Assembly: GCA_963457665.1 (NCBI GenBank)
Contig: OY735212.1
Coordinates: 54,366,838 to 54,430,837 of the forward strand
Direction: 5' to 3'
From: Thysanoteuthis rhombus
Lineage: Eukaryota > Mollusca > Cephalopoda > Oegopsida > Thysanoteuthidae
Length of the DNA stretch: 64,000 bases
Below, piece after piece: positions 1 to 64,000 of this stretch (the stretch's first letter is position 1; each line of letters starts with the position of its first letter). A program made the position numbers and the translations under genes. The notes under the pieces were generated by a model. That model did no database searches, was not told the origin of the DNA, and saw nothing but the letters and a program-made list of their open reading frames with translations.

Positions 1-539
1 AGTATATATTGAAATAAATAGAATTGTATTAATGTAAGGGGATTTAGGTAACCTCAGGAGATGCATCTAGTCTTTGTCAGTGTGACAGATCATTTGTATT
101 GACTGGAACCAGGGAAAGGGGAAATCATTTAATTCTCGCCCATTTGTCAGACTGATAGGTTTGGAGATCAAACATGGAATAACAAGTGACAAATTGCCTT
201 AGTATATCAATGGAATAAACCATTGAAGCATGATTACCAACGAGAAAGTAGTTTCATTTTGTTTCAACCATGTATAAAAGGATAATCTATCTGATAATTC
301 AAAGGGAACAAATTGATTGAAGTGAGTTGGTTCAAGACGTGGCAGAATTAAGTTTTTGGTTAGTAGAAAAATCGTCAATTTCTTTGATCGAATATATTGA
401 TAGAGAATCAACTCGAAGAAGATTATTCCTGTGTAATTTCTTTGTTATATCTTAAATTGGTTTGCATGCGGTGTGAGATTAAGACCAACACAACACATCT
501 AATATTCATATGGATAAACACTCAGTAGAAGTCATTTGA

Positions 540-850
540 ACTTCGAGTCACGTCTGTTGTTATACTTACTGATCCCTCATCGTTAAATAAGTTTTGGGGT
601 TAAGTAAGCCATGTTTGAAAAAAAAGAAAGATGTGTAATATAAAATAACATACATATACGATACATAATGATAAGACCTCATATAAAATTAACATCTACA
701 TGCATGACATAAACTATATATAAAAATCATTGATGAAAGAGAGACGATGTTTGATCAATAATGCTTGAGAGCAATGTGGATATAACTGATTTGCTTTTAA
801 AATCCCTTGAACAGTTACATTGTAAACAAATGAAGAGATTAACACATACT
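540..850 (+). repeat. Dispersed repeat B, copy 1
   Basis: This stretch can be aligned by eye with 59428-59755. Shared landmarks in order are a CATCGTT block, TAAGTAAGCC, TATAAAATAACA, a GACRTAARCTATATAT block, a GATGTTTGAT-like block and TTTTAAAATC. In both places the repeat is followed by a (CA)n(TA)n tract after a variable spacer. No coding capacity is visible; the frames here are short and unlike any protein I know. It is either a non-autonomous transposon or the 3' part of an unrecognised retroelement. Confidence 0.6.
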
Positions 851-989
851 ACTATAATAAAAGAGTATATGTAAAACAGAAAAAAAAAACTCAAGAAAAA
901 TACATAAATTACATTAATAGACACTGAAGTTTGTTGAAAAAGTTATATGTCTAGTGTTTATAGCTGTAAAGATTACTAGACTATACGCT

Positions 990-991
990 CG

Positions 992-1041
<50 letters not shown>
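990..1041. repeat. (CG)n(CA)n(TA)n compound microsatellite
   Basis: A short GC-alternating run grades into CA and then TA dinucleotides. It follows dispersed repeat B, and the other copy of B at 59.4 kb is also followed by CA then TA repeats. Confidence 0.95.
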
Positions 1042-1319
1042 ATATGAACTGTAAAGAGTGAGAAAGACTCAGGAATAAAGTGTTCAGAGGTAAGGTTTAT
1101 TAATCTGTAGATGTTAATGGACCTGACATGTTTTAGGATTTATTCCCATCTTCAGTGGTGTATGCGGTGTGAGTATGTATTTTTAGGGTTTAAAGTTTCC
1201 ATGTGGAACCTGAGTCCACCATCAGGAGCTTTGCCTTGCGGGTAAAAGATTTTATAAAGGCTTATACATATATATATATATAACGATTCGGCTACATCTA
1301 TCTATGTATATGTGTATCC

Positions 1320-1413
<94 letters not shown>
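1320..1413. repeat. (TA)n microsatellite
   Basis: About 94 bp of uninterrupted TA dinucleotides, with a shorter TA run at 1263-1281 upstream. Open frames here are meaningless Tyr-Ile repeats. Confidence 0.98.
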
Positions 1414-1416
<3 letters not shown>

Positions 1417-1641
1417 TTTTTGGGAGGTGAAGGGTGGCCCAACTTATCGGCACAGTAAATAGAATCAGCATTCCTGAGGCTGATAATGTAACCTTTACGG
1501 GAATGCCTTGTGTACTTATGTACTCAGTTGTACCACTAGATATTTTCACACAATGTTATGTCAAAAAAGTTAGGGAACGTTCGATAGATGTATAAATAGT
1601 TTATAGTTCATCCAGCAGTATTAGATTGATGAGACAATATG

Positions 1642-1727
1642 GAAAGCTAACATAGATGTTACAAATGAGAATTCATCATTCGATCTAAGATAAAGAATTC
1701 TCATTTGTAACTTTCATTTTGGCTTAC
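1642..1727. repeat. Perfect hairpin with imperfect outer stem
   Basis: GTTACAAATGAGAATTC at 1658-1674 has its exact reverse complement at 1695-1711, leaving a 20-base loop. Outside the perfect arms a further 15 or so bases pair imperfectly, so the stem may reach about 32 bp. The loop is too short for an ordinary MITE, so it may be a solo fold-back remnant or a transcribed hairpin. Confidence 0.8.
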
Positions 1728-1844
1728 CAAAATACCAAGATAAGAATTGGGCATAGCTGGTACCTTAATAACCATAAAGACATTTTAGAAAAATTAAGTT
1801 TTTGAAAGATGCATAGAAGTGCATTACTAATCTTTATGTTTGTA

Positions 1845-1985
1845 GCTCTAAAAATGTGACCAACAGCACGCACACACACACTCACACGCACTCAGACACA
1901 AACGACGGATAAAGATGTAGCACACTTAGTTGGTAGGTCAGACCAGCCACTTGTGGGGCTACGGTGATTCGAATGATGGAGAGTG
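1845..1985 (+). mobile_element. tRNA-like SINE, copy 1
   Basis: The segment contains a box-A-like CACTTAGTTGGTAG and, about 40 bases later, a box-B-like GGTGATTCGAATGA. It matches 41938-42058 in the blocks AAAATGTGACCA, GTAGCAAACTTAG-like, TTGGTCGGTCA-like and GTGATTTGA-like. A CA-rich spacer sits inside this copy. A tRNA-derived SINE head is the simplest reading; the body is not recognised. Confidence 0.5.
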
Positions 1986-1989
1986 TGAG

Positions 1990-2834
1990 AGAGAGATAGA
2001 AGGAAGAGAGAGTGGATGACTGATTAGCATATGTATACATTCATCTCTTATTTCTTATAAGAGTTTAATGTACTGTGAGGAGATCCGAAAATGGAGTTAG
2101 CAAAGTGGGTTCAAATTTCAGCTGAAGCTGCTTGTGTTCATTTAGCACTTATACCTTGGAAAAGGCATGAATCCAGATCCCTGTACTTTGTCCCATCGCT
2201 ATATTGATAAAAAGTCTCGTCACTTGCACGCAATGATAGGTGACAAAGGGAAGAGTAGTTGAGTGAGCACTTTGGCAAACCATTCGCTTATTACTGTTAG
2301 TGTGCTCAGAAAATTATTTCGTGTGTCACTGTTTGCAGTTATGTCAATAAACCAAGGCAAAACCAAAGTTAAATGGTACGAAATAACGTCTGGATTTAAT
2401 TCATAATCTCTTCTATCCGACTGTGTCGTTTACAATGTATAATGAAATTTAACCCCATTCAGGATACAGACTTATAAGAGCGAAAAACAATGTTGACTTA
2501 AAAAAAAAAAAGAAAGCCTATAATTTTTCTACGTGGAATCGAATATTTGTCTTCCCTTTGTTTTCATTTGTTTGAAAATACGTAATTTTTTGATCACGGA
2601 AAAGACGTAAATACTTTCTGGGCACTCTTGTATTTTCACTTTCCATGTTTTAGCAACAGTAGGTAGCTGTTGCCCTCATCGTCAGCCTTGACAGCTAATA
2701 ATGTTTCAGTACTCATAGTGACGGCAATGTTTACACAAGCACTTTTACTATTAGTGAGCATAGATATTTTCAAATATCAATATTGATCGGAGTTCGCTTA
2801 GTTCAGACTAATTTTCCTTAACTCTATGAACACT
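1990..2834. other. No gene seen
   Basis: Mostly unique AT-rich sequence with no convincing frame. A GGTTCAAATTTC at about 2118 resembles a box B, but no good box A stands upstream. A 10-base A run lies near 2502. Confidence 0.5.
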
Positions 2835-2995
2835 CCTGGGCATAAACTAATGGATCGATTTTGTATAAACTTACATTGTAAATTGAACGCCGAACTAAAA
2901 ACTAATTTTGGTGAAAATTTCGAAAAACTAAGAAGTCCTTGCTAAACCTAAGTAAATGTTTGAATTTTAGCCCTGTAGCTTGATTGGTACATCTA
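2835..2995 (-). repeat. Family A repeat, internal fragment
   Basis: In reverse orientation this carries the family A middle: GGGCATAAACTAA, GATCGATTTTGTA, AACTTACATTGTAAATTGAAC and then AAATGTTTGAATTTTAGCCC followed by a TAGCTTGATTGG block. Both termini are missing. Confidence 0.6.
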
Positions 2996-3221
2996 TTACG
3001 CGCTATACATACTATTCATGGCATAATTTATGGAATCATCAGATGTTCAAAATATATCTTCCCCAATAGCTGAACATTCTGGCCTCATGGAATTGACCTC
3101 AAACAGATCAAATCATCTAAATCAAGGTATAGTTTTTGTAGATCAAGTCGAGGAAATAATTTTTGAATCACTTTTCAAAGAGAAGAAATATGGGATCATC
3201 AACACAAACAATCAAAAGTAG

Positions 3222-3570
3222 TACTTTGTTACTCCTGGGGTCTTCATGATGTCTTGGATTCTTTGAGGCATAGACTGAACTGGTACAGCTGGTGCCAACT
3301 TTCTCGAATAGTGATTGACAGTTTTGTAGGATGGAGCCTCGTCATGGGCCATTTAAACAAATTTCCATCATATTTCCTAATCAGATTGAGATCTCGACTG
3401 TTTTGGCCGTATCATTGAGTCGAAATGCCTTCCCCGAAGAGAAACTTTAACACTCTTTGCGTTGTGACACGATATATTATCATCCTGGAAAATAATCTCA
3501 TCATCACTAAATCTGTTATGGATGGCAAGCTTTACTTTGTCTAGCATAAGGTCATATATCTTCGGAATTA
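3222..3570 (-). pseudogene. Tc1-like transposase, C-terminal remnant
   Basis: Read on the minus strand, one frame gives the second catalytic region IIFQDDNISCHNAKSVKV, then a degraded third region (SQSD, a stop, then EIWWK, where the family has SPDLNPIENLWWK), then MAHDEAPSYK and the terminal SMPQRIQDIM..GVTKY. The Tc1/mariner superfamily uses a DD34E triad to cut and join transposon ends; here the Asp pair survives and the Glu region is broken by a stop. The N-terminal half is not found. The closest relative in the window is the longer copy at 47.7-48.6 kb, which shares the same C-terminal wording. It is clearly dead. Confidence 0.85.
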
Positions 3571-4250
3571 ATCAAAGATCGAAATCAAAACTACAGTAAT
3601 AATGTAGTAGGCTAGCTTGTTAACCGTTACAACACGGTGGGGTGTCTAGCTTTTTTATGTACTCGTACTGAGTAAAACAATCCAACTTAAAAAGAGCGTC
3701 AAAATGAGTGAAATAAACCGTAATCCATAGCGTAAAGCTTCGATGTCTGCAATTGTATCGTTCATAATTCAAGATGACCACACAGCTATTAAAAACCAAT
3801 CTGTTCCTCCATGTTTGTTCGGAACTATTGCCTTTGTAGATTGAGAATCGAAATGCAGTAGGATTATTTTGCTTCCTCCTTTGGAGAAATTCTTTTTTCG
3901 CTCTCTTATTTTGCCTAATGATTTGACACTGCTACGGTTGGAGAGCTTACCGTTTGCTTCTTGTAATTTTCCTGTCATTATTTTTAGATTTTCAACTCGG
4001 GAGAAACAGAAGAGAAATAAAGATAAAGAAAACTGACATTTAAACACCATTAGGACATCTGACGAAATAAACGGTTCTCTTTTGATTCTCAAGTGCTTAG
4101 GAATGGATTTCAAAGAAAGAATAAAGTTGAAATAAAAACAAAGAAGTAACGTAACCACAAAACATTGACCATAAAAATTTCCTGTGCATCAGTGGATTTC
4201 AATTCCTTATCCCAGCCAAAGCCCACAACATAGTAGCGTGTGGGGGCCCA
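3571..4250. other. Unassigned stretch, one 129-codon frame
   Basis: The minus frame at 4158-3769 has a hydrophobic start followed by a basic, Ser/Lys-rich stretch. I recognise no domain, and no splice or promoter context supports it. It lies just upstream of the Tc1 remnant on the same strand but does not resemble a transposase DNA-binding domain. Confidence 0.3.
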
Positions 4251-4290
4251 TTGCCCATTGACTGATGTTACCAAGGATCATATATTAAAC

Positions 4291-4675
4291 TGATCAGGTT
4301 AATCACTCCATAGAATCAGTCCTGTGACCAACATCTTTTGGCAGCTTGCTCTATTAGGGGTGATCAATAAAAAATTGGAAAAAGGGGGAAATCAACGGAT
4401 AAGTTACTCTTCTCGTCTTTTTCTGGGTAGGCATCTCTGAAAATTGATCAATTTACCATAGACTCACATTATCAAATAAAGTGGAGACTAAAAAGACAAA
4501 ACATTTATTGTAGACATAATACAGAGTAAATTCAAAAGATTTCAATGCTTTAACTCCATCAGTGCAGCCTGTATGCATGATACATACGTACGACTAGACC
4601 AATCTGAATCAGCCAGACCAATCTGAAAACTGAAGAAATATATTTTTACAGATCTGATGATAGTTTTCATCTAAG
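4291..4675 (-). repeat. Family A repeat, nearly complete
   Basis: Reverse-orientation copy. It begins near CAGGTTAATCACTCCATAGA, continues through CTGTGACCAACATCTTTTGGC and GGGGTGATCAATAAA, then AAGTTACTCTTCTC, and ends with the CAGCCAGACCAATCTGAAAA and CTGAAGAAATATATTT blocks plus a final CTGATGATAGTTTTC. The target-like CATACGTACG microsatellite in the middle is typical of the family. Confidence 0.8.
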
Positions 4676-4679
4676 GTGC

Positions 4680-5260
4680 TAAATAATGTTCTGACCTTTG
4701 ACCAACTGTGCAACGTTATTGCTTCACCTGGACCGAACAATGTTGAATTTTCAGAAGGAACTGAATGGGTTTATGTACAGCCTAGCAGTCTATTTCTTCT
4801 CTCTTCCCCTGCTTTCTTCTGTCGCTCTTGACTAGTCCGTCCAAATAAGTAGGCTTCCCCGTTTCTTTCTCCTGTCAGTCCTGATTAAGTCTTTCCATTT
4901 ATCAGAGGCAATAGCACCCTCTCATTGAGAAGAGGCAACGACTGACTCCAGCTATATTGTTTTATCTGCTGCGCCTTACACATTTTTTCGTTTTTTTTAT
5001 TCACTGCTCAAATGTGAATGATCCATCAAGTTCATTTCAAAAAACATTAAATGAATAAATAGATGAGTTGAACCCTAACCAAATTCTCATGCTAAAAGTA
5101 ACATTTTAAATTTAAGGCAGAAACAGAATTCGGAGGGTAATGAAATACTTTGGAACAATGTCTAGTCTGTCAATCAAGGTATCTCAAAGGGATCATGTCA
5201 ATATCTCTCTCACAATCCATTCGTATCCATCCAACCATCTATCTATCTATCTATCTATCG
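4680..5260. other. No gene seen
   Basis: Unique sequence with a moderately pyrimidine-rich patch at 4795-4890. Short frames at 5140-5341 run into the following (TCTA)n and family A repeat and are not coding. Confidence 0.5.
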
Positions 5261-5261
5261 A

Positions 5262-5560
5262 TAAGAAACTGTCAAACTGCCACCAAAACTGTAAACATAT
5301 TTGTTTTTTCAGTTTTCAAATTGGAATGGCTGGCTTGCTGACTGGCTGACTTGCTGACTTGCAGGTTCAAAATTTAAGCATTTCACTCTAACAGCAAGAA
5401 AAAACAGTTTATTCCGAAATCCTGCTCGTTAATTAGGATTTAGAGGTGGCAGTGGTTGGGGATGCAATTTGCAACGTAAGTTCATGCTAAATTGATTCTT
5501 TAGTACATGCCCAGCAGAATTCAGACTTGTTTTTTGAAAAATAAGACTTTTGATCCCTTC
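5262..5560 (+). repeat. Family A repeat, 3'-truncated
   Basis: Preceded by a short (TCTA)n. It starts GAAACTGTCAAACTGCCACC, then TTTTTCAGTTTTCAAATTGG and a GGCT tandem where most copies have CTGGCTGGC. It runs through GCAATTTGCAACGTAAG and TGCTAAATTGATTC and stops at the CAGACTTGTTTTTTGAAAA block. Confidence 0.75.
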
Positions 5561-5689
5561 CAAATTTTAGGCGTCATAAGACAGCAGCGCTACTGAGTGA
5601 TGGATTATCAAAAAGATTGTCCATCACTTGGTCTCTAGGGTAATCAAACAGTTACGACTGGCGTAAAAATGCAATGGGAATAATTGAAC

Positions 5690-6005
5690 TACTGTAGCCA
5701 TCAAAGAGTGTTTGTCGGTGTGTTCCAGTGCTCCTGGTCATACCGTTTTGTCTAAAGTCTTCAAAATTGGCATTGGTACTCTCCTAAACATTTTTCAAGA
5801 ATGTTTTGTCTAATTTTTATTTTTGGAAAAAGGACGACTTGACTTTTTTGTGGCTTCATCCTATTGGATTTTCTGATAACATCTCAGTTCTCCAAAATTA
5901 GATATTCTTAGCTCTTCTCTTTACACAACGCCCCTGATGTAATTAGTAGAACTTATTCTGACCATATTCATTCTTCAACGGAATTTTTTCCACATAACTT
6001 CAAAC
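5690..6005 (+). repeat. Dispersed repeat C, copy 1
   Basis: Aligns by eye with 25065-25335. Shared blocks are GTAGCC followed by a GTGTGTT stretch, CCAGTGCTCCTGGTCATAC, GTTTTGT, and about 180 bases later a TTATTCTGACCATATTCATT-like block followed by a T-rich ACATA end. Function unknown; probably a non-autonomous element. Confidence 0.55.
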
Positions 6006-6045
6006 TTTGATGCTATGATTGTTCAGTTATTGAATGCAATGGCGA

Positions 6046-6105
6046 GTGATTATTATTATTATCATTATTATCATTATTATTAATATCATTGTTATCATCA
6101 TCATC

Positions 6106-6192
<87 letters not shown>

Positions 6193-6196
6193 ATAT
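6046..6196. repeat. (TTA)n microsatellite
   Basis: About 150 bp of ATT/TTA trinucleotides, interrupted by ATC triplets at the left and pure at the right. Unlike the TTA arrays at 12.1 kb and 58 kb, no LINE 3' end is visible beside it. Confidence 0.95.
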
Positions 6197-6491
6197 TATT
6201 TCGATAGTGATAAATTGCACACAGTATGTTTGGGAATTCATAGACATTGTGATGCTTATCACCATAAAAATTAATATTGCATATTTATTCTGATATTAAA
6301 GCACTTGGCAAATGTCAAAAGACAATGGAAAGCAAGATATAAGCTGAGTAATGGCAGTTTATACATAATAAGAATCGATAGATGATTGGATAAAACGGAT
6401 TTTACGAATATATTTGCGGACGAATCGCAATGTAAATGGAATGTGAAAAAAACTTTCATAGGTCGTTGAAAAAAAGAGAAATGATTATAAA

Positions 6492-6970
6492 ACAGGTCGT
6501 GTTAGTCACCCAATAGGAATCTTTACACGAACAACGTCTTTTGGCAGTAGCCTGTGTTTGGGTGATTAACTGAGAACAATGGAAAAAAGGTGTGATCAAT
6601 GACTAAATTACTTCTCTCTCAATTCGTTGGTCAGCAATCACTTAAAAGTATGACTCGGACCCCCCCCAAAAAAAACAATCCCCCTGATACCCCCCCCCTA
6701 AACATTGTGTAATCTGCTGGGCACAAACTAAATGATCAATTTTGTAAAAACTCCCATTGCAAACTCTTACTGAAAACTTATTCAGAGGGAATTAGAAAAA
6801 AAATTTTTTCTTGATATAATGAGTACATGCTCAAATCTTCAGCGTTCTAGCTCCGTTGATGTTGCTGGTATGCATGATACATACATACATACATAGTAAA
6901 CCAACATGAAAACTGAAGAAAACCTATGTTGATAGATTTGGTGACAGTTTCGGTTGGCAGTTTCTAACAA
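6492..6970 (-). repeat. Family A repeat, nearly complete
   Basis: A full-length reverse copy of about 480 bp. It starts ACAGGTCGTGTTAGTCACCC and ends GTTGGCAGTTTCTAACAA. A C-rich insertion (runs of 7 to 8 C at 6661-6700) interrupts the middle. This is one of the copies used to judge family length. Confidence 0.85.
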
Positions 6971-6989
6971 CGAATCTAGAAAAATCCGT

Positions 6990-7737
6990 TCATTTGCATG
7001 TTAGAATACGTATTGATATTTTCTCAGCTCAGTTGGGCAGAGAACCAAGCGAAGGATATTGGGGGAGGAAGATTATATAGCACCAATCTCTCTGCCTTGA
7101 AGATCAGCATTCGAAATCGAGGTTTTAAGCTGGGCTTTAGTGCCAATGACAGGTGCTAGTGGGAAAGTAACTCCAAAGGGCAGGCCATCATTCCATATTT
7201 TTTATTTTCTCTTTTGACATCTTGGCATTTATTTTTCTTGTACCTAAGCTTAGTTTATTACCGCATGTAGCTAAATGCACGGGAAATAAAGTTTTGGAGA
7301 TTGAATTGCAGAAATCACTCAACTGCAGGGGATGTTGGGTGGAGACTAGTATAATATTTTTCGATCGAATGGGCGTTGCCCATTCTGAACTGTTATTTCG
7401 TTCTCGGGTTTTCGTTGGCCGAATGTCTGGGCGTTGTCTCTTTGTGATAGTTTTGTAAATGTAATAATGCTACGAATGTGTAATAAAAAAGAATAACACA
7501 CAAGCGTCTCCAATTCAAGTATGTAAATTTTAATAATGGGGAAAGTATTGATGGACCTGAGCCATAGCGGAGCAACTTCATGACTAGAGATATGGTATTG
7601 TTTTCTTATTATACTGACCCAAGAGATTGCTATTGTCACGCGAAATGACGAACTCCACACAGAATGGAAATATTCTTGCTATCAATAAATCTTATTGAAT
7701 ACATTAGAAAAGAACAATGTGACGATATGTATGTATG

Positions 7738-7740
<3 letters not shown>
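6990..7740. other. Mostly unassigned, possible mariner scrap
   Basis: No gene is supported. Only the short frame at 7222-7458 stands out. It contains IIFFDRMGVAHSELL, which resembles the mariner transposase segment FFD..G.VH.EF, but upstream and downstream mariner blocks are absent, so it may be chance. Confidence 0.3.

Positions 7741-7780
<40 letters not shown>
7733..7780. repeat. (TA)n microsatellite
   Basis: TA run preceded by a short GTAT tetranucleotide run. Confidence 0.97.
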
Positions 7781-7783
<3 letters not shown>

Positions 7784-7931
7784 TTACTTTGTTTTGCATA
7801 ATTATTAATTAGTTAACATAATTACACAATGTTTTTGAGAGTATCATGCCACCTGCTACTCCGTGAATGAAATATTCCTTATGATATCGTTCTATACTAT
7901 GATTATTGTGTTATACACACACACGAAGAAA

Positions 7932-8482
<551 letters not shown>

Positions 8483-8485
8483 ATC

Positions 8486-8516
<31 letters not shown>

Positions 8517-8975
8517 GCAGCAGCAGAAGCAGCAGAAGCAGCATCATCATTCTCTTAACGTCCTCTCCAAGGATTTACCTCACTTCTCTATCGTGGGTAT
8601 CGAGGAGCCAGTACGTTCTGAATTAGTCTTGCTCGTCTCTACATCTAAAACTCTGCCGGCCTCAGTAGCACATATGATTTCTGGGGATTCATGTCTATTG
8701 GTTGTCTGCCATCCTTGCAACATAGCCAGCCCATTTCCATTGAAGTTTTATAGTAGATTCTATGATGTCTCAGACTCCTCTTTTCTCCCTGATATACTGT
8801 GTTGTCTTGTGATCTCTCCACGGAAAGTTGAGCATAATTCTTTCATGGTTCTCGATTTGTGGGAGCATGTTTCAGCTTCATAAGTGAATATTGGGAGGAT
8901 GCAATGGTTGTATGCCCTTTCTTCTTAGGATTTATTGGATCTTTTTTTTTCGAAAGTTGAGCTTTGAGCTTGCGT
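8483..8975 (-). pseudogene. RTE-type LINE, 3' end
   Basis: Minus-strand LINE tail. Its 3' end is a (GAT)n/(CTG)n tract, seen here as CAT and CAG triplets at 8483-8553. Reading leftward, the minus frames give the RTE C-terminal signature: a region matching the AETW motif, MEMGWLCCKDGRQPID (family GHVARMADNRW) and a degraded RPR-like basic stretch. Several stops and frameshifts are present. RTE LINEs encode an APE endonuclease and reverse transcriptase; only the extreme C-terminus is kept, as expected of a 5'-truncated insertion. Other copies of the same family are at 16.7, 27.2, 40.0, 42.1, 46.4, 50.0 and 52.2 kb. Confidence 0.8.
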
Positions 8976-8979
8976 TGGA

Positions 8980-9620
8980 CGCTAACTCCATTGCTAGTTC
9001 TCCTTTACTCCCTCTTCTACTCCCTCAACAGCAACCCTCTCAACTACTCATTGCCGACTGTCCATTACTAACCAGATTCTCCTTGTTTTTCCTGCCCAAC
9101 TACAGTACTTCTTTGATTGATAATTGAAAGGATAGCTACTAGCAGGCTGATTGTAGAGCAGACCACACTGCTTTGCAAGGGACCCTGTGATTGGCCAACT
9201 GGTCCTACCTGTGATCTCCAATAGAGCCAACGACCCATGGTCAAACGTCCCGACAACACTTTTCATGCGTATCTCTAATTCCTGTTTACATTCCCGGTTT
9301 TCACTTGAACGTTTAAACACGTACGTGTCAAACTCCAGTAGAAGTTGACAATTTTCCTTCCCGTAACAAGAACAATCCTCATCTGATTCAGGGAAGTAGA
9401 TTCTCCACTGTTTGTCTATCTTGTCACTTTAAACCAAACTGATGTGCAAAATTAACATTTCTCTACCCTGATTTGACATCACTATCTAGTAAATGGTAGG
9501 GGGCTCTTTTACCAACTCAGCCAAACTCACAAGTCACATATATGTACGATTGTATTTATCATGTATGCAATAAAAAAGTTGCAATAATCATCTTCAGTTA
9601 AAATAGACGTCGGAGAATAG
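8980..9620. other. Unassigned stretch with a 90-codon minus frame
   Basis: A minus frame at 9320-9048 has protein-like composition and somewhat higher GC than its surroundings, but I recognise no family. No clear splice pair or start context was found. Confidence 0.3.
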
Positions 9621-9624
9621 TTCG

Positions 9625-10105
9625 ATTTTGCAGCAGCCAGGCGTTTTCTTTTTCTTCTTTAAAATCTCTATCTTTCTTTCATTAAGACGGTTCCTCTCTT
9701 TTTTGTGTCCGTCATGTAATTTTTCCGTAAGGGTTTTTGAGGGCCTAATACTTCGGTTTTGTCTTTGGTTCAAAAGTATTTGGAAGAGAATTTGGTTTTA
9801 CTTCAATCGTTTAACATTGGCACTGGTAGGAAATTAACCTTTTCTTTTGATCATCATTCGACTGCTCGTTTCTTTCTTTGTTGTTTTCTGTTTGTTTCTT
9901 TCTCTTCTTTTCTTTCTTTTCATAACCATTGTCCATTCTTGCATTCAGTATTTCATTATCTCCCTGTTTCCTTTTCTTTTTCTCCCTCGTCCAGTTCACC
10001 CTTTCTTTCTTTCTTTGTCCGGTTTTTTCTTTCTTCATCTGAGCAACGTTCACAACCTTCACTTGCCCATGTATTCAAACTCAAGCTTCCTCTTTGAATG
10101 TCCCT
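9625..10105 (+). repeat. Pyrimidine-rich tract
   Basis: Roughly 480 bp with a strong T/C bias on the plus strand and repeated TTTCTTTC and TTCTTTCTTT motifs. The frames on both strands (Ser/Leu/Phe-rich plus, Lys/Glu/Arg-rich minus) are by-products of this composition. Confidence 0.7.
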
Positions 10106-10109
10106 TTGC

Positions 10110-11636
10110 ACTTTTACATTTGCTGAACGATTAATCATAAACAATTTTAATAACCCCTTCTTCCAATCTGCACCTGCACGAACTTGAGAACTGACATTAT
10201 TTCAAATACGATGAAAATATCTTTTTTTAGTATTTTCTCTTTCTGATTTCGTTACTCCATGTTAATTTTCTTTCGAAGAATTCACCTATTATTATATTCT
10301 TTGTAAAATAAAATATGTAAAACAAGTATTTCCATTGATTTTGAAATTCAATATCTCTCTGGTCTACACCCCTTTGTTCAGGTTTTAGACGCCAACCACA
10401 CTCTACCCTTCATTTCTATTTTGAACTCTTTTGTAGCTGTTTTACTGGTATTTCCTATGTTTCTTCGTGTCTATCTATCTATCTATCCATCCATCTGGGA
10501 TTGATCAGTAAGTATGTAGCTTGTTTGATTGTTATTACTTGCATTTGTGATGGGAAACTTTTACTGCATTATGTTCGATCCATGCCAATAATATCTACCC
10601 TTGAATTAAGTGCATGGACAAGAAAAGAGATTATATTAAAAAATACATATTTTTTGTTTGAAACATGCATAGACCAGCGATGCCTAAATTTTTTGTTTGT
10701 AGATTTTCGATAATTTTAGATAGAAGATATGTTTTTAATATTCAGGTATTTTTTTTAGGGTATTAATTCTGGCAGATGCTACGATGATTCATTTATACGA
10801 GGTATGAATGTCTTATTTATTTTCAATCCTAGAAATATGATAGCTGAATATGTCTACCATGAACTATTTAGGAATTATAAAACACGACTCACATGAGATG
10901 ATTCCCGACATTTTGGCATAATACAAACAGATATATTTTTACTAATACTTCTGATTGCAACAGCAAAACCGGTCTAAACATGATTTTTTTTAATCATTTA
11001 TAAACAAAAAGTAGCGGTAGATGCGGTTTTATATCTCATTCCAAGAACTGAAGCAATTGTTGTAGGTCTATTTTTAACTCTGTTTTCTTCTTTCATACTC
11101 GGTAATTCCAAACTTATAACGTTTTAATCTTGGATCTAAGAATTAGATTTACGTTCATTGTAAAACATGGCTATGAAATAAGAAACACAATAATCAATGC
11201 TCCATAGATTCTTTTTTTACATAACTACCACTCGAGTCATGTCGACGATGACTTCAGATAAGCCTAACTATTTCAGAGACCGAATTGATTTATACCGATC
11301 GATCTTTCCATATTTTCGTGTGTTTCATTCAAATTGAAAACTTAATGTTCTGTGATGTAAAGGATCGATTCAATTTTGCATTTATTGGCATTTATAACGA
11401 TATCATCTTTCTATTCGAAGTATTGATCCATCACCATTGAGAACTTTTCACTACATAAGTGTTTTCAGAAGTTCCGAGTTGAAGTATTGACAATATTCCA
11501 AGAATTATTCGGACGCGTGTCTCCAGTTTTGTAGTTTTATTTACTGGCATCGACCATTTCTCTACTGCTTTCTTGGCGTTCACTGAGGTTCTGAGAGGAA
11601 GTATTGTCATTATTCCATGAATTTTCCGGACCAGTA
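10110..11636. other. No gene seen
   Basis: About 1.5 kb of AT-rich, apparently unique sequence with a short (TCTA)n at 10470-10490. No frame longer than 70 codons and no transposon block recognised. Confidence 0.5.
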
Positions 11637-11637
11637 T

Positions 11638-12040
11638 GGGAAACTGTTAATTGAAACTGTTACCAAGACTGCCAACATTGGTTTCTTTTGTTATTAAATT
11701 GGTCTGTTTGGTTAACTGACTATGTACGTATCACGCGTACAGACCACACCGGTGAAGCTAGAGGACTGAAAATTTCAACATTTATTCTTTATAATGTCTA
11801 CAAAAACTGTTCTGTTTTTTCACTCCTTCCCCTGGATTTTAGAATGGAGTTCAATATGCTATGTAACTTTATACTTAGTTATGTGTTTTTATGAGAATTC
11901 AGACGTTTTTTTTTCAGTGTTTACGCCTAATAAAATGTAAGGGAAGCAACTAATTCATTGATCCCTCTTTTTCGAATGTTCTAACTGATCACTCCTAACA
12001 TGTGTTTGGACATGTCAGTGACTAAACAGACATGTCATCA
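11638..12040 (+). repeat. Family A repeat, nearly complete
   Basis: Forward copy. It starts GAAACTGTTACCAAGACTGCC, continues through GGTCTGTTTGG, TGAAGCTAGAGGACTGAAAA and TTTATTCTTTATAATGTCTA, and ends GTCAGTGACTAAACAGACA. The region around GATCACTGCCCAAC is diverged. Confidence 0.8.
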
Positions 12041-12104
12041 TCTTCGTTTTGCTGACCGGTACGTTATCATGCTTTCCTGGTATTGTCTGAATTTGTGAGT
12101 TTAA

Positions 12105-12105
12105 A

Positions 12106-12155
<50 letters not shown>

Positions 12156-13370
12156 GTAGTAGTAGTAGTAGTAGTAGTAGTAGCAGCAGTAGCTATTTAA
12201 CACCAGTTGCCTAATGGTTACCACTAGAGGTTGAGTGACAGCAAGTCTCCTCAAGTCTCCATCCCACCTCTCTACACTCTCATAGTCCACAGCAGTTCCG
12301 TGATTTACATTTTCATACCAGTGCCTGGTGGTTATCACTGAAAGCTGAGTGATAGTAAGTATCCTCAGGTCTCCAGCCCTCCTCTCATCTCTCCTTCACC
12401 TATCACAGCAGTACTGTGGTTCGTACTTCCACCGCAATTTGGGTATTTTTTTTGTTTTTTGTCTCCTTCTCTTAGGCCACTGCTAACAGCTGGGTCGTAG
12501 ATATCATATTTTAAGCACTTTCCTCAGTATTCGTGCGGTTCCTAGCAGAGCTGTGGTCTGCACAGTCTCAATTCTTCTTTTTATCTCTCGTTCCTCCAAT
12601 CTTGCTTTCAGTGTTTTTGGTGCGATTCTGAGTGCACCTATTATTACTGGTAATACCTTGACTTTCATGCTCCATAACCTCTCCAGTCCTCTCGTGAGAT
12701 CCTGGTATTTTTCCATTTTTTACTCTTTCCTCTTTACTCTGTGGTCTGCAGATACGGCCACGTGTATCATTTAGTAAGTTCTCCTCTTTTTGTCCACGAT
12801 TACCAGGTCCGGCCTTCTCGCTCGGATAGAGAGGTCCCTTTGGATGTCAAAGTTCCTAAGTAATTTCTGGTTTTCATTTGCTCAGTTCCCAGTGTATCAC
12901 CGTTGCCACTGTATCGTGTCTGTGATTATACTCCTTCTGAGTTAGTTGACTACATTCATTAGTTATGTGGTTTACGTTGTCATTTCTTTCACCGCACAAG
13001 CGGCATTTGCTGTTTGTCTGTGTTCCGTCGATTTTTGTTTTGATATAGCTTGTCCTGATGCATCTGTTTTTGGCTGCCATGATGGGCGATTCTAGTTCTC
13101 TCTTCAGGTTTTCATTTTCGTAGTCATGTCCATGATCTCTTGTCTGCCACATCCCGTATCTGTCTTTTAAATTTTCCATATAGTGTCTTCTGTTCTTATT
13201 TTTCTCTCCCTCTTTGCTGTGCTGCTCCGTTGTTTTTCAACTTTTTTGTTGTTCGTTGCGCAGCTTCGTGCACTCTTTATGATGTCTTCATTGTTTGCTT
13301 GTTCATACTTTTTTAGACCTGCTTTTGCCCTCTGGACACAGTGCTCTATGCTGATGAGCCATTATTATCA
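12105..13370 (-). pseudogene. REL-endonuclease LINE (R2/R4-like), 3' part
   Basis: Read on the minus strand from about 13370, the frame shows a basic region, then MAAKNRCIRTSYIK, a CCHC knuckle (CRLCGE...VNHITNEC) near 13010-12950, and after a frameshift the restriction-like endonuclease core ARRPDLVIVDKK with the downstream VAVSADHRV. It ends with KYQDLTRGLERLWSMKVKV and IETVQTTALLGTARILRKVL at 12504. In site-specific type LINEs the CCHC plus RPD..D fold is the C-terminal nicking endonuclease. Stops occur inside the endonuclease, so it is dead. The 3' UTR holds two copies of a roughly 117-bp module (12203-12273 and 12319-12393), and the element ends in TTA/GTA triplets. The reverse transcriptase domain is missing. 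Confidence 0.85.
12107..12181. repeat. (TTA)n(GTA)n tail of LINE
   Basis: TTA triplets change to GTA triplets and abut the LINE 3' UTR. On the LINE strand this is an AAT/TAC tail. The same arrangement is seen after the second copy at 58.0 kb. Confidence 0.95.
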
Positions 13371-13405
13371 TTATAATTATTATTAATATTATCATTATTT
13401 TTATT
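13359..13405. repeat. Degenerate (TTA)n at LINE 5' truncation point
   Basis: ATT and ATC triplets mark the other edge of the minus-strand LINE, so both edges of that insertion lie in TTA-rich sequence. Confidence 0.8.
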
Positions 13406-14005
13406 ATAACAACCTATGCTATACGTACGGGTACATCCATCATGTCTCTTCTCTTCACTGTATATCGGTTGATTCGTCCTCCTACCTTTTTAAAGACCGA
13501 CTACCCTATTGGATAAAAAAAAAACAGATCTGGGTGTAGTAAATAAGGACAACAAGTATTCCAGCTGATATACGCAGTCGTACCTGTACGCCTCAAATTG
13601 AAGACAAAAGAAAGCGAAAACAAATACCAAGATCTCGTTCCGTAACATGAAGGATAAGATGCTGGCTATAAGAATAGACACGCTTATTGCTGTGATGAAA
13701 CACTTGTGGCAAGATTGGATGATATAATGCTTCGAAAACGGATTCAGACTTTGCAGTCTACGGCAACGTTGGGCTCTATAAGTTTTACTGAGAAAAGTAC
13801 TGGAGAATATTCTCTCCGGATATCTGTTTGTTGTCGCTGGAAATTCATTAATTACAGCCATCTAAAATGTACCAACTAGCCCCGGTCTCCCCTAACTGTT
13901 GATCAATTTTCACATATATGTACATTTCTAGAGTAGCACAACAAAAAGCAGAACAAATAGCGGTAATAAGGTTGTATTACGTCAATCATCTAAAATTGGA
14001 TGATA
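13406..14005. other. Unassigned stretch with a 123-codon minus frame
   Basis: The minus frame at 13861-13490 contains a hydrophobic segment that could span a membrane (residues about 55-85), but no family is recognised and no exon signals are convincing. Confidence 0.3.
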
Positions 14006-14007
14006 GG

Positions 14008-14112
14008 CCTGATTAGAAAATTGGAATTCGAAACTCTGGTGTTTTATATCAGCTCAGACCTGTCAACCTCTGGCATACAAGGCCAACCCGTTAACCATCG
14101 GGCTAAATGATT
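14008..14112 (-). mobile_element. tRNA-derived SINE-like unit
   Basis: On the minus strand TAGCCCGATGGTTAACGGG (14105-14087) fits an RNA polymerase III box A and GAGTTTCGAATTCC (14036-14023) fits a box B. The gap between boxes is about 50 bases, longer than in a tRNA, so this is a decayed SINE head rather than a tRNA gene. Confidence 0.55.
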
Positions 14113-14257
14113 TTTCTTATATATAACGTAAAATGTTCGTAATTGATAGAAAAGTGGAGAAATTTCATGTGTCAAACTACATTTGTGATAACTCTAGATT
14201 ATTAGATTGATGTGAAATCGCCAACTATGGTGAGGAATGCCCAGAAGAGTCTCTGAA

Positions 14258-14712
14258 TGGAAATCTGTCACCAAAACTGTCAAAGTAGGTTTCTTCAATT
14301 TTCAGTTGATCCAGCCGACTGGCTATGTATGTTGGCATCGAGTGGACAGGCTGCAACACTGAAGCTACATTGGAAGAAGGGGTGATCAACGAATAAGTTT
14401 TTTCTCCTGCGTTTTTGGGCCAGTGATCTTTAAAAAGTGAGAAAAAAACAATGGATAAATTCAGCATAAAAGTACATTGCAAGTTAACCCAACCCACTAA
14501 AAATATTTTGGTCACTGTTTTTTTTTTTGTACAAATAATGGTGTTTAAATTTCCATGCTTCTAGATCCATCCGTGTAGCGTGTACGCATGATATATACAT
14601 ACATAACCACTTGACTAATTTCAACCCCTGAACCAACTAAAAAACAGAAGAAACCAACGTTGACAGTTTTTGAGACAGTTTGGGTTGACAATTTCCAAAG
14701 TCACAGAAAGAT
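14258..14712. repeat. Family A repeat, internally inverted copy
   Basis: The first 115 bases are a forward 5' end (CTGTCACCAAAACTGTCAAA, then GGTTTCTTCAATTTTCAG, GACTGGCTATGTATGTTGGC). At about 14373 the sequence switches to the reverse orientation (GGGGTGATCAACGAATAAG onward) and runs to a reversed 5' end (GAAGAAACCAACGTTGACAG). Both outer ends are therefore the same family terminus, making a fold-back structure. Confidence 0.75.
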
Positions 14713-14714
14713 CT

Positions 14715-15225
14715 AAGATAACTTTCAACATTCCAACCAAAATCTAATAAGGAAAATCTTTTTCTATATTTAGTGAGATTTAAACGAAATACTTTATTGA
14801 GAATTGCTGGAACCTGAAGATACTACTTCTATACAACGCAACTATGAAATGTCGGTTTGTTAGAATTATGCATTTCGAAAGGAAATACGTTTTCCTTGGT
14901 AACATATCGACTGGTAATTTCGTTGCGTAACAACGCCTGTCCTCGTCTTTCATATTAAACGCAACAAATGATCATGAAGCTGGAATGAGAAGTTCTCCGA
15001 CAAGCAGTGTATCCTACAGATCTGTAACCTTTGATGTATCGATTTCTTTGCTATAAATAAAGCTCTTTGTCCGGTCAGAAGTTAGAAGAAGTTTAAGATC
15101 TTGAGAGAAATTTCGAATTAAAGCCGGGATCCTCCATATAACAGGGAATTCACTACTTCACTAAAATATGATGTAAGATCATGAAACGCCGGGGAAAATA
15201 CTTTGTTAATAATAAAACTCTGAAG
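14715..15225. other. No gene seen
   Basis: Unique-looking AT-rich sequence with no frame of note. Confidence 0.5.
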
Positions 15226-15227
15226 GC

Positions 15228-15294
15228 ATGACTGTTCAAAATCTATCTTACTTCTTTCCGACTGAAGATAATTACTACAACTTTTGTATTATAT

Positions 15295-15383
<89 letters not shown>

Positions 15384-15387
15384 CGTG

Positions 15388-15447
<60 letters not shown>

Positions 15448-15640
15448 AATATATAATGAAAAAATAAAAACATGTATTTTTGTATAAATGCGTTTGTTTA
15501 CTCATTAGAATGACATCCGTATGATGAATTTTAGTTAATATATAAGACTTGTCAACTTAGCCCAATCAGTAACGCACTAGTTCAAATCACGGTAGGGGAA
15601 TGCTGGTTGTATATAGCAGTTTACACCCTTCATTTGGTGA
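15228..15640 (+). repeat. Dispersed repeat D, copy 1, expanded by microsatellite
   Basis: Aligns with 61715-62000. Shared blocks are TTCCGACTGAAGAT, AAAAATAAAAACATGTATTT-like, TGTATAAATG, AAGACTTGTCAACTTAGC and a CAAATCACGG-like box B. In this copy a (CA)n(TA)n(TG)n(TA)n array of about 155 bp (15297-15452) sits between the first two blocks; the other copy lacks it. The tRNA-like end hints at a SINE. Confidence 0.6.
15297..15452. repeat. (CA)n(TA)n(TG)n(TA)n microsatellite
   Basis: A self-complementary compound array: CA on the left, TA, a short TG block, and TA again. It has grown inside dispersed repeat D. Confidence 0.97.
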
Positions 15641-15644
15641 GGAT

Positions 15645-16383
15645 TGTTCTTGTTAACTCCAGATATCGTATTAGAGTTTGACAAAAGGATTTTGCCTCAA
15701 ATAATCTGAAAAAAAATTGCATCAAGCTAATAGGTTTCCATTGTAATCTAATATAGAGCGTTCCCATAAAACTTTTCGGAAGCTGATATGGAAAATTAGG
15801 TTTGACTTGTATGCAATCATTTTCTTGCATTCCTACACCCAGACCCAGACAATTACCTTCTTCTATGCCTCACAATATAACACAAAGCAAAAAAACCCTC
15901 ATAAGCTTTGGCACGCAAGACCAACGCGCTAACACTTTTCGGTCGGTTATGTTAAACGGAAATAGGGAGGAAGGAAGGAAGAGGTGTGACATCATTAAGA
16001 GAACACTGTTTTTTTTTAGCGTTGCTGGACCCCCCCCCACTCAAAAAAAACTTTCTATGTCAGCTAGTGTAACGCTGAGCATAACACTCTCAAAAGATTT
16101 CTTAGGCTCTCCAGATACCTTAGGACACATTGTTCACAGATGCAAAGAATAAATCGTGATGAAGCACTAATACTCACACTGATCTTAAAAAATTATGATT
16201 TGAAATCTTTTGTAAAAGCGAATTGTTCAAAAGCAAACATTCGCAAAGTAAGAGATACCTATAATACAATTGGAGAAAGTGGACAGAAAGAAAGTTGTTT
16301 TGATGAAACTAAATCCTTTAGATTGTTTACCTATTCTATTTGCCAATTATTTCTATTTTATATAATTTGCATTTTATACGATT
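15645..16383. other. Unassigned stretch
   Basis: Plus frames of 116 codons (15802-16152) and 81 codons (16140-16385) overlap here. Neither resembles a known family. A 9-base C run at 16029 and a T run at 16011 suggest non-coding DNA. Confidence 0.3.
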
Positions 16384-16690
16384 AGAGACCGGCAGCCAAA
16401 ACTGTTATCAAACCTGTCGACATAATTTACTCCAGTTTTTAAATTGGTTAGGCTGGCTGGTTCGTCGGGCTTAAAGACCGCCCCAACGCAAATTGAAGGC
16501 TAAAAATTTAAACATTTACTCTTAATCATGTCTATAAAAAATTGTTTTGATGTTTGAAAATTCACCCCTTAAATTGAATTTTAGTGGGGATTTTAATTTG
16601 CAGCTTGAGTTTATGTTAGATTGTTCATGGGTTTGTGTTTGTGTTTGTAGCATTCAAGGTTGTTTTCTTGTAAATTCGGACAGCAGTCAT
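16384..16690 (+). repeat. Family A repeat, 5' half, split by RTE
   Basis: Forward 5' half from GGCAGCCAAAACTGTTATC through GGCTGGCTGGTTCGTCGGG, AATTTAAACATTTACTCTT and GCTTGAGTTTATGTTAGATTG to a TTCGGAC block. The missing 3' half resumes at 17926 after the RTE insertion. Confidence 0.8.
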
Positions 16691-17894
16691 CGAATCAACT
16701 GTCAAAAAAAGTCGGGACTTCAAAGCAATGAATAAAGGCCTCACTTCAGGACAGAAGCAAACAACCAGCATACTCGAGGAAAATGGAGACCTAACAACTG
16801 ACAGTGACAGGATTGTCGAACATGCCCCAGAATTCAACCAAAAACTCTTTTCCTCCAAACAAGGACTACAAAAAACGAACAGGATTCTCAAGACGCAAAC
16901 AATCAACTCGATGGTTTCTCAGAAGAAACCCCGTGGGTGATGAAACAAACCCTTTAATAAACATAGAAAAGAAAAGCACCGGGGACCAGACAATATCACC
17001 ATTGATATACTCAAAAAGTGGGTAAGATCAATACTAAGAAAATCACTTTCCTTTTCAGCTTATGCCTAAAACAAAGTAAAGTCCCGGAAGTTTAGAATAC
17101 AGCAATCATGATGCTTTTACATGAAAAAGGAAACCCAAAAGACCCCAACCACTACAGACCTATAAGCCTACTCAACTGCATATACAAACTTTCACAGAAA
17201 ATCATCTCCAACTGGATCAAAAAATCACTAAATGAAACGCACCAGGCGAACAAGCTGGCTTTAGAAGAAGCTACTCGACCATGGATCAGCTCCAAAGAAA
17301 AAGCAGCAGCATACAAGCTGCTCCTTGCTATAACATTTATTGACTTCAAAAACACCTTCGAATAAGAAGAATAAATCAAGTAGTGAATCATTCTATGATG
17401 GCAAGCCTTTAGCAGAGCAAACTCAAGCTTGAAAAACAAGCAGATCCCATTAATGCTAAAAAGAGAAGTATGCAACCAATGTATCTTCTGATTGTCACTT
17501 ATGGGGCCAAAATATGAAATCTAACCAAGACAAAAACCTGCAAACCAAGAAGCATGCAATATGCACATAAAAGGATTATGCTAAGTCTCACATACACAGA
17601 CCACGAGACAGCACAATGTACCCAAAAGAAGACTGGAGTCTAAAACATCATAGTATACGTTGAAAAACTCAAATGGCAATGGACCGGCCATGTTGTTAGA
17701 AGGGCAGACAACCGATGGACATCTCAACTCACAACATGGATCCCCTGAGATCACAAATGAAACTGTGTCCGGCAGAGCACAAGATGGATAGACAAAGTAG
17801 TCAAATTCCAAGAGTATTAGCTCTGCAACACCCACGATAGAGAAGTGTGGCGAATCCCGGGGAAGATCAATGTCCAACGACGGTCGTTAAGAGA

Positions 17895-17925
<31 letters not shown>
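16691..17925 (+). pseudogene. RTE-type LINE, reverse transcriptase remnant
   Basis: Plus-strand frames give, in order, an upstream domain piece (EENGDLTTDSDRIVEHAPEF), the linker ..STGDQTISPLIYSKSG.. and reverse transcriptase blocks: LLHEKGNPKDPNHYRPISLL (RT block 2) and TFIDFKNTFE (first catalytic Asp box). The downstream FADD box is not visible. Sequence jumps from that point to the C-terminal region (KKQIPLMLKREVCNQCIF-like), implying an internal deletion of several hundred bases. The 3' end shows NGNGPAML/TTDGH remnants of the GHV.R..DNRW motif and closes with (GAT)n at 17895-17925. Many stops and frameshifts are present. The element sits inside a family A copy. Confidence 0.85.
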
Positions 17926-17926
<1 letters not shown>

Positions 17927-18065
17927 CCAACAAAAGGTGGGAGAAGTGAATAATCCGTTGATCATAACCTTTTCTAATTTCTTTGATTGATCACCCAAGA
18001 TGGCATGCTGCATCAAGATGTAGGTCACTTGTCGGTTTCTATTGATTGACTAACCAGACCTGTTC
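17926..18065 (+). repeat. Family A repeat, 3' half, split by RTE
   Basis: Resumes with CCAACAAAAGGTGGGAGAAG, GTTGATCATAACC, TGATTGATCACCCAAGATGG and ends GTCGGTTTCTATTGATTGAC then TAACCAGACCTGTT. Together with 16384-16690 it makes a near-complete copy. Confidence 0.8.
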
Positions 18066-18069
18066 AAAT

Positions 18070-18685
18070 CGTTTGAATCTGGTATATTCCGATAATTTCC
18101 ATTTGATATATTTTGCATTTTACATCACTTGAATAATAATTTGGTAATTATTTCTATTCAATATGTTTTTGCTTTTGATGCTAATTATATCTGATAAGTG
18201 AATGACTTACAGCCTGGAATTTTTGTATAAATCGGCGAAAAGCCGACACGATTTACATCAACGTTTGTTCACTATTGATATATTTTCATAAGATTTTGAT
18301 GTTTGCATGATCTTTTGATGATATTTTTTGATCGTCCTTCATTAATATTTTGATGATACTTCATACTATTTCATATTTGATAATTCTTTTTGATATTTGA
18401 TAATTATTTCGGTTTAGCATTTGAGAAACGTGTAAATAATACGACTGTGTTGTGGTGTCAATCACATAAAAGAGTAAACAGGCTTTACTTCAACTCTTTG
18501 AGACTCTGTTCATTTATGCTCGCTGCCAACACTTTTAAGGTTACTTAGAACCACTTTACTAATTCCAAGCCCTGAAGTAAAATAGGAATTCAAGTTCAAA
18601 GAAGGAATTAAAGTAATCAGGCGAAATTAAGTTAATCAGATTTGAATCTCTTTCGAATGATTCGTTTGTAATTGCTCAGAATTGG
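18070..18685. other. No gene seen
   Basis: AT-rich sequence rich in TTTGATRAT motifs at 18240-18420, a loose tandem pattern of TTTTGATGAT-type words. No coding signal. Confidence 0.5.
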
Positions 18686-18689
18686 GATG

Positions 18690-18833
18690 AATTAAGAAAG
18701 GGAAAAGGGAAAATGGAAAAGGGAGAGAAATGGTGGGAAGATAGAGAAGAAGGGAGAGGATAAGATATGAAAAGACCAAGTGGGAGTAGGAGAAGGGGAC
18801 AGAGAAAGATAAAAGAATAAGAGAGAGAGGGGG

Positions 18834-18886
<53 letters not shown>

Positions 18887-19477
18887 ACAAAGAGATTAAA
18901 AAGATGGGATGAAGGAGAAAGAGAGAGGGAATAAAAGAAGGGTAAAAGAGAGAGGGAGTAAAAGAAAGAAAGGAGAATAAAGAGGAGAGAATGTGATAGG
19001 TTAAGAGAACGACAGATTTTGGAATTGGAAAGGGAGACAGAGAGAGGATGATAGGAGGAGTTACAGAGGGAGGGAGAAGAGATGAGAGAAAGAAGGCAAA
19101 GGGTGATGAGATAGTAGAATAGAAAAAAAGAGACGAGATATAAGAAAAGAGAGATAAATAATTGGATATATTGAGAAAGGAAGAAAGAGCGATGGTAATG
19201 GAAAAAGAGGGACAGGGAAAAGGAAGAGAAGGGAGATCTTAGTGGTAAAAGGAGAGATAGAGAATAGAGAGAGGAGATATGCAATAGAATAGAGAAGGAA
19301 TAGTGACAAAGATTGAGAGGGGGGGGAAAGAAAAGACGAAGAGAGGAAGAGTTAGGACGAAAGGAGGACAGGACAGAGAGAAAGGGGACGAAAGACTGAA
19401 GGAGGAGATGTTGGAGAGAAGTGGGAAGCAAGATTGAGACATAGAGAGAGGAAGAAAGAGATTGAAGAAAGATATTG

Positions 19478-19530
<53 letters not shown>

Positions 19531-19590
19531 AGAGAAGGGGAGAAAAGAGAAAGACAAAGAGACAGAGACTGGCAGAGAAAGAAGAGTTAA
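18690..19590 (+). repeat. 0.9-kb polypurine tract
   Basis: About 900 bp almost entirely A and G on the plus strand, containing two pure (GA)n arrays (18836-18884 and 19484-19527). The 320-codon minus frame across it is Ser/Leu/Phe/Pro-rich and follows directly from the CT-rich strand; it has no domain. The mirror-like purine composition could favour triplex (H-DNA) structure. Confidence 0.9.
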
Positions 19591-19599
19591 GAAATATTG

Positions 19600-20798
19600 A
19601 TCGTGTAATGTTTGATGTATGTGATTGGTATTTACCACGGAATCAAGTGCGTTGACAAGAAAGGAGATTATAATCTAAAATTTCGCCCCACCCATAAGAG
19701 GCTCTGTTTGTCGGTTGGTCTGACCCCGTATGGTTTCAGCGTCAGATTTACTTGAGACTTGGTAGAAATGTGTCCCTTGATAAGATGTTTCTTATTTAGA
19801 AAAATCTTCATCTAAGTCACGTTATCTTGGAATAATGCCGTTTAAACTTAGTCTTAAAATCAATTTTCTCAGCGGTCATATTTGCTTGGAACTTGATAGA
19901 AAGGGCTTCTTCATTAAGTTACTTCTTACATACCTAAAATTATCCTCAACTAAAGTTTACGTGATCTGGCAATGATGTCGTTCAAACTTTATAGTGGATG
20001 CCTCATTGAACTTTCGGGTCTTGTTCATCGTTAGGCCACTGACGTATTGTGTTATATAAATAGATAAAGCAGCTATACTATTGATACGCTTGTAACGGTT
20101 TCCATACATTACACTGATTGGTCAACTTTTGACGAATTGACCAATCAAGAGAGACTTAAAATCTTGGAACGAAGGACTTTGAATAAAGCAAATGACAGAG
20201 GCGTTCATTTCTTAGTTACATTACAGAATTATGATTTTGCAAAAAATCTGAGTTAAGATTCAGTTTAGCAAACCAGGATATTTTTTAAAATTAAATTGTA
20301 TATTTCTTTTTTTTTTACTATAAATTAAATAAACAAGATATTACTTATAAGAAATGTTGTTTTAATACTGTAAATAATCTAACCTAATATATTACGTATT
20401 TTATGAGAATGAATTAAAAAATACTTATTTAGTAAAAAAAAATCTTTATTCTATTGAGAAAGATATTTGGGAAAAAGATGTTGGTATATAATAGTATATA
20501 TATATATATATAGTATACTAAATGAGCTCGGAAAATATTGAGGGTAGAAGGGATATTAGGTACTTAAATGAGGGTAGGAAGAGAGAGAAGGATAAGAGAG
20601 ACCAGTGGGTAATTTCCTGTATACGAGACTAATCCTTATTTGTATAACATTCAAATGATATGAACAAATATTTGGAGGGATCCGGGAGAAAACTAGAAGA
20701 TAGAGTCAGAGGGTGAGAGAATAGCAAATGCAAAAGATGATGGGTAATTTTAGTTATCCACATCCGTAGATATTCATGGGTCCAACGAGTTGTTTTTA
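19600..20798. other. No gene seen
   Basis: Within 19700-20040 there are loosely repeated phrases (GTCAGATTTACTTGAGACTTGGTAGAAA and GTCATATTTGCTTGGAACTTGATAGAAA-like, shown here in pieces), about 125 bases apart, suggesting an old tandem duplication. A short (TA)n lies at 20498-20513. No frame of interest. Confidence 0.4.
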
Positions 20799-21203
20799 GT
20801 AGAAACTGTGAATAAAAAACTGTCAAAATAGGTTTTTTTCAGTTTTGAAGTCGGTCTAGCGGGCTATGTATGTATATATCGAGCGTAAATACCGCATCAA
20901 TGGAGCTAGAAGGTTGAAAATTCCAACATTTACTCTTTATTACGTCTATCATCTCCTGACCCATAATACCTTTTTAGAGATAGGGTTCAGTTCACAATGT
21001 GAAACTATGCTGAAATGACCCCTTTCTTTGAGTTGATATTTTGAAAATTCAGACTTTTAACAAAATTGAATACTGCCTGAAAAATGGCGAGAGAAGTAAC
21101 TTATTTATTGTTCATTCCTTTTAAAGTGATCAGATTTAACACAGTATGCTATCAAATGACGTCAGACAAGTTTCTATTGGGTGATTAACCAGAGCTGTGA
21201 TTA
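20799..21203 (+). repeat. Family A repeat, nearly complete
   Basis: Forward copy from TAGAAACTGTGAATAAAAAA, through GGTCTAGCGGGCTATGTATG, CATCAATGGAGCTAGAAGG and ACATTTACTCTTTATTACG, to GTTTCTATTGGGTGATTAAC and CAGAGCTGTGA. Confidence 0.85.
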
Positions 21204-21204
21204 A

Positions 21205-21860
21205 ATTTGTCTTTTTAAATCTTGTTTCTGTCGCTTTGAATTGCAATTCAATTCTTTAACTTTCAAATAAGATCATTTGTATTCCAGCCAATCCAGACAT
21301 TTTAAGGTACTAAGGTATGGAGATGGGGAAGGCCTTTACCCAGCAGTGGACTTACAACAACTGCTGCTGCTGATGATCCACAACAATGTTGAGCAACAGT
21401 TAGTGATCTTAAGCCATAATGGTGGTAGTAGGAGACAATAACACTATTTGCTGTTCGTTGAGTCACAGTCCTTAATTCATTCGGACATAGAATTATATAA
21501 TGTTTCTTCATTTCAAATTGCCTGCGTCAAACAGGGGACTATGCCTTATTATTTCAAATCCTTATACCATTTCTAACAGGTTTGATTTTAGCACCCTGAC
21601 TGCACCGATGTGTTGGGCACATGGAAGGCACAAAAAGGGCTTTTGTGCAAATGCTAGAGACAAATTCTTAATTGTTGGGTTTATATATACATTTCCAAGC
21701 CGAATCCACATCAGCATATAACAACGGACTTGGTGCATGATTAGTAACTTGCAATGCTTCATTTAAAGAGGATAATCTGAAAGAGTGTCCAATATTTGGT
21801 CATGCCACATTGCTGTATACATGCATCATATACAAGCATACACACATAGACCCTTCTCGA
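21205..21860. other. No gene seen
   Basis: Two opposed short frames (21302-21511 minus, 21500-21721 plus) without recognisable domains. A CTGCTG run at 21361 may mark an RTE 3' end, but the body is not readable. Confidence 0.4.

Positions 21861-21862
<2 letters not shown>

Positions 21863-21929
<67 letters not shown>
21863..21929. repeat. (TA)n microsatellite
   Basis: About 66 bp of TA. Confidence 0.98.
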
Positions 21930-21931
<2 letters not shown>

Positions 21932-22770
21932 GTGTTTGGAAAATGTTTACGTATTTCTGTGTTCAGAAAATACACAGTTACCAGATAAATTCATGGACAT
22001 ATCAATCATGTCTACCGTATTCATAAAAGCCATACGGATTTACTCTAACTGGTAGTTACTTTGGGATTAAAAAAACAGGAACATCAAGTAATTAATTTTT
22101 CCCTCAGCAATTTTTCAGTTTTATTCAATTAACTATAATTTAGGCTTTTTATCTTTGGAAAAAATTGTAATCAGTATTGGAGAAAAAAAAATCCTCATTT
22201 TTATCGATTACACTCATGTTGAATATTTTCTGGGCGCTTTTCAAGAAAAAAGTAAACATGATTAAAATCTCGATGGATTTATTTATTAGATGTGTGAAAA
22301 TCGACAAAAACATCAATGTGTAGATAAAGTAAATCTTAAAATTGATAAAAGGTGTGATAGGAATCATACAGAAAGATCCTCTTTTCCGATATTTGAAATA
22401 AAATTTTTTTAAAGGAAATTCGTCCTTTATTAAATAAGTATCGAACGTTTTATTAAAATTGGATGATTTGCTGATTTTTACCAAAATTTTCAAATTTCTC
22501 AGAAGTCGCTTTTCCCGTAAAAAGTGTATGATATTGTCCATAAAATTTTCCTTACACGAATATACGTATTACTTCCCGTGCACAAAAGTATGCTGAATTT
22601 TATCAAAAATATATTCTGACAAAAATACTTTTGAAATGTACTGATATTCTTACATTTGCTATGCTTCCACAATAGTCTACTGGATTAGGAATATATTTCC
22701 TGCTGTAACTGACATTTATTTGCCTAGTGCAAGTTCCCAAGAATACCTCCTCCGTTATTCCTTTTCAATT
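21930..22770. other. Unassigned stretch with a 130-codon minus frame
   Basis: The minus frame at 22541-22149 is rich in Ile, Phe, Lys and Asn, with a hydrophobic segment in its second half. The composition is what strongly AT-rich DNA gives by chance. No family recognised. Confidence 0.3.
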
Positions 22771-22772
22771 AC

Positions 22773-23256
22773 AAACGGCTCACCAAAACTGTTCCCATAG
22801 GTTTCTTCAGTTTTTAAATCAGTCTGGTTGACCAGTTATATATGTATGTATCCATGCAATGTATGTATATATGCATCATACCCGCAGTTCATACCAATAG
22901 AGCCAGAGTGCTAAAAATCTCAACGTTCATTCCTTATTATGCCTACAAAATGTGATAGTATATTTTTTTTGCGAATCCCTCCCTTAAGTAGGTAGGGGTC
23001 AATTCACGATATAAGTCTGTGCTATACCTATCTTTTAGTTTGTGTCCGGCAGCAATCACGATCGTTTTTTTTTTTGTTTTTCTTAAAGCCAGATGTTTTT
23101 AATGATCACTATTCAAAAGAAGACGAAAGAAGCAACTTACTTATTGATAGACTCTTTTTTTGAATTTTGATTGATCACCTCCGACACTGCTTGCTCCCAG
23201 GAGAAGTTGGTCATGTGAGGGTTCCTATCAAGTGACTAAGCAGTCCCTTCCCTTTT
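22773..23256 (+). repeat. Family A repeat, full length
   Basis: Complete forward copy, about 484 bp. Landmarks in order are CACCAAAACTGTTCCCATAG, GGTTTCTTCAGTTTTTAAATC, a GTATGTAT microsatellite, AATAGAGCCAGAGTGCTAAA, TTGTGTCCGGCAGCAATCAC, AATGATCACTATTCAAAAG, AAGCAACTTACTTATTGAT, TTGATTGATCACC, TTGGTCATGTGAGGGTTCC and AAGTGACTAAGCAG. It is a good reference copy. Confidence 0.88.
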
Positions 23257-23370
23257 CAATTTCAATTTCTCGTTGAAGATATTCTGGTATTTAGTAAAAA
23301 GATTCAGACACTACCGATTCCAAACTTCATGTCTCTGCATATCAGATGTTCAGAGGATGATGTAACTCAT

Positions 23371-23381
23371 AATATATATAT

Positions 23382-23456
<75 letters not shown>
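23371..23456. repeat. (TA)n microsatellite
   Basis: About 86 bp of TA with two small phase breaks. Confidence 0.97.
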
Positions 23457-23459
<3 letters not shown>

Positions 23460-24260
23460 TGTATGTATGTTTATAGTAAGAGGGAAAAAATTATCGAGCA
23501 GAAGGGCCGGTTGGGTTGGACATGTATACGCTGAATTTAATGGTTTATAACAATGATGGCTGACCTTTTCAACACGGTATGTCAAGATTTTAAATTTCTT
23601 AATGATCCTGTTATTGAAGTCTCACTTACTTGTGTACATACATTTAGAGTAAATGCATATCTAGTGAGCAGTTTATTTTTCTAATATATTTATATAACTG
23701 TTATTTTAATAAAATATTATGCGAAATTCCAAAATATACTCATAATCAAAGATAATAACATGAAATTAGGAAATTCTTTTTCAAAGTCATCACGTGTCAA
23801 CTAAAAACCTGCGGTTTATCACTGCCAACACGCCTCTTATAGGTGGTGTAGAAAGACACGTCTCACCCCACCGTACGTATTCGTTATTCAACACAGTGAA
23901 CCATTTTCCAACAACCAATGTCATTCCGCGCTAAAATACTTCTATTTATGTCAATTAAGCAGTTCCATATGGAAACAGACAAGTCTTCAAGTCAATGTGT
24001 TAAGCATAGTGTTACTTAAATGCCGCTTGACTTTCAGTAACTAAATTTCAATTTCAGTGTCGTAATATCGATTTTTCTAGTCTGTAATGATATTAATGCA
24101 GAAACTAATTGGGTTGGCGGCGAGTGGACTCTGAGTTTTCTTTGCTAGGTTTCTGTATTCAGACCTCGTATTATGGTGTTAGGAAAGATCAGTTTCTCTC
24201 AGCGCCATGAAGAGTACAGTACTTGAATGGGAATTCTATCCATTTGATCAGGGGCAAAGT
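23460..24260. other. No gene seen
   Basis: AT-rich sequence without coding frames or recognised repeats. Confidence 0.5.
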
Positions 24261-24264
24261 TCAA

Positions 24265-24490
24265 AATCATATTACTAAAACTATCAACGAAGGTTTCTTC
24301 AGTTTTATAATATGGTTTGTCTGGCTGGCTACGTATGTATCATACATACTGACTGCATCAATGGAGCTGGAGGGTTGAAAATTCAAACATTTACTCCTTA
24401 TTATGTATAGAAAAATTCGTTTTTTCTTAAATCCTCTACGATTGGTTTTTGCAATGTAAGTTTTTGCTAAATTGGTCATAGTGCTCGTGG
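24265..24490 (+). repeat. Family A repeat, 5' half
   Basis: Forward copy: AACTATCAACGAAGGTTTCTT, TTTGTCTGGCTGGCTACG, CATCAATGGAGCTGGAGGG, ATTCAAACATTTACTCC and TGCAATGTAAGTTTTTGC, ending at AAATTGGTCATAG. The 3' half is absent. Confidence 0.8.
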
Positions 24491-24499
24491 TGTCGTAGT

Positions 24500-25060
24500 A
24501 AAGTCGAGACAAAAGTCACATTTTTCCATCCGTCTGTTTTCCCCTATCTTACTTTACTTGAGCAATCCATTATAATCCACTTCCAGCTTGCCAGGCTCGT
24601 CAAAACTCTATCAAAGCTTTGTTAACTGTACATTTCGGGGACACGTTCCCCATTATGTCCAGCGCTAGTTTCTTACAACTCGGCACGTGGAGTTTGACGT
24701 TCCCGGATTGAATTCAGAGTTGTCCATCTCCTAGATTGGGTGACAACCTGCTGTATATTTTATCCATAGCTTGAAAGGGAAGGGATATTGATAAAGAGCT
24801 TCACTAAGGCCATTAGTACTGTAAACCGATAGGCCATCGACATCTCTTATCATATCGTTGTTAGTAGAAAATTGCCCTACTGGAAACGATATTTTCTTTG
24901 TTTATGGCAAGTTATCAATTGTTACTCTTGTATGATTTATTCTTTGGGAATGTTGGTTGGCTCAATGGTTACCAGCATGAAAAAACAGAATAGTCGAACC
25001 TAGATTGAATGTGTGCAGAGTACTGCTTATGCATCTTCATTTATTCTTCCGTTATATGTA
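24500..25060. other. Possible decayed SINE, otherwise empty
   Basis: TTGGTTGGCTCAATGGTTACC at about 24952 looks like a box A and AGTCGAACCTAG at about 24993 like a weak box B. No coding frame. Confidence 0.35.
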
Positions 25061-25064
25061 TACT

Positions 25065-25335
25065 TCTTTTGAACGACCGTAGCCAAAGGTGTGTGTGTCC
25101 ACGTGCTTGTGTGTCCAGCGCTCCTGGTCATACTGTTTTGTGTAGAGACTTGAAAATTATCATCGATAAAATGCTTTTTTTTTTAAATTTCGGAAACAAT
25201 CTCTCTGTAGAATCCAGCTGTTTCTAAACGTCTTTAAACTTTATTTTAGATGTTTTCAAGCGGAAAACGTTAATAATGTCACAAATAGAATTCATTCTGA
25301 CCATAATCATTTTTATACATTTTTTACATACGGTT
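25065..25335 (+). repeat. Dispersed repeat C, copy 2
   Basis: Matches 5690-6005 at GTAGCC, GTGTGTCC, CAGCGCTCCTGGTCATAC, GTTTTGTGTAGAG and the distal ATTCATTCTGACCATAATCA block. Internal parts are strongly diverged. The core CGCTCCTGGTCA also occurs reversed beside the SINE at 41.9 kb, so these may be parts of one family. Confidence 0.55.
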
Positions 25336-25571
25336 GTTTAATTCTTATTTTTTGTTGGCGGGGGGAGTCTTTCTTTCTAGAATTGGAATTTGAATAATTG
25401 TAGGAGAATCAAATTCTTTATAGAACACTAAAAGCTGTGAACACGATACATTAACAATTGGAAAAGAATAACTGATTTGCATGACATAATATCGTAAGAT
25501 GCGTTGGGACAGCATAAATTTTTTATATGAAAAATTCTCTTTCTACATCATCGTGGAAAGCTTTTAAGATA

Positions 25572-25574
25572 TAC

Positions 25575-25659
<85 letters not shown>
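25572..25659. repeat. (CATA)n(TA)n microsatellite
   Basis: A short ACAT tetranucleotide run followed by about 72 bp of TA. Confidence 0.97.
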
Positions 25660-25662
<3 letters not shown>

Positions 25663-26345
25663 TTTATTTTCATCAGCCATTATAAGTCTACTGCATGAGA
25701 GAGGCATTTCTCATCTACTTCCACGACGAATGCTACTGCACCATATCTCACCGGCTAACCTCTCTATCTCATCCTTACATCCTGTGTCTGGTCTTTCACT
25801 ACCGCGTTTACTGTCCTGTAGGAACCAATCAGTTAACCTCTGGCTCCATCTGTTGTAATTTCTTCCCTTCTTTCCTTCTTTCCTTCCCTTTTACCCGGAA
25901 GAAGCTTAAATTTTGTGCATTTCCATCAATATAACCATTATATTCCGCGCCAACGTTCCATTAGAAATTTTTCTGAATCTCTTATGTGTTTTGCTTTTTA
26001 CCCTTTCTCCTGAGGGATCATAGCTGCTCATGGGACGAACAGCGACGAACTAGTTCAGAACAAGGAGAAGGGAGGCCGGGCTGGGTCTGGCGTATCCTGA
26101 CAGTGCCATCCGTCTCCATTAGGCACCGCCATCCCTGATCAAATCCACCCGGGAACGAAGATCTAACCTGAAGTGCCTAAAAGGCTTTGGGCCGAGAGGA
26201 TAGCGAATGAAAACGTTGGGTACACGCATGCAGAACCACATACATGTACACACACCAACACACAATTATACCTAAAAATATGCATACCCGAGCGTGCATT
26301 ATCAATCACACGCGCGTACATATGCATAAATATGTATACTCCTGG
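25660..26345. other. Unassigned, less AT-rich stretch
   Basis: GC content rises visibly at 26020-26220 compared with the neighbourhood. The 79-codon plus frame at 25695-25934 and the start of the frame at 26173 have no recognisable domain. Nothing supports a gene, though this is one of the few places where composition would allow an exon. Confidence 0.3.
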
Positions 26346-26349
26346 GTTC

Positions 26350-26650
26350 CCAAGTTCTCATTTTATTTTATCAAATTTGATTTGCAATAACGTTTTTATC
26401 CTAACAATTATGGACCAAATATTCGATAGTGTTATACAACAATGGATGCAGTGTCTTTGTACAGGGCACCTACTAGTATTAGATGTTTTTCTCTTATTGC
26501 CTGGTAGTTGTTTGCAGTGTGCAGCTTCAATGTTGTTCCATTCATTTCTGAGTGCTTCCCATAGCTTACCAGTGTTCCTTATTTTTCTACCATCCAACCT
26601 TAATATGCAATCATTTGTTCGAAACGGTCTCAAATTCTTTTATAGGGAGT
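26350..26650 (-). pseudogene. Possible Tc1-like transposase C-terminal scrap
   Basis: The minus frame from 26633 reads KIRNTGKLWEALRNEWNNI, which fits the Tc1 segment following the catalytic Glu (typically LWEAL..EWN.I). After that the frame drifts (CKQLPGNKRK) and no GGxTKY-type end is visible. No terminal inverted repeats were found. It could also be a coincidental frame. Confidence 0.4.
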
Positions 26651-26819
26651 CACATACTTAGCTCTTTTTTTTTGCCCCGAAGTGTATATTCACAACTTTG
26701 AGAACCTTCTGGATAGTTGAGGTTAATTTGCTGGATGCTTCATAGAGATTACTTCGTGCTGTTGGGAGAGATGAATTCATGCATTTCGCAAAGGAATGCG
26801 TGAAGTGAATAGAAAGTGC

Positions 26820-26888
26820 CTCATCCAGAATTCGAACTTGGCTCGTCGATTGCATTTTCTATGCCGTTAATCGCTGGGCCAACTCTGC
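26820..26888 (-). mobile_element. tRNA-like SINE head
   Basis: On the minus strand TGGCCCAGCGATTAACGG (26880-26863) matches box A and AAGTTCGAATTCTGG (26840-26826) matches box B. The spacing of about 22 bases between boxes is tRNA-like. The flanks do not fold into a convincing acceptor stem, so a SINE promoter is more likely than a tRNA gene. Confidence 0.55.
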
Positions 26889-26951
26889 ACTATCAAGCAA
26901 ACACTTACACTTTATACAAATGCAGGCACATGCAAAAATAGATCTGTTCAG

Positions 26952-27690
26952 ACAGTCAATGAAACCGTGTCGTGGCCAACCAATGTCTTTTGACTGTTGG
27001 GGGTGATCAACTACAAAATTAGAAAGAGGGATCAGCAATGAATAAGTTACCTTATTATCATGCATTTTGAAAAAACTAAATAGGCTTTTAGTAAGAGGGT
27101 TCAATATACAATGTAAGTTTATGCTAAATTCAGTTAGCCCCCGACGGCATTCACGCTCTTTTTTTTATTCGAATATATTTTAGTGATTCTTATGAGATTC
27201 GCTAGTCTGGCATTCTTGGACTGGTCATATTGTCAGAATGCACGATGTGTCGGACATCACGACGTGCCAGACATCACGACTTGCAACGTCGATCCCAAAA
27301 GAACACATGGAAAATCTTGGACGACAGAAAATAAGGTGGCGTGAAGAACTAGAAAAATACAGTTAATACTAGCTCCATAATGCCCCTGATAGAGAGGTCT
27401 CTAATCTTCGGGAGAGTGTGTGTCCGATGATGGGAACTAAAAAGCAGATAATGACCATTACAAATTGAAAAACAAGCATGAATGCTACCGGACACAAAGG
27501 GATAAATTTAGCTTAAAATTACATCGTGAATTGTACACTAACCTACTATTTAGGGTTTGGTCGAAGAAGTCACAGAAATTGTGATACAAACATAGCAAGC
27601 CAGCCAGCCAGCCAGCCAGAACATCTTGAAAACTGAAGAAACATGTGTTGACGATTTTAGTGATAATTTTGGTTGTCGTTTTCTAACAGG
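26952..27690. repeat. Family A repeat, rearranged and split by RTE
   Basis: 26952-27075 is the reverse 3' part (CCAATGTCTTTTGACTGTTG, GGGGTGATCAACTACAAAA, GAATAAGTTACC). 27085-27195 is forward middle sequence (GGTTCAATATACAATGTAAG, TTATGCTAAATTCAG). 27205-27440 is an RTE 3' piece. 27465-27690 is reverse again, ending with the (AGCC)n run at 27596-27620 and TGAAAACTGAAGAAACATG. Orientation therefore flips inside the copy. Confidence 0.65.
27205..27440 (+). pseudogene. RTE-type LINE, C-terminal piece
   Basis: Plus-strand frames read a GHIVRM-like block (GACTGGTCATATTGTCAGAATG), a PKRTHGKSWTTENK-like basic stretch and a block ending near CAACACCATGATAGAGAGG in relatives (here CATAATGCCCCTGATAGAGA). 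No tail array is left. It lies inside a family A copy. Confidence 0.6.
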
Positions 27691-27694
27691 TTAT

Positions 27695-28255
27695 TTCGAT
27701 GCGTATTCGTAACAGATTAGAAAAATGAACATTATCAAATGTACTATCAAATACGCAAATCTCATTTACGTACAAATGCCTGAACACACAAACATTCAAG
27801 TATTTCAAACGGACATAGAGCGATATCGCACTGGTACTACACTTTGATTGCTATTTCTAGAAGTACCTGTTCCTAATTATCTATCTACATCAGTTTTCAC
27901 ATGCATTTATCTCTCAATTCATCGATGTTTATGACAATTCATATCTATATTTCCGTCCATTCATATCTATCCATCCATCTGGGTTTTATCGTATATGCCA
28001 ACAGCATGAATATACATACAGTAGCACTAATACAAAAATGCATCAACTTATATATATATATATATATATGCACATCTGATACAATTTCAACCTATGCACA
28101 CTATTGGTTGCATAAACATTAATGCATATGCACACATTCACCCAGGAACATAGGTTTTACCCAAGAACATAAATTTCACCAAGCAACATAAATTTTAACC
28201 AAATCAGGCATTGAAAACACACACACACACACATGCATACACATGCACACACAAT
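27695..28255. other. No gene seen
   Basis: AT-rich sequence with TCTATC-rich words at 27880-27980 and short TA and CA runs. No coding frame. Confidence 0.5.
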
Positions 28256-28257
28256 AG

Positions 28258-28299
<42 letters not shown>

Positions 28300-28316
28300 T
28301 ACGTGTGTGTGTGTGT
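28217..28316. repeat. (CA)n(TA)n(TG)n microsatellite
   Basis: CA-rich left flank, TA core at 28256-28301, TG right flank: a self-complementary compound array. Confidence 0.95.
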
Positions 28317-28319
28317 AAT

Positions 28320-29100
28320 CTACATACGTATGCATATATACCGAGTACTCTGGAAAAGGGCCCCGAATTATACCTTGTAACGTACCCTTCATGCATACTA
28401 AATGAGTTAAGAAAGAGAAGAAACGATTGGACACAAAGCAGGTGGTCATTAGAAGGGATTCCATCAATCAGTAATACGCTTATAGACCGGACAGATGATC
28501 ATCCTTGGCAGACAGGCACGAATTGAGAAAATTGATCTCTACGTTCCGTTACTTGATGTCAAGAAAATCATGAGCGACCGTCCGCCATCTTGGAGTCTTG
28601 CCTTCTCATTTCACGCCATTTTTAATCTAACTTGTTAAGTAATTTTTTTGTGTGTCTTGGATTTTTTCTTGTTTCCTTTTTTTCTCTTGTGCATTGCGAA
28701 AAACGGTAAAAGTTGAGTTGCTTATCATCAAAATGGCATTCGGCGTCGGTGTAATGAAAAGAGAAGAGAGAGGATGAGAAAGAAAATTTGGGGGAAAAAG
28801 AACAAAGAATAAGAATAAAAAAGATTGGTGATATTGCGAGTGAAGTACAGCAGAGTACATGGACACACACATATATATATATATACATATGCAGCGAGAA
28901 AAAACAGAGGGAACAGACGATTAGAAAAAAAAATACTTATAATGCCTTTGCACGCACACACACACACACACATATATATATGTGTGTACTTAGGAACACA
29001 CATATACGCTTGTGTGCGTTTTGCAATCAGATAGGCAAAGAAAAAGATTATGCAAAAAAAATCATTTCATCATTAGATTACAAACTCATTGATGCACTCG
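28320..29100. other. Unassigned stretch
   Basis: Holds small CA/TA arrays (28862-28888, 28953-28986) and a mixed purine patch at 28755-28830. CCGCCATCTTGG at 28582 is an exact match to the YY1 core, a motif found in some promoters and LINE 5' ends. Frames here are microsatellite translations. Confidence 0.35.
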
Positions 29101-29103
29101 TAA

Positions 29104-29224
29104 GTTTATATATATGTATATATATACACATAAATGTATGTATAAAAGTATATCTAGATCTTTGTATATATTTACATGCATATATACACACGTTTGCACA
29201 TATATATATACACATATATATATG

Positions 29225-29262
<38 letters not shown>
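29104..29262. repeat. Interrupted (TA)n microsatellite
   Basis: TA runs with TACACA and TGTA interruptions over about 160 bp, purest at 29229-29262. Confidence 0.9.
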
Positions 29263-29264
29263 CA

Positions 29265-29964
29265 AATACAAACACAATTACATAGTAGAAAGTTATTAAC
29301 TCAAAATTATTTATGTTGAGATCATAAACCTGCTTGAAAGCTTATCGTGACTGTACTGTAAACAAATTTATCTATTTATATTTTAGTAGATGAAGTATTG
29401 TAAATCATTAACATTTTTCTCTTATATTCTACGATCCACTTTATATTTTTGCTGCTTTTTATCACCACTAAACCGAGACCAGATGAATCTTTTCAAGAAA
29501 GCATAAAAAGGAAAAAAGTATGCTGATAATCACTACACTGTAGTATTATTGAATTTATGCTTTCCATCAATCGTATGAATTTTTTACTAGCATCCACTGA
29601 GCTCTTTTTTGCACCTTTTTGAAACGTGTTGCAATAATTACAAATCTTCTTTGAAAGTTTAATTCTGGCTATAACAGCATGAAAATAGCACAGAATTAGT
29701 CCTGAGAAAGAAAATACCTTTGCGTACACAGCGAGATTTCTAAGCATATAAAGGTTTTGTTCACGTTTTTGAGTAAAAAAATCGATTTGGCCATAACTGA
29801 CAGATCTCCAATTTGGGAATGGTAGAATGTTTGTCTATCAAAAGGTTTATGGTAAAAGATTTATTGGTTTGGGGAACAGAAAAAGTTAGAAGGGTCAGAC
29901 AAATTATTCCCAGATTTAGCGTATCTGCGGCCCACTGAATCTAAACCCCGCTATTGGCAAGGGG

Positions 29965-29965
<1 letters not shown>
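29265..29965. other. No gene seen
   Basis: AT-rich sequence; the 84-codon minus frame at 29747-29493 has no recognisable domain. Confidence 0.45.

Positions 29966-29968
<3 letters not shown>

Positions 29969-30052
<84 letters not shown>
29969..30052. repeat. (TA)n(TG)n microsatellite
   Basis: About 45 bp TA followed by about 38 bp TG with one T interruption. Confidence 0.97.
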
Positions 30053-30053
<1 letters not shown>

Positions 30054-30249
30054 AAACATTTTTTTCATTAGAGAGCATATTTCCCCGGGCACTAGGGTTA
30101 ACCAGTAGTAATCGAACAGCCCATCACATAAATTAAAAAAAAAAAGACTTGCGCAGGATTCGTATCCATGTTCATCAGGAACCAGTCTTGACAGTGCTAA
30201 TGACACTACAGGCAGAAGAAAACACATCCAAATTGTTCATCTCTCTACT

Positions 30250-30330
30250 CTGTTGTCGTTCACTCATTTGGTAAAGCAGAGTTGTGGTAAGATCGCTCCC
30301 TTGTGGACGCAGATTCGAGTCCTGCACAAA
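30250..30330 (+). mobile_element. tRNA-like SINE head
   Basis: Box A CACTCATTTGGTAAAGCAG (30261-30279) and box B AGATTCGAGTCCTGC (30311-30325) are about 31 bases apart, as in a tRNA. The box B is close to the GGTTCGANTCC consensus. No matching acceptor stem was found, so it is read as a SINE or tRNA-derived relic. Confidence 0.6.
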
Positions 30331-30334
30331 GTTT

Positions 30335-30840
30335 ATTTCTTTATTCAATCATTTGGCAGAGTACAAACCAGTAATCTAATATCTAATGCGCTCTATGTTT
30401 AAACATCTAGTAAAAGCAGAGCTTCAAATATGGTGATATAATGGATTTGCTACACCTGATCTGCCCTTTTGTTTTTTTTTCTTTGTAATGATTTGATTTA
30501 TCCGGGTCCAAAATTAGGACGTATTGGGAGGTTGCCTATTTTGTAGGTGGGAAACTTCACCTTATTTCATTTGTATTCCTTTCTTTTTTCTTTTTCACTT
30601 GTTGATCTATCAGTTAGCGCATTTTTCTTTTTTATCAACTGTTTTTATGTTGGCGATCCATCAGTTTAGTGCAATGGTTTTAGTTAGGGAAATTCAGCAT
30701 ATAATGTTATCTATCTACTTGTTTCACTCTTACCTGGCCTCACTTGTTTACGGTCCCTTAATATTCTTTGTGTATTGGTTTCTTTATATCAACGATTATG
30801 ATTATTAGTTGATTAAATTGAGTTTATAGTGGCTGGGGGT
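30335..30840. other. Unassigned stretch with a 94-codon plus frame
   Basis: The plus frame at 30524-30808 is hydrophobic (Phe, Leu, Tyr). It reflects T-rich DNA and has no recognised family. Confidence 0.3.
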
Positions 30841-30869
30841 ATAATAATAAAAAAAATAAAAAAAAAAAA

Positions 30870-30912
<43 letters not shown>

Positions 30913-30940
30913 GAAAAAGAAGAAGAAGAAGAAGAAGATA
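30840..30940. repeat. (AAT)n(AAG)n microsatellite
   Basis: A-rich start, then ATA triplets, then GAA triplets. It borders the Penelope-like relic on that element's 3' side. Confidence 0.95.
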
Positions 30941-30994
30941 GCTATGGTGATTGATTTTTGTATACTTGTATGTGGGGTGTTAAATTATGTTTTT

Positions 30995-31530
30995 TGATAG
31001 AAATTTCGAGCGGTGCCAACACTTAACAGCTTCTTCATTTTTTCTATTTAGTAAGTCTGTCTTTTTAGTGAAGGTGACAATTTCTAATTTCTCATCTTTG
31101 CATAGGTGGTATGGAGTTTAAATATTCTTGCATGTATGTGTTGGTTTTAATATTTCCCATTTTTACTGTTGGTGTGAGATTGCTGTATTTTAGGCCCCAG
31201 TAATGTGTGGATAGTGGTGTATTGTTTTTGTATTTTTCTTTGAAAAAGATGATTTATGGTTGGCTAATGTTGATTTAAATGGTGTTTTTGATACCCCCAA
31301 CTGATATGTCGTTTCTAAGGGTTTCTCTATGGTCGATATTTCAACTTGGTACACAGTATTCGATTTGAAGCATTTAATTTGCAAAGGGCACCTATTACTA
31401 TTTGTATTATTGCAGTTTACTTATATTTTCTTCACTAGTATCATTCCTTATGACTTTATTGTTACGCTTTTTTATGATATTTTGGAAGTTGGCCGTACAG
31501 TTATAAGTAAGTTTCAGACTACCCTTGTTA
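30995..31530 (-). pseudogene. Penelope-like element, GIY-YIG endonuclease relic
   Basis: Minus-strand frames, with shifts, give in order LTYNCTANFQNIIKKRNNKV (the SYSCMPN..II..HN segment that precedes the endonuclease in these proteins), a cysteine pair CPLQIKC, then NTVYQVEIS, TTYQLGVSKTPFKSTLANHK (position of the GIY-YIG motif and following Arg/His region), SSFSKK.. and the terminal CKDEKLEIVTFTKKTDLLN. Penelope-like retroelements join a reverse transcriptase to such a GIY-YIG nuclease. The reverse transcriptase is not found here and several stops break the frames. A (TTC)n(TTA)n tract follows its 3' side. Confidence 0.65.
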
Positions 31531-31599
31531 ATGATTTTCGGCTACTTTTTGTTGTTGCTGTGCTTTACTCTATCAGTAAGCATTAACAAACTGGGTTTG

Positions 31600-33480
31600 G
31601 AAACGTTTGGCGAGTTCCATCTTAACATGGTTAAGGCCTTGCGTTAGTCTAAACCGTTTACACATATAACTCTTTATCTACAAGTCTCTCTCCCTCTCTG
31701 TATCTATCTTTAGTGTATGATATAATGATCATGGCTCAGTTCCGCAAAAGTTTTCGGAAGGAAACCAACATCTCTTGCCAGTCTGTTAATAGCCGGCTTG
31801 GTCTCACAGGCAGGGAAATTTTCCCCAGCGGCTACGGGAGAATGTCCAGCAGCGGGAGGAAATTCTACAGCGTTGCTCCTTCTCTATCGTTGCATCTACG
31901 GAGTGTTGCAGAAATTGAGGTTGTCTTGAAGAATTTATGTCTTCAGATATCCCTGTCCCTAGTCTTCCGTTGCCCACAGGCGATAGGGTGTATTGAAAAT
32001 CTGTGACGATTCAATAAGCGGCTTATAGGCACCGAGGGCCAGCGTTCGAGGCCTCGTAAAGCTAGGGTTTCGTATTAGCCAGGCAGTGAAGTCCTCCCAA
32101 TGTTTCTCTTCCCGTTCTGGAAAATCTTTCATAACTAAATAAGCGGCGTGGGGAGGGGATAGGAAAGTAGGGCCACCGACACAATTCAGTAGGATCTGAA
32201 CGAAATAAAATAGTTTGTTAAAATTTATAAGGAAGATGGGATAGACGTATGGGAAGTAAAAGGTACAGTATTGATAGCATTAAGGAAGCTTGAAATTCTT
32301 TTATTTTCAACAATAATCGATTTGACAACAACGAAATGAGACAAGAAGCGTAAAGCTTTCAATAAATAAATAATTAATAACTTTCAATAAAATGATTGTA
32401 TTGAAATTGAAAAAATATCTTGAAGAGATGTGTCGAGATTCCCACTTAGTAAAATCCCGAGACATTCAATAAAACGGAACACTGTCATAATTACGAGGTT
32501 TTTGTTGATTAGGGAAATGTCAGAACTCATCTTTTTTTAAAAAGAATTATTATCAGCTGCCTCATATAAACTCTAAAGAAGAGGAATTCTTTCCGTTTGA
32601 TGTGCCAGTGCAAGAAGACATTATGCAGATAGCATAGTCAAGTAAAAGTAGATACAAAGCAAATATATCTCAAGGGAGATCTGTAATGTAAAATGTTTAT
32701 ATTAATAAGAAAGAATTCTGTGCTGTAAAAAACAGAAAAAGATAATTAGCACAGACATAAAAACCATATATTTGAATGCATAGCTTAGTGGCAGAACGGA
32801 AGTCTGTTGGGCGTAAAGTCTTAATATTTACCAAGTTTCATACGTTCAGAAAACGTAGAAGGGGAATAGAAACATTGGGAGGATTTCACGGCATATACTA
32901 TATGCTCGATCATACATAACAAGATCCCCCCTAAAATCTTACCCCACTACCATGATTAATACTAAAGATAAGCTCAGCCCCAATGTACCAAGTACCCAAA
33001 TAGTTTAACACTAAACCATTGCCCTGTTCTGTACTATCGATGTCAACCGATAATTAAGAATGCTCACCTCCTCTGACCAACAAAATCAATAAAATAGCCA
33101 TGTCTGCTGCTACTACTTCCAAAAAACATCCAACCAAACTGCCACAGATTTCTTGATGAACGTAATTCAGTCTGGACCCACTAGCATGACTTCCCAGGAA
33201 TCTTCATTCTTAATTTCCATTTTTGATTTCAAAGTAAATCACCTGATGCTAAATTTGTTTTGTACTGAAACCATTTAACCACGAAAAGGTACACACATGT
33301 TACCGATGATTGGACCCAACCCCCCAAAATCGAACAAACATGTATAGCATACTAATTGATCCATTTATGAATTAACTAATTACCAAATGAAGTCTCTGTA
33401 TACTTTTATTCCTTTTTCTCCTTGATCACACACACACACACACACACATTTATATACGTAGTAGATACAGCATTGATAGG
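31600..33480. other. Mostly empty; one GC-richer 97-codon frame
   Basis: The plus frame 31713-32006 stands out by balanced base composition against AT-rich flanks, but its sequence (start MYDIMIMAQFRKSFRK) matches no family I know and no splice sites are obvious. From 32150 to 33480 I see only AT-rich unique sequence and a short (CA)n at 33427. Confidence 0.3.
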
Positions 33481-33493
33481 TTTATCATGGTAA

Positions 33494-33503
33494 TATATAT
33501 ATA

Positions 33504-33549
<46 letters not shown>
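33494..33549. repeat. (TA)n microsatellite
   Basis: TA run with one TT phase break. Confidence 0.97.
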
Positions 33550-33554
<5 letters not shown>

Positions 33555-33654
33555 CACTTAGAAATTTAAATATATCCATGAGGTTTTTCGCGGATATGAC
33601 TACTATATACAGGTATAGAAGGTGTGAAGATATTCGGAGGGAAAGTATGAGAGA

Positions 33655-33656
<2 letters not shown>

Positions 33657-33740
<84 letters not shown>

Positions 33741-33810
33741 ATATATATGTATATATATATATATATATATATAGATATATATATATAGAGAGAGAGAAAG
33801 AGATAGAGAG
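33657..33810. repeat. (TA)n(TG)n(TA)n(GA)n microsatellite
   Basis: About 75 bp of TA, a TG block, more TA with TAGA steps, then GA-rich sequence. Confidence 0.97.
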
Positions 33811-33814
33811 ACAG

Positions 33815-34385
33815 AGAAACTGTAAGAGGGGGATATTTCATCAACTGAAAGGAAATTAATGTCTGCAGGGATCATATATTTGAATATCTAAAGGTGAACA
33901 CAGTATACTTTCTAACATTTCTCATCTTATCGAATAAGATTTCGTTTTTTGAAAATTTTTAGACGTTTTTGAAAACATCCAGTTAACTGAAGAACAATGA
34001 TTTAAAAAAATAATCATCTTGATGGATATATAATTACGTCATCAGCGCTCACAAGCATGGGGTTTGAATCAAAATTGTTTTTTTCATAGATGTAATCAAT
34101 ACATTGTATAGTTTCTCTTTTAGCGGTCTCCCTTATCTGCAGTCTCCATTTCAGCTGTCCGCCCTCAACCACGGTTTACTCTTCAGAGGTGTCCTCATCC
34201 TTCTCTGCAGTTTGCTTCTCTTTAGCCCCCCCCCTTATTCACATTTTCTTTTTCTATAGTATGTGGGTGCACCTTGAAAATTCTGTTCTCCTTAACTGTT
34301 CTTGCTTCAGGCCACAAAAGATGTTTTAAACACCAGATTCTTTAACAATGGGTATATGTTTACATGCCTGTCTATTCCGATATCA
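33815..34385. other. No gene seen
   Basis: AT-rich with a short C run at 34228. No coding frame. Confidence 0.5.
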
Positions 34386-34386
34386 G

Positions 34387-34436
34387 ACCCATCCATCCAT
34401 CTATCTATCTATATATCTATCTATCGATCTATCTAT
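34387..34436. repeat. (TCTA)n microsatellite
   Basis: Imperfect ATCT tetranucleotides abutting the 5' end of a family A copy. Confidence 0.95.
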
Positions 34437-34842
34437 TAGAAATTGTCAACCAAGACAGTTAAAATAGATTTCTTCAGTTTTCAAGTGATTCTGGCTGATT
34501 ATGTTTGTATGTTTGTACAAACCGCACCAAAGGAACCAGAAGGTTGACAATCTTAAAATTTACTCTGTCTTGAAAAAAATGGCTTTTTGTTTTTATTGTT
34601 TCAAAATCCCCCATCTCAAAATACGTTTCTTATTGGCGGTTCAGTTTGCAAAGTAAGTTTGTGTCCAATTATTTTATCGAGAATCAATACGTATTGTTAG
34701 TGATCACTGCCAAGCAAAAGGCATAGGAGTAGCGTATTCATTGATCATCCCCTTTTCCATTTTTTAAAAACTGATTACCCCCAACACGGAATGCTATTAA
34801 AAGACGTCGATTATGTGACTGTTTCTTTTAGTAACTAACCCG
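34436..34842 (+). repeat. Family A repeat, nearly complete
   Basis: Forward copy from TTAGAAATTGTCAACCAAGA to GACTGTTTCTTTTAGTAACT and AACCCGATG. Internal blocks TAGTGATCACTGCCAAGCAA and AACTGATTACCCCCAACACG are clear. It is flanked by (TCTA)n on both sides. Confidence 0.85.
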
Positions 34843-34902
34843 ATGTTTGTATGTATGTATGTATGTATGCATGTATCTATCTATCTATCTATCTATCTAT
34901 TC

Positions 34903-34945
<43 letters not shown>
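34843..34945. repeat. (GTAT)n(TCTA)n microsatellite
   Basis: GTAT tetranucleotides then about 80 bp of ATCT tetranucleotides. Confidence 0.97.
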
Positions 34946-34948
<3 letters not shown>

Positions 34949-34949
34949 T

Positions 34950-35572
34950 CAATAAAGTCCCTCTTCATCAATTTGTTCTCTTTTCGCCTAAAATACTCAC
35001 CTTGTCAGTGCCGAAGGGAACTTGAAGGTATGACTGGACAGTTGGGGAGTAGTGGCAAATTCTATAGAACAGGTAAATAGATTTTTAGATTAATAAGAAA
35101 TTCGATACATCTAGAAAAGCATAGACCGTTAGGATGAATAGAAAGATACGACTCAAAAGTCAATGACCAATCTATTTTATTTTGTTGATTAAGTAGCGAA
35201 CTTCACAACTTTTGAGTAACAATATGTTCGAACAATTTTGCCACTCAGCCTTTATTTTATGCATTTTAAATCAGGAAGAAAGGGATTATCAGTGGTCAGG
35301 AATATCTATAAGTGTATTTGACAGATAGGATAGGACTATTGTACTTATTTTGCACATTAGAATTTGGTGGATTTACTCTAAACTTGGTGTAATGCTACCC
35401 TGCAACCTATTTGAAATATCAAGGCATTGTAGTAATGAAATAAAATCAGAATCTTTCTCTCCAGATTTTCTTCAACAGATGTCTACAACCCAATCTCGAA
35501 CATCGGGTGATCTGAGATGATTTCCCTACATCAACCTACGGAAGGGAAGTAACCAGAACTCCATCCACCAGT
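34950..35572. other. No gene seen
   Basis: AT-rich with no frame above 80 codons. Confidence 0.5.
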
Positions 35573-35574
35573 AA

Positions 35575-35800
35575 ATGAAGATACAAAAGTCCAGATGGAT
35601 CGGGCACATCTTATGCAAGAAGACTGATAATGTCACAAGACAGTGGAATGGAATCCACAAGGGAAGAGAAGAGTTGGAAGAGCAAAGAAGACTTGGAGAA
35701 GATCAGTTGAGAGTGAGGCTAAGACGGTCAGGTTGACATCGGCTCTGCAGAAAATAGTTACCCCAAAATAAATCGTGATGAAGTTGCCGCTCAATTCTCC
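35575..35800 (+). pseudogene. LINE C-terminal piece, second type
   Basis: The plus frame reads KSRWIGHILCKKTDNVTRQW followed by NGIHKGREELEEQRRLGED, which fits the LINE C-terminal pattern RW.GH..R...N.TR.AL.W.P.G.R.RGRP..TW. The next block keeps a basic stretch, then frames break. It belongs to a different family from the other RTE pieces, whose motif is DNRW. Confidence 0.65.
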
Positions 35801-35883
35801 TCAACGAGTCTACAGGAAAAATAACCATAAGCAGACTGTGAATATTTTACTCTTTCAGGAATTGAATTTATCAGAGTTGATTT

Positions 35884-36452
35884 TGAGAGCTGCAAACAAA
35901 AATTGTCAACAACTGTTTCTTCAGTTTTCAAGTTGATCTAGCTGGTTGGCTATGTATGTATATGTATACAGACCACACCAGCTAGAAGGCTAAAAATTTG
36001 AATATTCACTTCTCCTGTCTAGAAAAATGTTTCGCGCTTTGTTTTTTGAAATCCACCCGTGGTTTTTCAGTGGGGTGTTCAATCAGCAATGCAAGTTTAT
36101 GCTAAATTGATCCTTATGTTTGCGTGAAGCAACCTTAATGCTGTTTTTATTTTTTAATTTCTGACTTTTCAGTGATCATGGCCCAACAGATGGTTGGAGA
36201 AGTGACTTATTTAATCGATCAATGGATAAGTTACTTCTGAACTCTAACTAAATACTCATTTAGGGGTGGAGGGCTTTCAAAAAAACAATTTTTTTCGATA
36301 TATGACAAGGACTAAATGCTTAAATTTACAGCCCTCTAGTTTCATTGATGCAGCTTGCACACATGATGCAGCCAGCCAGACCAACTTGAAAACTGAGGAA
36401 ATCTATATCGATAGTTTTTGTGACAGTTCTGCTCGACGGTTTCTGATTTAAA
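35884..36452. repeat. Family A repeat, fold-back copy
   Basis: 35884-36210 is forward (ATTGTCAACAACTGTTTCTTC, AAGTTGATCTAGCTGGTTGG, CAATGCAAGTTTATGC, CAGTGATCATGGCCCAACAG). From about 36215 the sequence is reversed (CAATGGATAAGTTACTTCTG on to GCCAGCCAGACCAACTTG, AAAACTGAGGAAATC and GACGGTTTCTGATT). Both outer ends are the same family terminus, as at 14.3 kb. Confidence 0.75.
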
Positions 36453-36502
36453 TCCCGAAAAAAATAATCAGGGTATCCAACATATGTTTGATTTGAATAA
36501 CG

Positions 36503-36550
36503 TATAACATTGTCAACAACTGTTTCTTCAGTTTTCAAGTTGATCTGGCT
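36503..36550 (+). repeat. Family A repeat, 5' tip only
   Basis: CATTGTCAACAACTGTTTCT and CAGTTTTCAAGTTGATCTGG, nearly identical to the 5' tip of the fold-back copy 600 bases upstream. This suggests a local duplication. Confidence 0.65.
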
Positions 36551-36554
36551 TTAT

Positions 36555-37405
36555 GGGTATTGAACTATTATTATTTCTTATTGTCTGTCCGACAAGCAAG
36601 CCAAGTGGGTTTGAGGTTCTACTCTCTCTTTCCTCTTTCTGCTTGTCAATGCATGTGAATCCCCGTGCAGCCTGGTGGCATCTTTGGTGCTTGGGCCTTG
36701 AAAATTTCACCACTAGGCACCATCGAAAAAAGATTTTTGGTTTTTTCAAAAAACTGCTTCTTTGGTTATCTGTGGTCATTTTTGGACCAAAAACGTCCGA
36801 ATCTTGCGCTGTTTTTTTTTCTTTTGATAGTCTTAGATGAAAGATCGATTTTTTCAAAGATAATTTAGGTAATTCTTCAGATAATCAGTTCTGAAGCACT
36901 TGTAGGATATTGTACGTAATTCATTCATGCAAGATACGGGTATTTGATTGAATTTGTAAAGTGCGCTTTACACGACGTAAAATAGGTAAATGTCCATCTA
37001 CATTATGAATATGCTTCAGTCTACAAGGGCGTGAAATATTACTTACCTCTACGTGCGACTATAGGCGTGTGAATGCATGTTTGATGGTTCAGGTCCCCGT
37101 TAGCGATTGGGCCGAAGGTTCAAAAGAAACTGACCAGTAGTGAGAACTATAATCTCCGCTCGGTCCTCTCATAAAGTGTTCTTCTAACCGACAACTTGGA
37201 ACTTTGATCGATCTTCATTCTGAACTCATTCCGCGTTGTGACTTGTTTTTTTTTCTTCTCCTCGGATGCCTTTGTTCTTGCTTCTGCAAAATACTTGGCG
37301 CCCGAGGCGATAATAGAACAGGAAGAGGAGAGGGATGGCCCAGTGTGCTTATCGGTAAGTGGATAATTACGCTGGAAATAGGAGAATGGCAGAACTTAGA
37401 AAGGA
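36555..37405. other. Unassigned stretch
   Basis: Opposed 95- and 109-codon frames at 36528-36857 have no known domain. Nothing else recognisable until the purine tract begins. Confidence 0.35.
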
Positions 37406-37409
37406 ATGG

Positions 37410-38560
37410 ATGAATCGATTGAGGGAGGGAAGATTTCAAAGAAGAGTATTATGAAGAAGAATGAAAAAAAGAAAAAAGAACAATTGAGGATTTAAAGAAA
37501 GAAGTTGAAAGAAAGAAATTGGTTTGGCGAGGAACAGAAAGAAGAATATATTAATCGAGAATATGGGAATTAAGGAAAAACTAAAAGGAAGAGAAAATGA
37601 AGCAAATATTGTGTTGAAGATGTCAGAAAAAAATAGGAATAAAGAATGAAACATTGAAGAAAGAGGGATAAAAAGAAGAGGAGAATAGAGAAAGGGGAGG
37701 AAGAACCGAAAGAAGAAGAAAAAGAAAGAAAAATAGAAAGATGTGAAAAAACAGAGGGAAAGAAGATAAGAGAAGAAGGAACACAATGAAGAAAAGTGAA
37801 AAAATATTTCAAGAAAGCAAAAAAGTGACGCAAAGAATGGAGAATGAAGGGAAGAAATATAAAGAAAGACAAAAAGAAAGAAAAATAACGAAGAAACAGG
37901 AAGGGGAAGATAAAGAATGAAACTGAAAAAAAGAAAGGAAAAAGACTGATATGAAGGGAGAACAGAGGTGAACGGAAGGAAAAAAACAGAAATGCAATGT
38001 AAAAGAAAGAAAAAAAAAGAGAAAGAAGAAAACTGAGAGGTAGAAATAAAAAAGATATAAAGGAAAGGAAAAAAAAGTGGGAAGGAGAAAAGACAAAAGG
38101 GGGAGAAAAAGTAGAAAAAAGGACGGAGAGAAAGGATGATAAAAAAGACGTAAATAAAGAAAGGCGGAGAAGAGGAAAAAGGGAAAGAAAGAAAGGAGAA
38201 AGAGAGAGAGAGAGACCAGTAAAGAAGAAAGCTGAGAAGAAAATGAGAGAAGAATATAGTGAATAGATTGATTAATAGATCACTGAAGGGGAGGAGGAAA
38301 AGGGAAGAGAATGAACAGGCATGAAAATTAGAAAGAAGATTGAAAGAGAAAGAGAATGAAAAATCAAAGAGTAAGCAAAGAGCAAAATTTATATTGAGAA
38401 GAACGAGAAAAATAAAATGATTAAAAAAGGTGCAGAGAGAAACTGAAGAAAAAATGAAAGAAAAATGAAGATAAAAGACGAAAATAGAGAAGGATAAAAA
38501 AGTGAATAGAGGAAGGAGTGAGGATTAGAAATTATTCAACGAAGAAAAAATATCGGAAAG
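37410..38560 (+). repeat. 1.1-kb polypurine tract
   Basis: About 1.15 kb dominated by GAAAGAA, AAGGAGA and AGAAAGA words on the plus strand, less pure than the tract at 18.7 kb. The Phe/Leu/Ser-rich minus frames are composition artefacts. Confidence 0.9.
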
Positions 38561-38727
38561 GTTCGATGAAAAACATTCTGCCTGTATTGAATCGATCTTT
38601 TTCCTTTTCCTAAACGTTTTGCAATTAAGAAAGCATTTTGCTGATCGGGACGAATGAAATATTTAGAGATGCTGTTGTAAATCTCAAACTAACGATTCGG
38701 TAGGAAAAACTATGATGAGATTAAACA

Positions 38728-38985
38728 AACTGAGCGGTAGTAACCGCTTATAGTTAAGCTCAGTAGTTAACGTGTCGCCTACCCAGAATAGCCTTCACCC
38801 ACCATCGATCTGAATAAATGAAGAACTCAAGGTGTTAAATTCAGTGAATAGGGATACCTTGGTAGATCTCAGCCAGATGCAATTTTATAAGCTAAGCAGC
38901 AGTAACTGCTTGTAGTCAAGCTAAGTACTGTTAACTATTATTTAGGGGTGTCGCCCACTCAGAACAACGTCCTCCACACCAGCGA
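38728..38985 (+). repeat. Two-unit duplication with hairpin
   Basis: 38728-38803 and 38889-38980 share AGCGGTAGTAACCGCTTATA / AGCAGCAGTAACTGCTTGTA, then AAGCT.AGTA, GTTAAC, TGTCGCC, AC.CAGAA and CACC. The first unit carries an AGCGGT..ACCGCT stem. In the second, one stem pair changes from G-C to A-T, keeping pairing, but another is lost. AAGCTCAGTAGTTAACGTG also resembles a box A. Confidence 0.6.
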
Positions 38986-39356
38986 CTCCGGTGTCAGACA
39001 GCTAAGCGAATAGGTCGCAATAGCATGAGTAAACACAACCAACGGTTGAACTAAGATTCAGTTATGTTTTTAAAGAAAGAAAAGGAAAGATCCCAGCTGG
39101 AAATTATCTCCTGAAAAGAAAGGAAAAAAGAAGTAGAAAACCTGAGTCGGGAAATTGAAGTGATGTGGGTTGAGCCTGACTCTTACTCTACTGACTCAAA
39201 AGTACAGGATGAGAGAAAAATGAGCTCAACTGAAAAAGATTAGAATTCATAGAAACATAGAAAATGATTGATAATTTTGAATTGACCCAACCTGAATCCT
39301 GACCAATGAAAGAATTGAGTATTTGAATTCCCTTGGAGATAATAAATTCACGTTTC

Positions 39357-39375
39357 AAAAAAAAAAAAAAAAAAA
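39357..39375 (+). repeat. Poly(A) run
   Basis: About 19 consecutive A. It could be the tail of a retroposed sequence, but no recognisable body precedes it. Confidence 0.9.
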
Positions 39376-39564
39376 GAACTGGTAAGCTCCGAGAAAATAG
39401 AAAAATAATAAAATATATTGCATTGTGAAAATAGGTCACATTTGAAGTATGGGATAATGATTAATGAAAGCCCAGAAATGTAATAAGTAAAAGGCCTGTT
39501 AAGAGTCCTCGAGAGTTTGGTGATTAAATGCCTGACTTGCTGCCATAAGATGACCATTTTTGGA

Positions 39565-39879
39565 TCACAAAACAGTTTTCACTGATTCCCCCAGCAGAAA
39601 TACTCTAGATTTAAAATCGTAGCCCAGCCTGTCTAGAATCGTCAGTGTATTCTGCTTGCAGAAAGAAACTAGATCGAAGTCACTGCCTGGACTGTCCTGA
39701 GTTGTCGCTGAATCTGCCGAGCAGAAAGATCCTGGATAGAAGTTACTGCATAGCACATCTGGTGTCGCCGCCGAATTTCGCCTACAGAAAGACATAAGAT
39801 CGAAATCACAGCCAAGACTGTCCAGAGTTGTTTTGCCCCGCAGAAAATTTGTAACTCTCAAGTTGCTAATCCATTGCAC
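39565..39879 (-). CDS. Hypothetical frame with four 21-residue repeats
   Basis: A 104-codon minus frame covers four tandem units of about 63 bp (39596-39841). In translation the units align as TTLDSLGCDFDLMSFCRRNS, ATPDVLCSNFYPGSFCSADS, TTQDSPGSDFDLVSFCKQNT and a diverged TILDRLGYDFKSRVF. The 21-residue period is kept in frame with no stops. Consensus is a Ser/Thr-rich joint, then D, G.DFDL.SFC. I do not recognise the repeat. The frame runs out beyond the array on both sides and no splice or promoter evidence was found. A minisatellite whose unit happens to be a multiple of three is the alternative. Confidence 0.35.
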   Translation of the reverse strand: MQWISNLRVTNFLRGKTTLDSLGCDFDLMSFCRRNSAATPDVLCSNFYPGSFCSADSATTQDSPGSDFDLVSFCKQNTLTILDRLGYDFKSRVFLLGESVKTVL

Positions 39880-39899
39880 CCAGAGACTAATTGTGTTAA

Positions 39900-40005
39900 C
39901 GCTAGTATCTTTCCAAAGTGATAATTTTTTTGCAACTGGATAGAATCATGCTTATCATATTGAGGAACCACAAGCAGCACAATATATTATCAAACTTACG
40001 GGGGC
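39900..40005. other. No gene seen
   Basis: Short AT-rich link between the tandem repeat and the LINE scraps. Confidence 0.4.
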
Positions 40006-40009
40006 CAAA

Positions 40010-40280
40010 GATACCATAGAAACCATAAGAAAACTGAATAGCAATGCGCTGGTCATGTTGCAAGATTATCAGACATAGGTTGGAAAACAAGACTTACGAC
40101 CTGAATCCCATGAGATCATATGCAAAACTGTGGCTGACAAAGAATGGATTAGTTCAGAAAGTACGGCAAATCGTTACGTAATATTTTTTTCTTTCGCCAG
40201 TCACTATTTAGCATAGGATCTCTGGGGATCCACGGTGTGTGTTATGATGTCCAGTGGTTATATGACATATTTGCAATATG
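40010..40280. pseudogene. Two inverted RTE LINE scraps
   Basis: 40020-40180 on the plus strand shows ATGCGCTGGTCATGTTGCAAG (the GHVA block) and GAATCCCATGAGATCATATGC (the P.DH block). 40205-40280 on the minus strand shows the complementary GATCTCTGGGGATCCACGG and TGATGTCCAGTGGTTAT blocks found in the other minus RTE tails. The two pieces are tail-adjacent in opposite orientation. Confidence 0.5.
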
Positions 40281-40284
40281 GCCT

Positions 40285-41935
40285 ATCTAGTCCCTGTGGA
40301 AATTTCCCGAGTCATCGAAAGCAATGATAAAACACAGAGCAAGGCCTGTATTTGTCGAAGTTATGCAACATTTGCCATGACATAAACATCATTAACACTC
40401 CCTGGTATAGAACCAATCACATTCCTCCACAGTCATTACGTAACATTTACCAGATTACAGTAGAGTTGAAAGTACTTACTTGTACTATATTCAATGAAAT
40501 AGAATATTGTATCTTAGTAACATAACACCAGTTATCTCTTTCTTCTCACATGTCAACCAGTATCATTTCCCGAGAATATCACAGAGAGGAGTAGAGAATT
40601 ATAACTGACTCATCATGACAGTCAATTTAACAATCATAACTTCAAGAGTCATGAAAAATTCCATCGAATAATGAATACAGCCAGGATTATTTCTATTCAC
40701 GACGTCACTGTCATTTTCCACTAGAAAACATCTAAAATAGAGTGGAACACATTAACAGTTGGTTCAGTATCTACTTTTACAATATTTCATTTATTTTATA
40801 TGATGAAATATTGCGAATCATTATTATTATCACGACTATTTATCTTCATAGTACTTGTTGTTACTTTTCATACCAAACTCACGCTGGGTACTTATCGGTA
40901 GAGAGTAAATGAATCAACAGCGTGGATCAATTCTAACCTAGAACTTATCTTTTTATTACAATCTTCTTTTGTTAATTTATTTACTCTGTGTTGGAGAGAA
41001 CTCAGCCTGAGTTAAGTTGCGATAGAAACCAACAACAATTCAGATGAAGGTGAATAGTAACAAAAAATAAACAAACAAATATTGATAATAAAATGAATTT
41101 CAATGTTTGTTACGTTTGAATATGTTTATATCCCTTTGGAAAATCCCTTTAAAAATCTGACATTACTTCCCAAATAAATTAGTACATTAGTACTTTGTCG
41201 AAAATTCGCCCTTGGCCAGTATTCATTGTCTTTAAACGTCTTTGGTAGAGTACTGCCTTCTCAAGATATGCATCAATATATGCATATGTGTTGGTAGATC
41301 CTGATAAAACGTGAACCGTTTCATCAAAAGCACGAAGTAATAAAACCTGGTATGATTTATTAAATTGGGGAAATCGGAGTTGAATGTGAGAGTCAAGACG
41401 AACGGTTTGGAATTGGAGTGTCGAAAGTAATAAAAAAACAAAACAAAACACAGAAAGATTTATGAAGATTGGAAAAGTGCGTATCGGTAGGAAGTGTTCA
41501 TAGCAAAAGAATTGAATACGAAAAGCAAAAAAATAAAAAAGTTAAAAGAGAGGCCCTTAATGTCCATTTACAAAAAGGAGGAAAGTAGAATAATAATGAT
41601 AAAAAAAAAGACGAGAGAATCCTAAGAAGAGAAATATTGGCATTGAAAGACCTATACCAAAATCCGTATCTCGCATAAATGAATCACCGGAGCCCATGCG
41701 TGAACCAAAACTTATCATCTCAAAAAATCATCAAAAATCGAAAAATATAAATAGATCTTCAACTAAAATCGTCTAAAGTTATCTAAAAAAAAATAGATAT
41801 TATGTAAAATTATCTGAAAAATACCTGCACAACAGTAGGTCTGAAATAAGCAAAGAAACCACTTAAATCACTTTTCTGAAAAAAGATGGTTTTCAGTACC
41901 TAGTGGTGTACTCATGCACCTCTTTGAGGTAACAT
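40285..41935. other. Mostly empty; a 90-codon minus frame
   Basis: The minus frame 41451-41179 has a hydrophobic, signal-peptide-like start followed by a mixed, protein-like sequence, but no known family. Elsewhere AT-rich unique sequence, with A-rich runs near 41590 and 41785. Confidence 0.3.
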
Positions 41936-41937
41936 TC

Positions 41938-42058
41938 CCAAAATGTGACCAGGAGCGCCTGGGACAGATACAGACAAACAGACCCTCAAAGAGAGAAGAA
42001 TCTGTAGCAAACTTAGCTGGTTGGTCGGTCATTTGTAGGGTTACTGTGATTTGAGACA
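41938..42058 (+). mobile_element. tRNA-like SINE, copy 2
   Basis: Aligns with 1845-1985: AAAATGTGACCAGGAGCGC, GTAGCAAACTTAGCTGGTTGG (box A), TCATTTGTAGGGTTACTG and GTGATTTGAGA (box B, weakened). The CA-rich spacer of copy 1 is a purine stretch here. Confidence 0.5.
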
Positions 42059-42129
42059 TACATACATATACGTGGGTGCATCAATAAATACATGGCCTAA
42101 TATAAAAAATGATTTTACCTATCTTTCAA

Positions 42130-42832
42130 CATATTATCTTAAATTCGGCCCACATATGAACTTCAGCAAGACGAAGATCTTGTGCAACAACTACGTCCGA
42201 GAAAAAAACAAACAAAGATCAAAATCGAGGACACAGAACAGGAGAGAGTGGATCACTACATCTACCAAGGACTATGAATCTCCATGATACCCTCAAAAAA
42301 AGAAAAAAATCAAGCGAAGAGTCACACTAGGATGGCAAGCCATCGGGAGAGCCAGCTCAATCTTCAAAAATAAGAAGATCCCATTAATTCTAAAGAGAAG
42401 GGTGTATAACCCATGCATCCTCCCAATAGTCACTTATGGAGCTGAAACATGGATCCTAACCAAGGGACAGATCTGCAAATTGAGAACTATGCAACGTGCA
42501 CATGGGCCTCACATGATGAGACCACCAGACAGCACAGTACATCCGGAAAAAGACAAGGGTCAAGGACATCATAGAATCCATTAAAAAACACAAATGCCAG
42601 GGGGCTGACCATATTGGACGAATGGCGGACAACCGATGGACATTGCGACTCACGACATATATCCCCCGAGATCACATGCAGAACTGAGGCCGGCATAATA
42701 TTAGATGGAGAGGCGAACTAGACAAGTTCAGAAAGTACTGGCTCCACGACGCCCATGATATAGAAATATGGGAAATCCTGGAGAAGGTCGATATACAACG
42801 ACAGACGTTGAAAGACTGCTGCTGCTGATTAA
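42130..42832 (+). pseudogene. RTE-type LINE, C-terminal third
   Basis: The longest RTE C-terminus in the window. In order: HMNFSKTKILCNN (the block after the FADD box), YIYQGL-like, KRRVTLGWQAIGRASSIFKN, KIPLILKRRVYNPCILPIV, TYGAETWILTKGQICKLRT (the invariant TYGAETW motif), QRAHGPHMM, the GHIGRMADNRW block and WLHDAHDIEIWEILEKVD near the end. It closes with a CTG run at 42825-42832. Stops and frameshifts break it into at least four frames, so it is dead. It confirms the assignment of the shorter copies. Confidence 0.88.
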
Positions 42833-42834
42833 TC

Positions 42835-43540
42835 ATTATGCAGAAAACATTCGTCTAATTATAATATAAATAGTTCCTAAAAATACTTACAATCATGTAG
42901 ACATCGATCAAAGAAATACGCGATAGAAACACCTGCCAATTTTTGGACGTTAAAAGGTTGAGGGTGATGATGATGATAGTATAGTGACACAAGAGTGAAA
43001 CAGCATGTGGAGATCGAACTTGCAACCCAAGCCAATCGTCAATGAAACAATATAAGTCTGACAGATGGCTGCAAGAGTTGAGCACCTGCTGAGGCTCTAA
43101 CTTTCTCCAGGACTGAACATTCTAACGAGACTAGCTTGCTAACTATCACTCCATGTGCGAGCGACGATAAACATTCTTCAAATTTTGATTAGTTTCTTTT
43201 GAAACCAGAAAGAATGAAAAGTGTCTGGGAAGATTGTGTTACGCCAACCATTCAATATTTTTGCCCGTCTTTAAAATTAGCATTCTATATATCCGATTGT
43301 AACTCAAGTTCGAACATTGAGCAAGGGAAATAACTCTCTTAACCACTTAACAGACCTAGACACAGACGTGTTTCAAGAGAGAGAAAGCTTTCAGAAAAGT
43401 TAGTAAGACACGGACAGAGGTGAGTCAGTGATTAACTCTATCTCTAGACAGACTTATATAATCTATATTTCGCATTGTATTGATGGCGTCACGTATGAAA
43501 AAGAGAAAAACACGAACAAACAAGTTTCCTTTAGGCGAGC
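42835..43540. other. No gene seen
   Basis: AT-rich sequence. CAAGTTCGAACATTGAG at 43306 resembles a reverse box B, with a weak box A at 43340, but the pair is poor. Confidence 0.4.
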
Positions 43541-43545
43541 GTTTT

Positions 43546-44024
43546 TAAAAACCGTCAACTGAAACTGTCATCGAAGCTGTCAACACCGGTTTCTTCAGTT
43601 TTGAAGTTGGTCTGGCTGGCTGGTCAATAGTCTGGCTATTTACTTATTTATGTATGTAGCACACTTGTATTAATGGAGCAAGAAGGCTGAATATATTTGA
43701 ATCTTTACTGCTTATTATGTCTAGGAAAAGAGTTTTTTCGTTAAATTTCTACCCCAAATTTTAAGTAAGGGGTTCAACAGTGATGGCAGATCAACTAGAT
43801 TGCTTCCTTTTTTGTGTCCGGTAGCATCCTAGATTGTTTTTTTAATTTTTCATTCAGCCCTTACTAATGATCACTGCCCAACAAAAGGGAAGGGAAGGGA
43901 AGTAACTTGTTCATTAATCATCACCGTTTCCATTTTGAAAAATTGATCACCCCCAACGGGGCACGCCAAAGTACAGTGGTCACATGACGGTTTCTATTGA
44001 GTGACTAACCAGACCTGTTTCTTT
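43546..44024 (+). repeat. Family A repeat, full length
   Basis: Complete forward copy of about 479 bp from ACCGTCAACTGAAACTGTC to ACGGTTTCTATTGAGTGACT and AACCAGACCTGTTTC. It shows every block of the family, including TGTGTCCGGTAGCATCC and TTGATCACCCCCAACGGG. The 5' end reads AAACCGTCA and the reversed 3' end reads TAGAAACCGTCATGTGACC, a short subterminal inverted similarity. Confidence 0.9.
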
Positions 44025-44099
44025 TATACTCCGATTTGCGTTTATCCGATTTTCGAACAATGGTTGATCGAATCATTCGATTCACTTACTGTCCCTTAA

Positions 44100-44103
<4 letters not shown>

Positions 44104-44164
<61 letters not shown>
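44104..44164. repeat. (TA)n microsatellite
   Basis: About 61 bp TA. Confidence 0.98.
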
Positions 44165-44167
<3 letters not shown>

Positions 44168-44335
44168 ATTTCTATAATTTGTTTTGCTTCTTTTTAATAC
44201 GTTGGCTTCCTCGTAACGATCTATTCAGGTTAGAAATCTATTTCCATAAATTACTAGAATCCTAAAAAAAGTATTTTTATTTTTACAATTTCATTCAGAG
44301 AGTACTTTGATGCATTTCTCTTTCTTCCCTATGAG

Positions 44336-44337
<2 letters not shown>

Positions 44338-44422
<85 letters not shown>

Positions 44423-44452
44423 GTGTGTGTGTGTGTGTGTGTATGTGCGTGT
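44338..44452. repeat. (TA)n(TG)n microsatellite
   Basis: About 83 bp TA followed by TG with interruptions. Confidence 0.98.
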
Positions 44453-44639
44453 GTGCAAGCATATGAATGAATGGCTTGGCTTCGTGAACGAAGATTTTTT
44501 GAAGGGATTTCCACAGTAGGGTCCCACATGTGCTATAAGCCTCAAGCCAGAGCAATAAAGTATCACGGTCAGTTATGATCTGCCTGAGGGTCTCACCACT
44601 ATATCGACTCAGGATTCGTATCTTATAGTCCGTAGAAAT

Positions 44640-44930
44640 AGCACGAATAAGAGCTGGGCTATTAGGTCGTAGATTTGACAGGAGTGTCCTCCTTGCAGGT
44701 AGCTGAGCTAGTTATAGGTGTCTGCCACCCCTTTGCAGGAATACGGCTGATCTGAACATAATTGATAGATGCCTGAGGTGGCTATAGAGTTCTACCTTTG
44801 AAGGAGAATCATGGCAATACGGCTGTCTGCAAAATAAAGCAGAGATCCTAGATTTTACTAGACGACTGTGAAGTTCTGACACCCCCTTAGGAGAGTAACC
44901 TGACAGAATTTAAGCCTGTGCGGATGAGAA
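44640..44930 (+). repeat. Diverged tandem repeat
   Basis: Related phrases recur at roughly 85-base spacing: GGTGTCTGCCACCCCTTTGC with AATACGGCTGATCTG, then GGTGGCTATAGAGTTCTACC with AATACGGCTGTCTG, then GTTCTGACACCCCCTTAGG with a degraded CTGACAG. At least three units are visible. Confidence 0.5.
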
Positions 44931-44934
44931 CCCA

Positions 44935-45660
44935 GGTCAGGGTTATTCGCATTGGGAAAATAGGGGAAGGGAGGAACAATAACATTAGCGAACGATAATA
45001 AGTGATCTAAGTTCTCTGCTAATGCAGATTTAGTAGAGTTTTAGCTTTTGTGAAGTCCAATTACTAACTGTTCTGGCATTTTCTGGCGTTTAGAGAATTC
45101 TTTACTCATGGATAACCCCGTTATCGATTGTTTGAGGCACATACTCTCTTCCCTTTTACTTATTCACTTGAATATGGCCTCAATGAGAGGATCTATACAT
45201 CTATAGTGACGAGCTATATTTGGCTCTTTTATTTCTACTCTATTTTCTATCTTTTTTAAATTCTTCCCTTCATTCAATAAGTTCCATCTTAGAGGACGTT
45301 TATGTATTTTTTTCCTCCAAGTCACTCCCTTTCATTTCCCTGATTTTCAAGTATAAATAGCAATAATGGCCCCAACGATAAAATTAGCAGCAATAGTATA
45401 TTGACAGCATTTCGACATTTACTTTTCTTTTGTGATCGTCAACTTGCTCGGTGTAGTATGAGAGCAGATACTTTCGCTATGAACAAGAGTGGATCAATAC
45501 GTCCGTAGCCTGACACGGAGTTATTAACTGAATTTTCAACGGAATTCTTTTTGGATAATGTTCGTCTTATCTGATTAATATTCACCACCAAATTGAGTGC
45601 ATTGACAAGGAAGACAATTACGATTATGTTTGAGAATAAATTATCATCATTAGATTGCTA
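44935..45660. other. No gene seen
   Basis: AT-rich unique sequence with no frame of note. Confidence 0.5.
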
Positions 45661-45662
45661 AT

Positions 45663-45664
<2 letters not shown>

Positions 45665-45706
<42 letters not shown>
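45665..45706. repeat. (TA)n microsatellite
   Basis: About 42 bp TA; two diverged ATAAACAT-type phrases follow to 45835 with more TA. Confidence 0.97.
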
Positions 45707-45709
<3 letters not shown>

Positions 45710-46018
45710 AAAAAATATTCAATAAATACATATATATGTCAAAAAAATATTTCCAATTATGATAAAAATATATTCAACATAAACATGTATATGGTAAAAA
45801 ATATATCCAGTATATATACATATATATATATATATAGTATTTAATTATTATGTATCCATATTTATCATAGATGTTTAATTTTCTCATTCTTCCTTTTTTT
45901 TTACCTACGTAAATTGATTTTTTCTTAGGTTTAATTAAGTAGCCTTAGTACATCCATGAACTCTCCTCCATCTGTTTATGGTTTAAAATGTACAAATCCT
46001 TAGTTAAGATTCATTTAG

Positions 46019-46365
46019 AGCATTCAAGTTCGGAATGGGCAAAATCCAAAACAAACCCTTTGAGTTAATCGGAGGAGTCAAAGGGAGAGCAACGAAGAAA
46101 GTAACTGAAATGACAAATTTAACTCATGGATAGCGTCCTCATAAACTGGAGCTACCAATCCTCAGCTATAGAAGAGGAGACCTAATTGAAGTATATCAAG
46201 AACAGGACTAATAACAATAGGGTATATTCATAAAAAATGTTAGCTTCATCAACAAATGGGAAGAAAATACAGAAAGAGCAAGAAATCGGGCGGTCAATCT
46301 GAAAACGTACCAAAATTGATATACGGAAAGATAGTTTCAACGTCTGCATAGTACAGATATGAAAT
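46019..46365 (+). pseudogene. CR1/L2-like LINE, C-terminal piece
   Basis: Plus-strand frames read GRATKKVTEMTNLTHG, then LELPILSYRRGDLIEVYQ, which matches the LINE C-terminal motif L.LP.L.YRR.RGDMIEVYK, and later RNRAVNLKTYQN (family R.HS.KL.K...N). Stops separate the blocks. This clade differs from the RTE pieces. It directly abuts a minus-strand RTE tail at 46383. Confidence 0.75.
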
Positions 46366-46382
46366 ATTCTACCTCATTAAAT

Positions 46383-46945
46383 CATCATCATCATCAGTTC
46401 TTTATTGTCCGTCGTTGGACATAAACTTTTCCCAGGATTTGCCAGACCTTACTATCATGGTCGTAATGGAGCCAGTACTTTCAGAACTTGTCTAGTTCGT
46501 AGCGTCATGTCATATTCAGCCGGCCGCGGTTTTACATGTGATCCCCTGAAGATCCACGTTATAAGTCGTGATGTCCACCAGTTGTCTGCCATTCTTGCAA
46601 CATGACCAGCCGATCGCCATTCCAGTTTTCTCATCGATTCTCTGATGTCTCTTACTCCTTTTTTTTTTCTGTAACATATTGTGCTGTCTTGTGATTACTC
46701 CATATAAGGTGGACGTTGCATGGTTCTCAGTTTGAGGATCAGTTTCTTTGTTAGGTTCCATGTTTCTGTTCCATAAGTGACTATCTGAAGGATGCATTGA
46801 CTGTATACCCTTTTTTAGGACATTGGATTTCCTTGTTCTTGAACGTTGAACCATACCGAAGGTTTGCCTTCCCAGAGTGATTTTTTTTTCTCTTTTTTTT
46901 TTGAGGATTTCATAGAAATTCATTGCTCTAGGTATATACAGTGGT
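46383..46945 (-). pseudogene. RTE-type LINE, 3' end
   Basis: Begins (3' end) with an ATC triplet tail. Minus frames show KTGMAIGWSCCKNGRQLVDI (GHVAR..DNRW block), a NLKTEPCNVHL-like stretch, and NMEPNKETDPQTENHA (TYG.ETW..NK block, shifted). Two long T runs interrupt it near 46660 and 46890. The left end is diverged beyond 46945. Confidence 0.8.
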
Positions 46946-46949
46946 TTAA

Positions 46950-47350
46950 ATATGAATTCTCTAAGAATAGACTTGATAGGTATTGGGATAAGCAGGAGAT
47001 TATACACAGCTACAGCCCACTATAAACATTTGGAAAACATCTAAAAATCTCGAACTAATAAAGGAATCTGGAAAATAAGAATTACCATGAAACCTGTTCC
47101 AGAAAATATTACAAATCTAGGTTAGGCTAAAATATTTTTTCCTTTCATTGGTTATTGAGAAACACACGAATTCAGTTCATTTTCCGTTGACTTGAGAAAA
47201 TGGAGCACCAATCGCCGAATGCATCTCTCACACTCTCTCTGTATATAGTAAGCTTATACAAAAGTTTCCAGTGCCAACTTTCGCCCAATATTGAAAGCAT
47301 CTTCGAAGTTTATTTCAGGTTTATTCAGCTCTGTATTGTTTGTGCTATCA
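46950..47350. other. No gene seen
   Basis: AT-rich sequence up to the Tc1 terminal repeat. Confidence 0.45.
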
Positions 47351-47357
47351 GTCAACT

Positions 47358-48848
47358 GTAGTATCATCCCTTACAAAAATTATAGAATCAATACACTTAG
47401 AGGTTGTTCGCTCCGTTTATCTACTCTACAGCAAATAAACAAATCACAGATATGACACAAGACATTTTTAATGGCTTCATATTTTGGCTTCCATACAACT
47501 TAAACAAATTAGATTAAGCTATTCAAAATATTGGCATATTTTTTTAAGATCAAGTAAAGAAGCAAATTATCGATTCAATCAATTTGTAATTTGAATTTCT
47601 AAAACAAACATCAGCAATAGTCTAAATATACAAATTAGTGTTAGAAGGAAATACGGCTTCGGCAAGAGATTTTCCAATTGACATATTGAAAAAGATGATA
47701 AAACTTCTCCAAGAAAGAAATCCAACATGAAGTGTGGCAAAAGATGGTGTTTGTTCCCAGTCAGCTACATCTAAAATTTGATGCAAGTATAAACAGAATG
47801 ACAACATTATGAAGGAAAATATACAGGTTGTCCCAATCAGATGTTAAGGCATCGGGATAGAAAACTCAAAGCAATATTCCTCGAATATGGTACACATCAA
47901 AACAAATGAAAAACGAATGAGCAGAAGCAACAGTTAGTGTTTGTGACAGAACTGGAAGAAATCTGATGAAGGAAAAGGATTTTACAAGCAGAAAAGCCGA
48001 ACAAAAAACAATACTAACACTTAAACAGTAGAAAACAAAGTTAGAATAGGTTAAAGAGAAGCAATCATAAAGTGTGGATGATTGGACGAAAGTGACATTC
48101 AGTGATGAACCATGAATCTGCACTGGCCAAGGCAATGATACAGTTTCTTTTATCCGGTGTAATTCTAATGAAACATATAAATATAACCGTCGGAAGAAAA
48201 CAAGCAATTTGCCCGTCTCATTTATGATATAGATTTGCATGTAGGGCAGTGGACCAGGATAGATGGCAATTCACTGATGTACATAGAAACTTCGGACACT
48301 TTTCTCATTCCATCATTAGAAATAGGATTGGTGATGAGGAAGTCATTTTCCAGGATGTTGAAATGTTTGAAGGGGCATATAGAATTAATAACATGGCCTG
48401 CAGACAGTTCGGAACTTAATCAGATTGATAATTTACGTTGCAATTTTAAAGAAAAATGATACAGGACAAGGCTCCACCCTGCAAAACTGATGTTGGAAGC
48501 AACTAAATTGAGAATATTGCTTTTCATCAATGAAGTCCTTGCCACAAAGAATACAGATCATCGTAAAAGCCTCACGTTGAGCAACGAAGTACTGATCGTG
48601 ATTATTTGTGGATAATTCCATAATTCTTTGCCTGAGCATTAAATGATCCCATATTTCTTTCATAGATCTGGAAACAATTTGCCAATGATTTGAATATTTT
48701 ATCTAGATCATTTCATATATTTCATGAAGCCATTATATCAAGCTATAAAGCAAATTGTTTTGTGTCATATCTGTTGTTTGTTTATTTGCTGCGATGCAAA
48801 AAAAGCTTCATGAACATTTACTGTAATTATTTTTGCTAGGGGTAGTAC
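47358..48848 (+). mobile_element. Tc1-like DNA transposon, dead but nearly complete
   Basis: About 1.49 kb bounded by inverted repeats: 47358-47476 against the reverse complement of 48730-48848. The inner part is the best preserved: CAGCAAATAAACAAA and ACAGATATGACACAA are found in both arms. The outer ends GTAGTATCATCCC and GTACTACCCC also agree. The transposase lies between the arms on the plus strand. Confidence 0.82.
47690..48610 (+). pseudogene. Tc1-like transposase, full span, degenerate
   Basis: Reading across frames: the N-terminal helix-turn-helix SVAKDGVCSQSATSKI near 47725, RDRKLKAIFLEYGTHQNK, the WM.GRK.VTFSDEPSICTGQ block with the first catalytic Asp, NETYKYN, GQWTRIDGNSLMYIE, DTFLIPSLE, a damaged second Asp region (VIFQD read out of frame as a shifted peptide), WPADSSELNQIDNL where the family has WPA.SPDLNPIENL, and a C-terminal DKAPPCKTDV block. 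The catalytic Glu is changed to Asp (IEN to IDN). In-frame stops and several frameshifts mean no transposase is made. The C-terminal wording is close to the 3.2 kb relic, implying one family. Confidence 0.85.
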
Positions 48849-48960
48849 AACGGTTTCAAGCCTTAGAAAAAAATCATATGCAAGGGAAATATTCAAAAGC
48901 TAAGAAAATGGGTTCCTTGTAAACTGACGAAAACGAACAATAAAAGAATTAGCTTTATAG

Positions 48961-49242
48961 CTGGCTTTTGTTGTTGCTAATGTTGCTGATCATATTATTG
49001 AAAAGATTCAACGTTTGTTTCATTTGAACGGATACGACATCACTTTACAAGCAAAACTAATAGCTTCTTTTCATTTATTGGATATTCTTACGCTAATTGA
49101 ATTCTTAAATGAAGATGGAACAAACGTTAAATTTATTCGTCAAGAACATAATCTTTTTTTCTACGATGGGTTCCACATCAAAGATAATATAAGTATTAAA
49201 AGCTATTTAAAATTAACTTTTTTTAAAAACGTTTCAAGTTGA
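48961..49242 (+). CDS. Candidate terminal exon, unknown product
   Basis: A 94-codon frame follows an acceptor-like TTTATAG at 48954-48960 and ends at a TGA. It begins LAFVVANVADHIIEKIQ and continues with LFHLNGYDITLQAKLIASFH, mixing hydrophobic and charged residues as a real domain would. No family is recognised. There is no initiator Met in the conserved-looking part, so it would need an upstream exon. It lies just outside the right end of the Tc1 element and could equally be chance in AT-rich DNA. Confidence 0.3.
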   Translation: MAFVVANVADHIIEKIQRLFHLNGYDITLQAKLIASFHLLDILTLIEFLNEDGTNVKFIRQEHNLFFYDGFHIKDNISIKSYLKLTFFKNVSS

Positions 49243-49260
49243 TTTCTGAGTTGATAATTC

Positions 49261-49292
49261 AATTTATTTTTGTGATTTATCTTGCAACATGT

Positions 49293-49364
<72 letters not shown>

Positions 49365-49540
49365 GAAAATATATAAATGTCTGCAAGTATGTGTAAACCC
49401 ATAGATATAAGATATAAACTAATGATAGATAAAAGTTTTTATTGTATATATACAAATATTCATTTTCCAACATGTCCTTCGTTGCCAATGCACTTGACCT
49501 GACGTTTCTCCACAGATCGCATCATACCTGATTGTATATT
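49261..49540 (-). repeat. 290-bp (TA)n-containing repeat, copy 1
   Basis: Aligns end to end with 50383-50675: TTATTTTTGTGATTT, CATGTTA, a (TA)n core (49296-49360), then TTGAAAATATATAAATGT, AGATATAAACTAATGATAGA, AATATTCATTTTCC, ACATGTCCTTCGTTGCCAAT and GCACTTGACCTGACGTTTCT. Read on the minus strand the last block gives a VKCI.NEG..GK-like peptide recalling a mariner C-terminus, so the repeat may be a mariner-derived deletion product. It abuts a family A half-copy. Confidence 0.7.
49296..49360. repeat. (TA)n microsatellite inside the 290-bp repeat
   Basis: About 65 bp TA; the sister copy has about 80 bp at the same internal position. Confidence 0.97.
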
Positions 49541-49543
49541 AAA

Positions 49544-49705
49544 ATTTTTTAGTGATTATTGCCCAACAAAGGGCCAGAGAAATTACTTGCTCATTGATCA
49601 CCCCTTATCCCAACTTTTTAATGTATCCCCCCCAACACAGCATGCAGCCCGACGACATTGTTTACATGGCGGTTTCTAAGGAGTGGCTAACCAGACCTGT
49701 TTCTG
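49544..49705 (+). repeat. Family A repeat, 3' third
   Basis: Forward: TTAGTGATTATTGCCCAACA, AATTACTTGCTCATTGATCA, CCCCAACACAGCATGCAGC, TACATGGCGGTTTCTAAGG and GGCTAACCAGACCTGTTTC. The 5' part is missing at the junction with the 290-bp repeat. Confidence 0.85.
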
Positions 49706-49709
49706 TTAA

Positions 49710-49955
49710 TTTAATAATGATTGTGTTATAAGAAGCACCTTTTGCAGTTGTTATATATGAGGTGAAGGTTGTAATGGAGTGTTCTTGGCGTGGTCTTGTA
49801 TATATATATATATTTGTATCTGTTTGACGCTGTGACAATCAATTTCTCAACTGGTTTACAGAAGGGTAAGTTGTTTCTGTTCAAAATGAAACCATGAATA
49901 TATAGAAAGAGTGCTCATGGATATAATTCCCTGAATTCATCCTCAACATTTGCCT
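49710..49955. other. Short unassigned link
   Basis: AT-rich sequence with a short TA run near 49800; no feature recognised. Confidence 0.4.
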
Positions 49956-49957
49956 TT

Positions 49958-50382
49958 TAGCGACCGTCGTTGGACATAGACCTTCAACAAGAACGGCCAG
50001 ACACCTCTATTATGAGCGTCACGAAACCAGCACTTTCTGAAGTTATCTAGTTCGCCCTGCCATCTTATATTTTGTCGGCCCTGATTTCGCATGTGATCTC
50101 TGGGGATTCGTGTTATGAGTCGTGATGCTCAGCGGCTGTTTGCCATTCACGCAACATGACCAGCCCATGCCATTTAAGTTTTCTTATGGATTCTCTGATA
50201 TGTTAGACTTCTAGTTTTCCTTTAATATATTGTGCTGTCTTGTAATCATTACATGCAATGTTGAGCATGATTCTTCCATGTGCTAGTTGCGTGGTTCTGG
50301 GTTTGAGGGTTAAGTTTTTGGTTGGGTTCCATGTTTCAGCTCCATAGGTGAATATTAGGCACGTTGCATAGCCTTCCTTTTC
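49958..50382 (-). pseudogene. RTE-type LINE, 3' part, interrupted
   Basis: Starts with the CGACCGTCGTTGGACATAGA block common to RTE tails here, followed by CATGTGATCTCTGGGGATTC, AACATGACCAGCCCATGCC and CCATGTTTCAGCTCCATAGG. The copy breaks at about 50382 where the 290-bp repeat begins, and resumes at 50676. Confidence 0.82.
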
Positions 50383-50414
50383 TATTTATTTTGTGATTTG
50401 TTTCCCACCATGTA

Positions 50415-50499
<85 letters not shown>

Positions 50500-50675
50500 G
50501 AGAATATATAAATGTATGCAAGAAGTAAGTGTAAACTCATGAGTATAAGATATAAGCTAATGATAGAAAAACATTTCTTCTATAAAACAAATATTTATTT
50601 TCCGACTTACTCTCCTTCATTGTCAATGCACTTGACCTAACGTTTCTCCTTAGATCACATGGCACCTGATTGTAT
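50383..50675 (-). mobile_element. 290-bp (TA)n-containing repeat, copy 2, inserted in RTE
   Basis: Same blocks as copy 1, with a (TA)n core at 50418-50497. RTE sequence stops on its left and continues on its right, so it is a true insertion. TA occurs at both junctions, as expected for the TA target sites of Tc1/mariner elements. No obvious terminal inverted repeats were found. Confidence 0.72.
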
Positions 50676-50925
50676 TGTACTTGAAGGATTTTCTTTTTCT
50701 TGAATGTTCAACTTGTCTTGTCAAAAGCTTGCCAACCTTAAAGTGATTCTTTGCCTGATTTCTTCATCTTTTGAAGGTTTCATAGAGATTTGTTGATCAA
50801 GGCAGATGTAGCCGTTTACTTTCTCCAGTTCTACGTCTTCGATTTGTTTGTTGTGCCTTAGTCTTCAACATGTTCTTTGCACATGGCTTTTGTTTCACTA
50901 AATTTCATGCTTTATCTACCTTCAA
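50676..50925 (-). pseudogene. RTE-type LINE, continuation after insertion
   Basis: GATTTTCTTTTTCTTGAATG matches the block at 46826-46845 of the other minus copy, followed by TTTGAAGGTTTCATAGAGAT. On the minus strand CATGAAATTTAGTGAAACAA recalls the F.SKTK block. It extends farther 5' than the other minus copies. Confidence 0.7.
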
Positions 50926-50929
50926 ATTA

Positions 50930-51580
50930 AAAGACCAAAAATGACACTGTAATCTAGAGAAAAAAAGAGGTTTTTAATCCAAATTTTCTTGCGAAATTAC
51001 AAACGTTCACTCTGATAGAATTTGAATTCCGTTTAATTACGTTAGCGTTGGTATTAAGGGTGAAACAATGCAAATGCAATATTTTGGTCGGATGTTTTCT
51101 TTTCTATGCACATCATTGCAAGAAATGTCTCACACAGTGGAAAGACAAACAGTGTGCTACCACAACAATTTTAAACATCGTCTACCAAAGGATGTTGACA
51201 CTAACATTGCTTGGGTTGCGAACAGTTTTTATTACAATATCACTATCATCGTTACCATAGCAATCTATTTCATTCCGATTTGTATCTATTTCCATTCCCT
51301 GATGCAACTACTGTAACTATCGTAGTTCTGTGATCCCATTCACAATGCAGCTTCTGAACCTTTTGGCTTAATGCAAAGTGTAATATCTGTTCTGATCAGC
51401 TTGTAATGTGTGATCACTGCTACCATTTCATACGAATATGGCAACTCCACATTGTTATCGGACCTTAATGGAGCAGCGTTTTCTCATGAAAGGATCAGGT
51501 GCAAAACCTGGTCTCTGCTTTGCAACCTATGTTATTCGTGCACTAGAGTTTATGGGCCAAGACGCTCACAGAACCATGTG
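50930..51580. other. Unassigned stretch with short frames
   Basis: Plus frames at 51068-51316 (82 codons) and 51438-51653 (71 codons) have mixed composition but no recognised family. The right part may be the body of the 5S-derived element at 51586. Confidence 0.3.
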
Positions 51581-51585
51581 GTTGC

Positions 51586-51690
51586 TGCAGACAGCACCAA
51601 GTATTCGCAGACGGTCACCCATCTGGGTAATGACCAGGCTAGACGTCGCTTAACTTCAGTGATCTCACGAGAAACGTTGCATCCGACGCG
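51586..51690 (-). ncRNA. 5S rRNA-derived sequence (pseudogene or SINE head)
   Basis: On the minus strand the sequence tracks animal 5S rRNA over about 85 bases: TCTCGTGAGATCACTGAAG, TTAAGCGACGTCTAGCCTGG (internal box A region), TCATTACCCAGATGGGTGAC (box C) and CTTGGTGCTGTCTGC at the 3' end. The first 20 or so bases of 5S are poorly matched. Differences include GTGAG for GTCCG and TACCCAG for TACTTGG. The internal promoter elements survive better than the 5' end. It is alone in the window and not part of a 5S array, so a retroposed 5S copy or a 5S-derived SINE is likely. Confidence 0.85.
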
Positions 51691-51694
51691 ATTT

Positions 51695-52185
51695 AGCCCG
51701 ACTATCTTATGAGCTCAATATCTGATACGTCCCTGAAGTGGAGTCATCGATACTAAGCTGATTGACACTATTATAGTGAACTAGTCCCTAACCAAAATTC
51801 TCGTCTTAATTTTAAAGACCTGATCCTAAACTGTAACGCTAATCTTTTGTGTATTGTTGGGATATTGATAAATTAGCATGAAGCTGAAGACTCCTGACCT
51901 TGAAATTAATTGAATTACATTGTTTCTTTTGTGACTTAGAATCATTAGTGTTCTTCTTTACACATCAGGGAGTGTATCAAATACTTAGTAGATAAGAACA
52001 GATATCATTCTTTGCTCTTGGCCTAAAGACTGGGAAGCTACATTTCGAATGCGACCACAGAATTTTGATCGTACAATTGCACTTTTTCGAAACAATAACC
52101 CAAGCTTTCTGCTGTTTCAACTCCAGTAATGGGCTGTTGACTATCGTTAATTAATAATGATAAATTAATGAATAATTAATAATCA
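51695..52185. other. No gene seen
   Basis: AT-rich sequence; a small ATTAAT/AATTAAT repeat lies at 52146-52185 next to the following RTE tail. Confidence 0.5.
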
Positions 52186-52186
52186 T

Positions 52187-52556
52187 AGAATCATCATTAT
52201 CATCATCACTTAGAGTCAGTCAATAAGAACAGACCTTCCCTAAGATCAGCCAAAACGTGTTTGCTGGGAACTTGACTTAATCGTCACGTCATCTTTTTTC
52301 TTGATGCAATTACGCTTATGATCTCTGGGGATCCACACTTCGAGCCATGATGCCCAGCGGTTGTTTGGTCTTGCAACATTGTCTACACTTTGCCATTTTC
52401 GAATGGATTTTATGATATCGATGACTTATTCTCTAATAAACTCTGTTGTCCAGTGGTGTGTCCATGTGATTTTAAGTGTGATCCTCTCTTTTGTACGTTG
52501 CATGGTTCATAGTTTGCGAGCTAGTCTTTTGGTTGAGTTCCATAACAATGTGGACC
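52187..52556 (-). pseudogene. RTE-type LINE, 3' end
   Basis: Begins with the ATCATCATTATCATCATCAC tail (3' end on the minus strand), then CAGACCTTCCCTAAGA (degraded), GATCTCTGGGGATCCACAC, GCCCAGCGGTTGTTTGG, CTTGCAACATTG and TTTTGGTTGAGTTCCATAA. The frames are broken. Confidence 0.75.
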
Positions 52557-52659
52557 TGGGTAAGACTATTCTATGCTTGGTGGATATTTATTAAGGAGGA
52601 GTGTCTGCCGTAGAGCGATAACTAACAACTACTAGGTTTCATGCTGATGCATTTTGTTC

Positions 52660-52663
<4 letters not shown>

Positions 52664-52729
<66 letters not shown>

Positions 52730-52740
52730 GGGGGGGAGAG
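52664..52740 (+). repeat. (GA)n microsatellite
   Basis: About 60 bp of pure GA followed by a G run. Confidence 0.98.
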
Positions 52741-52974
52741 AATGAAAATATTTCAAATATTTGCAGAAAATGTACGTATTAGTTGATCAGATTTTAGTCA
52801 AATCCTGTAGAAGGGGTTATGAAAGATTCATATTCATAGATGAACAAGTAGTTTTGGTTTTCCATCTCTCTATTTAATATTACTTGAATCAATTCCTATC
52901 AATCTCTTTATCTCTCTATCCATCTAAATGTATTCACATCTATCTAATAGAATCTAAATTTGTTCACAGCTATA

Positions 52975-53050
52975 TGTTTAATAGTATCTAAATCTATCCA
53001 TATCTATCTATCTATCACTCTATCTATCTATCAATCTATCTATCTATCTA
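52975..53050. repeat. (TCTA)n microsatellite
   Basis: Imperfect ATCT repeats; related CTATC words begin near 52865. Confidence 0.93.
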
Positions 53051-53054
53051 TGTT

Positions 53055-53505
53055 AGTCTCCTTTATGAAGGACTCAGTATTTGTTGAATTATTTAAATGT
53101 AGAGAGACAACGATAACGGTGCACACATGGAGAAGCAAATTCAATTTGATTCTTCCAGGGAATCCAATTAGATAATATCAAATTGAAGCTTCCGAGTACA
53201 TCACGTCCATTTTCTTGAGCTGAGGTCGACAGAGTTACAGGCACTTCCGAAACTCTGCAGTAACTAAATAACAAAGCTTTAAATGAATTACATCGTGTCT
53301 TACTCGATTTTGTATTTTACGCCTTCACACCTAAATAAATGCATTGGTAGATATTTACATATATCTATTCATACTTACATTTACAGACAGGCTTATGTAA
53401 CTCCGCATCGGCTTGAAAGTGGGAAAAGGTGTATTTGATTTGGGAACCAGTGCATATACGCGTGAGCGAGCAAACATATTTAAATAAATACTCGTATATA
53501 AGTAA
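53055..53505. other. No gene seen
   Basis: Unique AT-rich sequence, no recognised feature. Confidence 0.5.
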
Positions 53506-53509
53506 CTTT

Positions 53510-53825
53510 CCGTGTGTAGGCCAGCCTTTGAATTCGGGCTATAAATTAGTCATGGGTCTCTTGTATAAGATGACTTTTGATTTTAGGCTAATAAATGATT
53601 TATAATGCGTTTGATGTGTAGGTTGGGCCTTGAATTAGGTCTAAGGAATCAATTATTTATGATATGCCTCATGTACATAGTAATCCTTCAGTTCTAGGCC
53701 AAGAAATCAAATATTCATGATATACCTCATATGTCGACTCTAACTACGGAATTTATAATATGCCTCCAGTATAGTTCGCACCTTGAATTTGGGGCGAGAT
53801 AAGACTATTTTTAGTGATTTTTACC
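53510..53825 (+). repeat. Minisatellite, about 58-bp unit
   Basis: Five to six diverged units with the shared phrases GCCTTGAATT (or TTTTGATTTTAGG), GGCTAA..AATCA, TTTATGATAT/TTCATGATAT, GCCTCATGTA and a TAG start. The unit boundaries fall near 53516, 53567, 53615, 53676, 53733 and 53772. Units differ enough that the array is old. Confidence 0.7.
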
Positions 53826-54061
53826 AATATTTTCTGTCATGTCTTCTTGAACGGGGCGTAGATTATTACTACGATTTAGTGAGTTAAATACTCACTCCAT
53901 TATTATGGCCTTAAGCTAGACTATGCTGAACTTATAGAATACCTGTATCGGAAAGTTATTGGTATTCAACAGAGTATAATAAATATTGTTATGGTATAAA
54001 TCAGAAAATATGAAGTCAAATATGAAAGGGGTGGTGTCAGATACTACCGTCTGTTCGATGT

Positions 54062-54064
<3 letters not shown>

Positions 54065-54118
<54 letters not shown>

Positions 54119-54130
54119 CGTGTGCGTGTG
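54065..54130. repeat. (TA)n(TG)n microsatellite
   Basis: About 39 bp TA then TG/CG steps. Confidence 0.97.
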
Positions 54131-54235
54131 TGTGCAACGAGGTGATATTTCACATCCAAACGACCAACAGTTTTTTTGCAAGTTATGTACAGATATTACT
54201 CTGAAATAACCGAGGCTTAAGATATGTCCAACCGT

Positions 54236-54510
54236 TCTAATTTCAAATCCCTCGATAATTTGTCGATATTCGGCAGTAGAGTGATCAAGTTTTTTTTTTA
54301 TATGATCAAATACATGAGAACACGTTTTATAACACAGGGTACGTTGAGTTGTTATTCTGAAGAGATGAAAATGTCGATTTCAACACCTCTGGCAAATCTA
54401 ATTTCAAATCTATCGGTGGTTTGATGATATTTAGCAGTACAGGGACTAAATGCAATAATTATATTATATGTATACGTTATGTACATGAAACTACGATTAG
54501 GCATTAATCT
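54236..54510 (+). repeat. 163-bp tandem duplication
   Basis: 54236-54330 and 54399-54495 align: TCTAATTTCAAATC, then TCG.T..TTTG.CGATATT, .GCAGTA.AG.GA and later TACATGA.A..ACG. Only two units, moderately diverged. Confidence 0.65.
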
Positions 54511-54514
54511 GAGA

Positions 54515-55230
54515 ATTTGCAGGTGTCGATCTGGACCCTGCAGCCATCTAACTGGTGGAGAGATCTGAGTGCTAAAGCTCAGATAACTGTTCTTTGATTC
54601 GAAACAAAATGACTCGGCTAAAGGAAAAATTACTTTATCAAATGAACTACAGCGGTCGACTTGAGCTCAATTTAGGACTTGTTTTCTGTATGTTGTATCC
54701 AAGTTATATAATTTTCGCATTGTTGTTTACTGAGGGAGAAAATGTGGGCCACACGTTATTATTATTTTTTTTTTTTGCTGACTCCGCTTTCTCCTTTCTT
54801 TCTCTTTTTGATACGAAAAGAAGGATGAGAATGAAAGAGGCTGTTGACGTTATCTGGAAATTGCAGAGTTGGGGAAACGTCTGCTTTGTGGAAGCCTTTA
54901 ATTTCGATTCTTGCAGGAAGGAATTATTTACAATATTTTGCTGGAAATTGCTTGTGGGGCAGGAAAGGTGAGTGGGAAATTGAAAGAGGCTGTTCTGTGG
55001 CCGAAAAGACAATTGCCGATAACAGACAATATGGCGGTCGTTCAGTTGGACGACAACAACTAGAAAAGACAAATAGTGTGGAAAAAGGAAAGAGGCGAGA
55101 AAGAAAAGAAACGGGAAAGAAAACAATTTTAGATTTCAAGAAAAATAAGCGCAAATCATGTGCGTATGTAATGGCGTGTAATGCCGTAAGCATCCATTAG
55201 GAAAATTCACGCAGAAGTTCTCTCTCACCC
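54515..55230. other. Unassigned region with 125-codon frame
   Basis: The plus frame 54594-54971 and an overlapping plus frame 54844-55200 have fair composition but no known domain. AATATGGCGG at 55029 resembles a YY1 site. This could be part of an unrecognised element's 5' end or a 5' exon; nothing decides between them. Confidence 0.3.
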
Positions 55231-55237
55231 ACTCTCT

Positions 55238-55241
55238 CTCA

Positions 55242-55310
<69 letters not shown>
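55238..55310. repeat. (TA)n(TG)n(TA)n microsatellite
   Basis: TA, then about 30 bp TG, then TA again, directly abutting the MITE left end. Confidence 0.97.
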
Positions 55311-55311
<1 letters not shown>

Positions 55312-55671
55312 TTATGATTGTAAATTGCGTTATATAATATAGAAACTATTATTTGAAATGATCTCACATAGTTGCACCGTTAATGTATTATCTGGCCTAG
55401 ACAATGTAAATAGAATAAACAATCAAAGAAAATGGGGCTGCCGCTGGAATCAAACCTGCAACCGATAGTGTAGCTGCTTCAACATAGCGTTACTCGTACC
55501 ATTTGGTTAAACAGCCACCGGTAATGCAAAGGCCAGAATAACTCTTTTCACTCTAAATTCTCATGTCATTATTCTCAGTCTATATCTGCTCTATTCGGCT
55601 CTGTCCACCATGTAATGACGAGAGATCATTTCAAATAAGAGCTCCTATATAATATAACGTAATTCATAATC
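55311..55671. mobile_element. MITE with tRNA-like promoter inside
   Basis: A 361-bp element with terminal inverted repeats of about 50 bp. ATTTGAAATGATCTC and GCGTTATATAATATAG on the left have their reverse complements at 55621-55671. Between the arms, minus-strand GGTTGCAGGTTTGATTCC (55463-55446) is a box B and TAACCAAATGGTACGAGTAACG (55509-55488, two blocks) a box A, at tRNA-like spacing. No transposase is present. The combination of DNA-transposon ends and a tRNA-like core is unusual. Confidence 0.75.
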
Positions 55672-55709
55672 ATTCTATCGGATCAGATATATCCATTTCT
55701 CAATATACA

Positions 55710-55868
55710 CACACGCACACACATATATATATATATATATATACATATATGTGTGTGCGTGAGTGTGTGTGTGTGTATATGAGTGTGTGTTTATGGATTT
55801 GTCTGTCTTTGAGTGCATGTTTAGATTTATGTTTATATAGGTACATATATATATATATATATATATAT
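55710..55868. repeat. CA/TA/TG compound microsatellites
   Basis: A CA-TA-TG array to about 55790 and a second TA run at 55848-55868. Confidence 0.93.
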
Positions 55869-55894
55869 GCATGTAATTCAGCAATTTTTTTCTC

Positions 55895-56135
55895 TATATA
55901 CCAACATGTATGAAACATTGGGTGTCCATATATTCTTGTATGCAACACTTTTGAATGAGTTCATAGACAATACAAACTGACCCTAAGCAAAAGTGACAGT
56001 GTAACCCCACCTTAAGCAGGGGGCCGGGAACGACACTTTCATTCTACCCAAAGCGCACAAATACCCTGACCCTAGGCTGAGTTACAGATCCATATGTAAA
56101 TAATCCTGGCATTTTTATGGGTACCACGCAAGTAT
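55895..56135 (+). repeat. Dispersed repeat E, copy 1
   Basis: Aligns with 59190-59285: AACACTTTTGAATGAGTTCA, a TAGACAATA block, CCTAA.CA.AAGTG and GATCCATATGTAAAT. An extra block of about 85 bases (56000-56085) is present only here. Confidence 0.5.
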
Positions 56136-56156
56136 ATTTCATAAATGCATGAATTG

Positions 56157-56158
<2 letters not shown>

Positions 56159-56192
<34 letters not shown>
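56159..56192. repeat. (TA)n microsatellite
   Basis: About 34 bp TA. Confidence 0.97.
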
Positions 56193-56194
<2 letters not shown>

Positions 56195-56920
56195 TACTAT
56201 TCTGTCTCTAACGTTTGCAGAAACTCCTGACCATTGAAAATTTCTTTTTCACTTCATTTTCAATATAATTTTAGAGTAAAATTATTTATGATGAATTCCT
56301 GTAAAGTGTTGCGATGTCATAAATTTAATTAGTCCACAATAACAGGGGCATTCAGTGAAGATCGAATTCACTACACAGGCAATCATCTTTACAAGTGTAT
56401 ACCTGTTTGTCTTGTGAGACATTCAGTGACGACATTTACTTATTGATTCTAGTTTTAACTGACACAATGGTAGAATATTGGGTGACAAATGAGGATCGAA
56501 ATCATTATATCAGTGACCTTGCACCGAAAATGTGTTAGCACCATTGTTGCCAATTTAGATGGGTTTTGAAAAAAATGCAATATTTTGAATTTGCGAGTCC
56601 AATGTTGCCAATTTAGGTATTTTTCTATCTTTTGAATGTGGGAGTGACTCCCTAGTTTAAATCCTACCCCGAAAAAACAACAAATATCCAGATAGGCGAC
56701 ACCCTTCCCTCTACATCATGCTTTCTCTCTATATCGGGTAATTTAGTATGCTTATCTCAATAGTAAGTCACTCGATAAGGATCGTTGTCGTAGAGACTAG
56801 CAATGACTAGAGCTTAATAACCACCACACAATAGCTGGTACTTCATGTGGTATACATAAGATATACATATGTAAATGGGGTGAAAAAGAGATATATGAAG
56901 ATTTGTCTCTCCCTGCTGGG
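56195..56920. other. No gene seen
   Basis: AT-rich. TGTTGCCAATTTAG occurs twice (56546 and 56603), 57 bases apart, a small local duplication. Confidence 0.5.
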
Positions 56921-56927
56921 CTATGTG

Positions 56928-56999
56928 TACACACACACACACACACTATTTCTCTCTCCCTTTCTCACACACGCACACACTTATATATGCACACACACA

Positions 57000-57050
<51 letters not shown>
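56928..57050. repeat. CA-rich and (TA)n microsatellite
   Basis: Interrupted CA runs then about 45 bp TA. Confidence 0.95.
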
Positions 57051-57051
<1 letters not shown>

Positions 57052-57309
57052 TACGCGGGCACACGCATACATCTACCCATAAGCGTGTACGTACATTCAT
57101 ATCGGTATTGGTTGTAAATGAGATAGAGGATTAAACGATTTTATGACTTAATATAGCGAAATTATTGAATTCTATGGACGAAGATTCCGACTTGAAAGGA
57201 AGAAAAAGCAATTTGAGATTTAGAATTACGAAAATAATCGAATAGTAAATTGAATTATAAATGATTTCACTTATTTGTAAATAGCTTTAAAGCTCACGAT
57301 CCGATGTAT

Positions 57310-57342
57310 GATGATAATAATAATAATAATAATAATAATAAT
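57310..57342. repeat. (AAT)n at LINE truncation point
   Basis: AAT triplets directly precede the LINE coding sequence; the frame continues through them as Asn repeats. Confidence 0.97.
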
Positions 57343-58070
57343 GGGGAAAAGTGGTATCAGCACAAGCCAGAGGCAGTTTTGGAGAATGACAACCACAAAC
57401 TACTGTGGGATTTTGACATCCAAACTGACCACCTCATCCAGGCAAGAAGGCCGGACTTAGTAATAGTAGACAAAAAAAAGAAGGCCTGCCAAATAGTAGA
57501 CGTGGCTGTGCCAGCAGACCATAGAGTAAAAAAGAAGGAGGGTGAAAAAAGGGAAAAATACCAGGACCTAGCAAGGGAGTTAAAGAAAATGTGGAACATG
57601 AAAACTAGGGTAGTACCAGTCATAGTGGGAGCACTAGGAACTGTCCCCAGAACGCTGAGGGAGAGACTGGAGGAGATCGGGATTAGGGGGAGGATAGAGA
57701 CCGTACAGACCACAGCACTACTGGGAACTGCACGGGTACTGAGGAAGGTGCTAGAGATATAAGTACTGCAACGAATTGTAACTCTGTCATGATATGCGAA
57801 AGAGGGAGGAGACGGTAGCTGAAGACCTGAGGAGACTTATTGTCACTCAGCCCTCAGCGATAACCACTGGGCAACCGGTGTGAAACTGTAAATCGCAGAA
57901 TTACTGCGACCTGCTAGTACTAGGAGAGGAGGGCTGGAGACTTGAGGAGACTTGCTGTCACTCAAACTCCAGCGGTTACCACCAGGCAACTGGTGTGAGA
58001 TTCCTAATAATAATAATAATAATAATGATAATAATAATAACAACAGCAGCAACAACAACAACAACAACAA

Positions 58071-58101
<31 letters not shown>

Positions 58102-58160
58102 AATAATGACAATAATAATAATAATGATATTATTGAAAATAATAATGACAATAATGATAA
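57343..58160 (+). pseudogene. REL-endonuclease LINE (R2/R4-like), 3' end
   Basis: From 57343 a continuous 139-codon frame reads KWYQHKPEAVLENDNHKLLW, DFDIQTDHLIQARRPDLVIV with the nuclease RPD motif, CQIVDVAVPADHRV with the second acidic residue, KYQDLARELKKMWNMKTRVV and IETVQTTALLGTARVLRKVL before the stop at 57762. This piece is intact, unlike the 12.5 kb copy, though everything upstream (RT, CCHC) is missing. The 3' UTR has two modules of about 120 bp (from 57804 and 57923), as in the other copy, and the element ends in (AAT)n from 57999. A mariner element is inserted in that tail. Confidence 0.88.
57999..58160. repeat. (AAT)n/(AAC)n tail
   Basis: AAT triplets with an AACAGC/AAC block near 58040-58070. 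It forms the LINE 3' tail. Confidence 0.97.
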
Positions 58161-58162
58161 TA

Positions 58163-59066
58163 ATCACGGAGTACTATCAAAAAGTTCTGATACAGTCCCT
58201 GTTGCGAACAATTTGAGTGCTGGACAGCCATTCAAGCTGGTAGAAAGTTAGCAGTAATTGTTTTGAGTCAGCATGCCAGGTGGTGTCATACTGTGAACAT
58301 TCGGGTCTGTGTTACACACGTTTTTTATGACCACTTTCACGTGTTCATTTGAGGTTTTAGGGATGGACATCAAACTTGAGCAAGGAGCAAACATCGAATT
58401 CTGAGTCTAACTCTGGAAATCGACAATGGAGACCCTTAAAATGTTGGAGCAGGCTTACGACGATGGGCCGAGCGAGCTATTTTGTGTGGCACTCGCGCAT
58501 CAAGAATGAAGAATTACAGGAGGATGATGAGAGTTCAGGTCAGCCCTCAACCAGCACTACCCAGAGGTGAGTACCGTGAATTCGTCCTACAGGATCAGAC
58601 TGTCAATGCTAAGTTCTACAATACCGCCCCGAGGCGTAAAAAAAGGAACAATCTGAAAAGATTGACACGAGCGGAGGAGTGGAAGTGAGCGATCGAACAT
58701 GGTATTGCGCATGCTCACAGTGGATTGAAAAGGCGTGAGATTTTGTGCCACATCAGCACGATCTTCATTCTTCGCAGTCAAGAGATTTGGCTCCCTGTGT
58801 CTCCACCCTTTTCTCCAAAATAAAATTCAAGCTGAACGGCAACCATTTTGTCACTGTTAAGGAGATCCAGCACGAATCGCAGATGGTACGTGACACTCAC
58901 GAAGAGCAGGACTTCCAGGGGATGTTCCAATCATGACAAAAGTGCTGGGAGCGGTGTATCGGTACACACCTTGACTATTCTGAAGCGGGTGACGGCCAAA
59001 TTTTAATACAATTCGAATAAAACTCTTCATAGAAGAAATCTCGGAACTTTTTGATCTCGCCTTGTA
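58163..59066 (+). mobile_element. Mariner-like element, internally deleted
   Basis: Terminal inverted repeats: TATCAAAAAGTTCTGATAC at 58174-58192 against ATCTCGGAACTTTTTGATCT at 59038-59057; the match can be extended outward to about 30 bp. TA lies at both outer edges. The element is about 0.9 kb; full-length mariners are near 1.3 kb, so roughly 0.4 kb has been lost. Confidence 0.85.
58368..58990 (+). pseudogene. Mariner transposase, degenerate
   Basis: Across frames: EQ.ANIEF, ETLKMLEQAYDD, the EDDESSGQPSTSTT block (family EDDERSGRPSTS), then EFVLQDQTVNAKFYN (family EFVPPGQTVN..FY), SQSRDLAPC (family YSPDLAPCDFF) and FSKIKFKLNGNHFVTVKEIQ with QDFQGMFQS near the C-terminus. The segment with the first catalytic Asp (GDESW) and the HHDNAPAH block with the second are missing, and the third is changed (PCD to PCV). 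It cannot encode a working transposase. Confidence 0.85.
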
Positions 59067-59119
59067 GTTATAAAACGCAATTTGTATTCATCTAACTATC
59101 GATCTATCCATCTACCGCT

Positions 59120-59129
59120 CTGTCTCCCA

Positions 59130-59187
<58 letters not shown>
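59120..59187. repeat. (TC)n(TA)n microsatellite
   Basis: CT run then TA run just right of the mariner element. Confidence 0.97.
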
Positions 59188-59188
<1 letters not shown>

Positions 59189-59189
59189 T

Positions 59190-59285
59190 GTGAGTGTAAC
59201 ACTTTTGAGTGAGTGCAAAGATATTGTATGATCCTAACAGAAGTGCTGATCCATATGTAAATTACCCCTACACTTTTGATATAAA
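59190..59285 (+). repeat. Dispersed repeat E, copy 2
   Basis: Short copy of the repeat at 55895-56135, sharing ACACTTTTGAGTGAGTGCAA and GATCCATATGTAAAT. Confidence 0.5.
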
Positions 59286-59335
59286 CAAGTGTGTGTCCGT
59301 GCACATACAGACATACTCACATGAACATACATATA

Positions 59336-59344
59336 CACACACGC

Positions 59345-59415
<71 letters not shown>

Positions 59416-59416
59416 A
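59336..59416. repeat. (CA)n(TA)n microsatellite
   Basis: About 67 bp TA with short CA lead. Confidence 0.97.
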
Positions 59417-59427
59417 TATTCTCATAG

Positions 59428-59755
59428 GTCAAAACTCGATGGATGTGACATGCCTGTTGTCATATTGGGCCATCATCGTTCAATATGATTTTTGTGTATA
59501 TTTTATGTAAGTAAGCCCTGTGTTTCAAAGATTAAATGATATGTAGTATAAAATAACATCCACATACTGTACATGGATATTATACCTAGTATAAAATAAC
59601 AAATGTGTATGACGTAAGCTATATATTGAATTCATTGCTGAAAAGGAGGTGGTGTTTGATTAACACTGCTGGGGTGCCATGTTAATGTTATTGTTCTGTT
59701 TTTAAAATCTCCGAATCATTTCCATGGTAAACAACTGATGATCTCAACACGAGGA
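59428..59755 (+). repeat. Dispersed repeat B, copy 2
   Basis: Second copy of 540-850, with the same order of blocks: GATGTGACATGCCTGTTGTC, CATCATCGTTCAATATG, TAAGTAAGCC, TATAAAATAACA, GACGTAAGCTATATATTGAA, GGTGTTTGATTAACA and TTTTAAAATC. Confidence 0.6.
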
Positions 59756-59757
59756 TA

Positions 59758-59759
59758 TT

Positions 59760-59836
<77 letters not shown>
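59758..59836. repeat. (CA)n(TA)n microsatellite
   Basis: CA run then about 50 bp TA, directly after repeat B. Confidence 0.98.
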
Positions 59837-59838
<2 letters not shown>

Positions 59839-59960
59839 CCTGCATTTCGTTCATTCATAAAATGTGTACGTTGATACATACGGTTCGTAGATTAATGGAA
59901 TATACATTATCAACTCAAAAGCATATGCATATGCGAAAGTCACTCGCTATGTTTATGAAT

Positions 59961-59969
<9 letters not shown>

Positions 59970-60016
<47 letters not shown>
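59970..60016. repeat. (TA)n microsatellite
   Basis: About 46 bp TA with one CA step, at the left edge of the long inverted repeat. Confidence 0.97.
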
Positions 60017-60049
60017 GTTTGCATTGTGGATGAGAAGTGAACTGATAGA

Positions 60050-61186
60050 ATGGAGATAAAAATGGCAATAGGAAGGCAGAGAGAAAAACTCAATAGAGGT
60101 GTTACATCTCATTTTTATCTTTGTGTTGGCGTATTTCGATGCATTTTGACGGGGCAGCCATCATTTCCGAGAAAGATATTATTAGTGGTTCACGGAAAAA
60201 AAATTTGCTGTCTACATGTTTGATGCTGTAAAAGAGAATGTGAATATTTTTATGTTGTTTTATTGATTGGTGGAAGCAGGGAGGTATTCGTATTATTGTG
60301 CATGAGACGTGTTTGTATCTGTGTAGATGAGAGTAACATTTGGTTAGAAATTAGAGGCGGAGTCAGGGATGTATGTTTCCTGTCTCTCTGGGTGTTTGGC
60401 TTGTCTTAGATAAGAAAGACAGTGAGATGCTAAAATGGTCATTTCCCGGAGAAAGTAGGTTTTGTTATTTTTATTATAGGATAGAGAGTTGTTGTCAGGT
60501 ATTTAATAGATTGGTGTTGGTAGATGTGGGGCTACATGGAAGTATGAGTGTTGTCTTTATTTGATCTTTTGGTTAATGGTGGATGAGACTTCTTTTACTT
60601 TCCTTGAAGGGGTGGTATATGTGTGCCTGTACCGTTTTTCGAATTGACTGTAGGTTGTTAGTTGCCAATACTCAGTATGTTGGTGTTGTAATGCATCGTA
60701 TCTAAGTGATTCTGCGTGGTGAGGAGATGAAAAAAACAAAAACCAAACAGATGTATCTAAGCTACCCTTTTATCCCAATGCAATACAATAACGCAAAGGT
60801 ATGGTCACTTCCAAATTTCAACCCTCCTGAATATTTTGATTTTGAAACAGAATCACATAGAGGAATGAACATCTCCTGGTCCCGCTTCTTACAGACCCAC
60901 TTCATTTTAAACCAAATGTTACTCTAAACTACACAGATACTAACACCTTCCCTCCTGTTCATATTGAACAACTAAACAGCACAGAAATATTTCCACTCTC
61001 ATTTTAAGCATCAAACATGTAAACAACATTTTTTTTTCTGTGAACTGCTGTAATATTGTTTTTGGGAAAGATGGCTGACCGCCGTCAAAATGCATCGAAA
61101 AACGCCGATAGAATAATAAAAAAATTGGCATGTAGTTCTTATCTTTTCAGTTTTTCTTCTCAACTTCCCACTATCGTTTTCATCTA
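60050..61186. repeat. 1.1-kb imperfect palindrome
   Basis: The left arm (about 60050-60520) is found inverted at about 60745-61186. Matching pairs include TTTCGATGCATTTTGACGG (60136-60154) with CCGTCAAAATGCATCGAAAA (61081-61100), TACATGTTTGATGCT with AGCATCAAACATGTA, and GTATCTGTGTAG..AGAGTAACATTTGGTT with its complement near 60912-60950. Identity is highest at 60120-60360 and falls toward the centre. The central 220 bp is unpaired. The 73-codon plus frame in the right arm has no known domain. Confidence 0.8.
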
Positions 61187-61340
61187 CACACACACACACA
61201 CACACACATATATGTGTGTGTGTGGTTGTGTGTTTGCATGCACGTGTGTATCTAAATATGACGATTTAGTATTAGAAATATATATTTTCAAATACACCCA
61301 TATATACATGTGTGTGTTTTTCTCTCTCTCTCTGTATCTC
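61187..61340. repeat. (CA)n(TG)n and CT microsatellites
   Basis: CA then TG with a TATATG centre, and a short CT run at 61321. Confidence 0.92.
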
Positions 61341-61344
61341 TAAA

Positions 61345-61710
61345 TGTTCCAGTCTGTTCTATTTGTTCATTTCACATAAAAACGGGACAAAACTGGTGAA
61401 TTACCAACGCGTTTCCTCTTGAGTCTTCGCCACCGAAAATCTCAATCTCCTTGACAAACATAACAATGTTTGTTTCTAACGCAAATCATTTGCTGTCAGC
61501 CAGGCGATGAAGAATTCATTCATGTTGAAAGAAAAATATTTGAGAACTCTTACTATACCCCTACTCCCGAATCATTATTTATAGAATAAAATTGTAACCA
61601 GAGGATTCGAGCATAAAACACAGTAGTCTCAATTCCTGTAAGCCTTTTTCTCTTACTCCGCTGAATATTTAGCTTAACAAACCAACGCCAAAATGAGACG
61701 AGTAATTGAT
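61345..61710. other. No gene seen
   Basis: Unique AT-rich sequence. Confidence 0.5.
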
Positions 61711-61714
61711 AAGA

Positions 61715-62000
61715 CTAAATGCTGCAGGGTCGAATTCCATTCCAACTTTTATTCCGACTGAAGATGTTTTTGTAATTCCTATATTGAATAAAAATATAAA
61801 AATACGTATTTTTTTGTATAGATGTACTTATTTATTACAATAAAATCGGCCCTTGTGCATCTGTAATAAAAATTCTCCGTAATATCTAAGACTTGTCAAT
61901 TTAGCTCAATAAGTGAAACAGCCTCGCAGGTATCAGTTGGTCCTGAGTTCAAATGACGGACGTTTACTTATTTGTTAACATCCCTAATTTTAATGGCGAT
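61715..62000 (+). repeat. Dispersed repeat D, copy 2
   Basis: Copy without internal microsatellite: TTCCGACTGAAGATG, ATACGTATTTTTTTGTATAG, TAAGACTTGTCAATTTAGCTC (box-A-like), and CTGAGTTCAAATGACGG (box-B-like) about 40 bases later. This supports a tRNA-like SINE module at the right end. Confidence 0.6.
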
Positions 62001-62004
62001 TTTT

Positions 62005-63460
62005 TCTCCTTACGACTGAGAAAAAATGTCATCTACAGACTTGCGCTGGTATTTGGCAATATCACATCAAATTTTGTTAAGTCCTATTAAAAGTAAGTCT
62101 CAAGTTGGTCTTCAAATTCTTCCGTAAGGGTCGTGCCATAATATGGCTGAAATATCTACGTATTTCCCACTAATGGTAGAGTATACTCTTCCAGCCCAAT
62201 GAAAAGCCTGGACTATGAATTCTAATTTCCTTGGTAGACAGATTGCCAGGCAGCCCCGTCTAGGAAAATTGGTGTAACACAATCTTCATTACCCCTATTC
62301 CGACTATCCAAACATTTACCATAAAACACTAACGTACCATTATCAATAATTTCGAGCCTAAGGATGCCCAACTAAAGAATCGACCGCCTTTCTAACAAAG
62401 TCTTCATAAATGAACTTGATGTCTATCTTTTCTGTTTACTTGCCTTTTGTATTGTTTCTAACTGATTTTTCATCTTTGAAAAATGCCTTCATTTTCCCTC
62501 TTGTATCATGAACTTTAACATAGTTACTGTCATCATTTTGTTTTGCTTCCTACGAGCGTGAAAGGCATAGAATAGTTGAGTAAATTATTTATATTTCCTT
62601 GACCCATTAACTGGAGGTAACTGACATTTCAGTCATATAATTTCAATGGTTAACCACCGAATGATAGAAATCTTCACGCCACTCAGAGAACTCATCCATT
62701 AAAAGTTACAGACAACCTTTTTCTGTTCTTTTCTATGTTTCTCTATTTGTAACTTCAAGTGGAATTGTCTATTTACTGAAAAAATGGTACTTAGACCTTC
62801 TTGAATAAAAGTAAATATACTTCGAGAATCATCATCTTCTGGTCGAGCTTGCTCGGATCCTATTGACTCTTAACACACCACCAGTTTCGGGTCTACATTG
62901 CATTTGATTGGTCGGAATGGTCACATCTTGTGTTTGCATATAGTTGGCCGATGTATGTTCAAGTTGGGCAACCAACATTCCTGTAAGAATGGCGTGGTAA
63001 CCAAAGAAGCATTGTACTGATAAGCTCTTGTTTTGCCCTCCAGCAATGTGCAGCAAAACGTGATTGTCTCTTGCAGATGACTTCTGATATTCTTGGGATG
63101 TTAGTCATTAAGATCTTCGATAGTTAATGACGTTTACGATTGCCACTTCTATAGTAATTCACGGACGGAATAAATTAGTGTAATTTTGAGTATTTTTTTT
63201 TCAATGTTGTTCACCACGTAAACGATCTAGTCCAGCTTATTTTGGGCCTCTCTATATTATCAAAGTTATTGTTGCATTTAAAACACGACAACTGAGCTGC
63301 TCCTTGTCGCAGTTATTGGGTTAATTCTATCCAATTAAATATCAAACGTGACTCATCAGAGGAAACCATATTGAGATTCCAATTCAGAATGGCAGTTATC
63401 GAAAAGGAAGCAATTCATTTGATGTATTTACGTCAATCACCAGTCCACTTGACTCTATTT
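62005..63460. other. Mostly empty; a 74-codon minus frame
   Basis: The minus frame 63056-62832 is less AT-rich than its flanks and reads smoothly (starts MLHIAGGQNKS), but no family is recognised. A CATCATC run at 62829 beside it recalls the RTE 3' tails, so it might be the end of another LINE. Confidence 0.3.
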
Positions 63461-63467
63461 GTTTCTA

Positions 63468-63988
63468 TTAGAAACTGTCAATTCAAAGTGACACCTGAAT
63501 CGTCAACATAGGTTTCTTCAGTATCTATGCCCGTATGTCTGACTGGTTATCAATATATCAAGCGTACAGGCTGCATCAATTGAGCTCACCCAAATCTGAC
63601 ACCAACACTGTCAGCATAGTATTCTTCAGTTTTCATGTTCGTATGTCTAGTTGGCTATCTATATAGCACAAAGGCTACATCACTTGAGCTAAAGGGCTGA
63701 AAATTCAAACCTAAACTTCATTTCGTCCCGAAGAAACTTGTGTAAACCCTCAATCCCTAATAAACTTTTACTTGGGATTCAATATTTCAATGGCTTTATG
63801 CTGAATTGAATCCTCACGTTTGTTATTTGAAACTTCAGACTTTCTCATGGACCACTTAATTAATCTATCCATTGATCACTATCCCTTTTTCCAATTTTTT
63901 ATTTGATCACCCCGAGCAAAACATGGTGCAAAAAAATTTTGATCACGTGACGTTTCCTCTTGATTGACCAATCGGACCTGTCCCTTTA
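63468..63988 (+). repeat. Family A repeat with duplicated 5' end
   Basis: Forward copy whose first 115 bases occur twice: 63468-63590 (CTGAATCGTCAACATAGGTT, CAGGCTGCATCAATTGAGCT) and 63597-63692 (CCAACACTGTCAGCATAGTA, AAGGCTACATCACTTGAGCT). It ends TTTTGATCACGTGACGTTTC and GACCAATCGGACCTGTCCC. Confidence 0.82.
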
Positions 63989-64000
63989 GGAGTTTCGTGA

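Follow-up and report, generated by a model that had tools for sequence, protein, structure and literature searches.

A short sequence, here called family A, recurs on both strands of a 64,000-nt stretch of DNA (the window), and the question raised by this locus is what kind of element left it there. The wider kind is secure: family A is an old, non-coding, interspersed, non-autonomous element. Within that kind, the reading preferred here, held at close to even confidence, is a decayed, non-coding, non-autonomous DNA element of ~460 bp that works like a HINE. HINEs, short for Helentron-associated interspersed elements, are non-autonomous Helentrons, and DINE-1 and Pearl belong with them.

A profile built only from the three full copies named in the first-pass annotation, and searched after 2,824 simple-repeat bases had been masked, finds 25 stretches in the window at E<=0.01, the named copies being three of these. 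Iteration yields a profile of 458 columns with 24 stretches on both strands, eight spanning nearly the whole model and 16 partial, and a footprint of 6,515 bp (10.2% of the window). Because this final profile was trained on the same stretches that it reports, the independent evidence is that of the three-copy model. With the latter, 21 of the 22 non-seed stretches score better than the best shuffle E-value (0.0022 across 20 dinucleotide shuffles, two of which gave one marginal match each), the lone exception being 27096-27172 (E 0.0063). The final model gives one match in one of 20 such shuffles, and a profile search of the reversed window gives 0 matches. A chance origin of the family A matches is ruled out by these shuffled and reversed-window controls.

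Self-comparison with the three named copies finds every listed place at E<=1e-3, and all 17 places at which copies had been reported, in both orientations, hold at least one family A stretch. The list stands less well as a list of simple copies, since those at 14.3, 27.0, 36.2 and 63.5 kb are compounds. Likewise, 16.4 and 17.9 kb both carry family A but look like halves of one copy split by a LINE. The copy at 36.5 kb is secure over its first ~47 columns (model 33-79, E 9.5e-6 with the three-copy model), whereas the rest of 36506-36757 is not. The common ends and common order of internal blocks claimed for the full copies were recovered, including TAGAAACCGTCAT at 43984-43996 on the minus strand. 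Coordinates are collected in Table 1.

Table 1. Family A copies, fragments and parts of the best copy in the window.
Feature	Coordinates	Strand	Basis
Best full copy	43546..44018	+	nhmmer E 1.9e-104 (final model); ends by flank alignment
Three 5' direct words AAACCGTCA, AAACTGTCA, AAGCTGTCA, 12-13 bp apart	43549..43582	+	consensus words; copy sequence
GGTTTCTTCAGTTTT, most conserved block; two half-words in reverse	43588..43602	+	place counted in copy sequence
Palindrome (GTCACGTGAC in the consensus; one pair mismatched here)	43979..43988	.	consensus palindrome search
Subterminal inverted repeat of the 5' end on the 3' side (TAGAAACCGTCA on minus strand)	43985..43996	-	consensus and copy
Conserved 3' terminus GACTAACCAGACCTGT	44003..44018	+	window search
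Full copy	6492..6966	-	profile
Full copy; exact 11-bp CCTTTTCAATT in both flanks	22773..23249	+	profile, flank comparison
Copy, both ends	20800..21198	+	profile
Copy, 3' end and most of 5' end	4289..4667	-	profile
Copy, both ends	11640..12035	+	profile
Copy, both ends, tetranucleotide repeats on either side	34437..34843	+	profile
Tandem compound: model 1-127, then second copy, model 9-458	63469..63981	+	profile
Inverted compound, 5' parts outermost: + 14-130, then - 374-1	14261..14695	.	profile
Inverted compound, 5' parts outermost: + 23-358, then - 219-1	35896..36443	.	profile
Further 5' fragment, first ~47 columns secure	36506..36757	+	profile
Compound, inverted inner part and foreign DNA inside	26940..27683	-	four profile stretches
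5' part of insertion-split copy, model 1-329	16385..16711	+	profile
3' part of same split copy, model 320-458	17926..18063	+	profile
Inner fragment	2826..3022	-	profile
5' fragment	5264..5564	+	profile
5' fragment	24270..24489	+	profile
3' fragment	49529..49700	+	profile

Family A is an old burst of an interspersed element. Leave-one-out identity to the consensus averages 0.762 by column (~76%), and pairwise identity averages 0.637 over 171 copy pairs with at least 100 common columns. As this lies near the value expected by hand calculation for a star phylogeny (~0.60), most copies stem from one source or a few near-identical sources. Converted by hand, the 0.238 differences give ~0.29 as the Jukes-Cantor distance. 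At the octopus substitution rate of 0.0036 per million years given in an excerpt of PMC13282606, the burst would date to roughly 80 million years ago, a figure subject to the octopus rate perhaps not being that of the host and to the distortion of a few-copy consensus. Segmental duplication is rejected: compared over 50 bases, the flanks of the copies do not align, and the 120-base flanks of nine loci match elsewhere at E<1e-3 only through a tetranucleotide match of 36-38 bases and one 47-base stretch.

Some copies lie side by side. Neighbouring pairs abut within 25 bp in 4 of 23 cases, against 0.26 expected (P 0.0002), a count that treats parts of one rearranged copy separately; one pair is tandem (63.5 kb) and three are inverted (14.3, 27.0 and 36.2 kb). 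At 63.5 kb, the two members carry the same base in 8/8 columns where both depart from the consensus; at 27.0 kb, 7 of 8 joint departures are common to the inner parts. Against a background of 47% over all copy pairs, a single copy appears to have been duplicated in each of these two compounds. At 14.3 kb (3 of 4 joint departures common; identity 0.688) and 36.2 kb (5 of 9; 0.679), the arms resemble each other about as much as unrelated copies do, as if independent copies had come to lie together. For rolling-circle elements, tandem arrangements in which the inner 3' ends are truncated are known, according to the excerpted account of PMC7492417, and ordinary local duplication explains the 63.5 kb tandem equally well.

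Family A has also been invaded. The split copy at 16.4/17.9 kb is interrupted at model ~325 by ~1.2 kb holding an RVT_1 match (17096-17362; E 5.8e-6; 26.6 bits, below the Pfam cut-off of 29.6) and a LINE-like repeat (17370-17894) with (ATG)n at its end. Similar 9-base words stand at the two breaks, CAACAAAAG on the 17.9 kb side and CAAAAAAAG on the other, and their likeness resembles what the duplicated target of an inserted LINE would give. Since the LINE interrupts a family A copy, family A was in place before that LINE moved. The foreign DNA inside the 27.0 kb compound (27270-27441) is similar to the LINE-like repeat as well.

The LINE-like sequences form a family of their own, 67-75% alike, at 8564-8963, 17370-17894, 27270-27441, 39937-40141, 42254-42815, 46407-46943 and 49954-50369, with a reverse-transcriptase match just before the fragment at 17.4 kb. 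A second repeat (12506-12878 and 57385-57760) is 72% alike on opposite strands, each copy near ATT-type trinucleotide arrays, and a weak zf-RVT match at 12877-13236 (E 0.00053, below cut-off) adjoins the first of them. The direct repeat at 49362-49522 and 50497-50660 is 80% alike, with a long (TA)n array before each copy. Two stretches of ~1 kb each, 18636-19674 and 37436-38524, are purine-rich on the plus strand, and several minus frames there are open by composition alone.

The anatomy of family A, as read from a consensus of 24 decayed stretches in 64 kb on which the conservation, palindrome and iteron figures depend, is concentrated at its ends. Similarity is limited by TTAGAAAC on the 5' side, fuzzy by a few bases, and by CAGACCTGT on the 3' side; flanks beyond do not align. 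The 5' end carries TAGAAAC[C/T]GTCA, and AAACTGTCA recurs at consensus positions 5, 18 and 30 (12-13 bp apart; TTA prefixed), with an inverse AAACCGTCA at 428. Taken simply as a pattern, the iterated 5' words are unusual without being extreme, since 4 of 301 shuffles contain some 9-mer at least three times within 45 bases. The third word is immediately followed by GGTTTCTTCAGTTTT, in which two half-words can be read in the reverse direction. No other part of family A is as well conserved: the mean identity over 12 columns reaches 0.94, above the 95% limit of 0.91 from column permutation. GGTTTCT, the inverse of AGAAACC, occupies model 41-47, and a tetranucleotide stretch of TATG type follows at model ~84-100.

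Toward the other end, 22 bp before the 3' limit, the 5' end recurs in inverse form as TGACGGTTTCTA. The consensus thus contains the short subterminal inverted similarity between the ends that the earlier reading had noted. As computed, this similarity covers 12 bp provided that a single C/T difference is allowed, and 9 of 3,000 randomly paired window stretches equal it at <=1 mismatch. Without mismatches, the majority consensus has a terminal inverted match of just 7 bp, a length found or exceeded in 249 of 5,000 shuffles. In 12 copies read by eye, the variable base of the first word is C in 4, T in 7 and G in 1; with C in a third of them, it may be ancestral and lost through CpG decay, and the inverted repeat would then be perfect. 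At the nine two-ended loci, 11 of 12 positions match in only one, and 7-9 in the others. Three perfect 10-bp palindromes with at least two G/C lie in the 3' half of the consensus (309, 396 and 419, without TTA), and at least three occur in 15 of 3,000 dinucleotide shuffles. The palindrome GTCACGTGAC ends ~30 bp from the 3' end, overlapping and preceding the 3' subTIR. No hairpin was found in the stretch from the 3' subterminal repeat to the terminus, hand-written ends of 33 and 43 bases folding no better than shuffles. The 3' terminus GACTAACCAGACCTGT has 7 window matches at <=3 mismatches, against 0.28 expected by shuffle.

On the strand of the element the flanks are rich in T, above all downstream of the 3' end, where T makes up 51.5% of 12 bases in 11 copies (background 32.1%; 0 of 5,000 random sets as high), with TT immediately 3' of the element in only 6 of the 11. 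Before the 5' end T reaches 41.7% of 12 bases in 12 copies (same background; P 0.031), a test on 12 of the 17 stretches reaching the 5' region that omits 4667, 35896, 24270, 14261 and 36506, where the end word is missing or displaced. Flank inspection for target-site duplications or an AT insertion signature, as had been suggested, gave a divided answer: an exact 11-bp repeat at one of nine loci, scores within the control range at the other eight, and T-rich sequence instead of A|T. The exact 11/11-bp repeat, CCTTTTCAATT, lies at the 22.8 kb copy, separated from the 5' end by 2 bases and from the 3' end by 1 (ends as set), and its score is reached by 1 of 2,000 random pairs. No empty site was found within the window.

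This repeat lends itself to a different reading, possible but doubtful, in which family A is a MITE-like non-autonomous cut-and-paste transposon whose subterminal inverted repeats are very short and whose insertion duplicates ~9-12 bp of target (e.g. Mutator-like without long terminal repeats). The mean duplication score over the nine two-ended loci, two of them compound (63471-63981 and 27683-26938), is 4.1, which slightly exceeds the 3.3 of mispaired flanks and the 2.7 of random pairs, but eight of the nine score 1-5, inside the span (0-6) covered by 72 mispaired flank pairs. A genuine duplication is expected to have decayed in copies this old, so that absence at eight loci and presence at one settle nothing. 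The inverted compounds at 14.3 and 36.2 kb, with 5' ends outward on both sides, would suit such a transposon, and cut-and-paste systems can use inverted compounds with outward ends; against it, the inverted match is just 12 bp long and lies off the exact 3' end.

An unlikely reading is a SINE-like retroposon of undefined promoter type, RNA-copied by a LINE of the same genome. Family A is short, non-coding and abundant, LINE fragments occupy the same window and the 11-bp repeat flanking one copy would be in keeping with retroposition, but the pattern of end loss runs the other way. Of the 24 stretches, eight have both ends, two are the halves of the split 16.4/17.9 kb copy, four belong to the 27.0 kb compound and one is an inner fragment; among the remaining nine, eight keep only the 5' end and one only the 3' end. 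The bias has P 0.039 (8/9), 0.07 (7/8) or 0.125 (6/7), compound members not being independent. Retroposition loses 5' ends, and the mostly lost 3' ends of family A are the reverse of that pattern. The 3' ends also carry no common A-rich or simple-repeat tail. A tRNA- or 5S-derived SINE is not supported, as no tRNA was found in the window and the best copy has no Rfam match at E<=1. Elsewhere in the window, 51586-51705 on the minus strand is a full-length 5S rRNA-like sequence (55.6 bits; gathering 38) with no T run directly after it, as likely a 5S pseudogene or 5S-derived SINE as a gene; BLAST of 51501-51800 against the window gave no second copy at E<=0.01.

Less likely still, family A may represent a distinct non-autonomous rolling-circle branch, whose 5' origin would consist of three direct iterons and an inverted half-iteron, whose 3' palindrome fused to a single inverted iteron would replace the terminal hairpin, and whose compounds would be replication by-products. 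The iteron arrangement of such an origin is likened to plasmid and virus replication origins. Searched with five end or core patterns, viral and prokaryote genome collections gave no relatives, as expected for animal DNA. Least likely is that family A is a fragment, such as a solo terminal or untranslated piece, of some larger coding element that has no intact copy in the window. In favour of this, the window is just 64 kb and larger relatives could have the same ends; against it, several copies stop at the same pair of limits, and the sequences flanking them on either side are unrelated.

If family A is instead HINE-like, as preferred here, an autonomous Helentron elsewhere in the genome would supply a Rep/helicase that binds the end words and nicks at the 5' end. 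One strand would be peeled off until the palindrome and subterminal repeat of the 3' side are reached, and would then be inserted into T-rich DNA, the donor copy staying in place. Within the window, a Pfam scan of 113 of the 154 translated frames (those omitted by eye being mostly low-complexity or overlapping) gave no Rep/helicase match at E<=0.01, and an autonomous partner is rejected among these 113. The matches at this threshold are RVT_1, zf-RVT and DUF3284, in one frame each, the first two below Pfam cut-offs and the last at E 0.0038.

Were family A a Helentron derivative, an old, abundant burst of such elements would be documented in a probable mollusc genome, and the iterated 5' words would offer a concrete guess at a putative Rep-binding site. 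Otherwise, family A is one more unclassified repeat family of an ordinary sort. In cephalopod repeat studies a large share labelled 'Unknown' is disregarded, as an excerpt of PMC8967140 indicates. A search of the literature, rather than Repbase/Dfam, returned no paper devoted to a cephalopod HINE/Helentron family among the matches listed.

Among known systems, canonical Helitrons begin with 5' TC, end with 3' CTRR and a hairpin, and insert between A and T. Family A resembles them in being non-coding and in having no clear target-site duplication at 8 of 9 loci, but ends in TTAGAAAC...CAGACCTGT instead of TC...CTRR and has T-rich flanks instead of an A|T site, and so does not match the canonical definition. 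The suggestion of a non-autonomous DNA transposon or Helitron derivative, made without commitment in the first-pass annotation, is partly supported.

HINE/DINE-1 elements, as portrayed in the excerpted text of PMC4067079, are like family A short and non-coding, with subterminal inverted repeats near both ends, palindromes, a short microsatellite and high copy number, and DINE-1 also has a 5' inverted copy. Their target is T-rich, to which the T-rich flanks of family A may correspond. Subterminal inverted repeats of HINE type (~11-15 bp) are present at both ends of the family A consensus and clear at 1 of 9 loci. In mite HINEs the 5' subTIR lies 2-4 nt from the 5' terminus, and the HINE target is T-rich with at least two Ts at each end (same excerpt of PMC4067079). 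Unlike the HINE/DINE-1 elements of that excerpt, family A carries the end word three times, in direct orientation, on its 5' side. Its palindromes precede the 3' subterminal repeat instead of following it, and the repeat lies 22 bp from the 3' end (43546 copy) against 38-60 bp in mite HINEs (PMC4067079, same text). One copy has a possible target-site duplication, whereas a HINE should make none.

The Pearl/Cg_HINE elements of bivalves, in the excerpted description of PMC7492417, share with family A a 5' subTIR, a complementary IR, a tetranucleotide microsatellite, a 3' subTIR and the lack of coding sequence. A 5' IR of DINE-1/Cg_HINE type, complementary to the 5' subTIR, is present in the family A consensus together with the microsatellite, and the GGTTTCTTCAGTTTT region occupies the place of the 5' IR in DINE-1 and Cg_HINE, as far as the excerpts of PMC4067079 and PMC7492417 go. 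Compared by description only, family A is without the central satellite-like tandem array of Pearl/Cg_HINE, and its spacer from first word to IR is longer than their 1-12 bp (PMC7492417, same excerpt). The subTIR, 5' IR, microsatellite and T-rich flanks match, while the place of the palindromes and the 3' distance fail, and family A is therefore called HINE-like and not filed as a HINE. Its anatomy, read from sequence, fits the Helentron branch (HINE/DINE-1/Pearl) better than canonical Helitrons.
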